Below, in pieces: positions 1 through 64,000 of a stretch of 64,000 nt of DNA (positions are counted from its first letter, which is position 1; each line of letters starts with the position of its first letter). The position numbers were made by a program, and so were the translations under genes. This stretch comes from Tricholoma matsutake. Lineage: Eukaryota > Basidiomycota > Agaricomycetes > Agaricales > Tricholomataceae. The DNA is taken from positions 248,001-312,000 of the forward strand of contig AP026543.1 in the NCBI GenBank assembly GCA_026075535.2. Direction: 5' to 3'. The notes under the pieces were generated by a model, which was not told the origin of the DNA, did no database searches, and worked only from the letters and a program-made list of their open reading frames with translations.

Positions 1-243
1 GGTTGCATATCATCCACGACAATGAGGGACAATGAATAGAGGAGATTTTGTAGATATACGCCAGACATAAGTTGATACAAGCAGAATTAGACCTATCGCC
101 GGCAGAACATTTCCTACAGCCACGATAACATACATTCTTGATACGGCCCAGAACGACGGTCATACTTTCAGAGGTATAATCTATACCACTAAGGATGCGT
201 CAGAAGTGGCCAATAGTGAATACACTGTAGTCACTTCTTACAT

Positions 244-795
244 TTAAAGTGCTGCTGCCATTTCTTTGACATCATTGATAACCGCCATGAACCTCTGATA
301 CCCATCCTCCGTCGTAATGTCCGTATCCCACCTCTCTGCTGGAACTGTGTCGATCATGTAATCGGTAGACGGCGCAACGTAGTTGGGATCTACACGGCCG
401 GTTGCTTTGTCCATGCAATAAAACGCAAGCCTTTGTCCCATGACACTGACGCCATGAAGCCTAGATGTCGGGGTGACATTGTAAAGGGCACGAAATCTGG
501 CCCTCATCTGCGCATCTGCATCGACTCTGCTAGAGATGTGGTCGAGATGGAGAGGGGATTTAATTTCAAGGAAGAAGATGGGCAGATCGTTCACTTCGAC
601 GACGTAGGTAACGACGAAGTCGATAGTAGGCACACCGACAGCCTGGGGAAGGGGGTACTGTGGCTCGATGGTAAAAGTATCATCGGTGAAGCACACTTTA
701 TTGAGGATCTTGTCAAACACCCCGTAGTACTTGTTTTCTATGGTGGTGTTGTGCGGTATGCGAGCGAACTGGTCGAGTATGCGTTGAGGCAACAT
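244..795 (-). CDS. Small PD-(D/E)XK-like protein, function unknown
   Basis: Open frame of 183 residues with no internal stop, read leftward from 795. The centre carries the spacing of a PD-(D/E)XK nuclease fold: Asp59 in TIDFVV, then Glu77-Ile-Lys79 in FFLEIKSP, with an upstream Glu20. Hydrophobic strands alternate as expected around these residues. The C-terminal half (SRLHGVSVMGQRLAFYCMDK and the segment around AERWDTDI) looks like a second conserved block. I recall abundant small proteins of this kind in Agaricomycetes, but cannot verify it here. No signal peptide or membrane segment is visible. It is one of few undamaged ORFs in the window. The nuclease-fold assignment is an inference from motif spacing; activity is not implied. 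Confidence 0.6.
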   Translation of the reverse strand: MLPQRILDQFARIPHNTTIENKYYGVFDKILNKVCFTDDTFTIEPQYPLPQAVGVPTIDFVVTYVVEVNDLPIFFLEIKSPLHLDHISSRVDADAQMRARFRALYNVTPTSRLHGVSVMGQRLAFYCMDKATGRVDPNYVAPSTDYMIDTVPAERWDTDITTEDGYQRFMAVINDVKEMAAAL

Positions 796-1478
796 GTTGG
801 TCGCCGCATTTGTCTCAAGCAGGACCCCTCACTGGGACAGATCACATGACGGTTCCCATTGATGCGTAAACAAACAGTTGCTTTCCACTTGAAAGTTTCA
901 CCGTTTGGCATGTCGTCGCACCTGTTGTCAATGTGTCACCACCAGAACCTGGCAGGATGATATATCACTACCTGTACTTACCGTATATAGCGTGGTACAT
1001 GCACAGCTGTCATTAGAGTTAGGGTTGATATATCAAAACAACTGTAGTTGCATGCTCAGGTCAACACCTGTCGACACCCCACACGACAACCAGCATAGCC
1101 TGCTGGCCATCGTCCCGCCATTTGTTTGCCCGCCCCCAGGGCGCTGCCGTCAGGGTAATTATAGGTTCTTTTATCTTATCTGTTTCGAACTTCGTTGTGG
1201 ATTGATGTGGGATTGATGGGACTTCTATTTCTCCTATATTCCGGCTGATGTCGGTTTGTCGAGTTTAAAGCCCGTTTAAGCAAGTCCAATAGCGAGCGGT
1301 ACGCTGTGGCGACACTTATGCTTCCTCTGCACCGTGTGCACGCGAGACTCGCGCTTGAGCCATAGTGTCTTTTCCATCCATAACACAATCGTGTATTTTT
1401 GATCTTTAGTTTATAAACATCGTTTCACTCATGACTGGTGATGGACATGCCTCCTATTTTGGACAATAGGTCGCCCCA
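796..1478. other. No gene recognised
   Basis: Short overlapping ORFs exist on both strands, but none shows family motifs, sensible introns or repeat structure. I see nothing I can name here. Confidence 0.4.
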
Positions 1479-1976
1479 ATGGGGGACCAAGCCATCACTG
1501 GGAATATTGCAGCCATCGGAAATACAACCGGGGAAAGCATCTCGAACAACCCATCCTCACAGACCCTCGACACTGGAACAACCTCCGAGAATGAGAATAG
1601 GAGAGACAACATTTCCGCACCATCCGAAAGAGCAGTCACTGCTGGAGCGGCTCAGCAATGCAAAACCGTCGCTGTTGGAACGACTCAGCAACCCAGTAGA
1701 GCCCCAGTCACCCATGGACAGGGTCGTGAATGGACACAAGGGGTGGGAGACCCAGGACCCGCAGACGATACTTTCAGAGCCGACATCGTGTCAAAATTGG
1801 ACAAACTCGTCGAGGATTTCAGGAAAAATAATTCGTCGCGAACGGAAACCCTATACCAAATCTTTTCGACACTACATGATGCAGGACTCGAGGAGCCAGA
1901 CAGATGAGCGACCCTTGAAAAATACACCATGTACATCGACATTGTTGCCTTGAAGCACAAAAATGTGGAGCAATGA
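1479..1976 (+). pseudogene. Small hydrophilic ORF with helical C-terminus, one in-frame TGA
   Basis: The frame starts at ATG 1479, is Thr/Ser/Asn/Gly-rich for about 100 residues, then has an amphipathic helical segment (IVSKLDKLVEDFRKNN). TGA at 1905-1907 interrupts it after EEPDR. The same frame then continues for 22 residues (starting ATLEKY) to TGA at 1974-1976, so the stop is probably a mutated Arg codon in a once longer helical domain. The layout resembles N-terminal regions of TE-linked Agaricomycete proteins, but no diagnostic motif is present. A longer overlapping frame (1438-1953) lacks this pattern and was not chosen. Function unknown. Confidence 0.35.
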
Positions 1977-2429
1977 GGTTTGGAAGTGGGAGATGGGCAA
2001 GACCATCCAGGGGGAAGAGGAGTGTAAGGGGACTAGGGGGGTGCCCTGTGTGTTTTTCCTATTTTTTATGTTCGTCCTATATTTTTCCCCACCTCATTTC
2101 CTTCTATTCTTCATTTTCTATGATTTTTCTGGATTTTATTACTAATTTTCCCTTGCTATCATGTTTGTACATGTTGACACTTTTATATTTAGAGGTGGAG
2201 TACCCCTTCCGACACATACCCCTTGGTATGATGTCATTCAGTGGCCTTGATCCGCCTATCTCCACCTTTTTCTATTTTTAGATTATGTTTGATTTTTGTC
2301 GTCTTCACATATACTGGGCATCAGCAAGGGGATCCTTAGAGTTTTCTCTTCGGATTTCCCTTTGCTAGGTGTGTCCCCAATGCCTGTATTATGTAGTATA
2401 ATTTTAACTTTGGATTTCCCTTTGCTAGA
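1977..2429. other. Pyrimidine-rich non-coding stretch
   Basis: After a purine-rich start (about 1990-2045) the + strand is strongly T/C-rich (about 2050-2290). A GGATTTCCCTTTGCTAG motif occurs twice (about 2353 and 2413). No convincing ORF. Confidence 0.4.
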
Positions 2430-2984
2430 GGCTTAGGTTGCCCTTATAAGGAGAAAGTACCGGACGGGGAGAGCACAAAGGAGGTACCAGCCTATTCAGT
2501 AGAAATCCACAATACATCCGTCCAGCAGATTTCTGCAAAACAACGATAGATCCGTCAGTAGTGGATTGGGCCCATAGCAGGAAAGACTTGTGTGGGCTGA
2601 GGGTGTGATGCATCCATGTGGGCCCAGTATACAGATTCACTGCTGGTGATGATTCTTCCCAGTGGTAATTGCTGAAAGATTCTCAGTGGCAGTAACATCT
2701 GACTCATGGCGCCGGCTAGCACGGTCACCATTTTACTACATGGCACCGGTGATGATTATTACCAGTGGTAATTGCTTGATCTGTATGGGCCCAGTGAATA
2801 GAATTATAGCACCAGCAGCAACAATCACCACCAGTAATTGCTAGAAAAATATGGTCTACCCTTCACGGGCGATGATTCTCGCTGCCGGTAATTACTGAAA
2901 AGATTGTAATTGCCGAAAAACAGTGCCAGCTAGCATGGTTGACATATACATTAAGCAAAATGAAAGAAGTTGCTAGTGATAATT
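2430..2984. repeat. Subterminal-type interspersed repeats
   Basis: A motif of the form GTGATGATT..CCAGTGGTAATTGCT recurs in degenerate form near 2645, 2748, 2815 and 2870, with TGGGCCCA-type palindromes near 2567, 2607 and 2786. The style (many short degenerate copies plus TGGGCCCA) matches the arms around KDZ1 at 6.7-7.15 and 21.5-22.4 kb, but the repeat itself differs. I read it as one end of a DNA transposon that includes or abuts the neighbouring gene pair. The exact terminus and target duplication were not found. Confidence 0.4.
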
Positions 2985-4580
2985 TTACGATGTCCTTGGT
3001 AAAGAATTCATCATTGTCCTGCACTTCTGCTGCATTAATTGGGCCATCTGGCACATTGCCTCATCAAGGGTGGCGAGCTGCCGGTGAAGGGCATGGTTTA
3101 CTGCAATGTTGGACTTCACTGTCTTGACGGCCTCATGGTAGCTGTGTTCAACAGCATCAGAATAAGTCAAAATCTCCTACAATCATTATTCAGCAGCTCC
3201 CGGCCAAAGTTCAGGACTTACTTGGGGGGCCTGCTGGGATGATGCCGGTGTTGATGGAGTACAACCTGGGAATACTGGATGAATGTGGCTGGGTAATGAA
3301 AGGCGGACAGTGCACTGAGGAACATTTTGGGAAGAGCCAGGGGGGGAATGGACCTCATCTGAATCTCTCTGTGTCAATATTGAACTATGAGAAGATCCAG
3401 GCAAGGACAATGTTGGGGTGACATGATCCAGCACAGGTTCGATATAGGCCATAGAGACATCGAGCTCCATGTCACTACCTTCAGTCACCTCAGTAAACCA
3501 GAAGTGTGCACTGTCTGCATCTGGCATGTCAACACTGGCAGGGATCTCAAGAGTGTCCACCATTTGTAATTGTGATGGCAGTGTTGCTGAATGATTAGGA
3601 CTGCCAGGAATATAAAAAGTGTCTGGGTCAATGGTATGGGTATGTAGCACCATTGGGGCTCCAAAATCAACTCCAGAACAATCTGTGCATGGCGAGTCAG
3701 GAATATGAAACATGTTTATGTCATTGTGTGCCAGGGATGATGTTAAATGAGCAGTGGTGCTCGCCACTGGCGACTCAGGACTACCAGTAATATAAAACAC
3801 ATTGGCGGCCAGCGAGTCAGGAATATGCATGTCTAGGTCATGGTGTGCCAGCGATAGTGTCAAATGAACAGTGGTGCTCACCACCGGCTCAGGACTACCA
3901 GGAATATAAAGCGCATCGGTGGCTGGCGAGTCAGGAATATGAAACATGTCTAGGTCATGGTGTGCTGGCAATAATGTCAAATGAGCAGTGGTGCTCACCA
4001 CTGGCTCAGGACTACCAGGAATATGAAATGCATCGGTGGCTGGCAAGTCAGGAATATGAAACATGTCTCGGTCATGGTGTGCCAGCAATAATGTCAAATG
4101 AACAGTGCTGATCGCCACTGGTGAGTCAGGACTACCAGGAATATAAAATGCATTGGCGGCCGGCGAGTCAGGAATATGAAAGAGATCTAGGTCATGGTGT
4201 GGTGGTGATGATGTCAAATGAATGGTGCTCACTGTGGGTGAGTCGGGACTACCAGGAATGTGAAATGCATCCAAGTCAAAAGATTGGGAATTTTCAGTGG
4301 GTGGGGTTGCCAAATGGATAATATCTGCAGCCGCTTCAGAAATATCAAAAGCAAATGAGGAATGTATTGATGAATGTGGTATGGAGAAATGAAGAGTACC
4401 ATCCACCACCGGTGAATCAGGATGTTCAGGAATATGAAAAGTGGCCAGGTCCAGATTATCTATATACACCGCTGGTGAATCAGGACTACCAGGAATATCC
4501 AAGGCGTCGAGGTCCAGAGTGGGCATACTTGTTGGTGGCAAATTTGGCAAGTTTACTGATGAGCTGCCTGAATATTCCAT
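2985..4580 (-). CDS. SP-motif repeat protein with 45-nt intron
   Basis: Two exons: 4580-3222 and 3176-2985. Intron 3221-3177 (45 nt) has GTAAGT donor, TGTAG acceptor and a CTGAAT branch-like site; splicing keeps frame and removes three stops. The ATG at 4580 (MEYSGSSS) is preferred over the frame-open 4691. Exon 1 is dominated by repeats of FHIPDSP / FYIPGSPDSP motifs about every 20 residues, in a 39-residue higher-order unit ending in VHLTL..AHHDL. Exon 2 adds a helical tail rich in Gln/Met/His (HRQLATLDEAMCQMAQLMQQ). No enzyme motif, signal peptide or membrane segment. It faces a plus-strand gene starting at 4690 with a 109-bp gap, so a shared promoter is likely. The frame is undamaged, unlike its neighbours. 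Function unknown. Confidence 0.55.
3720..4200. repeat. 117-bp tandem repeat inside the SP-motif protein gene
   Basis: The string GTCATTGTGTG/GTCATGGTGTG recurs at 3720, 3837, 3954, 4071 and 4191, giving steps of 117, 117, 117 and 120 bp, all multiples of three (39-40 codons). Units differ by scattered substitutions, so the array is old enough to diverge yet stays in frame. Confidence 0.8.
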
Positions 4581-4689
4581 AAGACGCGAAAATTGATCAA
4601 CAAACACGGTCACGTGAATTTTGAATATGGAAGTTGAAGATTTATTGACACTATCAACTGCATCCACCCTAAGTACAAACAGTTTTATC

Positions 4690-6494
4690 ATGTCTTCTCA
4701 GCACACCGAATTCATGGAGCGCGCCCTCAATACATTTTTGGATGGTACTCGGATGACCGTGGATTCAAAATCCATGTTGGGCAAGTTGGTGCGTGATTTT
4801 TATTATGTCCTATGAATCTTTCTAAGAAGGCATTGAAGTTGGATTATAGGAAAAAGGCGTTGGCGAAGGAAGCGGCGATGATGCCGTTCCTCAAACATGT
4901 GTTCAAAGTACTCCATCAGTGGGATAAGTCTGGCCCAGCGCCTTGGGAATCCATCGACCAGAGCATATATATTTGTCAACCTTTGCCCATCACTGCGCCA
5001 AGCAGCACTCTCCCGGCCATGCACATTATGCTCCAAATCCCCACCATGGCTACGCCACCCATCGTTGCTCCCGGTTCTGCAGCCACATCACTCATTGCTG
5101 TGTCCACACCCGTTCCCACCACTGCGACGCTGGAGGCTCAGACCAACCAAACAGAAGCAGCTGCAAGAGCCCAGAGCAAGGGCAAGGGCAAGGGCAAGGG
5201 CAAGGAAAAGAAGGTCATAGAACACCTGGCTCCACCTCAGTCGAAACACTGAAAGGTGTCGCCACAGCTGGTGCTGCCTGAAACGGAGGACAGCAACGTC
5301 ACAAAAGAGCCACCATTCATCCACGCCAACCTGCCAATCATGACAGCCACTCCTGCTCTACCTGAAGATGATATATGGAGGTCCATTGTGGAATGGCCCA
5401 CTGCTCTGTGCGACACCTGCAGTTTGAGGGGCCTGACAACCTGCCGAATGACGGGCATCCAGATTGCTTGTGTGACGTGCCACAAGGGCAAGACGAAATG
5501 CTCATATACAGCATCACGTACAGCACGGCGAGATGAATTGATAGCAGCAGGGGAGCTCAAGAGGAGAAAAAAGGTTGTTGGGAAGAAAAAGGTGAAGGCA
5601 GAGGAAAGTGAATGACCAAGAATGGTGCCGAAGAGAAAACGGCGGGCAGCAGACACCGCCGGTGAGTCAGATGAGTACATCCCCATCACGCCAGCCCCCG
5701 TCCCCTCAACTTCACACATCTCCGACCATATACCAACCCCAGAGCCTGTCCCATCAACAAGCCTCACAATCCCCCAATCCATTGACACCACGCTTCCTGC
5801 GCCACCGCCACCAGGTCGTGTCACCCATCCCAATCGCATGCCCACCATCGGTGGTTTACAATGGGAGCTCCAAGACCTCTGCACGCTTGTATCGGTCTTG
5901 GCAGAAAATCAAGGGAAATTGGATAAGGAAAGCCTCATGTTGCATGGATACATGGAAGTTTTGAACACATTGAAGGAAAAGATGACAGTGAGCATTCCGG
6001 CATTGGAGGCTGAGATGGGTGAGTTGAGAGAAAAGGTGCTGGTGAGCATTCTGGTGATGGAGGCTGAGATGAGGGGGTTGAGGAATGGGATGGAGTTGGA
6101 GAAAATGAAGCAGGAGGTTTTCATGTTGCATGGTCAATTGGCGGCGATGAACAAGTGGTTGGCCGAATTGGAGAATGAGGGAAGCTTTGAGGAGGAATCA
6201 GAAGATGAAGATCCACGGAATGCAGATGCCATGGTGCCGTTGATGATCCATCTCCCAAAGTCATCAATGTTCATCAATCCAGCCCATTTGCGTGAATCCA
6301 TTTGCTCCCCACCGTCACCTGTTCCCATTATTATGACCACAGCTACATTGGTGATCCCTGACACCAGTTCTTTCACCAATGCAGCTGCAACTTCTACCTC
6401 CCCAGATCCAACATCAACATACACTGCACAAATGTCCCCCCTCCCACCTGATACCACTGTCTCAATTCCAAAAACATCAACACCCCTGGCATAA
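4690..6494 (+). pseudogene. Cysteine-cluster / coiled-coil protein gene, interrupted
   Basis: ATG 4690 opens a frame (MSSQHTEFMERAL) that runs into stop 4815. From 4812 one continuous frame runs to 6494, broken only by TGA at 5250-5252 and 5613-5615. The switch near 4.81 kb is an indel or an unresolved short intron. Order: helical Lys/Leu-rich start; Pro/Thr-rich linker with (KG)n near 5180-5210; cysteine cluster CDTCSLRGLTTC then ACVTCHKGKTKC (CX2CX6C twice, about 5410-5505); basic KRRKK; a long coiled coil (about 5880-6180); acidic stretch and Ser/Thr-rich tail. This suggests a DNA-binding, self-associating protein. The cluster is not the canonical fungal Zn2Cys6 spacing. Both TGAs sit where Arg fits the charge pattern. 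Divergent partner: the SP-motif protein. Confidence 0.45.
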
Positions 6495-6664
6495 TTCTAT
6501 GTTGGATAAAAATTAACAATATTTTTTATACTACACCTATTTGTGTATATATTTTGATCAATATATGCATAGTTGCTTCATTAATAGATGGAGTATAAGG
6601 TATATATTGAATTCATCATGCTGTAGGAATGTGGAAGGAGGCTACAAGGATAGATACAACAAAC

Positions 6665-7151
6665 ATACATTGAAGTGACCGACACTGGTAGTGATAAAGT
6701 CGCTGGCAGCCATAAGCATAACAGTGGAGCTAAGCGAATGACTGGCGCCAGTTACTGTATGAGCTAAGAAAATGTGTATGGGCCCATCCTAACATAATGC
6801 AGGGAAATGGGCCCATATGAATGATATGCCCAATGGAATGATCGGGTGGGCCCATGACAGTAAAAGGAAAACAGTATGGGCCCACACAACTTCAGTGCAT
6901 CTCTCGGCGCCAGAAAACATAAAGTCGGCGCAGGTGATTCACATAGCTCTTAAAAGATTTGTATTGTAATAGCAGCAGTAATTCAAGTCCTGTACGCTAT
7001 AGTTGTGGGGGCCCATACTGTTTTAAGTCATCTATTTAGGAAAAGATAAAGTGGGTGCCGGTCATGCACATAGTTCTTAAAAGACTTGTATGCTAATCGC
7101 GGCCAGTGTGCACTAGAACATGGATAAACAAAGGAATGGTGACATGCTGTA
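6665..7151. repeat. Left inverted complex arm of KDZ1 region
   Basis: Read rightward, this stretch matches the reverse complement of 22392 leftward: GTGACC..CACTGGTAGTGATAAAGTC, the GATAAGCAT-type core, then TGTGTATGGGCCCATCC, AAATGGGCCCATA and GGTGGGCCCATGACAG in the same order. After about 250 bp the two sides become mosaic, with internal inverted pieces such as AATTCAAGTCCTGTACGCTA. Opposite orientation on either side of a KDZ transposase fits long subterminal inverted repeats. Gypsy A begins directly at 7152. Confidence 0.55.
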
Positions 7152-7330
7152 TGTAGTAAACTGGAGGGTAGACTTAATTCACACAAGGCAAGAACACGAT
7201 TAACATATATTTTTGCCTGGTGTAGAAGTCTGATCTAGTCATTAAACACCGTCCCTTATAAAGGGACCGGTGGCTGGAACAAATAGTATATAATAAATGT
7301 AAAGACTGGGCAACAGTCCAGATCACTACA
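7152..7330 (-). repeat. Gypsy A 3' LTR (179 bp)
   Basis: Starts TGTAGTAAACTGG, ends ATCACTACA. A purine-rich AGAAGCGGAGAA tract lies on the minus strand directly upstream (7331-7342), in the place of the polypurine tract. A TTTATAAGGGA TATA-like motif is inside. Confidence 0.9.
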
Positions 7331-7615
7331 TTCTCCGCTTCTGGCTTGGACCCATGGTCCAAGCCAAAAACCCAAAGGAAACAAGATATGTACCAGAAGT
7401 CCAAAAGTATAATAAGACATCTTCGACCTAAGTGAGGACAGAGACAGAAAAGCAAGAGGGTAGAACGGTGATATCCAGTCTGCGTCCGAGCGGGGTGGAT
7501 TATTGGAATGTAGGATAATCTATTTTGTCTCCTCGCCGGGGCAAGGAGGGGAAGGGGGCAATGGAACCATGTCGGCCGGGTCATCAAGATCCATACTGCC
7601 TCCGAGTGGGGTGGG

Positions 7616-9958
7616 TCAAATGGTAGGGGTAAGAGGAGCCATGGTTTGCGATACCGGAGTGAGGGGAGAAGAGTCGGCCGGGGAAGGACCGGGGGACTGT
7701 GCTCCTCCGAGGGGAACAGTCGTAGTCACCAGGTCGTCTTCCACATCATCAGATACCGAGTCAGTCTCCTCGGTACTATATCCCTTTTTGTTTCGCTTGC
7801 TCCGGGTGATGCGAGCAACTGGGAAACGATCCTGGATTTCTCCAGGCTCGGTAGATGCTACACCCATGGCAGCGGCTCGCTGTCTCCTTCTCTCATTCTT
7901 GGCCTGATTCTTCTTGGTCTTGGTTCGACGAGGAGGGCCCACATAGGTCCATCCTCCATCCTCATAGTCGGGGGTCTCTAACACCTGGGAGGCAGTAGAT
8001 GGACCGGGTTGGGAAGGCCCAGTAATGGGGTTTGACTCAGCTGTGACGATAGGTTGAGTAGGAGGGGGATCTAGGGGTTTTGGAAAAACGGCGGCGGTAA
8101 CTGTCGTGGTGGGAGTATGTCTGTTCAACCTGGCCGAAGGCAGCCCAGGGTGAATGGATAGAGATCATATACCGGAGGATCCCGCAGACAGGGGAATCAC
8201 CAAACTCGGAGCAGTCACTGGGAGTACAGGAGAAGACACTGGAAGTCGAGACACCGCATGCATTGAAGCGGACAGCCCTGGGTTTCCACCCAAAGGGGAG
8301 ACCCAGTCAGTCATCTCGGGCATTCGCTTCCTCTTGGGGGGCGGGGGCTGTGTTAAGCATCAACTCCCAGGTGGTGTGATCCACCACTTGGGCTCCATCA
8401 TCAACGGGGCGTCCAGGGCATCAGGAGCAGACAACTGTCTCAACCATTGCAACACCTCTGATGCTGGAGCCGAGTCTTCTTCACGTCGGGATTCAGCCAC
8501 CCCAGTGATCCATCCTAGCCCATAATGGTAGGCCTCTCTGACCTCATGGTCAGAGACTTCGAGAAGGGCGAGATGGCTCACAATGTCATCCAGAGTGATG
8601 TTAGGGGAAATGGGAGCCATGAACTGTTGGTCACGCTGTATGCTCATAGAAAGGTGTAGGTTCTGGCGGGTACATTGGTATAAACCAGGGGTACAGAACA
8701 CCTCGGCCAGAAGGAGTTGCAGAAGTTGTTTTTGCTTCTGGGGTAACCCAGAAGGAATTTGCTGTCTCATGAGTAGCATGCCTCAAACGTGAGGGAGGCT
8801 AACTCGTGAGTGGTCCAAGATCAACCCAGAAGAGTTCTGGAATTGAAAGAGTTGTTGATGCATGAACCGAGCCCAAGACTCAGGTGAGTCATTGATCAGA
8901 GGCTGAGGCATCCGGTCAGGGTCTTGGAGTTGGCGTATTCCCTTCGCTGACTGGCATTCCACTGGCAACCACTTGGGAAGTCTCCAGGTCATGAGCACAT
9001 GGCTCATGAGTGGAGTGTGATCCATGGTAGGAGTCAGACTGGCAATACGTGCAAAGGACTGGGCCCGTCAAAGGTCCAGTTCATTTCCTTCTTGTTGGGC
9101 AGCAACCGCCCAGCAATCAAACTCCGTGGTATTCCAGGGAAGCTTGGGAGAGGTCGGTGGGGGCTCCCTAGGTGCGGGTACCCAATTGGCTGACCGGGGA
9201 TGGGTTATGGAGGAAGAGATGGGTGGCTTTGGAGAAATGGGTGGAAGTGGTGGATATTGGATGGCCTTTGTATCCACATCCATGGCCTCGACAGAGGTAC
9301 GAGGAAGGTGGGAAGGGCTGGTGGGTACCGATACAGGCCTGGACACAGCACCTGCATAATTGGGTCAAGCGGGCATCCCAGACACTGGGGATGGCTCGCA
9401 AGCACAGGGTCACTTAACTGGCCGGTCCTCTCGATATCGGTCCAGCTGATCCTCGAGGCTGTGAATCTTGGCCTTGAGGTCGGCAATCTCGTCGTCATAG
9501 CTGTCATACGTTCGCTCTGCGATACATCTGACTTCCGCCATGAGGGCTTGGTCTCATTGATCCCGAGATTCGAGATAATCCCTGTCCTGCTCGAACTCGT
9601 GTTGATACATGTGCATCGCGTAGGACTTACATGTTTCGCATCCAACCCGGTGAACAATGATTCCCAGGTGACCATCGTATTTCCACTCCTCCCTAGGGGG
9701 AGCAGCCCGCATCCCGCATCTCTGGTCAACCCTAGCATACTCCACTGAGCCGCTGGTTGAGGGGGACCTCCTTCTTCTATCGTCTCTCCTTGAGCCTTGT
9801 GGTTCAAGTTCTCTCCTCCTCGAGCCTTGCGGTTCGAGGTCCCTTCTTCCCTGCCTATCCTACCTTCTATCCCTCCCCCTTTGAGGCATGTCCGCCTCAC
9901 GATCGCGTCGCCCAAATGAGTGTGAACCGTCCATGGAGTCGTCGGACTGGCCATCCAT
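7616..9958 (-). pseudogene. Gypsy A extra ORF downstream of integrase, function unknown
   Basis: From ATG 9958 (MDGQSDDSMDG) one frame, the same as pol, runs to 7616 (about 780 codons) with one TAG and about seven TGA stops. Order: Ar/Ser/Asp-rich start (GRRDREAD, RRDDRRRRSPS); a conserved-looking block with CETCKSYAMHMYQHE; a coiled coil (around 9430-9520, ADLKAKIHSLEDQLDRYRE); Pro-rich linker; a helical block (LLQLLLAEVFCTPGLYQ, about 8690); an NLS-like PPPPKRKR (about 8340); and a basic tail (RRTKTKKNQAKNERRRQR). No envelope features such as signal peptide or membrane helix. A nucleic-acid-binding accessory or gag-like role is possible; I do not recognise the family. The stops fit mutated Arg codons. 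Confidence 0.55.
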
Positions 9959-10156
9959 AGTGAAGGATGGACTTGAGGAAGAGAAAAGATTTTCACATTC
10001 AACTCCGCCAGTCAACTATACAGTACCTTCCCATGCCTGGGAAAAAGCATGACAGCTTCACCAGTGAAGCTCATAATTCCCACTAAGGAATTCCCACTCT
10101 TAGTGGGAGGGCCCAGGCATCTCCTCTCCTGGCCTTCTTGACCAAGTCGGGAAGTC

Positions 10157-11734
10157 TCATCGCCTCTTGCATGCTGGTGCACACTTGGGCAATTCATTCC
10201 AGTCCTTGGCCCCCACAAGGGCCAAGTATGCATCCAGGGCCGCCAACTCATTGCAGACCGCCAGGGGTTCCCAAGTGGACTCGCCAACACTCCACTTCAC
10301 CTCCAATTCCAATGCACGTCCCTTCCATCAATGGGCCGTGATCTCCTCGACCCACCACTCAGCGTCGTCAGGCGCGCTGAAGTCATAAGGATCTAGACGT
10401 CTCCTGTTAGGAAACAGGGCGTCGTCACTTGGGAAATGGGGGTGCAGTAGATTCACATGGAACCTACCGTGCACCCTTCGACTCTGGAGTTCGGAAGGTA
10501 AGTCCAAATCATAATTTGATGTATCTGGGTAACTTCGAAGGACCTCATATGGTCCTACCAATTTGGGGAGGAGTTTACTGGCCCTCCCCTTGGGAAGGTT
10601 AAGGTTCTTAGTGGACAAGTAAACCTTCTCCCCTGGCCTGATTTCTGGCTCCTTTCCACGCTGCTTGTTGGCGTGGAACCTTTGGAAAACTCACTCTGCG
10701 ATGATACTGTCGTAAGTGATAGCCATGTTGTGCAATGCATCCATCGCGAAGGTCTGCACCCCAGGTGGCACTTGCTCAGGGGTGACTATCTCTCGCATCA
10801 TGCGGGGAAGATATCCATAGGTCACCTCAAATGGGGCCATACCAGTCACTCGATTAATGGTGGAGTTGATCGCAAACTCCACCAGGGCGAGGAATTTTAC
10901 CCAGTCTTTCTGGCTTGATGCCATGAAAGATCGCAATATCTGTGCGATCAAGCGATTGGCTCGTTTGGTAGCACCATCCATTTGAGGGTGGAAAGAAGTA
11001 GACATCAACAGTTTGACGTCCAGGATACAGTGTACCTCCCGCCACCAGCGGGAGGTGAACTTGGAATCCCGGTCAGAAACAATTGATCCGGGTAACCCAT
11101 GCAACCTCACAATCTCTTTGATGAAAAGAGACAACAATTCAGAGGCGGTGGTTGTGATAGTTATAGGCACTAGATGTACCATGGATGACAATCGGCATAT
11201 AACTACCCATAGGTAGTTGAACCCTTCAGACTCAGGGAATGGACCAATAAAGTCCATTCCTATGGATTCCCAAGGGCAGATTGGGATTGGCAACGAATGT
11301 AGCTTACCTAGGGGGGAGCAATACTCCCCCTTAGATCGAACGCATGCCTCACACGATTCACAGAATTTATCCACTTTGTATTGGAGGCGGGGCCACCAAT
11401 ACCATCTCCTTATATATTTGGAGGTTTTCGCCGGGCCAAAGTGCCCGACGATCGAGTGAGCCTGGTCAATGATACGACCATGCAAGGTGGTGTCCTTGGA
11501 TAGAGCCAAGGGTACGCAGACCACTCATACACCTCCCTTGTTCTTTGTCCAGATTATCCCATCAACTACCGCAAAGTCAGGATGATCCTTGGGATCATCG
11601 AGGATTTTGCCAAAGACCTTGTCAGCCTTATAACCCCGTTGGATGTCCTCATCCATCGGGTCAAGCTCCAAAAGAAACACCTTCAAATCCTGGTGTTTTG
11701 CCAAGGATTTGTATACCATGGGGTCTCCATCCAC
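10157..11734 (-). pseudogene. Gypsy A integrase with C-terminal chromodomain-like segment
   Basis: HHCC zinc module (HSIVGHFG, then CESCEACV), DDE core with Asp in GMDFIGPFP and Asp in VSDRDSKF. The expected third acidic residue is Lys in DGATKRAN, where homologues have TER, so strand transfer is probably lost. The GPY/F-type module follows (GPYEVLRSYPDTSNYDL, about 10540). After TGA 10328-10330 the same frame continues as LELEVKWSVGESTWEPL, a chromodomain-like end, to TGA 10157-10159. Another TGA precedes VVCVPLAL near 11523. Nuclear enzyme that would insert the cDNA. Confidence 0.8.
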
Positions 11735-11800
11735 AGGATCCTTTGGAACATCTACTCCATCCTTGGCTCAAGCCCTGGCTAATTTGGCCACGGCTAATTC

Positions 11801-13306
11801 TCAATCTTCCACCCTTTCACGCAGGGCCCTTAGGTGCTCTCCTGCCCGACGAGCCTGGGCCTGTGCTGATCGAGCCTCGATGACTCGATTCCTAATTTCC
11901 AGATGACGGTCCCAAGGCAAATCCTCATGCATGGGATCCAGTCGCACGTTGGCAAACACATAATGTTGCACCAATGGAGCGTCCTCCCAGTTATCAAACT
12001 GGTAATATTGCAAAAGGGTGTCAGCAACCTTGTTTAGGTTTCCTTTGACATATCGTATGTCAAAGTTGAATCGAGATAGGTACTCCATCCATCAGGACTG
12101 TCGGGTGGACAATCGACGCTGGGTCTGGAAAAACTCCAGAGCCTTATGATCGGTCACGACGTGGAGTCGCCGACCTATCAGCTTGTCCTCCCACTTGAGC
12201 AGCACCTCAAGTATTGCTATTGTTTCATGCTCAAAGGTCCTGTAGTTCCTTTGAGCATCCAAAAACTTCTTGGATAGGAATCCGGTGGGTCGACAGCTCT
12301 GCCATTCAGGTCCCTGACCATACATGGCCCCAACTCCAAACACCGAAGCATCGCAGATCACCCAGATGGGCTCTGGGGAACTAGCATCAATCAGCTTCAG
12401 TACTGGGGTCAATCAGCAGATGTCCTTGATAGACTGGAAACAGCTATCGTGCAGGGGGCGCCAATGGAAAGATTGTCCATTCTTCATCATGGTGGAGAGT
12501 GGACTGGTGTAGGCTGAAATATCAGGGAGGAAATGGGCTAGGTACTGCACCAGACCCAAGAATTGCTGAACCTCGTGATAATTCCGAGGTACCTTCCATT
12601 CTCGTATCCTCGCCATCTTATCGCTGTTGGCATGGAGTCCATAGTCGTCAATCATATGTCCGAGACACTCAAGTTTCTCGGCATATAGCTCACACTTATC
12701 CACATGCAAGTACAGTTCATGCTCTCGTAGTTTATCAAACATGAGCTTAAGATGACATTGATGTTCCTCGACAGAGTCGCTGAACACAAAGATGTCATCT
12801 AGATAAGCATGCATGAACCTGCCAATGTACTCCCAAAATATAGAGTTCATCAACTGTTGGAAAGTGGCTGGGGCATTGCAGTTGCCCTGCTGCATTACTA
12901 GGCTCTCGAAAGTGCCCAGTACCGTCGCAAACGCAGTTTTCCAGATATCCCCCTGTTCCACTGGGATCTGTTCATAGGCGTCGGAAAAATCAATCTTCAA
13001 ACGATATTTTGCTCGAGCTATGTCCAACCTGATCAGGTCCTGATCAGGGAATGGCATCATGTTTTTAAGTGTGTTGTCATTCCTTTTCTTTGCATTCACC
13101 ACAGTGCGAATGTCCCCATTTTTCTTGGGAACCACCAACATCGGGGCAGCCTGCTCCATGCAAGCAGGCCTCCACCATCCTGCCTGGCAGTACCTCTCAA
13201 TCTTATCGGCAAAAGGTTGTCTCATCGAGTCCAGGCATTTAGGCAAGTGATAGCTATACCTCTTCTTTTCATCCACCAAGGGTATCTGATGGTTGATCTC
13301 CCTCAT
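11801..13306 (-). pseudogene. Gypsy A reverse transcriptase and RNase H
   Basis: RT palm motifs: VPKKNGDIRTVVNAKKRN, LKIDFSDAYEQIP, and the catalytic box AYLDDIFVFS (YLDD in place of the commoner YVDD/FIDD). The thumb segment FLGLVQYLAHFLPD follows. RNase H begins WVICDASVFGVGA and contains FEHETIAILEVL and HVVTDHKAL, ending in EYLSRFNFDIRYVKG. TGA codons at about 12411 and 12090 separate the blocks but the frame never shifts. Copies retrotransposon RNA into DNA in the cytoplasmic particle. Confidence 0.85.
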
Positions 13307-13948
13307 CGGGGGAGGTCATTTGGGTACACCCCTTAGGATGTCCTTACATATTTCCAGCCATTCCTCCCACAATCGGGGAATGTCCTTTTTATCCAAAGGT
13401 CCTTGGGCCTTGGCACTCTCTGCTAGCTCTTCACAGATGGTGAAGAGTGCTTCATTCAAGTTGGTCAGTTGCTGCTCCGAGAGGACCTCGGGCACAGTGG
13501 GTCGACCAGGACTGGGACCACACTTCGGTCCTTTGGGATAACAGTCCCGAGTAAATTCCTCAATGAGTTCATCCCATTCGCCGTCACCCTCATGATCGCT
13601 CATAGGCTCCTTGTCGGGATCCTTTTCCAAGGTATCCCAGTCTTCGTCTTCAGGGCCCAGTAGTATGGGGTCGGAAACACTCAACCCCTGTCCCTTCTGG
13701 GGACGATCGACATCCCTCTCTTCCACCATTGTCATGGAAGCCCAACCCCTGGAAGGAGGCTGGGGGGAAACTGAACTTAACCCCAACTGGTTGGGGTCCT
13801 TCAACATGCTGACAGCAGCACTAGGGCTGCTGTCGAGTCACTCATCCTGTACAGGTTGAGTTCTCATGGCATATCGACGTACCTGTCGAAATGTGCTCTT
13901 GCTCTCAACAATGGTGGAGAGGACTTGCCCCTGAAACCACACCTGGTC

Positions 13949-14494
13949 TCATTCAAAGTCAAGGATAATGCCATACTTCCTCATGAACACTGTCCCCACG
14001 ATAGCATCATATCTATCGAGGTTGATCACATCAAAGTAGTGATCCGCTTTCACGGTTCTCAATTCGAACTCTGCAAAGAGCCTGAAGTTAATCTTGGATC
14101 GACTCCCCACCGTTCCCAATTGGAGGGGCATGGGCTCAATAAGTTCGTGCACCTTTATATTTGCCAAAACAGTGAATTCAGGAGAGACTGAGTCCGCAGT
14201 ACACCCTGAGTCGAGGAGTACGTTGGCTTTGAGACCATGGATCTTCATTCGAACGATGAAGCACCGGTTGTCCTGCTCAGTTCGAGGAGGACGGGTAATT
14301 TTTTTGGATGACTTCCTGAGGGCCAGGGGGCGCCTGAGGTTCAAGGTAGGAGGGGACTTGTCCATCACTCCCATCTGCTCATCGAGTAGGTGGTCTCCGA
14401 CTGATTCTTCGTTGGAATCCTCTTTGGAGTCGGATACCGATTGTGCGGAGGGACAGGAGTCAGATGCGGAATCTGAATCATATTCACTAATCAC
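13949..14494 (-). pseudogene. Gypsy A aspartic protease region
   Basis: Retropepsin-type active site LLDSGCTADSVSPEF, with the downstream YDAIVGTVFMRKYG flap/core segment. An acidic Ser/Asp-rich stretch precedes it. It lies in the pol frame, one nucleotide back from the gag frame, overlapping gag's stop at 14491-14493. A linker (13316-13807, acidic, no motif) joins it to RT. TGA follows DFE at 13949. Would cleave the Gag-Pol polyprotein. Confidence 0.75.
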
Positions 14495-16932
14495 CTCCCA
14501 AATAGCACCACAACGTTCTGAATCCTCGCCAGAGCATTAGTCCCGGTTGGAGTCCATGAGGAATGGACCCCCTCCGAACTGTATTGGGATCCCAATACAT
14601 CTCCATCAGATTCATCAGAATCACTGTGAGCTGCCGCTAATCGATCCTCCTCCATTGGAGGGGCATTGTCCTTGTCCTCTTCTGTCCCTTCGTGAGCTGC
14701 GTACATCCTTGCACTGGGGGAAGGTTTCGATTGCCCTGGAGTATTATACTCAGGACACTTCTTGTCGGTGGAGTAATGTCCTAATCCCCCGCACTTATAA
14801 CAAGTGGGGGGAGGTTTACTGTCCTCATACTTCCTAGGGGAAGCTTGGTCCCTGGAATTCCACTCCCCAGAGAAAGGTGCCTTTCTTTCTTCAGGATTCC
14901 TTCTTAGATGAGGCCACCTCGCGGGTCCTAATAAGCCTATCCCAATTCCTAGGTCAATTATCTCGCCTGGGGGGATCTCAAGGTCGTTCGTGTGATGGCT
15001 CAGGCGATCGACCCTCCCTGGAGGGGGGATTTGCCTTGGGCTTTGGGGTCTCCTTGCTAGAAGAAAGGGCCTCAACCATTTGCTTATGCTCCTGGTATTG
15101 TTTCTTCTTCCGGAATATTTCCTCTGCCTTGCATGCATAGTAGAGGATGGTTTCCGTGGAACTGGCTTCCGTGGAACAGCCCTTGTCGAATATAAAAGAC
15201 ACCATTGTCTGGGGCAACCCAGACAAAAGTTGGGTCTTGAAGGTGAATCAGTCCAGAGCTCGGATCATCCTGGTAGCGTACCACTCCAGTTTATGATAAT
15301 AGCTCATGACCCCTTCGACGACATCATATTTCACCTTGGAGAAATGGTCGGCCACATCATGGGTTGCGTTGTCATGGATGAACCAATCATACAGACTGGT
15401 GATAACATCCTTGAAGTTCCACTGAACCCGGTGGCGGTAAACTCTGTCCACATTATCTTCAAACCACGTCAGGGCAACACCTTCCAGGTACATGCCGGTA
15501 TACTCGATCCTTTCGGCATCGAGACTGGGACCGCTGGTCTTGCTCACCTTCAACCATCAAAGGAGAGCATTCAACCATCGTTCGAACACTTCAGTATCTG
15601 AACTCCCACCATAGGTTGGGGGAGTAGGCACACGGGGTCCATTCTTTCAATCCGGCAGTGACTCCACGGTCGCAGACACCTTATTGTCGATTTGCTGGTG
15701 AAACTTGGCATGCATCGCCTTCAGGTACTTGGATGGACGACAAATGCCTTTGTCTCAATACAAATTGAGCTCACCGCAGTGCCCTCGACAATGGGAATGG
15801 GCATCGGTATGATTGGAGGCCAAGGGGGTATCTCCTCTCAGCCCGATACTGGGGTTTGTTCTCGGCCTCGAACGAGACTGAGAGTTGGGGCGAAGTAGGC
15901 TGTGCTCTTCGACCTCATCCTCCTCATCGCTAGGGGGAAATGTTTCTTCATCGCAGTCACTGTTGCCGCTGCCACTATGGGATGGAGAGGAATCACTTCC
16001 ACCTCCTCCGCCTCCACTTTCCCTGGGCCCTTTGCGTCCAGGGGTATCTTCTCTCCTTCCTGGCTCTTGACGATTAGAGTTAGGATGGAGGTTAGGTGGA
16101 ATTTCCGAAGGGGATGGAACATCTTCAAAAGGGAATCCCTTAGCATCAAACCGTATTCCTTGGTCTGGGATATTGGAAGGTTGTCCATCCTGGATGGCAG
16201 AGTCCCAATATCATTGAAGAGCCACTTTGCTGGCCCCATCGTAGTGAACCAATTTCTTCTGGGCGGTCGATGCAGGAACCCCACGACGAGAAGCTGCAGG
16301 GATATGATTCTCCTCCCGACTAGGGGAGGGAACTGGAGCTTGACTACCAGACTCCCGACGGATCTGAACAGAGAACTCACTCATCAACTTGTGTATCTGC
16401 GCACTGAGTTGACGAGGGTCGTAACTGTCCTGATCCATGTGACAGTGGATGAGATCACATGCCTGGGATGTGTACATTGCCATGCTGTTCTCCTCCTGGC
16501 TAGGTGGAGTATGCTTCTCGGGTCTCTTCTCCTCTTGGCGTCGTTTGCTAGTTCCCTCATCCATAGGAATGGACGGGGAAGTTGGTGCGTTTCTTCCAGG
16601 CGCTTGCCCGGAAGTCCCTCACGGTGTTATAAACTCGCGATCTTGGGAATGGTCGGACTGACCCTCCCTTCCACGTAAGTGTCGGGGAGTTCCATCTGGA
16701 GTACGGGGTGTAGGAGAAAAGGACGAGGGATCATCCTGTCGATGGGCTCTATCGGTGGGAGTAGGTCTTGAGTCGACGCTCTCAGCGCCGACTCCACTTC
16801 ATCAACTTCTTCGACAGTACCCATCTGGTTTCCCTCAACTGGGGGTTGAGATCCGTCACCTGGTGGTTCGGAATCCGATCCACCCTTCACCCTAGTCCGG
16901 CTAGTCTTCTTTTTGACTTTGGTTGAAGACAT
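14491..16932 (-). pseudogene. Gypsy A Gag, frame-broken
   Basis: ATG 16932 (MSSTKVKKKTSRTR) opens a basic, disordered N-terminus. The capsid-like block is at 15553-15248 (GVALTWFEDNV, WNFKDVITSLYDWF, YYHKLEWYATRM). TGA at 15248 interrupts it; the frame continues with FKTQLLSGLPQTM. A shift near 15.0 kb leads to the CCHC zinc knuckle CYKCGGLGHYSTDKKC (about 14790), typical of nucleocapsid. The frame also switches between about 16.3 and 16.6 kb, so several indels are present. Forms the particle shell. Confidence 0.75.
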
Positions 16933-17095
16933 GTCTGTCGTGGGTAGTGTCGAATTCAGATCAAGAATTTTAATGAACTGTCTCTGGTGGCGTCAGGGTC
17001 ACAATTGATGTTATGGCACAATTTGACGTTTGCGAAGGTGAGGTCAAGTAAGAAAGTTTTTTGGTAAAAGTAACGTATTTGAGTGTTCAAAAAAG

Positions 17096-17274
17096 TGTAG
17101 TAAACCGGAGGGTAGACTTAATTCACACAAGGCAAGAACACAATTAACGTATATTTTTGCCGGGTGTAGAAGTCTGCTCTAGTCATTAAACACCGTCCCT
17201 TATAAAGGGACCAGTGGCCGGAACAAATACTATATAATAAATGTAAAGACTGGGCAACAGTCTGGATCACTACA
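17096..17274 (-). repeat. Gypsy A 5' LTR (179 bp)
   Basis: Same length and termini as 7152-7330. Sites such as ACCGG versus ACTGG and ACACAATT versus ACACGATT differ at CpG. The sequence just inside (minus strand CTTTTTTGAACACTC) matches neither a tRNA 3' end nor the element's own LTR, so the primer site is unresolved. Confidence 0.9.
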
Positions 17275-17624
17275 ATACATCTTTATTACCCTTCCATCCA
17301 CATCCAGCAGTGCCGACATTATCCTATTGATGTGGTATTTTCCTATTATGTGACTACGCCCAATGTGTCCTTCCCAAATCACACACTACACTTCATGCAG
17401 CCTTTTACTTGCACAGTTGATCTTTTTCTTATATATTACTTATTTTTTATTCCTTAACCTTTGTGCCTACTTCCATGCAACGAAGGTATAGTAACTTCCA
17501 GTTCTTTTAATTGTAGTAACTTATGGTTCCTACTTCCATCCAACGAAGATAATTTGATCCTGTCTTTGCCGTAAACATAAGTCTAGTGTAGGCTGCCAAA
17601 CACGGCATCCTTCCAATTACCTGG
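17275..17624. other. Non-coding 3' flank of KDZ1 transposase
   Basis: AT-rich, with a repeated TACTTCCATCCAACGAAG-like phrase near 17470 and 17530 and TAGTAACTT twice. No ORF or terminal motif that I can place. Confidence 0.4.
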
Positions 17625-20600
17625 CTACTCAAAACCCCAGACATTTCCTACCCGTGGAGGTATGGCTTTGAAAATATGCACGGAGGAAGTGGCCATCCTT
17701 TTCCAGTTTGCTGCCTGATGTTTGGTATATGCCACAGCTCCCGGCGAGGTCTGAGTCTCCAAGCAGTTAACCCAGACCTCTGCTCTCTGAAGAAAATAAC
17801 ATGGGATCCAAGCCATTTCATGACTAGTAATTGATAACTCCTCTGACCATCTATCATGTTTGGCATTCACCCATAACCAGTGCACCCTGTAGACTAAATA
17901 ATAGTGAAGTCACTCATTAAAGTGAATTGAGATGTACTTACATTCTTTCATCATTTCACTTGCCTCGACATCGGCTTGGACATTAATGGTCCAAAACCAT
18001 GGCAATGGTTCATCCTGTCTCCGGCTTCCACCCTCAGCATTGCCAGTACCACCCCTCACCGCAGCAGTTGAAATCTTGAGTTCATCCCAGCGCAATACCT
18101 GATACTTGGACTGCATCTCAGGTGAACATCCCAATGATACCATTGTAGCCCTCGCAGCATTGTATACCTGACGATGTGCTTGAACCCGGCAGCTAATAGC
18201 ATGCACCTTTGACAAAGCCCTTCCCTTTTTGTTCTTGGAGGTGGTGAGACATAAATTCTTTCTGAATAAGAAAGATTTCTCACCGAGGGCCATTCTAATG
18301 CCCTGGAGCTCATCGTTTGCTTGTCCTTCCCTCAATCTCAACTCTTTCTTGGCGAGGGAATCCAAACCAAGCTGAGTAATTTGTGGAAAGCCAAATGTAG
18401 AGGGAAGAGGTAATGGGCATGTTTCAGCGGTATGGACTGCTGCTACCGGGGGCCTTGTAATAAATGGGTTGCTTTGATCATCGTCATCCAAGTTAGTCTG
18501 GTAATCAGGAGCTTGTGATGGGAGTACTGGTCTCGGTGGTGAGTCATTAAGCTTTTGCAGTGTATCCAATGTGTCATTGTTCACAAATTGTTCTGATTTA
18601 GCAATGAAGGAATCCACTCTGGTATCAAGGTTTTGCCATTTTGTTGCAATCTTCAGCTTATCGGCCTTGGACAACACCGAACGCTGTTGACGTATAAGGT
18701 CCGAAGAGCCAGTCTGATACTAGTTAGCATAGGAATATTTTGCAATGGCTGGATATGCACTGGGCTTCCTCAAGTTTGAGGCCAAGAGCAACCCAGGTGG
18801 TTTCACCCTTTCCATCACCGGTTTCATCTTCATCCTCTAGAAGGTTCATTTGAAGGTCGCTTCATGTGACCACTACCTGACCAGGGTTTATATCTTAGAT
18901 GTCCATTGCTTCTGGATTGGTTAGATGTGTTGCCTGAGAGTGTTTTTCCAATTCTTTCCAGGTTGCAATCTCCTCAGGGTCTGAGTTTGCCGTGTACTGC
19001 AATAGGTCCACCCGACTTTCCTCCTCACCTGCCACAGCAGCTCTGAATCGGTGGGCGGTGGTAACCACTACATCTGGTTCCAAGTCAATCTGGCACAAGG
19101 TACAAACATGTATTCACCTATGTCCTGCATTTTTTTGAAGTTGGAATCCCCCATATGATCATCCAAGGTTTCAATCCGTCCAGAAATGGTAGCATTTTGG
19201 GTACTAGGTGAGATTTCATTCAACACTGACCACAATGATTCAAGGATTTCTCCATCCACTTGTCCGGCACCATGAAGGAAACTCGGTGAAAAGCGTGAGA
19301 AACATTGCCAGATGTGGCCACCAACATGGAAAAGACCAATACCATGCAGAATGGCGATGCCGAGTGGTAGCTGGATATACTGACTCTCCTCCATCCGAAG
19401 TCTGAGCCTCTTCCAATACTGGCACATTATATCATAAATCAAAATGATTTTCTTGAGTCTGGTGATATTAGTGTTTTTCAAGGCTTCAGATAAAGAATAG
19501 TCCATGTTTGCTTGTCTAGAAAACATTACACAATATCTCTCAAAATGTGAAGATATCTCACCGTTCCCCTTTTTGGAAGTCAACCACTGCACTGGGGCAG
19601 AAGCAACCATGATGGCCACAAGCAGTTGCACTGACACCGGTTACATCAAGACCCTTGTATTTGATGAAGTGGTCATTTACAGCATGATACTCATTGCAGG
19701 TCGGTTTCTAATTTGGAGTTAGTAAATATGCTGAAAGTCTTTCAAATATCTTACCTCTGTGACTTCCTTAGCAATGGCGAGGTGTGCTTTGTAGCAATTC
19801 AGCTCGGTCATGAAAAAATCACCATGACTGAGCTTAATATCACGGTGAGCATTTTCGCGCTTCTGATGAACAGCGGTGAAGTTTCCATCCATGACAAAAG
19901 TCCGAGTGTATGCCATTCTGAAATAAGATTACATTAAATACATTCCAATTCATGCGATTTGACTTACTGGTCAGGATCCTCGGTTCAATTTTCCGGCAGA
20001 TTGACACCAGGCTGAGGACATGCAGCACAGAATGTTGGGATGTCAGTCACACCATGCATTGCAGCCGCTGATGAGCCGCCGGCACTGGACTGTGATTCTC
20101 CCCAGCGGCCTCTCCACTTCAAATGTTTCAACATTCGCCATAGCTGGCTTGCCCTGAGAAGCTCCCTGTATCGATCCTCAAGTACCGATGTCAGAGATAT
20201 TGACAACTGTAGTATATCAATCATACCTCCATGGCACTAGGAAATAAGGGTGAAGTCATGCACCAGAGCTTCTGGTAGTATTGATAGGCTGAAGATTTAC
20301 ATTCCAGATTGGACAATCGCGCATCATCAAGGACTTTAAATGTGAACGTGGTCTTGATATTTTTGTAGCTGACCAGGAAAAGCCCCGATTGCAACAAGTG
20401 ATTTTCCTGCTCTTGACAGGAATTAGGGCAATTACACCACTTGACCCACATACGATGTACACTGGAACATCGATTACTGTCAATTTGTGACAATCCATTG
20501 GCGTTGGGAAAGTTGTGGGACCAAGGTCATAAACACTGGTAAACCTTTTCATCTCCTTGATGATGTTGTTGGTTCCATCACCTTCTGTTGCATCATCCAA

Positions 20601-21277
20601 ATCATCTTCATAATTGTCAACCTCTGGTCCAACCACATCTGGCACTGATGGGTGAAAGTAACTTGGGCAGGATGCACCATTGTGACCGAGATGTAAAACT
20701 AACCCGACTTGGAACAACCAAGCTGGTTCAAAATAGGAACCTGTCCAGTGGTCAATGCGGTGAAATGGGTTAGAAGCATGGTTATCACGGCAGCAGTCAG
20801 TACAGAACATGGGATTGAAAAGACAGTCTCGGCATCGCCAGGTAGCAGCATCATCCCCACACAAATTGCATTTCATGCAATCAGGTACTTCATTGGATAG
20901 TAGTGCTTCCAAATACATGGCCTTTTTAGGCAACCATTCTTCGATGTAATCTTGAGGTGTCTGAGGGTAATATTAGCATAGTAAATGTGGTAGCCATAAT
21001 AAGTCACCTTTGAAGAGGGGGGATCAAGATCTGCAATGAAATTTAGAGCGTGATGCTCAATTGGTTCATCAGACATCAGAGATGTTATATTGGTGTTGGA
21101 TGTGGTCGCTGATCCTGACACTGGTGCACTTATCTTGGCCTTCTTATGCCTTGGAGTTGACTGAGGACTTTGCCGAACTGGTACAAGGCGATCCCTGGGT
21201 CCCCGCGATGTCTGGGAGCGAACAACAGTCATCTGGGTGATTCTTCCAATGATGGTGCGAGTGTGTCCTCTAGGCAT
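17625..21277 (-). pseudogene. KDZ1: KDZ-superfamily transposase with CxC2 cluster
   Basis: Read leftward from ATG 21277 (MPRGHTRTIIG). N-terminal CxC2-like cluster: CMKCNLCGDDAATWRCRDC and CTDCCRDNHASNPFHRID (about 20800-20880). Then VHRMWVKWCNCP, LLQSGLF, CAACPQPGVNLP, catalytic-core motifs FVMDGNF (Asp, about 19885), ACGHHGCFCPSAVVDF, LIYDIMCQYW, HVGGHIWQCFSRFSPSF, GEILESLW (Glu) and LDDHMGDSNFKK. C-terminal ELRLREGQANDEL, EKSFLFRKN, LPWFWTIN and VHWLWVNAKHDRW. I place seven introns: 21007-20961, 20226-20177, 19967-19918, 19754-19708, 19561-19516, 18760-18720 and 17941-17887. Damage: one-base loss near 20466, TGG-to-TGA near 19990, frame breaks near 19.09 and 18.70 kb, TAA near 18895. DNA cut-and-paste enzyme; this copy is dead. 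Confidence 0.85.
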
Positions 21278-21479
21278 GATGGTTTGTAGAGTGATGTAAA
21301 ATTATGAACAAGCATCTCCAGTTATATAGGCACTGTAGGCAGTGAGGAAACATGGCAACATGGTGATGTAAATGACAATGGTACCATGTAGAGGTTACTA
21401 TGGGACTGTTCTACACAGCATACTAACATGTTACCTAGGTCATACTCACAAAGCTACTGTCGATGGTTCCAATGTAAAA

Positions 21480-22392
21480 TTACACCGGCGGTGTTTGTGA
21501 TACCCATTGGTCAATAGTTTCTTACTTTTACAGCATGTCATTGCTTTTCATTATCAGTGACCACCGGCGGCGATTAGTGTACAAGTCTAAGAGCTATGGG
21601 AATGATCGGCGCAACATTGTATTCTCCGGCACCCGTCACTCCAATGTACTGTTTTAGCATATATTCTGCACTGGTCATTCACTTTGCTCTTGACTTGGAT
21701 GCTTATCGCCACCAGTGACTTTATCACTACTGGTGCCGGTCTCTGCAATGTACTGATTTTGCATATATTCTTATCCTCCCACATTCCTACAGCATACAGC
21801 ATGTCACCATTCCTGTGTTTGTTATCCATATTGTAGTGCACAGCGGCCGCAATTAGTATACAAGTCTTTTAAGAGCTATGTGAATGACCAGTGCCGCCTT
21901 TACCTTTTCCGGCGCCGAGAGATACAGTTCGGAAATAGCTGACTGCCACACAAGTGACAGTTGCTTTCTGGCCAGTGTCAGGATTAATCTACGTCTACTC
22001 TCATTGCACATTACTACTGTCTTCGACTAATGATTGTTCTCTTCTGTTACGTGCTTGTGTATATCCCTACCGGCACCGGTCACTACAATGTACTGTTTTA
22101 GGATATATTCTTTATGATTTGTAATAACAGCAGTAATTCAAGTCCTGTACGCTATAGTTGTGTGGGCCCATACTGTTTTCCTTTTACTGTCATGGGCCCA
22201 CCTGATCATTCCATTGAGTGTATCATTCGTATGGGCCCATTTCCCTGTATTATTTTAGGATGGGCCCATACACATTTTTGTAGCTCATGGGGTTCTACAA
22301 TAACTGGCCCCGGTCATTCACTTAGCTCTTGACCTTGGATGCTTATCGCCACAAGTGACTTTATCACTACCGGCACTGGTCACTACAATGTT
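21480..22392. repeat. Right inverted complex arm of KDZ1
   Basis: Contains at least three copies of an ACCGGCACC-rich core (GTGACTTTATCACTACTGG type near 21716 and 22360), multiple TGGGCCCAT palindromes (22165-22270) and ACTGTTTTAGCATATATTC phrases. Its reverse complement matches 6665-7151 for the first 250 bp. It lies upstream of the transposase start, as a subterminal binding-site array would. The outer limit near 22392 is where similarity to the left arm stops. Confidence 0.55.
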
Positions 22393-22417
22393 TATCTTTT
22401 CCTACATAGACGACTTG

Positions 22418-23475
22418 TTAAGTGTCAAGGTGCTCCCTAACCTGATTCCGCACATCCTCCCAGTAAGCCAACAATTTCCTGTCCTTCTGAAGTTGGGCAT
22501 CATTTTCTCGGACTGTCTCAGTCATCCTTTTCCATGTCGAATGCAGGTCATTGAAGATCTTCATCATTAATTGTATTTTGGCCAGGTCACTGGTGGCATA
22601 TGGGACCGGCCATAGGTCTTGCCAGGTGAACTGGATCTGATGAAACTTAAGATAAATTAAAGGACAACAACATGTTACTCACCTGTGGCCGATGAACCAC
22701 CAGGAAGTCGTGTGGAGCGAATGGGTATGAGTTGTAGTTCTCCGGATCGTTCTGTTTACTCCACCAAGAATTGATATAGCTATTGACAATACGGGTGGGG
22801 TCATCAGCATCAACCTTCAAGTACCTTTGTATCGCTGGAATGTATTCTAGTTCCAGAAAATCTTTGCCCTCAGGATCATTGTGTTCCAAGCACCCCAAAG
22901 TCCCATCCTGTACCATCTTTATGGTTTCCATGACAAGCGAGGGAGTGTATGGAGCACTGCCACCCATAGAGGCATAAATTCTGGTGGCCATCAAGAATTC
23001 CTTCTAAGTTGGTATTGGTGATCAGATAATTGGCAATCACAATATGTTCACTTACAGTCTCGAAAAATAGGCTAGACACCCACCCCAACCATGACTCTTC
23101 GTAGTCTTCATCGTTATCTACCACAAGGATCCATGCAGTGATTGCAGCATGGAGACGTGACGTTCCATACAACAGCACTTCCTGCCCATGTGCTAGATCA
23201 TTCCATGCTGGTAGTAGTCCCATAGTACTCTCTCAAATGCTGAGATCATGAGCTACCTGTTGAGCAGCGATGGCCTGCTCATGGAACTCAGTAGGTTTGA
23301 CTGTAGGGTGAGGGTTCTCTAGGAAATTGGTGTTCCTCTGATGCTCGACTTCTATTTGATTCAATGCGGTAGCAAATTCGCCAGCAGTAACAGGGTCAGG
23401 TTTATATGGCCAGCGAGGCACAGATTCGAGGTTTGTATAGCGGGATATCATAACTTCAATGCAGTTGTAGATACA
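22418..23475 (-). pseudogene. Unidentified two-intron gene, one in-frame TGA
   Basis: Reads from about 23475 (MISRYTNLESVPRW at 23450) to TAA 22418-22420. Introns 23055-23004 (52 nt, GTAAGT..CTTAG) and 22682-22637 (46 nt, GTGAGT..ATCAG) restore a continuous protein: QIEVEHQRNTNFLENP, then after TGA 23233-23235 a block LLPAWNDLAHGQEVLLYG, then EESWLGWVSSLFFE, IPAIQRYLKV, NSYINSWWSKQN, PFAPHDFLVVHRPQ, and a helical end (LMMKIFNDLHSTWKRMTE, REHLDT). No known motif. It lies between the KDZ1 arm and repeats of the KDZ2 side, so it may be host DNA or cargo. The 5' end is uncertain. Confidence 0.5.
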
Positions 23476-23975
23476 GAATGTTTGGACGATTAAGTAATCA
23501 ATGGACAAAATTATCATTGGCACTGGGAACAAGCACAAATGATAAATCTGTATGGGCCGATGTCTATAGGAAAACCAGTGGTGGGCCAATACAATCGTTC
23601 CCTGTCAAATGGAATCATCGCATGGGCCCATGTATATGTGGTAAGCAGTTCAAACTCTTAACTACACCCTCTGTCAAGTCAGTAAAATTGTGCGCTCATA
23701 CCTCCAGATTCTGGCCCCAACATTGGGACATTCGTTTATATCTAACCATAATCTATAGCAGGACATCACATCGGTGTCTAAAACAATCGGCTAGTGTGGC
23801 ATGTCCCGGCGCTACATGCATCCAACCATATCTGCTGTGACCTGACGCCATATGCATCCAACCGCCGATACCTGCTGACCTGCTGCTGCACTTTTTCCTA
23901 CCAAACCTACAATGATCACCGGCACTGGGAACCAGCACCAATGATATGTCCATATAGGCCAATGTCTATAATGGT
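23476..23975. repeat. Direct repeats and GGCCC palindromes at the KDZ2 downstream side
   Basis: About 23512-23577 and 23910-23973 share ATCA(T/C)(T/C)GGCACTGGGAAC, AGCACAAATGATA/AGCACCAATGATA and a GGGCC(G/A)ATGTCTATA-like end. Between them are ATGGGCCCATG (23622) and two CATCCAACC(A/G) phrases near CGCTACATGCATCC and CGCCATATGCATCC (23811, 23846). This resembles a transposon subterminal region. No ORF. Confidence 0.45.
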
Positions 23976-24787
23976 AGTGGGAACGGGGATGGAATTGGAA
24001 TCAGCATTGGCAGTGGAGAGATTGGTATCGGCAACGCAGACTGAAGCAACGGGAGTGGGGATAGGAACAATGGGAGCAGTCCCAGCATTGGACACATCGG
24101 ATTCAGCATCTGAAAAATATAGGCCAGCATCGTGACCAGTAACCATGGGTGGTCGACTGTAGGCAGAGACAACTGTTGGGAGACTTGGTGCATCTGACCA
24201 CTCCTTCTTTTGCTGCACACCATCAGGTAGAGACCCTGCATACCCAGAATGCTGTGCCTTTCCCTTGCCCTTGGTTGCCTGATTGATTGCTAAAACCTCA
24301 TTCTCTGCAATATCAACACCCCAGGTCCACTTGTAGGAGGTTGGGGGAAGGGCCTTCAGGTGCTCAAGTTCAGCCTGTGCATGTGCAGATACCAGTTCTG
24401 ATTGTCTTCTTACAGCCAACCATCTCCCAGCGTGTCCACAGTTGTTTTTTGATGCCGGTGCCAGTGCTGCTGCCGGTGCCATTGTTAACTTGCATGGTTT
24501 GGACTGAAGCTCCTTGAGCAGGGCTAGCTCATGAAGCCATTGGAACCCTGCTGCTTGCCTGACATTCGCATTCATTGCAGCCTCTGCTGATGATTCGCAG
24601 CCATCTATGAAGTCCCACATCCCGCGTGCTTCATTGAACAAATCCCCAATGAGAGCCTGCAGGTTGATGCAAGATTGGCAGTCGGCTCAGCCATCGGCAG
24701 CATTGTCTGCTGGCTGGCTATCGGTGGGTGGTGTCACAGGGGCAGGGATATACTGCCGATAGCTATTGAGGCACTTATCCAGGGTGT
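23916..24787 (-). pseudogene. KDZ2-linked ORF, 3' segment (split by Gypsy B)
   Basis: Continuation of the ORF at 31014-31520 after removal of Gypsy B. It starts CLNSYRQYIPAPVTPP at the insertion point and has TGA after ADNAADG (near 24688). It then runs CQSCINLQALIGDLFNEARGMWDF, helical ELALLKELQ, WLAVRRQSELVSAHAQAEL, a basic GKGKAQ stretch, and ends in a low-complexity tail where GGCATT/GGAATT hexamers encode alternating residues. No enzymatic motif. Its place directly downstream of the transposase in the same orientation suggests cargo of the KDZ2 unit. Function unknown. Confidence 0.5.
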
Positions 24788-25189
24788 TGTTAGGGCAACA
24801 CCCACTATCTGCTAGCTAAGACTGTGTGGGTTCTCTCTACAAGAAGGGGGCGGGATCCACGCTCGTGATGGGGGAATTGATGGTTTTGATGCAAGGGGTT
24901 ATTAATAGATGAGTTTGTTGAGATAGGCCTTTCACACCAAAAACGTAGGTGGAATACCTAAGAGAACACAACTGGGGTCCCCTAGGCATATATTTAGGGT
25001 TTATATACTATGTTACATATATTGTACATTGTTGTAACTGATGCACTCGTACATGCACGTACATTTTGATGCGTGCGAAATAAAATTCTCACGCTATCAA
25101 AATGTAGCGTCATTTGGCATCATGTAGCATAATTCGACATAATAAAATAAAAATGAAAGTTTATTAGGTAATGGGGTGGTTTCCTAACA
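24788..25189 (-). repeat. Gypsy B 3' LTR (402 bp)
   Basis: TGTTAGGGCAACACCC to GGTTTCCTAACA. Minus-strand polypurine tract AAAAGGGGGG lies just upstream (25191-25202). It differs from the other LTR at 12 sites, all transitions. Confidence 0.95.
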
Positions 25190-25200
25190 TTACCCCCCTT

Positions 25201-27228
25201 TTATGCCTCGACTTCCAGGCAAGAAAACATTATGTTTGTCCCCTCTGTGAAATTTTGGTAAGGCCAGAATTTCATCCCCTCATACACCATTCTCGCAATG
25301 TGACGCAGAGCATTTGGATTACATTTAAAGAATTGGGCGATCATGTTACATGCTCGCTTACAATTCTCTTCGTGTTCCCACAAATTATTTTTGTCGGTGT
25401 AGTTTTTCCACTTTATTAAAAACTCCAATTTGTTCCGTTGAAGATGTGAGTCTAGAATTTCTTCAACTATGTATTCTGGAGCACCTTCTACTATTATTGG
25501 AGGTTGCGGAGTAGTTTGTTGGCCAGGAATAGTGGGCGGATGGTAAGGGTGTAGGTGGGATACATTAATCTCGGGATCAATCTTGAATGATCGGGGTAAT
25601 TTTAGCACTACCACATTAGGCGAGATTACTTTAGGAATTGCATATGGGCCAACTTGTTTTTCTGTAAGTTTCCTCGAAGGTCATGGAATATTCAGGTCCT
25701 TGGTACTTAGCCATACCAAGTCACCAACTTTGTACTCTGGAGCATGTGCTCGAGTACGATCCGCATGTCGCATCATGTCATCACGTGCTTTCTTCAATGC
25801 CACCTCTGCTTCCTCTTGTACCTTTTGCATCTTAGATACAAAGTCTTCTACTGACTGTACTTGGACTTCCCTTCTGGGTTCTACTCCCATGCAAGGATGA
25901 TATCCATAATTCGCGAAAAAGGGTGACATACGAGTAGCCAAATGGAATTTGTTATTGTGGGAAAATTCAGCAATTGCCAACCATTCGGGCCAGTCGGTTT
26001 GTCGGTAGTTGACAAACATATGTAGGTACTGCTCCAACTCCTGATTCATTCTCTCTGTCTGCCCATCAGTCTGCAGGTGATATGCCATAGATAATTTAGT
26101 TTGAATTCCCAATATGTTGTTTAGTTCTCGCATAAATGTGGAAGCAAATTGTGGTCCGCGATCAGAGATAACGGTATCGGGTAACCCATGTAACCACCAT
26201 ACTTGATTTAGATAGAGGTGCACCAAGCCCAATGATGAGGTTTCTGTAGTAGTAGGAATAATATGGACCTCCTTTGTGAAGCAGTCGCATACTACGAATA
26301 TTGCATCGTCCCCTTGAGCCTTGGGTAATCCAGTAATAAAATCCACAGATATATCTCGCCATGGCGCTTTAGGTATAGGGTTCGGCATTAATTTTCCTGC
26401 AGGTTTTTCTGAAAATTTCTTCCCCCTCATGCATGTATCACATCCATCCACATACCCCAACACATATTTTGAAATTCTGGGCCACCAATAATTTCTCATT
26501 ACTAATTCCAACGTCTTCCATCTTCCTGGGTGTCCGGCAATCAGTGTATTGTGATGTAAACAGACGATCTCCCTTTGCAACTCCTGATCCTTCGGTACAT
26601 ACACTTTTCCTCGAAACAACACCAACCCTTGCTCCTCAGCCCATTCATCTCCTTTGATATTACCTTTCTTCTCTCCCTTCAGAGCTTTCACAGCTTCCAC
26701 TACTTCATCGTCCATTTCTGAACATTGTCTAATTTTAGACAACATTTCCGTTTCCGAGCTATCTATTAATAGATGCCCTTGACGCATAGCACAAATACGA
26801 AAGTATTTGGGTTTGAGTAAGGTAACATTCTTATTGTCCTCCTCCACCCCCCTTTTATGATCAATACGTCTGGATAATGCATCTGCTTTCCTCATTAAGC
26901 TTCCTGCTTTGTGGACCAAGTGAAAATTGAAACGTGATAGGAATAGTGCCCAACGTGCTTGCCTGCGATTAAGCTTTTTAGTGGACATGAAGTATTGCAG
27001 ATTTTGATGATCCATCCAGATCTCAATCTGATGTGTACATCCCTCCAAATAATGCCTCCACACCTCCAATGCTCGTATTATCCCCAACATCTCTTTGTCA
27101 TGCACATCATAATTCCTCTCCACATCATTCAACCCTTTTGACAAGTATGCACAAGGATGCCATTTGTCATCTTTGCACAGCATTGAGAATACTGCTCCAG
27201 TAGCAAAATCGGATGCATCGGATTCCAC
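25201..27228 (-). pseudogene. Gypsy B RNase H, integrase and chromodomain
   Basis: RNase H: VESDASDFATGAVFSM, YDVHDKEMLGIIRAL, WMDHQNLQYF. Integrase: HHNTLIAGHPGRWKT and CDTCMRGKKF (HHCC); SVDFITGLP, ISDRGPQFASTF and DGQTERMNQE supply D, D and E, all present. After TGA 25681-25683 the frame resumes with LTEKQVGPYAI and ends in a chromodomain (EYIVEEILDSHLQRNKLEF, LIKWKNYTDKNNLWEHEEN), expected to steer insertion to marked chromatin. TGA at 27229 falls where CPF-R-VESD has Arg. Confidence 0.85.
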
Positions 27229-27342
27229 TCACAAAGGGCATGTGAAATCTACTGGGGCTAATATTGGTCCCTCCACAAACTTCCTCTTCAACTCCTCAAA
27301 TGCTGTCTGCTGCTGCTCTCCCCACCTCCATACTACTCCCTT

Positions 27343-29025
27343 TCACATAAGGTTATGTAAGGGTGCAGCAATTTTAGAGAAATTGTGCACAAAGCGACGA
27401 TAATAATTTGCGAGTCCCAAGAAAGCTTGAACCTCCTTGACACGGGTGGGCACAGGCCAATCTGTGATCGCCTGTACCTTGATCAGATCCATTTTGATCC
27501 TGTCAGGGCCAATCAATAATCCTAGCAACTGGATCTCGCTTGCCCCAAACACACACTTCTCTGGTTTCAAAAATAGATCATTCTCCGCCAACCTCCATAA
27601 CACCTCCTGTACTGTTGCCTCATGATTTTCTTCATCTTCTGTGAATATCAGAATGTCATCAATAAATATTATTACCATGCCTTTGTCTATTACGTGCTTG
27701 AAAATGTCGTTCATCATATTTTGAAAGGTCGGGGGACTATTAGTCATCCCAAAAAACATGACAAGCAGCTCGAAGGATCCTCGACGCATGGCAAATGCAG
27801 CCTTCCACTCATCTCCTTTCTTTATTCATACATTGTTGTATCCCCATCGTAAATCCAATTTTGTAAAGACCTTGGCTTTTCCCACCTTGTCAATTATTTC
27901 TGAAATCAATGGCAGGGGGTATGCATTCTTCACTGTCCACTCATTCAAATACCTATAATCTGTACACATCCTCTTCCTCTGATCTTTCTTTGGTACAAAA
28001 AATATTGGTGATGTCTGCGGTGATTTTGAAGGTCGTATGTATCCTTTGCACAATTGCTCCTTCAGGAATGCATCCACTTCTTCTTGTTCCATCGGAGATA
28101 ATGGATATACCTTTGACTTCTTCAGCACAAATCCTGGCTTCATCTCAATCGCATGATCCCATGGCTTCCGCACCGGCATTCGCTCAGACTCCTTCTTCTG
28201 GAACACTGACAGATGTTCATGATACACTTTTGGCACCCACTCCTCCACTGGCTTCTCCACCTTCATGATATTCTTGTCCCATGACTGTCCTCCACGAATT
28301 GCTCTAAAGGTTTGCTTCTGCTCTTCTTTCTCGATCATGATTGGAACTTCCCCATTTGGCATTTCCTCATCCTCCACTTCCTCCATCGTAACAGAATACT
28401 TTCTCGGACGTTCTTTCTCTTTCTTTTTCCTTTTTTCCTTCTTCATCTTCCTCCCATACACATTATATTCCTTAGGACAACGAGTCATTTGTACTTTCCC
28501 AGTTTTCCAATCAATTTCGGGATTATGCTTCCATAACCACGGACATCCTATTATTAGATTGGGTTTCCCAAGATCGCACACTTCGAATATGGCTCACTCC
28601 TGATGCTCCTGATACTTTAGTACTATAGTCACCTCCTCCTTGATAGTTCCTCCACGATTGACTGTTCCATCAATATTGTACACCATTATAGGTTGCGCCA
28701 GCTTGCATGTGTTAATACTGTTTCTGGTAATTAAGGATCAATTAATAAATAATCCTGTAGCACCACTATCAAGCAATGCTTCCACATCAATAGCTGCATG
28801 CGTGTCCACTGTCTTCAGTCCCACAGTCAAGGTGATTTCAGGTTCTATTTGTGCAGAGCAAATAAAGAATTTAGGGGTTTTCGGCAATGACGCATGACAA
28901 TTTTCTTTGTCACGTGATTTGCAACAGTTGTACTCCTCCTCGATTTCCTTTTCTGATTTGCTCTGGGTTTCCTCGGATACTAATACATTGTAACAATTCT
29001 GGGTCACCAATGGGGAAACCTTCAC
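27343..29025 (-). pseudogene. Gypsy B protease and reverse transcriptase
   Basis: Protease active site LLDSGATGLFIN (about 28750), interrupted by TGA 28738-28740. Then [15 protein letters not shown], the linker, and [53 protein letters not shown] near 27827, then FGMTNSPPTFQNMMND and the catalytic IFIDDILIFT. Thumb: VQAFLGLANYYRRFVHNFSK. All stops are TGA in the same frame at places where relatives have Arg. GTG 29025 lies one nucleotide back from the gag frame. Confidence 0.85.
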
Positions 29026-30118
29026 TGGGACTCTTCCACAAAATTCTTCTGCTTGCCTTCCTCTGGCTTCACTTCCTCGATTGTAGCTTCCCTAATCTTT
29101 CTTTTCTGCCTACAATTCCTAGAATTGTGTCCTAACTGCCCACAGTTAAAACATTTAAGTGGGGCTTGTCTCCCTGCTTGATCAACCTCCATTGCCTCTG
29201 CTGGTGCTGCTGACTCCCTAACTATAGGTGTCACTGCCATGGCTGGTGGCTGTGCCCTTGGAGCTTGCACCTGAGGCGCCTTTCCTTTCTTGGACTTTCC
29301 TCCAGATGACTTTCCAAATTTACTACTTCCATACATCAACTTTGACTCCGCCTGTTCCTGCTGATATTGCCAGTCAAGGCACATTGCCCAATTATACCAC
29401 TCATCCAACCTCTCTGGCATAGAAGGTAGTCAGTAGGTAGACTTGAATAAAGAGGGATTTAATCCTGCTTTCAAAAACTCTACCAACGCGGCTTCTCCCA
29501 TGTCCGTTTGCGAAGATTCTGCTTTGAACTGCAAAATAAATTCATCCGCTGTTAGGGAACCTTGGCGCATGGTCTTTAATTTAGCATTGGCTGTCACCTT
29601 TGGATTAGGGTCTCCAAACTGTGCCTCCAATCTCTCCAGAAATTCCTTGAAGGTTGCAAATGGTTTATTTCCTGCAGCAATTTGATTAATAGCCTCGTTT
29701 CTCCAGAACTGTGCTTTCCCCCCTGAATGTATGAGAGAGCAAACATAATCCTAGACTCGGCTGTACAAAACTCTGGCTTCCTCCCATGGATGTACAATAC
29801 TATAGAGCTGATGAAGGATTTTGTATTCTCCATGGTACCGTCAAAGATTTGCAGGGGCGCGTACTTAGGTAAGTGCACTTTTCCATTTCCAGATTTCTCC
29901 ACCATCTCATCCTCCTGTGATATCCACTCCACCATCTCCTCCATCTCATCATCTCTTTCTCCTATTGTCTCTGGCTGTACTTCCGCTTGTCTGGGCTGTG
30001 ATGCTGCCAATACTGACACTAATTGCGACATTTGCGCTGTGAGTGCATCAATTTTCACCTCTAGTGCTGGTATGGGAACAGGATTAGGACCGGGATTAGA
30101 AGTTGAAGGTTCAGACAT
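29022..30118 (-). pseudogene. Gypsy B Gag
   Basis: ATG 30118 (MSEPSTSNPGPNPVP). Capsid region: PLQIFDGTMENTKSFISSI, MFALSYIQGG. A six-G run at about 29721 is one base short, so the frame shifts there and resumes as FKEFLERLEAQFGDPNPK, LTADEFILQFKAE and LKAGLNPSLF. TGA precedes LPSMPERLDEWYNWAM near 29428. Basic linker (SSGGKSKKGKAP) and zinc knuckle CFNCGQLGHNSRNC. Gag ends at TGA 29022-29024; pol is reached by a -1 step. Confidence 0.8.
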
Positions 30119-30593
30119 AATTGTAGAATCTGTGATGAATCACTTCTTTGGCAAATTCAAAAAAATTTCTTTGAGACCTCTCCAAACATTTATGGGTCAC
30201 GTGATAAGGTTCATCGAGGTTCGTCAATCATTCGTCATTCGTCGGGCGCTTAATTTTGACACTTTGGATCAATAACCCTTCCAACAGTGCCTGATCTCGG
30301 AGATAACACTGAATTCGGCTTGTAACTAAAATAGTCGTCCAAATAGAGTGATGTAAATCGTAACTAAACCAGATCCAATCGGTTGTCTGGTTGCAGCTGT
30401 CCTAATGATGAGCGCTGCCTCTCGATCACTGGCGGTCGCAATGTAAGGCGAGGCCTGGCGTCGGCTTACAAAAGAAAAGGTAGATTATGTATATACAAGT
30501 ACTTCCGGCTCGTGCCGAAAGGATGAGTAATCGGATGTGGCACGGTGAAACAATGACGTATGTGCAAGTAAGAGAAGGCACACTGATATGGGT
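30119..30593. other. Gypsy B 5' leader
   Basis: Untranslated region between gag ATG and the primer site. It holds no long ORF. Several CpG-rich hairpin-capable stretches (about 30360-30470) are present but not assigned. Confidence 0.5.
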
Positions 30594-30604
30594 AGTTGTG
30601 TTCT
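30594..30604 (-). promoter_or_regulatory. Gypsy B self-priming primer binding site
   Basis: Minus-strand AGAACACAACT, two nucleotides inside the 5' LTR. It is the exact complement of AGTTGTGTTCT in the LTR at the expected transcription start. Eleven paired bases in this position is the arrangement of Tf1/sushi-type self-primed reverse transcription. No tRNA-type TGG start is present. Confidence 0.75.
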
Positions 30605-30606
30605 TC

Positions 30607-31008
30607 TGTTAGGGCAACACCCACTATCTGCTAGCTAAGACCATGTGGGTTCTCTCTACAAGAAGGGGGCGGGATCCATGCTCATGATGGGGGAATTGAT
30701 GGTTTTGATGCGAGGGGTTATTGATAGATGAGTTTGTTGAGATAGGCCTTTCACACTGAAAATGTAGGTGGAATACCTAAGAGAACACAACTGGGGTCCC
30801 CTAGGCATATATTTAGGGTTTATATACTATGTTACATATATTGTACATTGTTGTAACTGATGCACTCGTACATGCACGTACATTTTGATGCGTGCGAAAT
30901 AAAATTCTCATGCTATCAAGATGTAGCATCATTTGGCATCATGTAGCATAATTCGACATAATAAAATAAAAATGAAAGTTTATTAGGTAATGGGGTGGTT
31001 TCCTAACA
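30607..31008 (-). repeat. Gypsy B 5' LTR (402 bp)
   Basis: Same length as 24788-25189. On the minus strand TATATAAAC (30826-30818) is followed about 26 nt later by AGTTGTGTTCT (30792-30782), the likely RNA start, which is complementary to the primer site just inside the LTR. Confidence 0.95.
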
Positions 31009-31013
31009 GGTGT

Positions 31014-31520
31014 CACTGGCGAAAATTTGCCCTGGTGCCAGTTCACTATTGTGGCTCCACCAATCACATACATATGAATCCACCAGATGGCTAGGACCAT
31101 CACTGGCAACACCATCATCCAACAAGGCCAAGAGAGATGGATGGAATCCAAGGGGTAGGTGGTCCAAATTCACATCGGTGAGACTGTGGGCCAAGGACCA
31201 AAGAAGGATTGGCACATCCATCATAAGGCCGATGGAGGTGCCGATGCCGATCCAAGACATGACATACATCTGTCATACTTGTCAGTGATGTATACTTACT
31301 TCCTTCAGGAAAGATCTCAACATACAAGCTCAGCATAGAGAGTTTTTTGCATCCAACGTTGTTTTACAAAGTTTCCCTGGTCCAACTCCAACAAAACTCG
31401 ATGGAATCGGGACTCTGCATACCAAATGATCTCTTGTGTCCGCATTTGGAGTTGCCCTTTTGGGCCCGATTGCAAAGAAAAAGTGTTGAAGATTGAGAGA
31501 CTTTTGTTTGACATGGTCAT
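31014..31520 (-). pseudogene. KDZ2-linked ORF, 5' segment
   Basis: ATG 31520 (MTMSNKSLSIFNTFSLQ) through EIIWYAESRFHRVLLELDQ to a stop near 31320. Another frame then encodes DVPILLWSLAHSLTDVNLDHL, LGFHPSLLALLDDGV and VDSYVCDWWSHNSELAPG up to the Gypsy B insertion. The frame change near 31.3 kb may be an intron or an indel. Together with 23916-24787 this is one gene of about 1.4 kb downstream of the KDZ2 transposase. The SYVCDWWS segment is weakly like SYINSWWS of the gene at 22418-23475. Not otherwise recognised. Confidence 0.5.
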
Positions 31521-31582
31521 GGTTGGTGATCAAGATAATCATGTTTACATCATGTTTAAATAATACACGTGGCCCTTTTTAG

Positions 31583-34500
31583 TCACAGAGGGGAGATATA
31601 ATTGGCATTTGTTGATCTAAATGCATTGTCAGCCCTCAATGCTAATTCATGCCATGAAGCATGCTGGTGATTAGCATAGGCTAGCGGACCAGGAAGGGTA
31701 TTCTCGGACTGTGAGGCTGACTGCCACCATTGGCTGTGATAGATGAAATACTGCACAGTCCACTGCATTTTATATGTGACCAGTAGAAATTCCTCTCTCC
31801 ATCAATTTCTCTGAGCCCATGAACAAAGCCAATGTACTCACCTGACTATGAAAATTGTTAGTACAATGAATACGGATGGCTACAAAATATATTTACATTC
31901 CCAGAATCGGCCAGCATCGGCATCAGCATCGGCAACGGCATCAGCATCAGCCATGAGACCAGTACAAATGTGGGAATTATGCCAAATCCAGGACAGATGA
32001 ACAGAGGTGGAACCAGGTACATTCGGATTCAAAATAGCTGTGCTGGCATTGAGGTCATCCTTGGATAACTGCTGAAACATACTCAATGTGTCATCATTAC
32101 AATCCAGTGCCAGCATTCGGCTATGGCAATGGTTATACATTCGGGCATGCAAGCTAATTTTGTTAACCAACTCGTGGACAACAGCTCATGACCAGGTGCG
32201 AACTCCCTTTCATGGCGCTGCTCAAATGATGTGTGAATATTGAAATGATTTGTCAGCAATGAGCTCCCACAGCTGGTGCAGCAGTCGGTTTGCCTGGATC
32301 TTGTGGAGGTTAATCTCTACATCTGCAAGATTGCCATTAGAGGGGAGATATACTTGTTGCTCCTCAACTGGAATAGCATGTGTGTGGGCTGGGAGATCTG
32401 ACAGGCCCGATGCCACAGCACTGTCATCATCCAGGTCACCGGGGGTATCAAATTTGCCTTCATTATCATGGGTGATCCATGAGGGAGCAATGTCATGATT
32501 GGCAATGTTGGCAGCATTTTGTAACTGTGTTAAGGTTACCATGTGAGATGTGAGAGCTTCTCTCTCCCCTTCAACAGCTTGCATGTCAGAAATGTGAGAT
32601 GATTTACCAAGTCGACGGACTTTGTCTCATAATTCAATCCTGGTGACAATCAATGATGGGTTGTGATTGGTGGTAGGCAATACAACTGCATTTGTTCAAA
32701 AAGAATAGCAAAATCAATCCACTCCTCGACCGTGGATTGAACCAGTGCTGATGCCAAAGTTAAGGCCAATCCCATCCCCACTGCTGTTCCTGTCCCTGCT
32801 GCTGATCCTGTCCCTGCTGCCTCTGCCGTTTCTGATATGTGAGTGGCATACATATCCATTACCCTGATATCTGTGAGCCTCCGGGATTCTGCTGCCCTCA
32901 CTTCATCCTCCCATCATTCAATTGCCAGTTGGCCGAATGCTGCCATTAGTTCACCATGGTATTGGCCAAGTTGTGTAGAGTTCTCAAGGGCTTCCTGAGA
33001 TTTTGAGTAGAGTGTGATTGTCATGCCAAGCATTTTCTTGTGATTTGAATCTGTAGCATGATCATCAAGCATTTCTGCCCAATGTGGCAAGGTCGCTGTT
33101 CTGACCATCAGGGAAATGGAATTCAGTGATGCCCACAGAGACTCAAGTATTTCTCCTGCTACAATGCCAGACCCTGGAATGAAAGATGGAGCATAGCAAA
33201 AAAAGCATTCATCCTTGTGGCCATGAACATGCAAAAGCCCAATGGCCTGGTCAATGGTCAAGCCGGCTGGAAGATGGGCACCAATACGTTCCCGAAGGTG
33301 GATAATGTACTGGCAGACAATGTCATAAATGAGCATGGCTCCCTGTTGAGGGTCAACTCTGGTGGTCTTCAGCGCTTGAAGGAAAGCAAAGTCGACATTC
33401 TTTTGCTGTTCTCCATGAAACAGGTCTACCAATGCATTGGGCACATAACATCCATGCCATGCACATGCAATGGCTGCTACTCCAGTCCTGTCACATGCCT
33501 TCAATGCCAGAAAAGCATTCACAACAGCTAGGAATTTATTTTCGCAAGGAGCCTCTGGAAACCCAAATACAAATCAGACCGGCTTTGGGGGCGGCATCAG
33601 GAATGGCATTGGCCACCACCAAGGGAAGGTACCTACTGTTAATTATTCTATGGTGGCTTGGAGAAACAGCTCATATTCAGCCTGATTTGAGGCCATCCCA
33701 CCTCCATCCCATAGCCATATATCAGTATCCATAGTATCATTTTAGATGCCACTGCACCGAGGTATTTTGACACCCACCAGTTCGCATTGTCCTTCCAATT
33801 TTCCAGTATATTAATGCCTACTTGAGGACAGGCTGGACAGAAATTGGCAAGTGATCCTGGTTCAGGATTCAAAGGATCTCTTTGACTGTGTCCATACCCT
33901 GCCCACTTCAATCTTTTCATCCAACGCCATAAGCGGGACATGCACTGAAGCTCATGGTAGAGATTGACCACTTTGGCAGGCCTCATTGGCAATGTTACAC
34001 ACCGAATCAGCTGGTAAAACTGATAGGCCAATGCCTTTAATTCCAGATTACAGAGCCAAAAATGGTCTAGGACCTGCATGGTGAACAGAGTCCATATGTT
34101 GGTGAAGCTTGTGGGTAGTAAGTTACTGGTTACCAGGTCCAAGGGAATTTGGTGTTCCCCCTGACATTGGCAGGTAACCTTTGCTAAGTGATGTATTCCA
34201 TTTGTATGGACCACACAAATATAACTGTTGTTCAAGGCATTGGCAGTGGGCATGGCATTGGCAGCTGGGACGGCATTGGCAGTTTGATTAGGATTAGGCA
34301 AATATGGTTGAAACCCATGGATGTCGTCATTGGCATGCTCAACTTCAGATTCGTCATTGCCATCAAAGAAGTCTTGGAAACCGTTCTAAACATCAATATT
34401 CCCCTTCCCTTGACGCCAAAGGGCATCAAGGTGATTAAAAAATGCTGAGTCAGCCCCAGTTTCATCTTTGGCCCAGTCGTCGGCCTGAGACTCATTATAT

Positions 34501-35288
34501 GTGTCTGAGGTTGAGTCAGGTGAAGAGGGCCGATGCCGGTGCCAGTGCCAGTGCCATTGCTGATCATTTGCCTGCCAATTGGCTGATTCTTGCTCTGCTT
34601 TATCCTTCACATCTTCAAATGTCTCCAGATATTTCATTTGGATGTTCAGAGCGTTGCAAATTGGCTGATGCATCTGGTGCTGGACTAAAATGTATGTGCC
34701 GACCTCCCATAGCTCAGCACGGCGGAAGTGCGTGCTGGTCCAGCATTCAATGCGATGGAAGGGATTTTGCCTGTGGGTTACACGCATGCATGTGCGGCAA
34801 AGCATGCTTCCCAGTGAACAATCAGTGCATCACCAAATTGCCCATTTATTGAATGGACAGTGGTTGCAAACTTGTTTGTCAACCGACCATGCCTGCTGAG
34901 CAAGGGATGCTTGCAGCAATTCATCTACTTGTCCCACAAACTCCAGTACATAGTCTTGCTGTCTCTATTATTTGTATATGAGCCTCACTCCATAAGCCAT
35001 CAGTGTCAGAAACTAACCATGCCAATGTGTGGCCGAGTCGGCTCGGCGGCCACCTGAGGTTCTTGCATGTCCCATTCTGGAGCAACATTGGGATTATCCT
35101 GTATAATAGAATTTGATTGACCTGGTTCTTCCACTGTAGTCAGGGGGACCTTGATGTGCTTTGTTTTTGGTCCAGACCTCAACTTCTACATGTGTAACAG
35201 TATCGACTGCATCATCATTGTCCTCATGCAGGGGGGCATTCTTCTTTGATCTTCTCTTTTGCTTGTAAGGAACTCTTGTTAGGCTCAT
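31583..35288 (-). pseudogene. KDZ2: KDZ-superfamily transposase, degenerate
   Basis: ATG 35288 (MSLTRVPYKQKRRSKK). CxC2-type cluster partly kept: CTDCSLGSMLCRTCMRVTH and NPFHRIECW (about 34740-34830). Then YICVVHTNGIHHL, CPACPQVGINILENW, ACAWHGCYVPNALVDLF, LIYDIVCQY, LLHVHGHKDECFFCYAPSF, GEILESLWASLN and LDDHATDSNHKK. C-terminal PLPS-like VYLPSNGNLADVEIN, LIADKSFQYSHII, NKISLHARMYNHC, LSWIWHN and QWTVQYFIYHSQWW. The first catalytic Asp motif (DGNF in KDZ1) is not recognisable; the place reads LGAVASK near 33760. Multiple frame changes and GGCATC-type hexamer tracts (31915, 32750, 34250, 34530) interrupt it. It is clearly diverged from KDZ1. Its start lies 138 bp from the divergent gene at 35427. 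Confidence 0.8.
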
Positions 35289-36202
35289 GATGATTTGGGG
35301 TGAGTCACAACGACACCCAATTATTGATGGGGCTATTGTACTATTGACCTCATGTGATCCTCGTGTCGATGATATGTTTTATGTCAATGACAAGAATGAT
35401 TCTTTCCTTCACATCAGTCCCCCCCAATGCTGCCTGAGCCATCAGAGAACCTGCGGTTGAGACAGTACTGGAAGGGAAGGAGATATACGGTTGAAGAGTG
35501 GAAGATCATTGAGCCTTATAAAGTTGCATTCCGATTGCAGGAATTGAAAGCTGGCTGATTGCAAATACTCAAGTGTGACATCCTCCCAGCAATGTTCAAC
35601 TACTGGGTATCAATTGACAGGGCCCCTATGGATGAGGAGGAGAGTCACATTTGTGCCAAGGTAAACTCACAAGCATGTGAAGGTTGTATTATTGATCACA
35701 TTGCCAGGAACTAACAACCTGGCTTTCCAACAACTGGTGAATGACCAAAGGCCTCTCACAGAAATCGGACGACTTCAAAGTAAAGTGGTCAGAAGTCATT
35801 TGGAGCTTGTACCGGGACTGAGTTTTCCAACAGATTGCAAACCTGTTAGGTGTTGAGGACACCACCACAAGTACACCAGGATGGTTCCAAGTGCGACTGC
35901 CAGCTATCAAGCATGTTTTCAACACCATGAATGCAGAGGAGAAAGGAGGTCTTTACACTCCCCCACCTTTCCCGTCAGAGTCCGACTGGAGTCCACCAGG
36001 ACTGTTCACCAGCCAACTGCCTGCAAAGTTGCCAGTCCAGTCCCAGTCCAGTCTGACTGGACTCCAAGTGGAATCCACTCAAACACCGGATTCCACTCGG
36101 ACTGGTCCAGTGGAGTCCAATGGAGTCCAGTTGGAGTCCGAGTGGAGTCCAGTCAGATTCTGAGTGGAGTCCAGTCGGATTCCACTGAAAAAGTGTGTAA
36201 GA

Positions 36203-36285
36203 AAAGGAATTGAACCCAGATCTCTGTAGGTTGCTTATGTAATCAATCATGATGCACAATATAACCATTACACCACAGTACCTTG
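36203..36285 (-). other. E1 left tRNA-like module
   Basis: Minus strand: A-box-like TGGTGTAATGG (36275-36265) and B-box GGGTTCAATTCC (36217-36206), 47 nt apart. The D-arm wording GTGGTGTAATGGTTA differs from the right module and from E3/E4 left modules. No acceptor stem is evident. Confidence 0.65.
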
Positions 36286-36533
36286 TGTGAGGCATCATCT
36301 ACTTGCATTAGGTACCGTGGTGCAGCTGTGTATGACAAAGCATATTGCCGCGTCATCAAATGTGCCAGCTCATCACTCACCACCACCACCACCACCACTG
36401 TCGACGCCGCCTCCTTCCCTCCTCTCTCTACCACCACCACCACTGCATGGACACCCACTGCCACCACTCCCATGCCCAATCTGCCATCACCACCACCCGC
36501 AAACGAGCCGAATGGATGGAATGCGGGCCCTAC

Positions 36534-36747
36534 ATAAGTTTTTTTCATTTGGTTTTTGTTTTTATAAACTAACTAACTCATTTTTTTAGTTTTCTAGGTT
36601 ATAATCTACTAGTAACGACACCACCACCCACAAACGAGCCAACGTGGGCCCAAACGATGCAGATCGCGTTGTTTGGGCCCTACATAAGTTTTTTTTGTTT
36701 GGTTTTTGTTTTTATCAACTAACTAACTCGTTTTTTGAGTTTTCTAG
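36534..36747 (+). repeat. E1 intron-like units (two)
   Basis: 36534-36597 and 36684-36747, each 64 nt: ATAAGTTTTT start (GTAAGT with CpG-derived G-to-A), CTAACTAACT branch-like sequence, T-rich tract, TTTCTAG end. Each follows a GGGCCC..GGGCCC palindrome or its remnant, and each is followed by GTTATAATCTACTAGTAA. Confidence 0.7.
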
Positions 36748-36807
36748 GTTATAATCTACTAGTAATGACACCACCACCCGCAAACAAGCCAACACACCCA
36801 CCCCATG

Positions 36808-37225
36808 CCTATGAGCCCCTGCTCATAGGGTGGATCGTGAGTGTGTGCAGTTGATGACGATGATGACGATGCCGCCTACCAGCACCAGGACCCAGAACGA
36901 CCCAGACCCAACGACACCCATGCCAGCCCCCTCCTCCCGATCCAAATGGGATGTGAGGGTGTCGATAAAGGATAGGAGATGGCAGAGGGGTACCGGGAGA
37001 CCTGCGGAGCAGGATACCCACCTGGTAAGCACCCACCTACCCCCTCCCTTGCATGCCACATCACTGACCATTCCCCCCAACCCCTCTGAACTAGGAGACC
37101 CACAAAACTGACAACACACCCACCCCACACCGATGAGCACCTGCTCGTCAGGTGGATGGTGGGTACACCAGGGTTATGATGATCAGAGCACCCATCCCCA
37201 CGCCTACGAGCCTCTGCTCATAGGG
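36808..37225. repeat. E1 GAGC-hairpin array (three)
   Basis: Hairpins at 36808-36830, about 37130-37152 and 37203-37225, of the form CCTATGAGC-cccc-GCTCATAGG, each followed by GTGGATNGTGNGTG. Confidence 0.75.
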
Positions 37226-37316
37226 TGGATGATGGGTGCAGCTTGCTACGGCAATGGACGCATGCGAGGAGGGGTGGGCGATGACACCCACCCCAGACTG
37301 CATCCCCCAACCCCCC

Positions 37317-37556
37317 CTCCCCCACATTTTGCGTGGGGAGGTCTTTATTATTTTTAATTTATCTCTGCTCCCCCCTTGCACTGAATGCGAGGGGTATATA
37401 TATTGTAGTACTTATGAATCCCCCCCTCACGCCGAATGTGAGGGGTTTAGTTTTTTATGTACATAGTAATAATCCCCCCCCTCTCGCAAGATGCGAGAGG
37501 GGTTTTTTTTTGTTTATCATTATATTATACCCACTCCCTTGTGTCCTACACGAGGG
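37317..37556. repeat. E1 C-rich/G-rich hairpin array (five)
   Basis: Five stem-loops about 50-60 bp apart, for example CCCCTCTCGCA..TGCGAGAGGGG followed by TTTTTTTTT (about 37478-37510). Others are CCCCTCACGCC..GAGGGG and CCCCACATTTTGCGTGGGG. Confidence 0.75.
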
Positions 37557-37663
37557 ATGTGGCTAATTAAAATTTTTTGATCTTAATTGTTTGAAAAATG
37601 CCTCCTCGAAGAATATGAAAAGTTGAGTCATAAGTAAACCTTATATTGAACCCTAATAAATCT

Positions 37664-37745
37664 CCTGTGGCTCAAGTGGTTGAGCACACTTGTTTGGTTT
37701 GTCATGTGATTCCTTATGGTGAGGTCTTGAGTTCAATTCCTGCAG
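37664..37745 (+). other. E1 right tRNA-like module
   Basis: A-box-like TGGCTCAAGTGG (37668-37679), B-box GAGTTCAATTCC (37729-37740). An anticodon-arm-like stem CACTTG..CATGTG lies between. Points toward the right terminus. Confidence 0.7.
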
Positions 37746-40290
37746 TACACAAATTTATTTTGTCAGTACTTTATGAAATTCACCAACTCCAAAGTCCTTT
37801 GAGCTCATATCTAATTGACTTATCATTTGGTTGAAATGCATTCCACTTGGACTCCACTTGGACTCCACTTGGACTCCACTCGGACTCCAGTTGGACTCCA
37901 ATGGGCAATTGAACTCTACATGACTTAGTGTAGTTCAATTGGACTCCACTTGGACTCCACTTGGACTCCAGTGGACTCCAGTCAGTCCGGTTGGAGTCCA
38001 CTAGGACAGGTGGGGGACTGTAAAGTACTGGGAGAAAGCCATCCTTGAAGTCAAACAGGAGAAAATGATGCGGGAAGGATATCCGGAGCAGACAAAGTGA
38101 GTGTAAGTTAAAGCTGATGCCATTGCCATTGCTGTTGCCGGACATAACAAACATTTCACAGTCTAGCAGACAAATACCTCCTTAAATGTGTGGTGGAGAA
38201 TGCATGACAACAGTGGCTGGAAATGGGGGTGTTGTCTGTGACATTTACAGCCTATACTGCACCTAATGGTTTGATGGTTGTTGACATGTGAGTCCCCGAA
38301 TCATTTACTGCCAATGCGATGCTGATGCTGATGCCGACTCCAGTCACGAAAATGTTGCCTCTCCGATAGCCACCCCTGCACAATTGTTTCTGGACACATA
38401 TCATGATCAAGTCACTGAACTGAAGCGAAACTTTATGAGTTATATCAAGTTTTTATGCCCATCACACCTTGCTTCAAGGTCAGCAACACAACATAATGCA
38501 ACACTAACCCGATTAGCAATGACTAACCATGGCTTCCCGATCCTTCCCACATCATGGAAAGGATCACAATTCAAGAAAAAAGAGCTGGAAGAATGGTTTA
38601 TGTTGTATGTTGGCCAGCATTACAGTATGTTGACTTCCTATTCCACAAACCGTTACTTATCTCCTCCAGAACTAGCAAACAATGGTCATAGTCGCCATAT
38701 CCCATTCAAAGCAATTGCAGATTGGACATCATCATTTGTCAGTCCAGAATATCTCCCAGCTAGGTTCAAAATAAGAGACCCATGGAACATGCACAAGAGT
38801 GTCATAGAAGACTTCTTTGACCATGTTCTGCAGCAACAAATAGTGCAGGGCCCTGAAAGAGTGTTCCGGTTCAAAGCGATCAAAGCCATGGATGGGAGTG
38901 TGGCTCCTGCACACTATCCGAAAGATTTGAATAACCCTTCACCCTCCCGACATATTTCCAAATGCAGGGGCTGAAGAAATGATGATCCCGATCCTCATAG
39001 TGGCACTGAGCTGGGGGCCATTGCCAATGCCAAACCGCCTTCTGCAAACCGCAGGGGCCGAAGAAATGATGATGCTGATGCCGATCCTCAACCCAGCACC
39101 AAACTGGAGGCCGTTGCCGCTGCCAAACCGCCTGCTGCATCAAGAGGCAGAAAAGTTGTCAAAGGCAAACCCAAGTGCAAGGAAGCTCACCGGATATCAA
39201 CAGCAGGACAGACCCCAAATTCTGATACAACTGAATCACAATATGTCCAAGTGGATCAAATGACAATGGACAGCCTCTGCATGGTTGGTGTCACTCAACC
39301 ACAGCCAATTAATGGTCCTAGTGATGGTGAACCAGAATATCTCATTCCTCGACACATTTACATGAGATACATCACGCCTGGATCAGCTGGAAACACCATT
39401 GTAAATGATCCCCCATGCCCAATTGATCCATTTCTGTTGGATATACCTCAAGAGAGCTCACAATGCCCTAAGGCTCGACCACTTTTAGGGGGAAATTGGA
39501 TGGAGCATCCTATTGCAAGGGCTAGGGCTTTAGCAGCATTAGTGGGATTGGCAATGGCAACACCAATATCAGCAATGGCACCAGTAGGATCGGCAATGGC
39601 AACACCCATATCAGCAATGACAACAGTGGGATCAGCAACAGCAGCACCAATATTGGCAACAGCAACTGTAAGATCAGCAGCAGCACCAGTAGGATTGGCA
39701 ACAGCAACACCAATATCAGCAACGACAACAGTACGATCGGCAATGGCAACATCGGCAACAGCAACAGTACGATTGGCAATGGCAACATTGGTAACAGCAA
39801 CAGTACAATCGGCAACGGCAACATCAGGATTGGCAGCAAATCCATCCTTGGCACGAGCACAACCTATCTGAAGGACAGCTGATGACCTTGCACAGCAGGA
39901 AGCCATTTCAACCCAGGCTGTTGGGAGGAGACAGAGAATTAAAAAAGTGAAATTTGCAGAGTAGATTTACAAATAAAACACTATGTAATGTGAAAAAAAA
40001 TAGTCCAACTTTTATGTACATACCGAATCACGAGGTCTTTACACTCCCCCCTGTATTCTGATGTCATTTTCACTGGCCAAATTGACATGAAATGGCACAT
40101 TTAGTCCTAGTCCAGTCCGATGTAGTCCGATCAGAGTCCAATCGGACTATTGGAATTTCCTAGGAATTTCCGATCATAGAAATCACATAGGACTAGTCCG
40201 AAGTTATGCTAAGACATCAGACAACATAGGATTCTGATAGGAATAAAAGCAGCCTTGCTTAGTAATATAGTATGAAAAATTAAATGCACA

Positions 40291-40362
40291 CACGAGAATT
40301 GAACACTTGACTACAGAAGATTATGTAAGCATAAACCGACAACAATACCATTAGGCTAAACA
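40291..40362 (-). other. E2 left tRNA-like module
   Basis: Minus strand A-box-like TAGCCTAATGGT (40358-40347) and B-box GTGTTCAATTCTC (40306-40294). A third, different tRNA-like head compared with E1 and E3/E4. Confidence 0.65.
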
Positions 40363-40549
40363 GCAACTCCCACCACCACCACCAATGACAACAAGCACAC
40401 CACCTCATCCCCCCCACCTCAACCACCTCAAACCAGCAACTCCCGCCACTCCCACTTCACCCCCATCTCTAGACGAGCCCCCAAGACCGGAAATGACTGG
40501 TTTTGACGCCAAACAATGCCCAAATGACACAATTGTCGTTTGGGCCATA

Positions 40550-40615
40550 GTAAGTTTTTTTTTTCATTCATTTTTTACTTTTGTAAACTAACTAATTCAG
40601 TTGTTTTGTTTCTAG
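40550..40615 (+). repeat. E2 intron-like unit
   Basis: 66 nt: GTAAGTTTTT, CTAACTAATTCAG, T-rich, TTTCTAG, followed by GTTCTAATCTAC. The preceding palindrome is reduced to GTCGTTTGGGCC. Confidence 0.7.
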
Positions 40616-40842
40616 GTTCTAATCTACATGAGTAACGACGGACTGATGTGAGCCAAACCCACACCCAACGACGCCCCTGGCAACCCCCCTCCTCCCCATC
40701 AAAACGGGATGTGAGGGTATCGATCATGGTCAGGAGCGTGGGGAGCAACACCAGGAGACCCCAGAAGGGGAATACCCAAGCACCACCCGACCCCTCCCCT
40801 CGTGCCACATCACTGACGAACCAACAACACACCCACCCCATG

Positions 40843-41026
40843 CCTACAAGCTGCTGCTCATAGGGTGGATCATGAGTGCATCCACGACACCGATGACATC
40901 CAGCACCCCCCATCACTGCCATGAGCAACTGCTCGCGGGGTGTATATGGGGTGCAAGAGCATGGGAACAGCGTGGAGGGACAACGATGGCACCAAACGAC
41001 ACACCTACGAGCAGCTGCCCATAGGG
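40843..41026. repeat. E2 GAGC-hairpin array (three)
   Basis: 40843-40865, 40918-40940 and 41004-41026, variants of CCTACGAGC..GCTCATAGGGTGG. Confidence 0.7.
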
Positions 41027-41271
41027 TGGTTCGTCAGTGCAGACAACGAGGGGGATGAACTACGAGGGTGACAAGGGGGGGGGGGGATGAAACAACAAGG
41101 GGAAAGGGAGATGACAACCAGAAAGAAGATGGAGGGGAGACGAGGGAGGGGAGGGAAGCCATGGGGGAGGCAAGGTGAGAGAGGCGAGACACGACAGAGA
41201 CGAGAGGGAGGGGAAATGACAGGACAGGGCTGACGAGACAGCCGCCACAATGCACCACCACCCCCTCCACT

Positions 41272-41410
41272 CCATTTCGCAGGGGGGTGGGTTTTTTTTG
41301 TAGAATTTAAAATAGTATAATTAAATAGTATAATTCATTCTCCCCCTCGCATTTGCGTGGGGGTTTTTTTTTAAATCTATATTAGTTATCTACTCCCTCG
41401 CAAAGATGCG
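41272..41410. repeat. E2 C-rich/G-rich hairpin array (three)
   Basis: Includes CCCCCTCGCATTTGCGTGGGGG followed by a run of nine T (about 41342-41372), and CCCTCGCAAAGATGCGAGGG (about 41395-41414). Confidence 0.7.
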
Positions 41411-41514
41411 AGGGCTCAACAATTTTTGTTCGAGCTCTTGTGAGAGAGGTTAAAAATAAGTGAACTAATCCTAAGTGCTTTAAATGGACTTTATATTACA
41501 TATTTATTAATGCT

Positions 41515-41590
41515 CCTGTGGCTCAACTGGTTGAGCACTTGTTTGGTAGTCATGTCACTTATATCCCAAGGTCTAGAGTTCAATTCTTGC
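41515..41590 (+). other. E2 right tRNA-like module
   Basis: TGGCTCAACTGG (41519-41530) and GAGTTCAATTC (41576-41586). Clearly homologous to the right modules of E1, E3 and E4. Confidence 0.7.
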
Positions 41591-41943
41591 TCTGCCCATT
41601 TATTTTGTAAGCACTTTCATCAAGTTAAGTCTTCCAAAATGGTGTGGTATTCCGACTACTACCTGTTGGAATTGCATAGGACTTTACTCAGAATTTACTA
41701 GGAATTTCTTGGAAATAAAAGTACATGGTCATCAAGATACATTCCGATCGGATTCCTATAGGACTCCTAGGACTATTGTCGGACTAGTAGGACTCCTATT
41801 GGAAAACTCGGACTCCTAGGACTCCGATAGGAATATGGGGGGGAGTGCAAAGTTTACTGAATCACATCTATTCTTTTCTGCCTCGCTTCATCTCCCCTCT
41901 GTCCTCAGATTTTCCTGCTCTCTTCCTTGGGTTCAGCTGAGGG

Positions 41944-43653
41944 GTGGTACTTCTGGAACGTAGTCCAGATGGACCAGGGGTCAGCCCACGTGAGGATCGG
42001 TGCAGCTGTGCAGGGGGAGGGGAGGGCTGGGGTGAGGTGACTACATTGACTGCACAACTTCCACCAGCAATTGGACAAGAAAATGCATCCCTTTACAGTT
42101 GTACAATAGGCATCAATCCAAAGTCCTTATATGACCAGGAGGCTGCCATGGGCAAAGCCTTGTGGCACCAAGTAACAACTGTTGTGATTCTGCAGAAAAA
42201 TATGAGACAAGGGAATCACCAGAAGACACAAATTTTTGTACTCCTTTAGAAAACATGAGATACAAGGCTTGCACTCTTGCAGACATTGCATTTCTAAACA
42301 GTCATGTTTCTAGCCCAGGACAAGGCAAACCAAATGTTATGCAAAAGCAATTCTATCACTGCCTTGAATGCTCACAAGGATGAGATAAACTGACTAGGCA
42401 CACTACATTTTGCAGCAGAAACAAAGCAATTGTTGCACCATTTTTTTTCTCAAGACTCAGTGCCTTCAAAAGAAGCCAGAGAGAAAAACCATCTCAAGGG
42501 AAGCTACAAGCACACTATCAAGCATGCAACACTTCCTATTGAAGCACAAAAAACTCTGTGGAACCAATCCCCTTGTGCCAACACCAAACTCATTCCCGGT
42601 AAGCTTTCTGTGTGTGTTGGTATGCCTGTTATGATCCATGTCAATTCTGCTACTGAGCTCTGTATGACTAAGGGGCAGAAAGCAGTTGTTTACTCTTGGC
42701 AAGCAAGTAAAACAGCTGATGGCACTGTTGTGCTAGACACACTCTTTGTCAGTCTGGTCAATCCTCCTTCTCAAGTCCAACTAGATAATTTACCTCCAAA
42801 TGTTGTGCCTTTGACATGAACTACTGTATCCATATCTTGTTTGTTGCCTGATGACACCTCTCTGACAATTTCATGCAACCAAGTTGAAATCCTGCCCAAC
42901 TGGGCCATGACAGACTATGCCTCCCAAGGAAAAACAAGACCCCTAAATGTTGTGGACCTCAGCTACAGTAGGTCACACCAAGCATATTACACTGCCCTCT
43001 CAAGAAGCTCTACCGCGGCAGGCACATTGATTCTTACAGGCTTTTACCCCCACAAAATCACAGGGGGTGCTTCAGGAGCACTCAGACAAGAATTCCATGA
43101 GCTTGAAATATTAGACAACATTACAAGACTGAATTTTGAAGGCAAACTCCCTGTAGAGATGGTCCAAGCAGACAGGAGAAACAGTTTATTTGCTATGTAT
43201 AGACAACTGAAAGGTGAAGACTACATGCCCCCCACTGTCCACAATGCTATCAGATGGGGACCTAGTGATGCTTTTCTAGAGCGGCCACATAGTAATATGG
43301 AATGGGCTCTGGTTGACAAAAGCACAAAGACCACCTCTCCAGACAATGTAACTGTGCCTCTGACCATGCCCACAGTGAAAAAAACATGCCCCTTAAAAAA
43401 CCAGGAAAACATAGCCCTACTCCAACACTGCTTGGAACACAACCATCTAAAAAACCAACACTCTCATGCACACCCACCCCCAACAACTTCCTTGCAGCCA
43501 GTTGGGACCCAATGGACAAACAATAGATGTTCTTATGATGTAGTTGTTACTATCCTTTTTAATATATGGTACAATGCTCACCATGCTCACCAAGTGTTGT
43601 GGGCAAACATGCATGTTTTATTTATAGAACAGCTACATACAGCCATAGTATAG
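41944..43653 (+). pseudogene. PIF1-like helicase remnant, Helitron type
   Basis: C-terminal half of a superfamily-1 helicase. AQLPPAIGQENASLYS, EAAMGKALWHQVTTVVIL and NMRQ follow motif III; the frame shifts near 42.2 kb (PEDTNFCTPLENMRYKACT) and again near 42.4 kb. LSVCVGMPVMIHVNSATELC, motif V-like MTDYASQGKTRPLNVVDL and motif VI-like YYTALSRSSTAAGTLILTGF follow. TGA after VVPLT (near 42820) leaves the frame intact. A last segment WTNNRCSYDVVVTILFNIW resembles a fused cysteine-containing domain; its role is unknown to me. The N-terminal ATPase motifs and the Rep domain are absent, so this is a 5'-truncated relic. No Helitron terminus was identified. Confidence 0.75.
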
Positions 43654-43788
43654 GAGAAAGAAAATAAGTTCCTTGTCTCATTGCCCCCACTTGTCTCTAA
43701 GAGAATTATCTCTTCTCTGTTCATTTCCCAGCCTGATTTCCAATAGGTTATGGGCCCTGGTGGATTTTTCTAGGCAACAATTACAACT

Positions 43789-45001
43789 ATGACAAATACT
43801 CCTGATGTCAAGGAGCAAGGGGAACAACAACAAGAGGAAGAATATTATATGCCTCCTAAACATACAAAAAGGGTCTATCACAGCAATACCAATGCGCCCA
43901 CTGAAGAACTCAATGAAGATGAAGATTTACCATCTATCAAACTAATTCATACCAAAGAATATTCGAATGTAAACAAAATCACTGATCGCGATCACTTGAT
44001 GGACGAGAACTGGCACAAATGGAAAGAGAGAATGAAGAGGGTATTTTTCAATTGCAATATTACTGGGTATGTTAGGGGGGATGTTGAACGCCCTAACAAG
44101 AGTATCAACCCCAAAGGCGCATGCAACTGGTACAAGAATGATTCTTGGGTGCAACAAATTATTATTCATAACATCACTTCCTTGCAAATGAACCACATCG
44201 GGTCCAAGAACTCTGCAAAAGAAATGTACTCTGCACTCTCAGTAACTCATGAAAATAAGGCACATCAAACTGTTAATCATATTTAATGCCTATTATACGA
44301 GACCAAATTACTCGATGCTGATGACCTCCTAAAACATCTGGATGTTCTCAAATCATATCATAACTGCATCAACAGATTTCCTAACAAGGAATTTCATGTC
44401 TTGGACACCTGCTTTAAAGTGATCATATCTGCATCCTTACCTTCATTGTGGCATACCTATGTTGAACCTTATAACGGGAACGCCAATAATCCAAATGATC
44501 CCGACCCTAAATGGCACTTAACTTCTGATGCATTTATTGGACTGTTATGGGAGGAATACAAGATATGGTTGACCAGATCTAATAATGGGAATAATAAAAA
44601 TGGTACTATGGGGAGTGTAAATCTGGTAAAACCCAGAATGCTAACAGTGCTAGTAAATCCCTAGAAGATCGAATCTCTGATCAAAAATCCTCCTTATGGC
44701 CTTATTGCAATCATTGTAAATGTGCCGGACACTGGACAGCCAAATGCCATAAATTTGAAGGGAACAAATGTGGGAACTGTGGAAAGATTGGACATCAAGC
44801 AGACAAATGCTGGAGTAAGAAGAAGGTGAAGTACAAGGCAAAGAAGAAAAAGAAGGATGCAGAAGAAACAAATGTGGCAGAAGAATATATTATGTTCCAA
44901 GCAAATGAAGAGCAGTACAACTTCGATACCTATGATACTTGTAATGCTGATGCAAATGATGAGTGATTGGTCTATTATGATTGGTTAGCAGACACAGCAA
45001 C
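43789..45001 (+). pseudogene. Ty1/Copia Gag and start of protease, truncated by Gypsy C
   Basis: ATG 43789 (MTNTPDVKEQGEQQ). Gag domain of the UBN2 type: LMDENWHKWKERMKRVF, ITGYVRGD, WVQQIIIHNIT, then TAA 44284-44286 (CAA-derived), LLDADDLLKHLDVLKSY, FHVLDTCFKVII and LPSLWHTYVEPY. After a frame shift near 44.66 kb come two CCHC knuckles: CNHCKCAGHWTAKC and CGNCGKIGHQADKC. The protease start DWLADTAT is cut at 45001 by Gypsy C. The first bases 43654-43788 may be the end of a 5' LTR and leader, but no pair is present to prove it. Confidence 0.8.
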
Positions 45002-45659
45002 TGTTAAGACTACTGGTCTCAACTCAGCCTTGGCTTCGTGTGTCACAGTTGGAGGCTTTCCAACTGTCTCTGTATCACACTAGGAGGTTTTCCTGGTGTA
45101 TCAGGCCTCTGCCTTCGCTTGGGTACTTCCTCAAGTTGTTATGGCTATCCGTACTCAGAGGCTTTCTGAGTAGACCATCAGTTCGTGTATCACAGTTGGA
45201 GGCTTTCCAACTGTCGAGTTTGAGTTATTACAACTCAGAGGCTTTCTGAGTTATTGAGTCGTTTAGATGAGTTTAGGACCATTGTTTGAATTAGGTCAAG
45301 CTGAAGAATACACAGAGTGTAGCTACAACTTATATACAGTTCTAGAGCGCCTATCATCCAATCAGAAGGCCAGATGGTTATCAAGTAAACAATAGCAAGA
45401 ACAATAAGGAAGTAGGCCTCATGGTCAGCATGAGGCATCCGATGTCACGGAGTGCTGTGATGCAGCCTGTTAGGGAAACAATAGAAGATAAGCCTCATGC
45501 CAGGCATGAGGCATCCAATGTCAAGGACTGTCACAGCGCAGCCTGTCAATTGGTGGGAGTCAGGTCAAAGGGTCCCCATCAGAATGAGTCATGTCGTGTT
45601 CAGAGGGTAGGAAAAATGAAATATCTGGTCTCACCGGTTGCGATAGTGAAATTGTAACA
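45002..45659 (-). repeat. Gypsy C 3' LTR (658 bp) with hairpin array
   Basis: TGTTAAGACTACTGG to GAAATTGTAACA. Polypurine tract on the minus strand AGAAGGGAGGTGA follows (45660-45672). Hairpins with a GGCTT-type loop at 45045-45067, about 45077-45100, 45118-45135, 45152-45172, 45191-45214 and 45232-45252. AGGTCAAGCTGA (45293-45304) marks the RNA start on the minus strand. Confidence 0.9.
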
Positions 45660-45713
45660 TCACCTCCCTTCTATCTTTGAAGTCACTGACTTTGAATTAC
45701 TATCTTCTTTCTC

Positions 45714-46440
45714 CTAGGTTCTCCCATAAGGTTCCCCAGTCATGTTCCCCATCACATCATTGTTGAAGTCATCATACCCCAATTCAAGGAAATCCCACCA
45801 CCTCTGCTCTTCCTCTCGTTCCTTCTGCTGCCTCATTGGGCAGTCAGGGCTGTAATGCCTGGGACCTTGTTGCTTGCAGTGCTTGCAGATATGTCTTTGG
45901 CAGATCAGGCCAAAGTGCCTGATCTCGTGGCAAATGAAGCATCTGGTGTTCCTCATGTGGGGAGGGGACCAAGGTGGTTGGGTTGATTGTGGTTCAGGTT
46001 CAGGTGTCATGAGGTCGATGACTTCTAAAGGTCTGGTCATCTGGCTGTTCGTAGAGGGGGAGGCATTTCCAGAGGCAGTTTGTGGTTTGTTTTTGTTTTT
46101 CCACCCGTTGTAAGGCGAGGGTGAGGTCAGTCGCTGTCGGTTCTGATCTATGGGGGTGTGAGGGTTTCTTTCAACTGCTTTCTGTCTGTCTGACCATGGC
46201 ATGGCCATGTCTTGGATCGCTTGTTCAATTCCGAGGGTGTCAGCGTCGTTCATTGCTTCTTCCAGGTTGTGTTTCATTTGATCAATTGTGTTTCGGTAAT
46301 AGAAACACATTCTCGCAAGGTGGTATTTTGAAGGGTCATGGGCAAGGTGGGTGCAGAGGGTTTCAGCATTTGCTGGGTTTCATAGGAACTGTTTGGTGAA
46401 TCATCATTTGGGGGGTATTATGGGTGTCTGTTCTGCCATG
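45714..46440 (-). pseudogene. Gypsy C extra ORF with zinc knuckles
   Basis: Frame starts MAEQTPIIPPK (46440), shows two adjacent TGA and a further TGA 46380-46382, then runs open: YHLARMCFYYRNTIDQMK, IEQAIQDMAMPWSDRQKAV, Pro/Ser-rich linker and CFICHEIRHFGLICQRHIC followed by CKHCKQQGPRHYSPDCP. It ends at 45714 in GEPYGRT. Two linked CCHC-like knuckles suggest RNA binding. The matching ORF in D is at 56800-57515. Placement after the chromodomain, in a different frame from pol, makes it a separate product. Confidence 0.65.
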
Positions 46441-46471
46441 GTTAGGTGGGGATTTTCTGGTCTTGGAGGTT

Positions 46472-47582
46472 CTACAGCTGTCGTCGCTGTTTATATGGCC
46501 CTAGGATTCTCTTGGCATTAGTCAGGTTCCTCTTGGGTTCCCATGAGTTCTCCGAGGTCGGGTATCTGACCCACTTCACTAGGAAGTGCATGGTTCTCCC
46601 TTTTCTTTTGTGTCCAACTATTGCTTCCACTTCATACTCCGATTTGCCTTCTATTAGATCAGGCAGTGGTTTTGGGAAGTTCAGTCCATGTGCTTCGGTT
46701 TCTTTATATGGGGAAAGGAGTGCCGCATGGAACACTGGGTGTACTTTCCACTGATCGGGTAGTTTCAGCCAGTAGGAGAGTGGGCCTAAGGCCTCTTTGA
46801 TAGTGAATGGTCCTTCTCTTTTTGGTGTGAGCTTCTTTGTCAAGTGAGTCATTTTGAGGTTCTTTGCTTCTAGCCACACCTTATCTCCTTCTTTGAACGG
46901 GGTGAAGTGTCTCATCTTTCTTTCCGCCATCATTTGTCTGGCTAACTCGTGAGTTGCCTTTGCTTCATCTCGGGCTCATTGCAGTGCGACAATTCGTTTC
47001 TCGATAGCTGGTATGTTCATTTTCAAATAGGGGAGGGGGATTGCCTTGGGTTCATAGCCCATCATAAGGTAGAATGGGGAGTTCTTCTGTATGGAGTGTG
47101 TCCTCTGATTGTGTGTGAACTCCGCCATCGGGAGGAGGTGCTTCCAATTCTCCTGGTTGTTCAAGCAGAAGATCTGTAGGTATACTTCCACCTCTTGGTT
47201 CACCCATTCTGTCTCCCCATCGGTCTGTGGGTGGTATGCCATGCTCATTGCCAGTTTGATTCCAAGCAGTCTTCCTAGTTCCTGGAAGAGCTGCAAGGCA
47301 AATCTTGGGTCTCTGTCAGATATGATCTTGTCCAGGAGGCTGAATCATTTGTAGACGTAGTCCAAATAGAGGTTGGCCGCTCCCAATGCGTCCATGGTTT
47401 TCCTGCAAGGGATAAAAATTATGCCCTTCATAAGACCATGGTCTACCATGACCATGAGAGTGTCACAGCCATCGGATTCTGGTAGGTCGGTTATGAAATC
47501 AGTCATAACCATCGCGAATGGCCTCATTGCTTCAGATCTAATTGGTTGTAGAGGTGGTGTCATCAGGTGGGTGTTGACCTTC
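46472..47582 (-). pseudogene. Gypsy C integrase core and chromodomain
   Basis: Continues the integrase cut by E3. MTDFITDLPESDG (Asp), IISDRDPRFA (Asp) and TDGETEWVNQEVEVYL (Glu) give an intact DDE set. TGA 47345-47347 and TGA 46976-46978 interrupt. Then WLEAKNLKM, KREGPFTIKEALGPLSYW, VHPVFHAALLSPYKE and chromodomain YEVEAIVGHKRKGRTMHF, LVKWVRYPTSENSWEPK. Confidence 0.85.
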
Positions 47583-47835
47583 ATTTGCTGGAGTACTTTA
47601 CACTCCCCCACCTATTCCAGTTGGATTCTGGTTCATCTGGCCAGAATTTCTGGGATTTCTGGAATCCAGTGGAATTTTTTTTGTATGTAGTTTTCCCTAT
47701 GCAGCACAATTCCAGTCAGAATAAGGATCCAATTTACAGCCAGAATCCCCAGAATCTGACCGGACTCATCACAACCAGAATAACAGGAATAACTGGAATG
47801 CACGTGCTTTCCCAAATTAAAGTTTGACACACATC

Positions 47836-47899
47836 AATAATTGAACTCTCGACCTTGGGTCTGCATACATAACAGCACGCTTAACCACTGAGCTACCAA
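47836..47899 (-). other. E3 left tRNA-like module
   Basis: Minus strand TAGCTCAGTGGT (47895-47884), a near-perfect A box, and GAGAGTTCAATT (47850-47839). Intervening 34 nt, normal for a tRNA. Confidence 0.7.
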
Positions 47900-48171
47900 G
47901 CAATTATTCTTTGGTATACATTTAATACTTTTATTACCCAACCAAGGTACATAGTTAATCACAGCCATTAATGGAATAATTGATAAGTATGCATATGCAT
48001 GACACGTGACACGTGACTGCCAGCTCACAACCACTATCACCACTGTTGCCAACGCCGCCTCCTCCTCCTCTCCACTCTACCACCACCACTGTGTGTGCAC
48101 CCACCACCACCATTCCCACGCCCAATGCCACCATCACCACCACCTTCAAATGAGCTGACTGGATGGAATGC

Positions 48172-48423
48172 GGGCCCAAACGACGCAGATCGTGTCGTTT
48201 GGGCCCTATGTAAGTTTTTTTCATTTGGTTTTTGTTTTAATAAACTAACTAACTCATTTTTTTAGTTTTCTAGGTTATAATCTACTAGTAACAATGCCAC
48301 CACCCGCAAACGAGCCAACATGGGCCCAAACAATGCAGATCGTGTCGTTTGGGCCCTATGTGAGTTTTTTTCATTTGCTTTTTGTTTTTATAAACTAACT
48401 AATTGTAATTTATTGCTTTTTAG
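48172..48423 (+). repeat. E3 palindrome plus intron-like units (two)
   Basis: Perfect 13-bp palindrome arms GGGCCCAAACGAC / GTCGTTTGGGCCC (48172-48206, 9-nt loop). It is followed by the intron-like 48210-48273 (GTAAGT, CTAACTAACTCA, TTTCTAG). A second copy follows with a mismatched palindrome (about 48322-48356) and unit 48360-48423 (GTGAGT). Confidence 0.75.
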
Positions 48424-48706
48424 GTTGTATACTACTGGGGACGACCTGCCACGACGAAAAATGCGCAACCCATGCCCACGCCCACCTGATCCCCTCCTCC
48501 CCATTCAAATGGGATGTGAGGCTGTCGACACGGGCTAGGAGGGTGCAGAGGGAGGGTACCTGCCTAGTAAGCACCCACCAACTTCTGTACCCATGCCATG
48601 TTGCACTGACATGCCCAAACCCCCCCCCCCCAAAAAAAAAAAGAAAAAAACAGAAATTCAGACAGGGGACAACAGCAACAAACAACGACAAGCCACCCAC
48701 CCCCAG

Positions 48707-48983
48707 CCTCACGAGCAACTGCTCGTGAGGTGGAACGTGAGTGGAATGGTGCCCAGGCACAGGGACAGGAGACAACAATGACACACCACCCACCCCCAGC
48801 CTCACGAGCAACTGCTTGTGGGGTGGATCGTGGGTGGAACAACAACAATGACAAGCCACCCACCCCCAGCCTCACAAGCAACTGCTCATGGGGTGGAACG
48901 TGGGTGGAATGGCACCCAGGTGCAGGGATAGGAGACGACAATGCACCACCTGCCCCCAGCCTCACAAGCAACTGCTCGTGGGG
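48707..48983. repeat. E3 GAGC-hairpin array (four)
   Basis: 48707-48730 (CCTCACGAGC-aact-GCTCGTGAGG, perfect 10-bp stem), 48798-48821, 48870-48893 and 48960-48983. Outer CCACCC..GGGTGG segments extend each stem. Confidence 0.8.
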
Positions 48984-49025
48984 TGGATCGTAGGTTGAAG
49001 GACAGACAACAGCGGGGTCACATCC

Positions 49026-49271
49026 CCTCCCCCTCCCCCACACTTTGTGTGGGGAGGGATTTATTTATTAGTATTGTGCCCCCCCTCCCCCGTTTTGCCT
49101 GGGGGAGGGATTTTTTTCTCCATGTTTTTACCTCCCCCCTCGTGTTCGGCGCGAGGGGTTAGCTTTTTATGTATATAAATAAAACTCCCTCTCGCATCTT
49201 GTGAGAGGGAGGATTTTTTGTTTATGTATATAATTACAATTATCCCCACTCCCTCGCATTCAATGTGAGGG
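49026..49271. repeat. E3 C-rich/G-rich hairpin array (five)
   Basis: Stem-loops CCCCCACACTTTGTGTGGGG, CCCTCCCCCGTTTTGCCTGGG, CCCCCTCGTGTTCGGCGCGA, CTCCCTCTCGCATCTTGTGA and CTCCCTCGCATTCAATGTGA, each closing with G-rich sequence and most followed by five or more T. Confidence 0.75.
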
Positions 49272-49360
49272 ATGTGGTTAATTAAAAAAATTTGATCTTA
49301 ACTACTTTGAAAAAAATTACAGTGTCATGAATAAACATTATATTACTAACTAATAATTCT

Positions 49361-49442
49361 CCTGTGGCTCAACTGGTTAAGCACACATGTTTGGTTTGTC
49401 ATGTGATCACTCTAATCAAGATGTCTTGAGTTCAATTCTTAC
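49361..49442 (+). other. E3 right tRNA-like module
   Basis: TGGCTCAACTGG (49365-49376), stem CACATG..CATGTG, B-box GAGTTCAATTC (49428-49438). Identical to E4's module. Confidence 0.75.
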
Positions 49443-49736
49443 TCTGCACAAATATATTTTGTAGGCACTTTGACAACTTAAGACTTGAAATTTGACTATC
49501 CATTAGGGTATATACTCTAAGTTGAGCATCTGGAGTAACCAGAATCTGGTCAGAATAACTGGAATAACTGGACTCCAACTGGAATAACTGGACTCCAATC
49601 GGAATAACTGGACTCTGACCGGAATAACTGGACTCCAACTGGAATAATTGGACTCCAACCAGAATAACTGGACTCCAACCAGAATAACTGAACTCCGACC
49701 GGAATAGGTGGGGGAGGGGAAATTACAGATTTGCTG

Positions 49737-52700
49737 GCACATTGCACATCCAGCGACGTAGTTCTTGATGTATGTCATCATTCCTGGCCACCAGTAGTCC
49801 CTCCTGACCATTTCTGTAGTTTGCCATTGTCCTGGGTGTCCACTGGTTACTCCCTCATGGTATTTTTGCACCAGTTTCTTTCGTAAATCTCCACTGTCAG
49901 GGATGTAGCACCTGTCTCGGAAGAATTGAAGCCCATCTTCTATCTTCCAGTCTTCTAATGCCGGTTTTATTGGTGGGGTTCCTTTCGTCTTTAGCACCTC
50001 AATTGCGCTCTTCACCAGGTCATCTTTCATGATACTTCCTGCAAGTAGATCATGAATTTCTGTATCAATGAACTTCACAAATACCATTTCAGGTAACATC
50101 GTGATGTCTTCATTATCATTGTCTTCTTCCGGTACATCATCAGCCCTTTGCAATAACACATTGCTTTGCACCATTTGTGATCTGGGCATGTGGATGAGTT
50201 GGAATTCAAATTCTGATAAGAATAGGCTCCATCTTGCCTGTCGTCTGTTCAGTTTCTGTGCCGTTCGGAAATACGTTAGGTTCTTGTGATCCAACAGGAT
50301 TACCACTGGGTGTTCTGAACCCAACAGGTAGTGTCTCCAGGTTTCTAGCGATCGTATTATTGCTAGTAGTTCCCTGTCGTATATCTCGTAGTTCTGTTCT
50401 GTTGGTGTTAGTGCATGCGATATATACCCGCATGGGTGCCAATCTCCATTCATATCCCTCTGTCTCAGTACTCCTCCCATCGCATGTTTTGAGGTGTCAG
50501 ATTCGATTGTGAATGGTTTAGTTGGGTCTGGCATCAGTAGGACCAGTGCTTCTGTGAATTTCCTTTTCAGCATCTGAAAGGCCTGTTCACATTCTGTTGT
50601 CCAGTTGAATGTCTTGTTCTTCTTCGTCAGTTCGTTAAGCAACCTGCTTGTCTCCCTGAAATGTCTGATGAATTTCCTGTAGAAGTTCCCAAATCCCAGG
50701 AAGGATCTAACTGCCTTTATGTTTGTGGGGGTGGGCCAATCTTGTATGCCTCCCAGCTTCATATTGTCCATTGCAATTTCATTGGGTCAGATGATCAGAC
50801 CCAGAAATTCTACCTTGTGGACATCAAACTTGCATTTCTCCGACTTCAGGTATAGGTCATTTTCTGCCAATCTCTGCAGCACCCTTCTTCTCCTTTCCTG
50901 GTGTTCATTCTGATCTCTGGAGAATATCAGGATGTCGTCCATGTAAATCACGAGCCATCCTTCTCCGATCATATCATGGAAAATCTCATTCATTATTGCC
51001 TGGAAGGTCGCCAGTGAGTTGCATAATCCAAAGAACATCACTGTTGGTTCAAACAGCCCTCTGTTTGTCTTGAAGGCTGCTTTCCATTGATCTCCATCCT
51101 TGATTCTGATGTTGTGATATCCCCATCAGATGTCCAGCTTCGTGAACCATCTTGCCCCTCTCAGTTTGTCCAACAGGTCCCCTACCAGCAGTAGTGGGTA
51201 GGTGTTCTTGATCATGCCATTGTTCAAATACCTGTAGTCCTGACATGGTCTCAGGGCATCCGAGTCCTTCTTTGCAACAAAGAAAAATGACGATGCCATG
51301 GGCAATTTCAATGGTCGGATATATCCCTTTTTCAGGCTCTCATCAAGGAACTTGTCGAGTTTCTTCTGTTCCACTGGTGACAGTGGGTACACCCTGCAGT
51401 CCTTTGCCACAAAGTCGGGTTTCAATTCTATCGTGTGATCCCAGGGTCTTGGTTCTGGGAATCTCTCTGATGCTTCTTTTTCAAATATCCTCTGGTACTC
51501 CTTATATTGTTCCGGGAGTAGTTTGTCTAGGGTTTTTTGCTCTGGGTCTCCTTCCTTCTTGTGCATTAGGTGTTGTGAGACCGATGTTTTTGCCCTAATC
51601 CAGATATTTTGTCCATAAGCGTATCGTGGTGATCCTTTTGCCTTAATGATCTGAGAGATTGTCTTCATTGCTTGGGAGTATGAGTACCTTGGCTTGTTGT
51701 ACTCCTCTGTCAGTGGCGATTTAGCCAGTTCAAATATTCCAATGATGGGTTCTCCTCGGATGTAGGTGACTAGTAGTTCATTGTCTGCAATCTTCTGTTC
51801 AGGTGTCCCTTCCAGTTGTTCCATTGCCTGTTCCATTGCCTGTTTGTGGTTTGCCAGTGCTGGGTTTTCCTTCCCAGTGTCTTCTTTGTCTTGTGGCCCA
51901 ATGGGCTCTGCGCTTTGGAGAGTCGTGATTGCGATCTCTTCGTCGTCCACTTCCTCAATTGTCGCTCTTCTTGTTTCAATGGGCATTTTGCTTCTTCTTG
52001 GTTCTGTGTGGAGGGCTCCTCCCATCAACCTTGCCTTGGCAATGATTCTTCGGCATTGCTCTAGCCATTCTTTGTTTGTCAGTTTCTTCTTGAGAGAGAG
52101 TTTCTCTCTTTCTCTAGCAACTATTTTTTGTATTTTCGTTATTCGCTCTTCTTCTTTCGCCTTCCTTTGGAGGGCGAGTTTCTCCAGTTCTTTAGTGGCT
52201 ATCTTTTGGCACCACGCCAGTCGCTCTTCTTTTGTCATCCTTTTGAATGTTCTTTCTCCTTCTTTGGTCATTTTTCAGCGCCAAGTCAGGTGCTTATCAT
52301 TGGATCCCTCAGTTTGCACCCTCCCGATAAGGGTCTTCCCCTTCCCAAATGAGAACTCAGGGTGTGTTCTGTCAGCCGTTTGGAATTGGAAGGTTCCGAT
52401 TCTCCAGCCAATTACTGGGTTGATTCTTCTGAGCCATGGCAGGCCCAGGATGATTGATTCTTTTCCCAATCCTGCAATGAGGAAAGTTGTTGGGAAAGAT
52501 CTTCCATTGATCGTTAAGAGTCCCTTGGCATAGTGGGAGATCTCCCCTTTCTTGTTCGGGGTTCCATCCACGTTCTTGACCCTGATTACTCTCTCCAAGG
52601 GGTGTAGCTCAAATCTGCTGCTCTCTGCGAATTTGTGGCTCATGAATATCCCTCCCGCTCCTGAGTCGAGTAGGGCTTCAGTTTCAATGGCTTTCCCTCT

Positions 52701-52799
52701 GCCTGCTCCTAGCACTTTGACATCCAAACACATAGATTGATTTTTCAAAGTGGCTAGTAGTACAGAGCAGACAGAGAGTTTGGTGGTACCTGGCATCAA
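49737..52799 (-). pseudogene. Gypsy C protease, RT, RNase H and integrase N-terminus
   Basis: Single frame from the frameshift site. Protease: LLDSGAGGIFMSHKF, GLGKESIILGLPWLRRINP. TGA 52275-52277. A Lys/Glu/Arg-rich coil (KEERLAWCQKIATKELEK) separates it from RT: YIRPLKLPMASSFFF, DALRPCQDYRYLN, FTKLDI, TGA 51126-51128, FGLCNSLATFQAIMNE, VIYMDDILIFS (catalytic). TGA near 50772. RNase [40 protein letters not shown]. Integrase HHCC: HEGVTSGHPGQWQT and CAMCQQ, then E3 begins. The stops have Arg codons at matching sites in D, except the one near 50772. Confidence 0.85.
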
Positions 52800-52823
52800 G
52801 GCAGGCCACCTCTTTAAAAACCC
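52782..52823 (-). promoter_or_regulatory. Gypsy C gag-pol -1 frameshift signal
   Basis: Minus strand: slippery heptamer G GGT TTT (52823-52817) directly before the gag stop TAA (52816-52814), six-nucleotide spacer, then a hairpin GGTGG-CCTG..CAGG-ta-CCACC (52810-52782). A -1 slip reads FLKRWP into protease. Spacing and heptamer fit the X XXY YYZ rule. Confidence 0.75.
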
Positions 52824-53573
52824 TCATCCCCTATCAATGCAAGAGCCTTTTCCTTCCCTTCTTCATCGAGTTCTTTCATGATCGCTCGGATCTTTGTGTA
52901 GGCTTCTTTGCCTTTCTTCTTTGGGAATGACTGGTTTTCGGTCCTTGTTTCCCCTTTCTTGTGCTCGGTTGCTCTGTGTCCTGGCTGGTGGCATACAAAG
53001 CATAATCCCTTCTTCATGTGCTCAATCCTCTCTTGATAGGAGAGTGGGTTGATCTCAAGTGGGCCTTCCTTCGTCTTGGAGCTCGGTAGCTTTTTTGCTA
53101 AGGCCTCTTGTGCTCTTCCTGTTATGGCCTTTGCTCTCCTCCATTGTCCATCATATTTGGAGGTGGCGGTGATCATTCCTTTTAGGGTTGTTGGGATCAT
53201 TTCCATGTTGAAAACTCTTTCAAGGAGTTTGGGGTTCAACCCATCCATAAAGAGTTCAATAAGGGCGGTGTCATCATTGATTCCTGCCTTTTCTCACAGG
53301 ATTCGGAATTGTGCAATGTAGTCCTCCAGGTCCTGTCCCTGCTTCAATGTTTTCATCTCTGTTCTGGCTCTGCCAGCTTTGTTGATCAGTGTGAACGCTG
53401 TCTTGAGCGCTGCTTCAAAGGTTGACCAGGTCCCCAGGTCTTCCTTTTCTGCCCATGTCTGTGCCCAGGGCACAGCAGTTCCTCCATTCATGAATGACAA
53501 CGCAAAGATGATCTTCTTCTTGTCAGTGTCATAAATTCCATAGTTCACTCTCAGATAGAGTTTTACTTCTTGT
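52814..53573 (-). pseudogene. Gypsy C Gag, central and C-terminal part
   Basis: Resumes after E4: LQEVKLYLRVNYGIYDTDKK, FALSFMNGGTAVPWAQTW, TFEAALKTAFTLINKAG, LEDYIAQFRIL, TGA 53294-53296 (CGA in D), LFMDGLNPKLLERVFNMEM and the zinc knuckle CFVCHQPGHRATEH. Ends EGF-TAA at the slippery site. Confidence 0.85.
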
Positions 53574-53854
53574 AAGAACTTGAGTACATTACACTCCTCC
53601 ACCTATTCCGGTTGGATTCCAGTCGGAATGCCCATTCCAATCAGAATTTCCGGATTTCCAGTCAATTCCATTTACATATTTTTTCTCACAATTCAGAATT
53701 CCGGTCGGACTGGGGGTCAATTTTACCCCTGGAATCCCCGGAATCTACCCGGACTCATTTTTACCTGGAATAGTCAGATAAACCAGATGCATGGCACTAG
53801 CATAACTGGAATAACCGGAATGCATGTGCTTTCCCAAATAAAATTTTGATGTGC

Positions 53855-53921
53855 AACAAGAATTGAACACTCGACCTTGGGTCTGCACACATAACAGCAC
53901 GCTTAACCACTGAGCTACCAG
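53855..53921 (-). other. E4 left tRNA-like module
   Basis: TAGCTCAGTGGT (53917-53906) and GAGTGTTCAATTCTT (53872-53858) on the minus strand. Same family as E3 left. Confidence 0.7.
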
Positions 53922-54222
53922 GTCATTATGCATCTACATACATCTAATACTTTTATTACATAACCAAGGTGCATAGTTACAGCCATTAACAGAATATGCA
54001 CACATGCATATTGCATGACACATGACACGTGACTGCCAGCTCACAACCACCACCACCGTCGTCAAGGCCACCTCCTCCTCCTCTCCACTCTACCACCACC
54101 ACTGCATGCGCACCTGCCACCACCATTCCCACACCCACTCCCACCATCACCACCACCTTCAAACGAGCCAACTGGACAGAATGTGGGCCCAAACAACGCA
54201 GATTGCATCATTTGGGGCCTAA

Positions 54223-54589
54223 GTATGTTTTTTTTTTGTTTGCTTTTTGTTTTTATAAACTAACTAACCTTTTTTTTAGCTTTCTAGGTTATAATCTACT
54301 GGCAACGATGCCACCACTCGCAAACGAGCCAATGTGGGCCCAAATGATGCAGATCGCGTCGTTTGGGCCCTACATAAGTTTTTTTTCATTTGGTTTTTGT
54401 TTTAATAAACTAACTAACTCATTTTTTTAGTTTTCTAGGTTATAATCTACTAGTAACAACGCCACCACCCGCAAACGAGCCAACACGGGCCCAAAAGATG
54501 CATATCACGTCGTTTGGGCCCTATGTGAGTTTTTTTCATTTGCTTTTTGTTTTTATAAACTAACTAACTCGTTTTTTTTACTTTTCTAG
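54223..54589 (+). repeat. E4 intron-like units (three)
   Basis: 54223-54287 (GTATGT donor), 54374-54438 (ATAAGT) and 54525-54589 (GTGAGT), each with CTAACTAAC and TTTCTAG. Palindromes GGGCCCAAATGATG..CGTCGTTTGGGCCC type precede units 2 and 3. Confidence 0.75.
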
Positions 54590-54649
54590 GTTATAATCTA
54601 CTAGTAATGACACCACCACCTGCAAACGAGCCAACACACCCACCCCACG

Positions 54650-54976
54650 CCTGCGAGCCCCTGCTCGTAGGGTGGATCGTGAGTGTGTGCAGGCAACAAC
54701 AACAATGATGCCGCCATCTACCAGCACCAGAACCCCCCAGAATGCAAAGCACAACAATGGACAACAACGACAGGGCCAACAACACACCACCTGCCCCCAG
54801 CCTCATGAGCAACTGCTCATGGGGTAGATCGTGGGTGGAACGACGCCCAGGTGCAACAACAATGACACACCACCCGCCCCCAGCCTCATGAGCAACTGCT
54901 CGTGGGGTGGATCGCGGATGGAACAACAATGACGACAAGCCACCCACCTCCAGCCTCATGAGCAACTGCTCATGGG
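54650..54976. repeat. E4 GAGC-hairpin array (four)
   Basis: 54650-54672, 54801-54824, 54883-54906 and 54953-54976, variants of CCTCATGAGC-aact-GCTCATGGGG. Confidence 0.75.
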
Positions 54977-55017
54977 GTGGATCGTTGGTGGAAGGACAGA
55001 CAACAGTGGGGTCACGT

Positions 55018-55277
55018 CCCCTCCCCCTCCCCCGCACTTCATGTGGGGAGGGATTTTTTTTGTACTTTTAATTATTTATTAGTATTGTGCCCCCCCTCCC
55101 CTGTTTTGCCTGGGGGAGGGATTTCTTTCGTCATTTTTACCTCCCCCATCGCGTTCGGTGCAAGGGGTTAGCTTTTTATGTATATAAATAAAACTCCCTC
55201 TCGCATCTTGTGAGAGGGAGGATTTTTTGTTTATGTATATAATCACAATCATGCCCACTCCCTTGCATTCAATGTGA
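55018..55277. repeat. E4 C-rich/G-rich hairpin array (five)
   Basis: Same order as E3, including CTCCCTCTCGCATCTTGTGA, closing with GAGGGAGGATTTTTT (about 55194-55227). Confidence 0.75.
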
Positions 55278-55369
55278 GGGATGTGGTTAATTAAAAAAAT
55301 TTGATCTTAACTACTTTGAAAAAAATTACAGTGTCATGAATAAACATTATATTACTAACTAATAATTCT

Positions 55370-55451
55370 CCTGTGGCTCAACTGGTTAAGCACACATGTT
55401 TGGTTTGTCATGTGATCACTCTAATCAAGATGTCTTGAGTTCAATTCTTAC
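55370..55451 (+). other. E4 right tRNA-like module
   Basis: TGGCTCAACTGG (55374-55385), B-box GAGTTCAATTC (55437-55447). Lies in a block of about 296 bp identical to E3. Confidence 0.75.
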
Positions 55452-55645
55452 TCTGCACAAATATATTTTGTAGGCACTTTGACAACTTAAGACTTGAAAT
55501 TTGACTATCCATTAGGGTATATACTCTAAGTTGAGCATCTGGAGTAACCAGAATCTGGTCGGAATAACTGGAATCCACTGGAATCCACTGGACTCTGGTG
55601 AGTCCGATTGGAATAGGTGGAGGAGTGTAAATTACTGAAGAACTT

Positions 55646-55990
55646 TGCAGTTCTGGTTTGGTCCCCTGTGAAGTCAGAGGGGGTTCGGATTCTAATCTCC
55701 TTGGATGGTGTGGTGGGTTCAGTGGACATGTTGTGGTAGATGTCATTGTCATTTAAGGAAAATGGATCTTGTTCTGGGGTTTCTTCTTTGTCTGAAGATT
55801 TGAAGTCTTCATCAGTGAAGTACCGTGGTTCCTCGTCTCTTGTTCGCTTCAAGAACCACTTCTGTGCTGGTTCTGAGTATCGTACTAGTCGACCCTGGTA
55901 CCTATACCACTGGGTTCTTCCTGATGATGATGCTCCTGTCAGAGGTCTGTCTGGGGATTGTCTGAAAGACGTTGTGTCTGCACCTAGGTA
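55646..55990 (-). pseudogene. Gypsy C Gag, N-terminal part
   Basis: Open frame QWYRYQGRLVRYSEPAQKW, DEEPRYFTDEDFKSS, IRIRTPSDFTGDQTRTAKF up to E4. No ATG is seen upstream of NMSTEPT in this frame, in C or D, so the true start is uncertain. TTG or a lost ATG is possible. Confidence 0.75.
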
Positions 55991-56005
55991 GGTGGACTTT
56001 GTAGA

Positions 56006-56017
56006 TCAGCTTGACCT
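56006..56017 (-). promoter_or_regulatory. Gypsy C self-priming primer binding site
   Basis: Minus-strand AGGTCAAGCTGA two nucleotides inside the 5' LTR. Complementary over 12 bases to TCAGCTTGACCT at the deduced RNA start in the LTR (minus strand of 45293-45304). Confidence 0.75.
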
Positions 56018-56019
56018 TT

Positions 56020-56034
56020 TGTTAAGACTACTGG
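56020..56034 (-). repeat. Gypsy C 5' LTR, first piece
   Basis: TGTTAAGACTACTGG, identical to the start of the C 3' LTR. Its last five bases ACTGG are the target duplicated by Gypsy D. Confidence 0.9.
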
Positions 56035-56732
56035 TGTTAAGACTATAGGTCTCGACTCAGCCTTGGCTTCATGTATCGCAGTTGGAGGCTTTCCAACTGT
56101 ATCGGTATCACACTAGGAGACTTTCCTAGTGTATCGGGCTTCCTGCCTTCACTTGGGTACTTCCTCAAGTAGTCACGGCTATCCGTACTCAGAGGCTTTC
56201 TGAGTAGACCGTTCATTCGAGTATCACAGTTGGAGGCTTTCCAACTGTCGAGTTTGGGTTATCACAGCTAGGGGCTTCCTAAGCTGTCGAGTTCGAGTGT
56301 ATTACAACTAAGGGGCTTCCTTAGTTGTCGAGTGTTCTGGTTGAGTCTAAGACCGTTGGTTGAATTAGGTCAAGCTGGAGAATACACAGAGTGTAGCTAC
56401 AGCTTATATACTGTTCCAGGACTACCTATCGTCCAATCAGAAGGTGAGATGCTTATCAGGTAAATATAGACAAGAACAATAGAGACAATAGGCCTCATGC
56501 CTCACATGAGGTGTCCGATGTCAAGGACATGCTGCGCCACAGCATGTCAATCATGAGGGTCCAACATCATGGACCTCGTGTAGAGGGGGTGTCGTACCAC
56601 AGCACATGTGAGAGTGGGTTCGGGTGCATGGAGTCACCATGCATCAAGGTGTCTTCCATTGGAAGAGAGTCGAGTCGAATAAGAAAAAATGAACTACCTG
56701 TACTTGCGGGTTCCTGTAGGCAAATCATAACA
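56035..56732 (-). repeat. Gypsy D 3' LTR with seven-hairpin array
   Basis: TGTTAAGACTATAGG to CAAATCATAACA. Hairpins start at 56079, 56110, 56151, 56187, 56226, 56264 and 56304. Adjacent minus-strand purine tract AGATGGGAGGCGA (56733-56745). Confidence 0.95.
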
Positions 56733-56799
56733 TCGCCTCCCATCTATCTTCGAAGTCACCGACTTCGACTTTGAACTATTCTCCCCACCTTCCTACACT

Positions 56800-57515
56800 T
56801 CCCTGTAGGGTTCCCCGGTCATATTTGCCATCACTTTGTCGTCGAAGTCATTGTATCCCGCCTCGAGGAAGTCCAGTCGTCTTCGTTCCTCCTCCTGTTC
56901 TTTCTGCTGCCTTGTCAGGCAGTCAGGGCTGTAGTTCCTGGGGCCTCGTCATTTGCAGTACCTGCAGATGTGTTTCTGGCAGATGAGGCCGAAATGTCCG
57001 ATCTGGTGGCAAATGAAGCATCTGGCGCTTCTCATGTGGGGAGGGGACCACGGTGGTTGGGTTGATCGAGGTTCGGGTTCTGGCGTTGTGAGGTCGATGA
57101 TCGCTAGGGAGGTGTTCGTCTGGTTGCTCATAGAAAGGGAGGCGTTTCCAGAGGTGGTGCGTGTTGTCTTTTTGTTTTTCTGCCTGTTGTAGGGCGAGGG
57201 AGAGTTTCATTGGCATCTGGGGTGATCTGTGGAGGTATGAGGGTTTCTTTCAACCGCTCTCATTCTGTCTGACCATGCGTTGGTCATGTCTTGGATAGCC
57301 TGTTCAATACCGAGGTCATCAGCGTTGTTCATGGCTTCTTCTAGGTTTCTCTTCATTCAGTCAATAGTGTTCTGATAGTAGAAGCATATTCTTGCAAGAT
57401 GATATCTGGCTGGGTCGTGGGCGAGGTGGGTGTGGAGGGTGTCGATGTTTGATGGGTCTCGTAGGAATTGTTTGTTGAAACATTGTTTGGGGGGTATGAT
57501 GGGTGTCTGCTCTGC
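56800..57515 (-). pseudogene. Gypsy D extra ORF with zinc knuckles
   Basis: MAEQTPIIPPKQCFNKQF start at about 57515 (frame open upstream to 57599, overlapping the chromodomain by about 40 nt in another frame). ARICFYYQNTID, TGA 57357-57359, Pro-rich linker, CFICHQIGHFGLICQKHIC then RYCK, TGA 56949-56951, RGPRNYSPDC, ending GEPYREV. Homologous to the ORF in C. Confidence 0.65.
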
Positions 57516-57564
57516 CATGTTGGGGTGTGGGTTCTTGGTTCTGGGGGGGGTTCTACAGCTGTCA

Positions 57565-59706
57565 TTGCTGTTTATATGCTCCAAGGATTTTCTTGGCATG
57601 TTTCAGGTTTCCCTTGGGCTCCCAGGAGTTCTCCGAGGTTGGGTATCCAACCCACTTCACTAAGAAGTGCATGGTCCTTCCTTTCTTTTTATGTCCGATG
57701 ATCGCTTCCACTTCGTACTCCGATTCACCTTCTATTAGGTCCGGCGGAGGTTCTGGGAAGTTTGGACCATGCGTCTCGGTTTCTTTATACGGGGTGAGGA
57801 GTGCCGCGTGGAATACCGGGTGTATTTTCCATTGGTTTGGTAGCTTCAGTCAGTAGGAGAGGGGGCTTAGAACCTTCTTGATGCAGAATGGTCCTTCTCT
57901 TTTGGGTGCAAGTTTCTTTGTCGCATGCATCATTTTGAGGTTCTTTGCTTCTAGCCACACCCTGTCTCCTTCTTTGAACAGCATGAAGTGCTGTGTAGTT
58001 CTTTCTGCCATCAGCTGTCTGGCCAACTCGTGAGTTGCCTTTGCTTCATCTTGGGCTCGTTGCAACGCGACTATTCGTTTCTCTATAGCCGGTATGTTTG
58101 TTTTCAGGTATGGGAGTGGGATCGCCTTTAGTTCATAGCCCATCATCAGGTAGAACGGGGAGCTTTTCTGGGTGGAGTGCGTCCTTTGGTTGTGCATGAA
58201 CTCTGCTGTTGGAAGGAAGTGCTTCCATTTCTCTTGGTTGTTCGAGCAGAAGATCCGCAGATAGACTTCTACTTCCTGATTCACCCATTCTGTTTCTCCG
58301 TTGGTCTGGGGGTGGTATGCCATACTCATTGCCAGCTTGATTCCGAGCAATCTTCCTAATTCTTGGAATAGCTGCGAGGCAAATCTGGGGTCCCTGTCCG
58401 ATATTATCTTGTCTGGAAGGCCGAACCGTTTGTAGACGTAATCCAGGTAGAGGGTCGCTGCTCCCAGTGCATCGATTGTTTTCTTGCAAGGGATGAAAAT
58501 TACCCCCTTCGTAAGCCCATGGTCTACCACGACCATGAGCGCATCATAACCGTCGGACTCCGGTAGGTCAGTTATGAAATCGGTTGTCACCATTGCAAAT
58601 GGCCTTGTTGCTTCAGATTTGATTGGTTGTAGGGGCGGTGTCGTCGGGTGGGTGTTGACTTTCATCTGCTGGCATGTAGTGCATCCGGTGACATAGTTCT
58701 TGATGTACGTCATCATTCCTGGCCACCAGTAGTCCCTTCTAACCATTTCGGTTGTCTGCCATTGTCCTGGGTGTCTGCTGGTTACCACTTCGTGGTATTT
58801 CTGTACCAGCTTCTTTCGTATGTCCCCGTTGTCAGGGACGTAGCATCGGTTTTGGAAGAATAGGAGGCCGTCCTCGATCTTCCAGTCTTCTAACGCCGAC
58901 TTTATCGGTGGTGCTCCTTTGGTCTTTAGCGCTTCAATCGCGCTCTTCACCAGGTCGTCTTTCATGATGCTCCCCGCAAGGAGGTCATGTAGTTTGGTGT
59001 CAATGAATTTCACAAATACCGTCTCTGGTAACATCGTGATATCTTCATTGTCGTTGTCTTCTTCTGGTACGTGGTTGGCCCTTCATGATAAAGCATCACT
59101 TTGCACCATTTGAGATCCGGGCATGTGAACAAGCTGTAATTTGAATCCTGACAAGAATAAGCTCCATCTTGCCTGTCTCCTGTTTAGTTTCTGTGCCGTT
59201 CGGAAATATGTCAGGTTCTTGTGATCCGAGAGAATTACTACCAGGTGATCTGAACCCATCAGGTAGTGCCTCCAGGTTTCTAGTGATCGTACTATCGCGA
59301 GTAGTTCCCTGTCATAGATTTCGTAGTTTCATTCCGTTGGTGTCAGTGCATGCAATATATATCCGCATGGGTGCCAATCTCCATTTGTGTCCCTTTGTCT
59401 CAGCACTCCTCCTGTTGCGTGTTTCGAGGCGTCTGATTCAATTGTGAATGGTCTTGTTGGATCTGGCATCAGCAGTACCGGTGCTTCTGCAAATTTCTTT
59501 TTCAGCGTCTGAAAGGCTTTTTCGCATTCGGTTGTCCAGTCAAATGTCTTGTTTTTCTTTGTTAGTTCATTAAGCAGTCTGCTTGTCTCCGCAAAATGTC
59601 CAATGAATTTCCTGTAGAAATTCCCAAACCCTAGAAAGGATCTGACTGCCTTCACGTTAGTCGGGGTAGGCCAATCCTGTATACCTGCCAGTTTTGTGTC
59701 GTCCAT
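57565..59706 (-). pseudogene. Gypsy D RNase H, integrase and chromodomain
   Basis: RNase [15 protein letters not shown], then TGA near 59331 and TGA 59083-59085. Integrase: HEVVTSRHPGQWQT and CTTCQQ; TTDFITDLPESDG, ISDRDPRFA and NGETEWVNQE (D, D, E). GPF-type KREGPFCIKKVLSPLSY, TGA 57850-57852 (TGG in C), VHPVFHAALLTPYKE and the chromodomain YEVEAIIGHKKKGRTMHF, LVKWVGYPTSENSWEPK. Confidence 0.85.
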
Positions 59707-59721
59707 GGCAATTTCATTGGG

Positions 59722-61664
59722 TCAGATGATCAGACCCAAGAATTCCACTTCATGGACGTCGAACTTGCACTTCTCCAGCTTCAGGTATAAGTCGTTTTCC
59801 ACCAGTCTTTGCAGTACCCTCTTTGTCCTTTCCTGGTGTTCATTCTGATCCTTAGAGAATATCAGGATGTCGTCCATGTAGATGATGAGCCATCCTTCTC
59901 CAATCATGTCGTGGAATATCTCGTTCATCATTGCCTGGAAGGTCGCCAGTGAGTTGCATAATCCAAAGAACATCACCATTGGTTCAAACAGCCCCCGATT
60001 TGTCTTGAAGGCTGCCTTCCATTGATCTCTGTCTTTGATTCTGACATTGTGATATCCCCATCGGATGTCCAATTTTGTAAACCATTTCGCCCCTCTTAGT
60101 TTGTCCAACAGGTCCCCTACCAGTGGCAGCGGGTAGGTGTTCTTGATCATTCTGTTATTCAAGTACCTGTAATCTTGACAGGGTCGTAGCGCATCCGAGT
60201 CCTTCTTCACAATGAAGAAGAATGGTGATGCCATGGGCGATTTCGATGGTCGGATGTATCCTTTCTGCAGGCTTTCGTCGAGTTTCTTTTGTTCTGCTGG
60301 TGACAGTGGGTATACCTTGCAATCCTTTGCCATAAAGTCTGATTTGAGGTCTATCGCGTGATCCCAGGGTCTTGGTTCTGGGAATCTTTCCGATGCTTCC
60401 TTCTCAAATATCTGTCGGTATTCTTTGTATTGTTCTGGGAGCAGTTCGTCCAGGGTCTTCTGTTCTGGGTCTCCTTCCTTTTGATGCGCCAGGTGCTGTG
60501 AGACCGATGTCTTTGCCCTAATCCAGACATTCTGCCCATAGATGTATCGCGGTGTTCCTTTTGCCTTTACGAGTTGGGAGATCCTCTTTGTTGATTGGAA
60601 GTATGAGTATCTTGGCTCGTCATACTCTTCTGTCAGTGGGGTTTTCCTTGGTTCGAAAATGCCAATGACAGGTTCCCCTCGGATGTAGGCAATTAGTAGT
60701 TCATCGTCCGTGATCCCTTGCATGGGTGTCTCCTCTGGTTGTCCTGTTGTCTGTTCCATTGCCTGTTTGTGGTTTGCTGATGCTGGGTTTTCCTTCCCAG
60801 TGCTTTCTTCATCCTGTGGCCCAATGGGCTCTGCATCATGAAGAGTTGCAACTGCAATCTCTTCGTCCTTCACTTCTTCTATCGTCACCTTTCTGGTCTT
60901 GGTGGGCATTCTGTTTCTTTTTGGTTCGGTGTGGAGGGCTCCTCCCATCACCTTTGCTTTGGCGACAATTCTTCGGCATTGCTCAAGCCGCTCTTCTTTC
61001 GTCAGTGTCTTTGTCTTGGAAAGGAGTCTTTCTCTTTCCCTGGCAGCTAGCCTCTTGAATTGCACCCGTTGCTCTTCTCTCGTCTTTATTTTGAGATTGA
61101 TCTTTTCTTTTTCTCTGGCGACTATTCTTTGGATGCCTGTCGTTCTTCTTTTGTCATGTTGAAGGGGTTCTCCTTTTCCTTGGTTCCCTTCTGGCGCCAT
61201 GATAGGCACCCTTTGTTGGGTTTCTCAGTTCACACCCTCCCGATGAGAGTTCTTCCTTTCCCATGTGAGAGTTCTGTGTGACCCTCGTTCTTCACCCTGA
61301 ACTGGAAGGTTCTGGTCCTCCAGTTGATCACAGGGTTAATCTTCTTGAGCCACAGCAGGCCCAAGATGATTGCTTCTCCTCCTAATCCCGCGATCAGGAA
61401 GGTCGTCAGAAATGTTCGCCCGTTGATCGTTAGCAGTCCCCTGGTGTATTGAGAGATTTCCCCTTTCTTGTTTGGGGTTCCATCCACATTCTTTACTTTG
61501 ATGATTCTTTCCAGGGGGCACAGTCTGAGTCTGTTTTCCTCTGCAAATTCGTGGCTCATGAATACTCCTCCCGCTCCTGAGTCGAGTAGGGCTTCGGTTT
61601 CGATGACTTTCCTCCCGTCTGCTCCTAGCACTTTGACATCTAGATGCATAGATTGATTCTTCAA
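59722..61664 (-). pseudogene. Gypsy D protease and reverse transcriptase
   Basis: Protease LLDSGAGGVFMSHEF, AIILGLLWLKKINP (61664-61230). Frame shifts by an indel near 61.13 kb. Charged coil (TKEERLEQCRRIVAKAK), [70 protein letters not shown]. Ends at TGA 59722-59724 in [12 protein letters not shown], a stop shared with C. Confidence 0.85.
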
Positions 61665-61698
61665 AGTGGCTAGTAGTACAGAGCTAACAGAAAGTTCG

Positions 61699-61721
61699 GT
61701 GGGCCACCTCTTTAAAAACCC
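61699..61721 (-). promoter_or_regulatory. Gypsy D gag-pol -1 frameshift signal
   Basis: Same heptamer G GGT TTT (61721-61715) then TAA (61714-61712). Six-nt spacer, then a short hairpin GGTG-gcc-CACC, because 18 nt of the C hairpin are missing. Confidence 0.7.
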
Positions 61722-62764
61722 TCATCTTCTATTGCAGCGAGAGCCCTCGTCCTGTCTTCTTCATCGAGGTCCTTTATGATTGCTTGGATCTTCGAGTAGG
61801 CTTCTTCGCCTTTCTTCTTTGGGAATGACCGGTTCTCGGTTCTCGTTTCCCCTCTCTTGTGTTTGGTTGCTCTGTGCCCGGGTTGGTGGCACACAAAGCA
61901 TAGCCCCTTCTTCATGTGTTCGACCCTCTCCTGGTCAGAGAGTCAGTTGATTTCTAGTGGGGTTTCTTTTGGTTTAGAGTTCACAGGCTTCTTTGCCCAG
62001 CTCTCCTGTAATTTCCCGGTTATCGCTTTTGCTCTCCTCCATTGTCCATCATATTTGGAGGCAGCGTTGATCATCCCCTCAAGGGTTGTGGGGATCATTT
62101 CCATGTTGAGTACTCTTTCAAGGAGCTTGGGGTTTAACCCATCCATGAAGAGTTTGATCAGGGCGGTATCATCATTGATCCCTGCCTTCTCTCGCAGGAT
62201 TTGGAATTGCGCAATGTAATCCTCCAGGTCCTGTCCCTGCTTTAGTATTTTCATTTCGGTTCTGGCTCTGCCAGCTTCATCGATCAGGGTGAATGCTACT
62301 TTGAGCGCCGCTTCAAAGGTTGACCATGTCCCTAGGTCTTCCTTTTCTGCCCATGTCTGTGCCCAGGGCACGGCGGTTCCTCCGTTCATAAATGACAACG
62401 CAAAGATGATCTTCTTTTCATCTGTGTCATAGATTCTGTGGTTTACTCTCAGATAGAGTTTCACTTCTTGTAAGAACTTTGCAGTTCTGGTTCAGTCCCC
62501 TGTGAAGTCGGAGGGGGTTCGGATTCTAATCTCCTTGTTTGATGCAGTAAGTTCAGTAGACATGTTATCAGGGATGTCGTTGTTGGATAAGGAGAATGGG
62601 TCTCGTTCTGGGGTTTCTTCTTTGCTTGTCGATCTGAAGTCTTCTTCAGTGAGGTATCTTGGTTCCTCGTCTTCTGTTCGCTTTGAGAACCACCTTTGTG
62701 CTGGTTCTGAGTATTGTACTAGTCGACCTTGGTATCTATACCACGAGGTTCTTCCTGATGTCAA
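61712..62764 (-). pseudogene. Gypsy D Gag
   Basis: SWYRYQGRLVQYSEPAQRW, IRIRTPSDFTGD, TGA 62492-62494, LQEVKLYLRVNH, FALSFMNGGTAVPWAQTW, LEDYIAQFQILREKAGIND, LFMDGLNPKLLERVLNMEM, TGA 61943-61945, zinc knuckle CFVCHQPGHRATKH, end EGF-TAA. Start codon uncertain (TTG at 62764). Confidence 0.8.
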
Positions 62765-62841
62765 TGCTCCTGTCGGAGGTCTGTCTGGGCTTTGTCTGAA
62801 AGATGTTGTGTCTGCACCTAGGTAGGTGGACTTTGTAGATT

Positions 62842-62851
62842 AGCTTGACCT
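62842..62851 (-). promoter_or_regulatory. Gypsy D self-priming primer binding site
   Basis: Minus-strand AGGTCAAGCT, two nucleotides inside the LTR, complementary to AGCTTGACCT at the deduced RNA start 63195. Confidence 0.75.
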
Positions 62852-62853
62852 TT

Positions 62854-63551
62854 TGTTAAGACTATAGGTCTCGACTGAGCCTTGGCTTCGTGTATCGCAG
62901 TTGGAGGCTTTCCAACTGTATCGGTATTGCACTAGGAGACTTTCCTAGTGTATCGGGCTTCCTGCCTTCACTTGGGTACTTCCTCAAGTAGTCACGGCTA
63001 TCCGTACTCAGAGGCTTTCTGAGTAGACCGTTCATTCAAGTATCACAGTTGGAGGCTTTCCAACTGTCGAGTTTGGGTTATCACAGCTAGGGGCTTCCTA
63101 AGCTGTCGAGTTCGAGTGTATCACAACTAAGGGGCTTCCTTAGTTGTCGAGTGTTCTGGTTGAGTCTAAGACCGTTGGTTGAATTAGGTCAAGCTGGAGA
63201 ATACACAGAGTGTAGCTACAGCTTATATACTGTTCCAGGACTACCTATCGTCCAATCAGAAGGTGAGATGCTTATCAGGTAAATATAGACAAGAACAATA
63301 GAGACAATAGGCCTCATGCCTCACATGAGGCGTCCGATGTCAAGGACATGCTGCGGCGCAGCATGTCGATCGTGAGGGTCCGACATCACGGACCTCGTGT
63401 AGAGGGGGTGTCGTACCACGGCGCGTGTGAGAGTGGGTTCGGGTGCATGGAGTCACCATGCGTCAAGGTGTCTTCCATCAGAAGAGAGTCGAGTGGAATA
63501 AGAAAAAATGAACTACCCATACTTGCGGGTTCCTGTAGGCAAATCATAACA
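62854..63551 (-). repeat. Gypsy D 5' LTR with seven-hairpin array
   Basis: Same length and termini. Minus-strand TATATAAG (63229-63222) precedes the start AGCTTGACCT (63195-63186) by about 26 nt. All hairpins lie downstream in R/U5. U3 carries palindromes, e.g. arms GACATGCTGC / GCAGCATGTC (63345-63367). Confidence 0.95.
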
Positions 63552-64000
63552 ACTGGTCTCAGCTTCGTGTGTCACAGTTGGAGGCTTTCCAACTGTCTCT
63601 GTATTGCACTAGGAGGTTTTCCTGGTGTATTGGGCCTCTGCCTTCGCTTGGGTACTTCCTCAAGTTGTTATGGCTATCCATACTCAGAGGCTTTCTGAGT
63701 AGACTGTTGGTTCATGTATCACAGTTGGAGGCTTTCCAACTGTCAAGTTCGAGTTATTACAACTCAGAGGCTTTCTGAGTTGTTGAGTCATTTAGATGAG
63801 TTTAGGACCGTTGTTTGAATTAGGTCAAGCTGAAGAATACACAGAGTGTAGCTACAACTTATATACAGTTCTAGAGTGCCTATCATCCAATCAGAAGGCC
63901 AGATGGTTATCAAGTAAACAATAGCAAGAACAATAAGAAAGTAGGTGTCATGGTCAGCATGAGGCATCCAATGTCACGGAGTGCTGTGGTGCAACCTGTT
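63552..64000 (-). repeat. Gypsy C 5' LTR, second piece (runs off window)
   Basis: Begins with the second ACTGG and continues with C-LTR sequence (TCTC, an 11-nt deletion, GCTTCGTGTGTCACAG), including the hairpins and GAATTAGGTCAAGCTGAAG. Ends at the window edge. Confidence 0.9.

Follow-up and report, generated by a model that had tools for sequence, protein, structure and literature searches.

Several described classes of mobile element come close to the repeats considered here. Large MITE-like elements with terminal inverted repeats (TIRs), of the hAT or KDZ class, combine inverted ends and a fixed 8-bp target site duplication (TSD) with a non-coding interior and high copy number; according to the available part of one report (PMC12730594), 8 bp is the TSD rule of the hAT superfamily and also the length left by Zisupton and by a fungal Dileera. 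tRNA-type SINEs, which are retroposons, carry a Pol III-type internal promoter and are flanked by duplications of variable length without TIRs. In introners, as set out in an excerpt of PMC9860276, DNA-transposon features are joined with splice signals. The dimeric Alu-like element megB1 of Agaricomycetes is reported, in the accessible portion of PMC10627285, mainly from the rDNA spacer, and the section of Tricholoma to which matsutake belongs has a copy that lies elsewhere than in rDNA. Repeats designated 'unclassified' make up 25.4% of the published matsutake assembly, as stated in an extract of PMC10211490. A literature search covering parts of open-licence papers turned up no element that has TIRs together with a pair of Pol III modules.

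The window analysed is a stretch of 64,000 nucleotides of Tricholoma matsutake DNA (contig AP026543.1, positions 248,001 to 312,000), and four insertions within it, E1 to E4 (Table 1), belong to a family of non-coding DNA elements with inverted repeats in this fungus. With large MITE-like elements the E family shares inverted ends, the fixed 8-bp TSD, the non-coding interior and the high copy number, but it is unlike them in its length of about 2 kb, its complex common internal order and its paired outward Pol III-type units. It resembles tRNA-type SINEs in having an A box, a B box and a T-run spaced much as in a tRNA gene although no tRNA is recognised, and one could argue that E1–E4 are SINEs with Pol III-type heads, at the level of motifs only, whose ends are inverted by chance; the TSDs of fixed rather than variable length, the inverted ends and the oppositely oriented modules at the two ends make this highly improbable. 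Introners, as excerpted, resemble the E family in joining DNA-transposon features with splice signals, but the intron-like units of the E family lie within a longer element and none was seen spreading alone (one unit type, 26 places). megB1, compared by description only and from the available portion of its report, is likewise a non-coding element in Tricholoma, and its reported concentration in the rDNA spacer sets it apart. The reading that we favour, and regard as probable, is that E1–E4 are high-copy non-autonomous cut-and-paste transposons moved in trans and equipped with paired outward Pol III-type promoter units of presumed role.

Table 1. Positions in the window of elements E1–E4 and of their internal features
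Feature	Positions	Strand	Details
E1	35946..38030	+	2085 bp; TSD GGAGAAAG at 35938-35945 and 38031-38038
E1 left Pol III-type unit, outward	36202..36275	-	A box 36265-36275, B box 36206-36216, T-run 36202-36205 directly after B box
E1 intron-like units, two	36534-36597, 36684-36747	+	both start ATAAGT, GT lost
E1 GAGC hairpins	36813..37219	+	cores 36813, 37135, 37208
E1 C-rich hairpins then T-tracts	37272..37601	+	
E1 right Pol III-type unit	37668..37761	+	A box 37668-37678, B box 37730-37740, T-run to 37761
E2	40032..41857	+	1826 bp; TSD CGAATCAC/TGAATCAC, 1 mismatch
E2 left Pol III-type unit	40276..40358	-	A box 40348-40358, B box 40295-40305, T-run to 40276
E2 intron-like unit, one	40550..40615	+	GTAAGT...CTAAC...TAG
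E2 GAGC hairpins	40848..40934	+	cores 40848, 40923
E2 right Pol III-type unit	41519..41606	+	A box 41519-41529, B box 41577-41587, T-run to 41606
E3	47591..49728	+	2138 bp; TSD ATTTGCTG; host is an LTR element
E3 left Pol III-type unit	47837..47895	-	A box 47885-47895, B box 47837-47847; T-run not found
E3 intron-like units, two	48210-48273, 48360-48423	+	GTAAGT; GTGAGT
E3 GAGC hairpins	48713..48977	+	cores 48713, 48806, 48876, 48966
E3 C-rich hairpins then T-tracts	48969..49298	+	
E3 right Pol III-type unit	49365..49460	+	A box 49365-49375, B box 49429-49439, T-run to 49460
E4	53582..55637	+	2056 bp; TSD AAGAACTT; host is an LTR element
E4 left Pol III-type unit	53840..53917	-	A box 53907-53917, B box 53859-53869, T-run to 53840
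E4 intron-like units, three	54223-54287, 54374-54438, 54525-54589	+	GTATGT; ATAAGT; GTGAGT
E4 GAGC hairpins	54655..54971	+	cores 54655, 54807, 54890, 54960
E4 C-rich hairpins then T-tracts	54978..55307	+	
E4 right Pol III-type unit	55374..55469	+	A box 55374-55384, B box 55438-55448, T-run to 55469

The first-pass annotation had bounded E1–E4 exactly by 8-bp TSDs and related inverted ends, and both coordinates and duplications are confirmed, that of E2 with one mismatch. The ends are related 16-bp inverted repeats, typified by GAGTACTTTACACTCC / CTGTAATTTACCCTCC, with GAGTA, GAGGT or AAGTA on the left and CAGTA, CTGTA, CAATA or GTAAA on the right. Among 35 full copies, E1–E4 included (1.75–2.57 kb long), the TSD is perfect in 23, has one mismatch in 9 and two in 3; since the copies were picked at no more than two TSD mismatches, the perfect share is the telling figure. 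Decoy offsets gave a TSD-like match at no more than two mismatches in 5 cases of 490. When the window was scanned blindly for pairs of inverted 14-bp ends (at most 4 mismatches) next to an exact 8-bp duplication, E4 and E1 were listed among other pairs, many of which stem from repeat arrays; E2 and E3 are absent from the list. The empty sites that the neighbouring LTR element D had been said to provide align without gaps, at 86% over 120 bp for E3 and 91% over 117 bp for E4, and these two insertions are the ones covered by empty-site evidence for TIR transposition. When an element is cut out with exactly one TSD copy and the longest frame compared with that of alternative removals, the claimed restoration of the host frame stands for E3 (314 aa, against 120–250 aa) and E4 (215 aa, against 104–137 aa) but is weak for E1 (126 aa against 73–133 aa), which the longest-frame test does not favour; for E2, for which no such restoration had been claimed, the test gives no support (70 aa against 66–85 aa). 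A plausible frame of about 60 aa spans the E1 site.

The E family numbers over a thousand copies in the matsutake genome, of which E1–E4 are a sample. The genome search for ends and modules foreseen in the first-pass annotation finds 1,350 exact left ends, with a pattern that does not catch the E4-type end GAGTACATT, and 661 exact right ends (reversed-pattern controls, 0), together with the right-hand module at 1,605 places at no more than one mismatch. On chromosome 1, 62 of 92 right modules (the 92 of 100 matches listed that fall within the left-end list) have an element end in register, compared with a random mean of 1.3 and with 2 in flipped orientation, and 30 have none. Copies devoid of TIRs and TSD, named beforehand as the contrary observation, are not the rule genome-wide: 10 of 20 further copies chosen by the left end alone possess a right end and an 8-bp TSD at no more than two mismatches. 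In L043, L044, L049, L050, L053, L054, L055 and L058 the right end is listed 2.5–8.5 kb off, beyond the stretch read, and in L057 it is matched 4.4 kb away, with the TSD outside the stretch read. L056 has both ends, its true right end lacking a duplication (6 of 8 positions mismatched); it was excluded from the 35 copies, its apparent TSD having stemmed from a spurious right end. L009 is E4 itself and was not counted separately, and L010 has the insertion of E4 in common, which leaves 34 independent insertions; as the copies are kin to each other, counts over copies are not independent.

Six frames of E1–E4 (133–166 aa) have no Pfam match, nor do the longest frames of L050 (303 aa) and L053 (270 aa). 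In the copies sampled by left end, frames being listed for 8 of the 20, the 459-aa frame of L043 is a nested copia gag (Pfam), and that of L054 is copia-like by eye, without a Pfam match. With terminal inverted repeats, a TSD of fixed length, no recognised coding capacity and many copies, the family has the attributes of MITE-like elements, and its initial description as non-coding, with TIRs and 8-bp TSDs, is supported by the 35 copies and by the frames of E1–E4. The internal order of modules attributed to E1–E4 is kept in 33 of the 35.

At both ends, an A box, a B box and mostly a T-run recur at tRNA-gene spacing and face outward, including in module types that are not otherwise alignable. 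Outward pairs of A and B boxes (at most 3 mismatches) are present on 58 of 70 sides, against 2 of 70 for inward pairs and 40 of 700 dinucleotide shuffles; at looser mismatch limits some pair is found in 450 of 700 shuffles. TTTT follows within 30 nt of the B box in 32 of the 35 modules on the left and in all 34 on the right, with a background of 4% (left) and 19% (right) in other 30-nt windows of the same ends. The independent evidence consists of six module types, one of which (L057) has no T-run by eye, and in another (E1 left) the T-run abuts the B box; compared with each other they are 85% identical in the B box, 61% in the A box, figures inflated by the use of the box consensus to locate the modules, and 51% in the stretch between, near the 47% of shuffled sequence. 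In two copy groups conservation is highest over a stretch that includes the right module (means of 0.97–1.00 in 60-base windows). The outward 'tRNA-like' modules of the first-pass annotation stand as outward Pol III-type units at both ends, but not as tRNA proper. ARAGORN called no tRNA, an Rfam scan of the window found none at gathering score, and none appeared at E up to 10 in 8 loci or in two short segments containing the E4 and E1 left modules; the Rfam tRNA model recognised 53 tRNAs of 63 scored among 11,061 first-look candidates in the same genome, at 41–61 bits. An identity of the modules tested as folded tRNAs or tRNA genes is without support.

This lack of recognition leaves room for the idea that the modules are relics or parts of transposase-binding ends, their likeness to tRNA genes being inherited from a captured tRNA-like sequence that no longer serves Pol III. 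Any binding site present in inverted copies would likewise face outward at the two ends, and both modules are indeed inverted and within about 400 bp of the ends. A binding site has no need of a terminator, however, and not the B box alone but also the A box and mostly a T-run recur among types that between the boxes are hardly more alike than shuffled sequence. We consider this idea unlikely, though of some weight. On the favoured reading of trans-mobilised transposons with Pol III-type units, a transposase supplied by another element would bind the ends and the subterminal repeat arrays, and the unit near each end, with its A box, B box and T-run, would most likely be bound by TFIIIC. The units might then either yield short RNAs of about 90–110 nt or keep chromatin open at both ends, an activity that could help the element to evade silencing and stay accessible to the transposase. 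A bolder version, which seems rather improbable, would make the family a distinct group of DNA transposons in which both outward units are functional components (TFIIIC/Pol III activity at the two ends insulating the element from methylation-based silencing or positioning it for transposition), in which the units are renewed by different tRNA-derived sequences with boxes, position and orientation kept, and in which a spliced hairpin-rich non-coding RNA is encoded inside. If the modules work, these would be DNA transposons that engage the Pol III apparatus of their host at either end, as is otherwise mostly associated with retroposons, at over a thousand places in an ectomycorrhizal genome, and it would become testable whether TFIIIC binding shields cut-and-paste elements from silencing; even with silent modules, the E family would help to sort the repeats of Tricholoma.

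Between the modules, the plus-strand interior, with intron-like units followed by hairpins with T-tracts, most likely is, or derives from, one directional non-coding transcription unit. The intron-like units are tandem, 60–66 nt long, and bear GT, branch-site and TAG signals of spliceosomal type; in the 35 copies 83 lie on the plus strand and 0 on the minus strand. Tandem units of this size with such signals could also be mobile introns in their own right, akin to introners, but 22 of 88 start with AT in place of GT, and 25 of 26 places on chromosome 1 (the 26 of 100 matches listed that fall within the left-end list) sit inside elements in register with an end, which renders such independence very unlikely; the pattern covered one unit type, and diverged units in host genes would escape it. 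The GAGC hairpins number 115 in 35 copies and comprise 32 distinct 24-mers, in at least 26 of which 8 of the 10 stem positions pair, 4 positions being partly fixed by the search pattern; for the outer six positions 162 of 192 cells are paired, against 62–105 when slid. One pair swaps C-G for T-A (17 and 14, plus 1 G-C), which may be a single old change. RNAalifold was run on 20 of 24 diverse stretches (all but E2, L017, L020 and L033); its covariation term was -0.11, and in 8 of 68 pairs both partners had changed. With this near-zero term conserved RNA structure is without support. In two copy groups with 9.3% and 6.8% CpG bases, C>T or G>A changes at CpG make up 42% and 26% of the substitutions, respectively; such decay, a source of much variation, can mimic covariation. 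Exact stems of at least 7 bp followed by TTTT occur 30 times on the plus and 5 times on the minus strand of the 35 copies, and 0 times in one mononucleotide shuffle each; E2, E3 and E4 have none by this strict rule.

The 8-bp TSD had been taken to fit mobilisation by hAT or KDZ transposases, and its length agrees with both, but no transposase-bearing relative with E-family ends was found among the placed hAT and KDZ domains, long end pairs and candidate loci examined. The placed domains come from the first 10 Mb of chromosome 1, at places within the left-end list. For hAT, whose candidates amount to 449 at first look, those placed being drawn from at most 150 listed, no domain of 6 lies between both ends and 1 of 6 lies by one end (random 1% and 12%, a weak test). 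The 10-mer TTTACACTCC occurs near the 3' border of one hAT family (L059, L071, L077), within a palindrome and not at the tip; the other two motif matches in 30 hAT loci (L080, L081) are neighbouring E-family ends facing away from the hAT domain, and the common 3' homology borders of the hAT loci, which may not be true ends, have no E-type end. Typical hAT ends are of type CAGNG / TAGNG, and hAT TSDs are biased to T at position 2 and A at position 7. The E-family left and right ends are not of that type, and its TSDs have no such bias (6 of 35 and 12 of 35), which makes a hAT transposase in particular a doubtful agent. A KDZ transposase of Zisupton or Dileera type is a slightly better, still tentative, candidate: the E family has the 8-bp TSD with TIRs that Zisupton and the fungal Dileera produce (PMC12730594, available part), there are 831 first-look candidates in the genome, and two KDZ genes lie within the window. 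Against it, none of 17 placed domains, drawn from about 150 listed, is flanked by both ends and 2 are by one end (a weak test, chance about 1%), and the sole candidate TIR of the large KDZ element in the window, GTAGTGATAAAGTC, is unlike the E ends.

Long end-to-end pairs (7.9 and 8.5 kb, chromosome 1) were rejected as autonomous partners, being ordinary copies in the 2.4 kb read, with the copia insert in L043 and the frame of L054 that is copia-like by eye. L006, with a Tc5-like frame 0.5 kb inside a right end and below the Pfam cut-off, was also rejected: its end, middle and frame match separate repeats, which makes it a mosaic, and its 74 relatives are, by eye, not at E-type ends on chromosome 1. 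L057 shares the left end of the E family and carries a left module, but its interior is different; two frames within the first 2.4 kb read have no Pfam match, and a coding remainder may lie beyond. The right end 4.4 kb away suggests a putative sister family of 4,445 bp (C1:10227844-10232288).

Besides LTR elements and the remains of KDZ transposases, the window carries four non-coding elements with terminal inverted repeats (TIRs), E1 to E4, for which re-examination found the same ends, lengths and 8-bp target duplications as the first-pass annotation. E3 and E4 lie inside an LTR element, and the empty sites reported for them in D, a neighbouring LTR element, are undisturbed in a gap-free alignment. 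Restoration of the host frame, which had been claimed for E1, E3 and E4, was borne out for E3 and E4, where the longest frame is obtained if removal leaves a single, exact copy of the duplication; E1 was not favoured by this longest-frame test, the only plausible frame across its site being short (about 60 amino acids), and removal of E2 received no support from it. Tandem repeats lie inside open frames at two places in the window.

Positions of the elements and related features
Feature	Position	Description
Window	G000:C6:248001-312000	T. matsutake genome of 161,040,721 bases, 13 contigs
E1	window 35946-38030	TIR element
E2	window 40032-41857	TIR element
E3	window 47591-49728	TIR element
E4	window 53582-55637	TIR element
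Tandem repeat	window 3681-4298	117-bp unit, inside open frame
Tandem repeat	window 39490-39823	21-bp unit, inside open frame
KDZ-bearing element, ~15 kb	window 6646-22400	inverted subterminal arrays containing repeated TGGGCCCA
L057	G000:C1:10227844-10232288	left end as in the family, a tRNA-style module, other interior, right end matched at 4.4 kb, outside the stretch read
L006	G000:C1:316207-317722	mosaic of family right end, another repeat and Tc5-like frame

The ends recur throughout the genome, with 1,350 occurrences of the left end GAGKNCTTTACACTCCNC, 350 of the stricter form GAGTNNTTTACACTCCNCCAC and 661 of right ends of type CWGTANTTTACMCTCCNCCA, the reversed pattern being absent in each case. 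The first 20 chromosome 1 places on the strict left-end list were sampled regardless of their interior; 19 of them have sequence in common with E3, and 10 possess a right end and a duplication at no more than two mismatches. The match that would have made L056 an eleventh such copy was spurious, its true right end likely being one without a duplication, and for eight of the other nine places a right end is listed at 2.5–8.5 kb, outside the stretch read. Together with copies similar to E4, the sampled left-end copies yielded a set of 35 full copies, 1,752–2,568 bp in length (median 2,044), which represent 34 independent insertions. E4 shares its duplication with its closest relative, L010 (97% identity), and the flanks of the two are 96.5% and 97.5% identical across 200 bp, which indicates that the host LTR element was duplicated while carrying E4.

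The tRNA-like modules that had been described as reading outward near both ends were searched for as consensus A box (TRGYNNARNGG) and B box (GGTTCRANTCC) at tRNA-like spacing. An outward pair is present on 69 of 70 element sides; at most three mismatches are needed on 58 of them, a limit at which inward-facing pairs occur on 2 of 70 sides and pairs in dinucleotide shuffles in 40 of 700. Because the copies are related, the stronger test is a comparison of six module types (left modules of E1, E2, E4, L008 and L057, and the right module of E1), among which identity is 85% in the B boxes, 61% in the A boxes and 51% between the boxes, versus 47% when shuffled. A TTTT run starts within 30 nt past the B box in 66 of the 69 modules, the frequency in other windows being 4% (left) and 19% (right). 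Partly by eye, the onset was placed 13–17 nt past the B box, a distance like that in tRNA genes, in four of the six types (E2, E4 and L008 left, E1 right) and directly at the B box in the E1 left module; no T-run was seen in that of L057. Neither ARAGORN nor Rfam, however, called a tRNA in the modules tested, though the same Rfam model finds at least 53 tRNAs in the genome at 41–61 bits. At the level of motifs, the modules are therefore best described as Pol III-type promoter units, in which they resemble the heads of SINEs, rather than as tRNAs. The right module falls inside the best conserved stretch of two groups of copies (22 and 11) and occurs 1,605 times genome-wide at no more than one mismatch (control, 0); among the matches listed on chromosome 1, 62 of 92 places have an element end in register (1.3 at random); truncation or divergence of the copy may account for the remaining 30. 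Separately, 20 of the 53 tRNAs (scored on chromosomes 1–3) have an identical score of 56.3 bits, with two pairs about 295 bp apart, and are perhaps an amplified, dispersed tRNA.

The single internal order proposed for the four elements holds in 33 of the 35 copies, running from left module through intron-like units and the last GAGC hairpin to right module; the exceptions are L016, where the right module was not detected, and L035, where intron-like units were not. In 20 aligned stretches the right module is immediately preceded by C-rich hairpins with T-tracts, the L013, L031 and L045 rows each lacking one or two of these hairpins, and the subterminal arrays are, by eye, unlike in sequence between E1, E2 and E3/E4. 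Intron-like units number 88 in 37 of 38 sequences (the 35 copies and three partial ones), with a length of 60–66 nt in 87 and of 72 nt in one. They show branch sites of the CTAAC type, TAG ends and a 5' start of GT in 64 and AT in 22, frequencies that are not an independent test because the search pattern demanded part of these signals; the AT starts probably derive from CpG decay of an ACGTAAGT context. In the 35 copies, 83 units lie on the plus strand and none on the minus, a bias that is independent evidence in part only, the copies being related. One unit type, searched for at no more than two mismatches, occurs 652 times genome-wide; of 26 such places that were checked, 25 are in register with an element end, and for this type there was no sign of solo spread.

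Judged as a transposon, this family adds a member to a known type; what is new about it are the paired outward Pol III units and the intron-like, hairpin-rich interior, and no such element was among the papers listed by searches of the open-licence literature. The published repeat table of the assembly has a 'small RNA' class of 2,342 copies and 1.94 Mb (PMC10211490). Per copy this is far too long for small RNAs, and the family may be hidden in that class under a wrong label.

Direct observation covers the ends and their duplications, the two empty sites, the number of copies, the internal order and the promoter motifs; beyond this, the outward units would most likely bind TFIIIC. Such binding may serve transcription or insulation, or have no role; a parallel exists in fission yeast, where B-box elements act as boundaries in the mating-type region. 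CpG decay is strong in 33 element copies forming two groups: CpG bases make up 9.3% (E4-type) and 6.8% (E3-type) of the sequence but take 42% and 26% of the substitutions. This would fit methylation of the elements, on which view an anti-silencing role of the modules is attractive but unproven.

The elements would be mobilised in trans, the transposase being one whose target duplications are 8 bp long, as is the case for both hAT and KDZ (PMC12730594); both are abundant in the T. matsutake genome. Within the first 10 Mb of chromosome 1, family ends enclose none of the 6 hAT and none of the 17 KDZ domains placed, chance being about 1%, so that the result shows only that enclosed transposase genes are not common. 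In a hAT family (L059, L071, L077), TTTACACTCC, the same 10-mer as in the ends of E1 to E4, forms part of a palindrome (CCATATAT...ATATGG) near the 3' border, a weak lead. From its first 2.4 kb, L057 appears to be a sister family, which makes it a possible locus of a coding partner. The Tc5-like frame of the mosaic L006 has 74 relatives in the genome, and the KDZ-bearing element of the window has one candidate TIR, GTAGTGATAAAGTC, with flanks CGACACTG/CGGCACTG.
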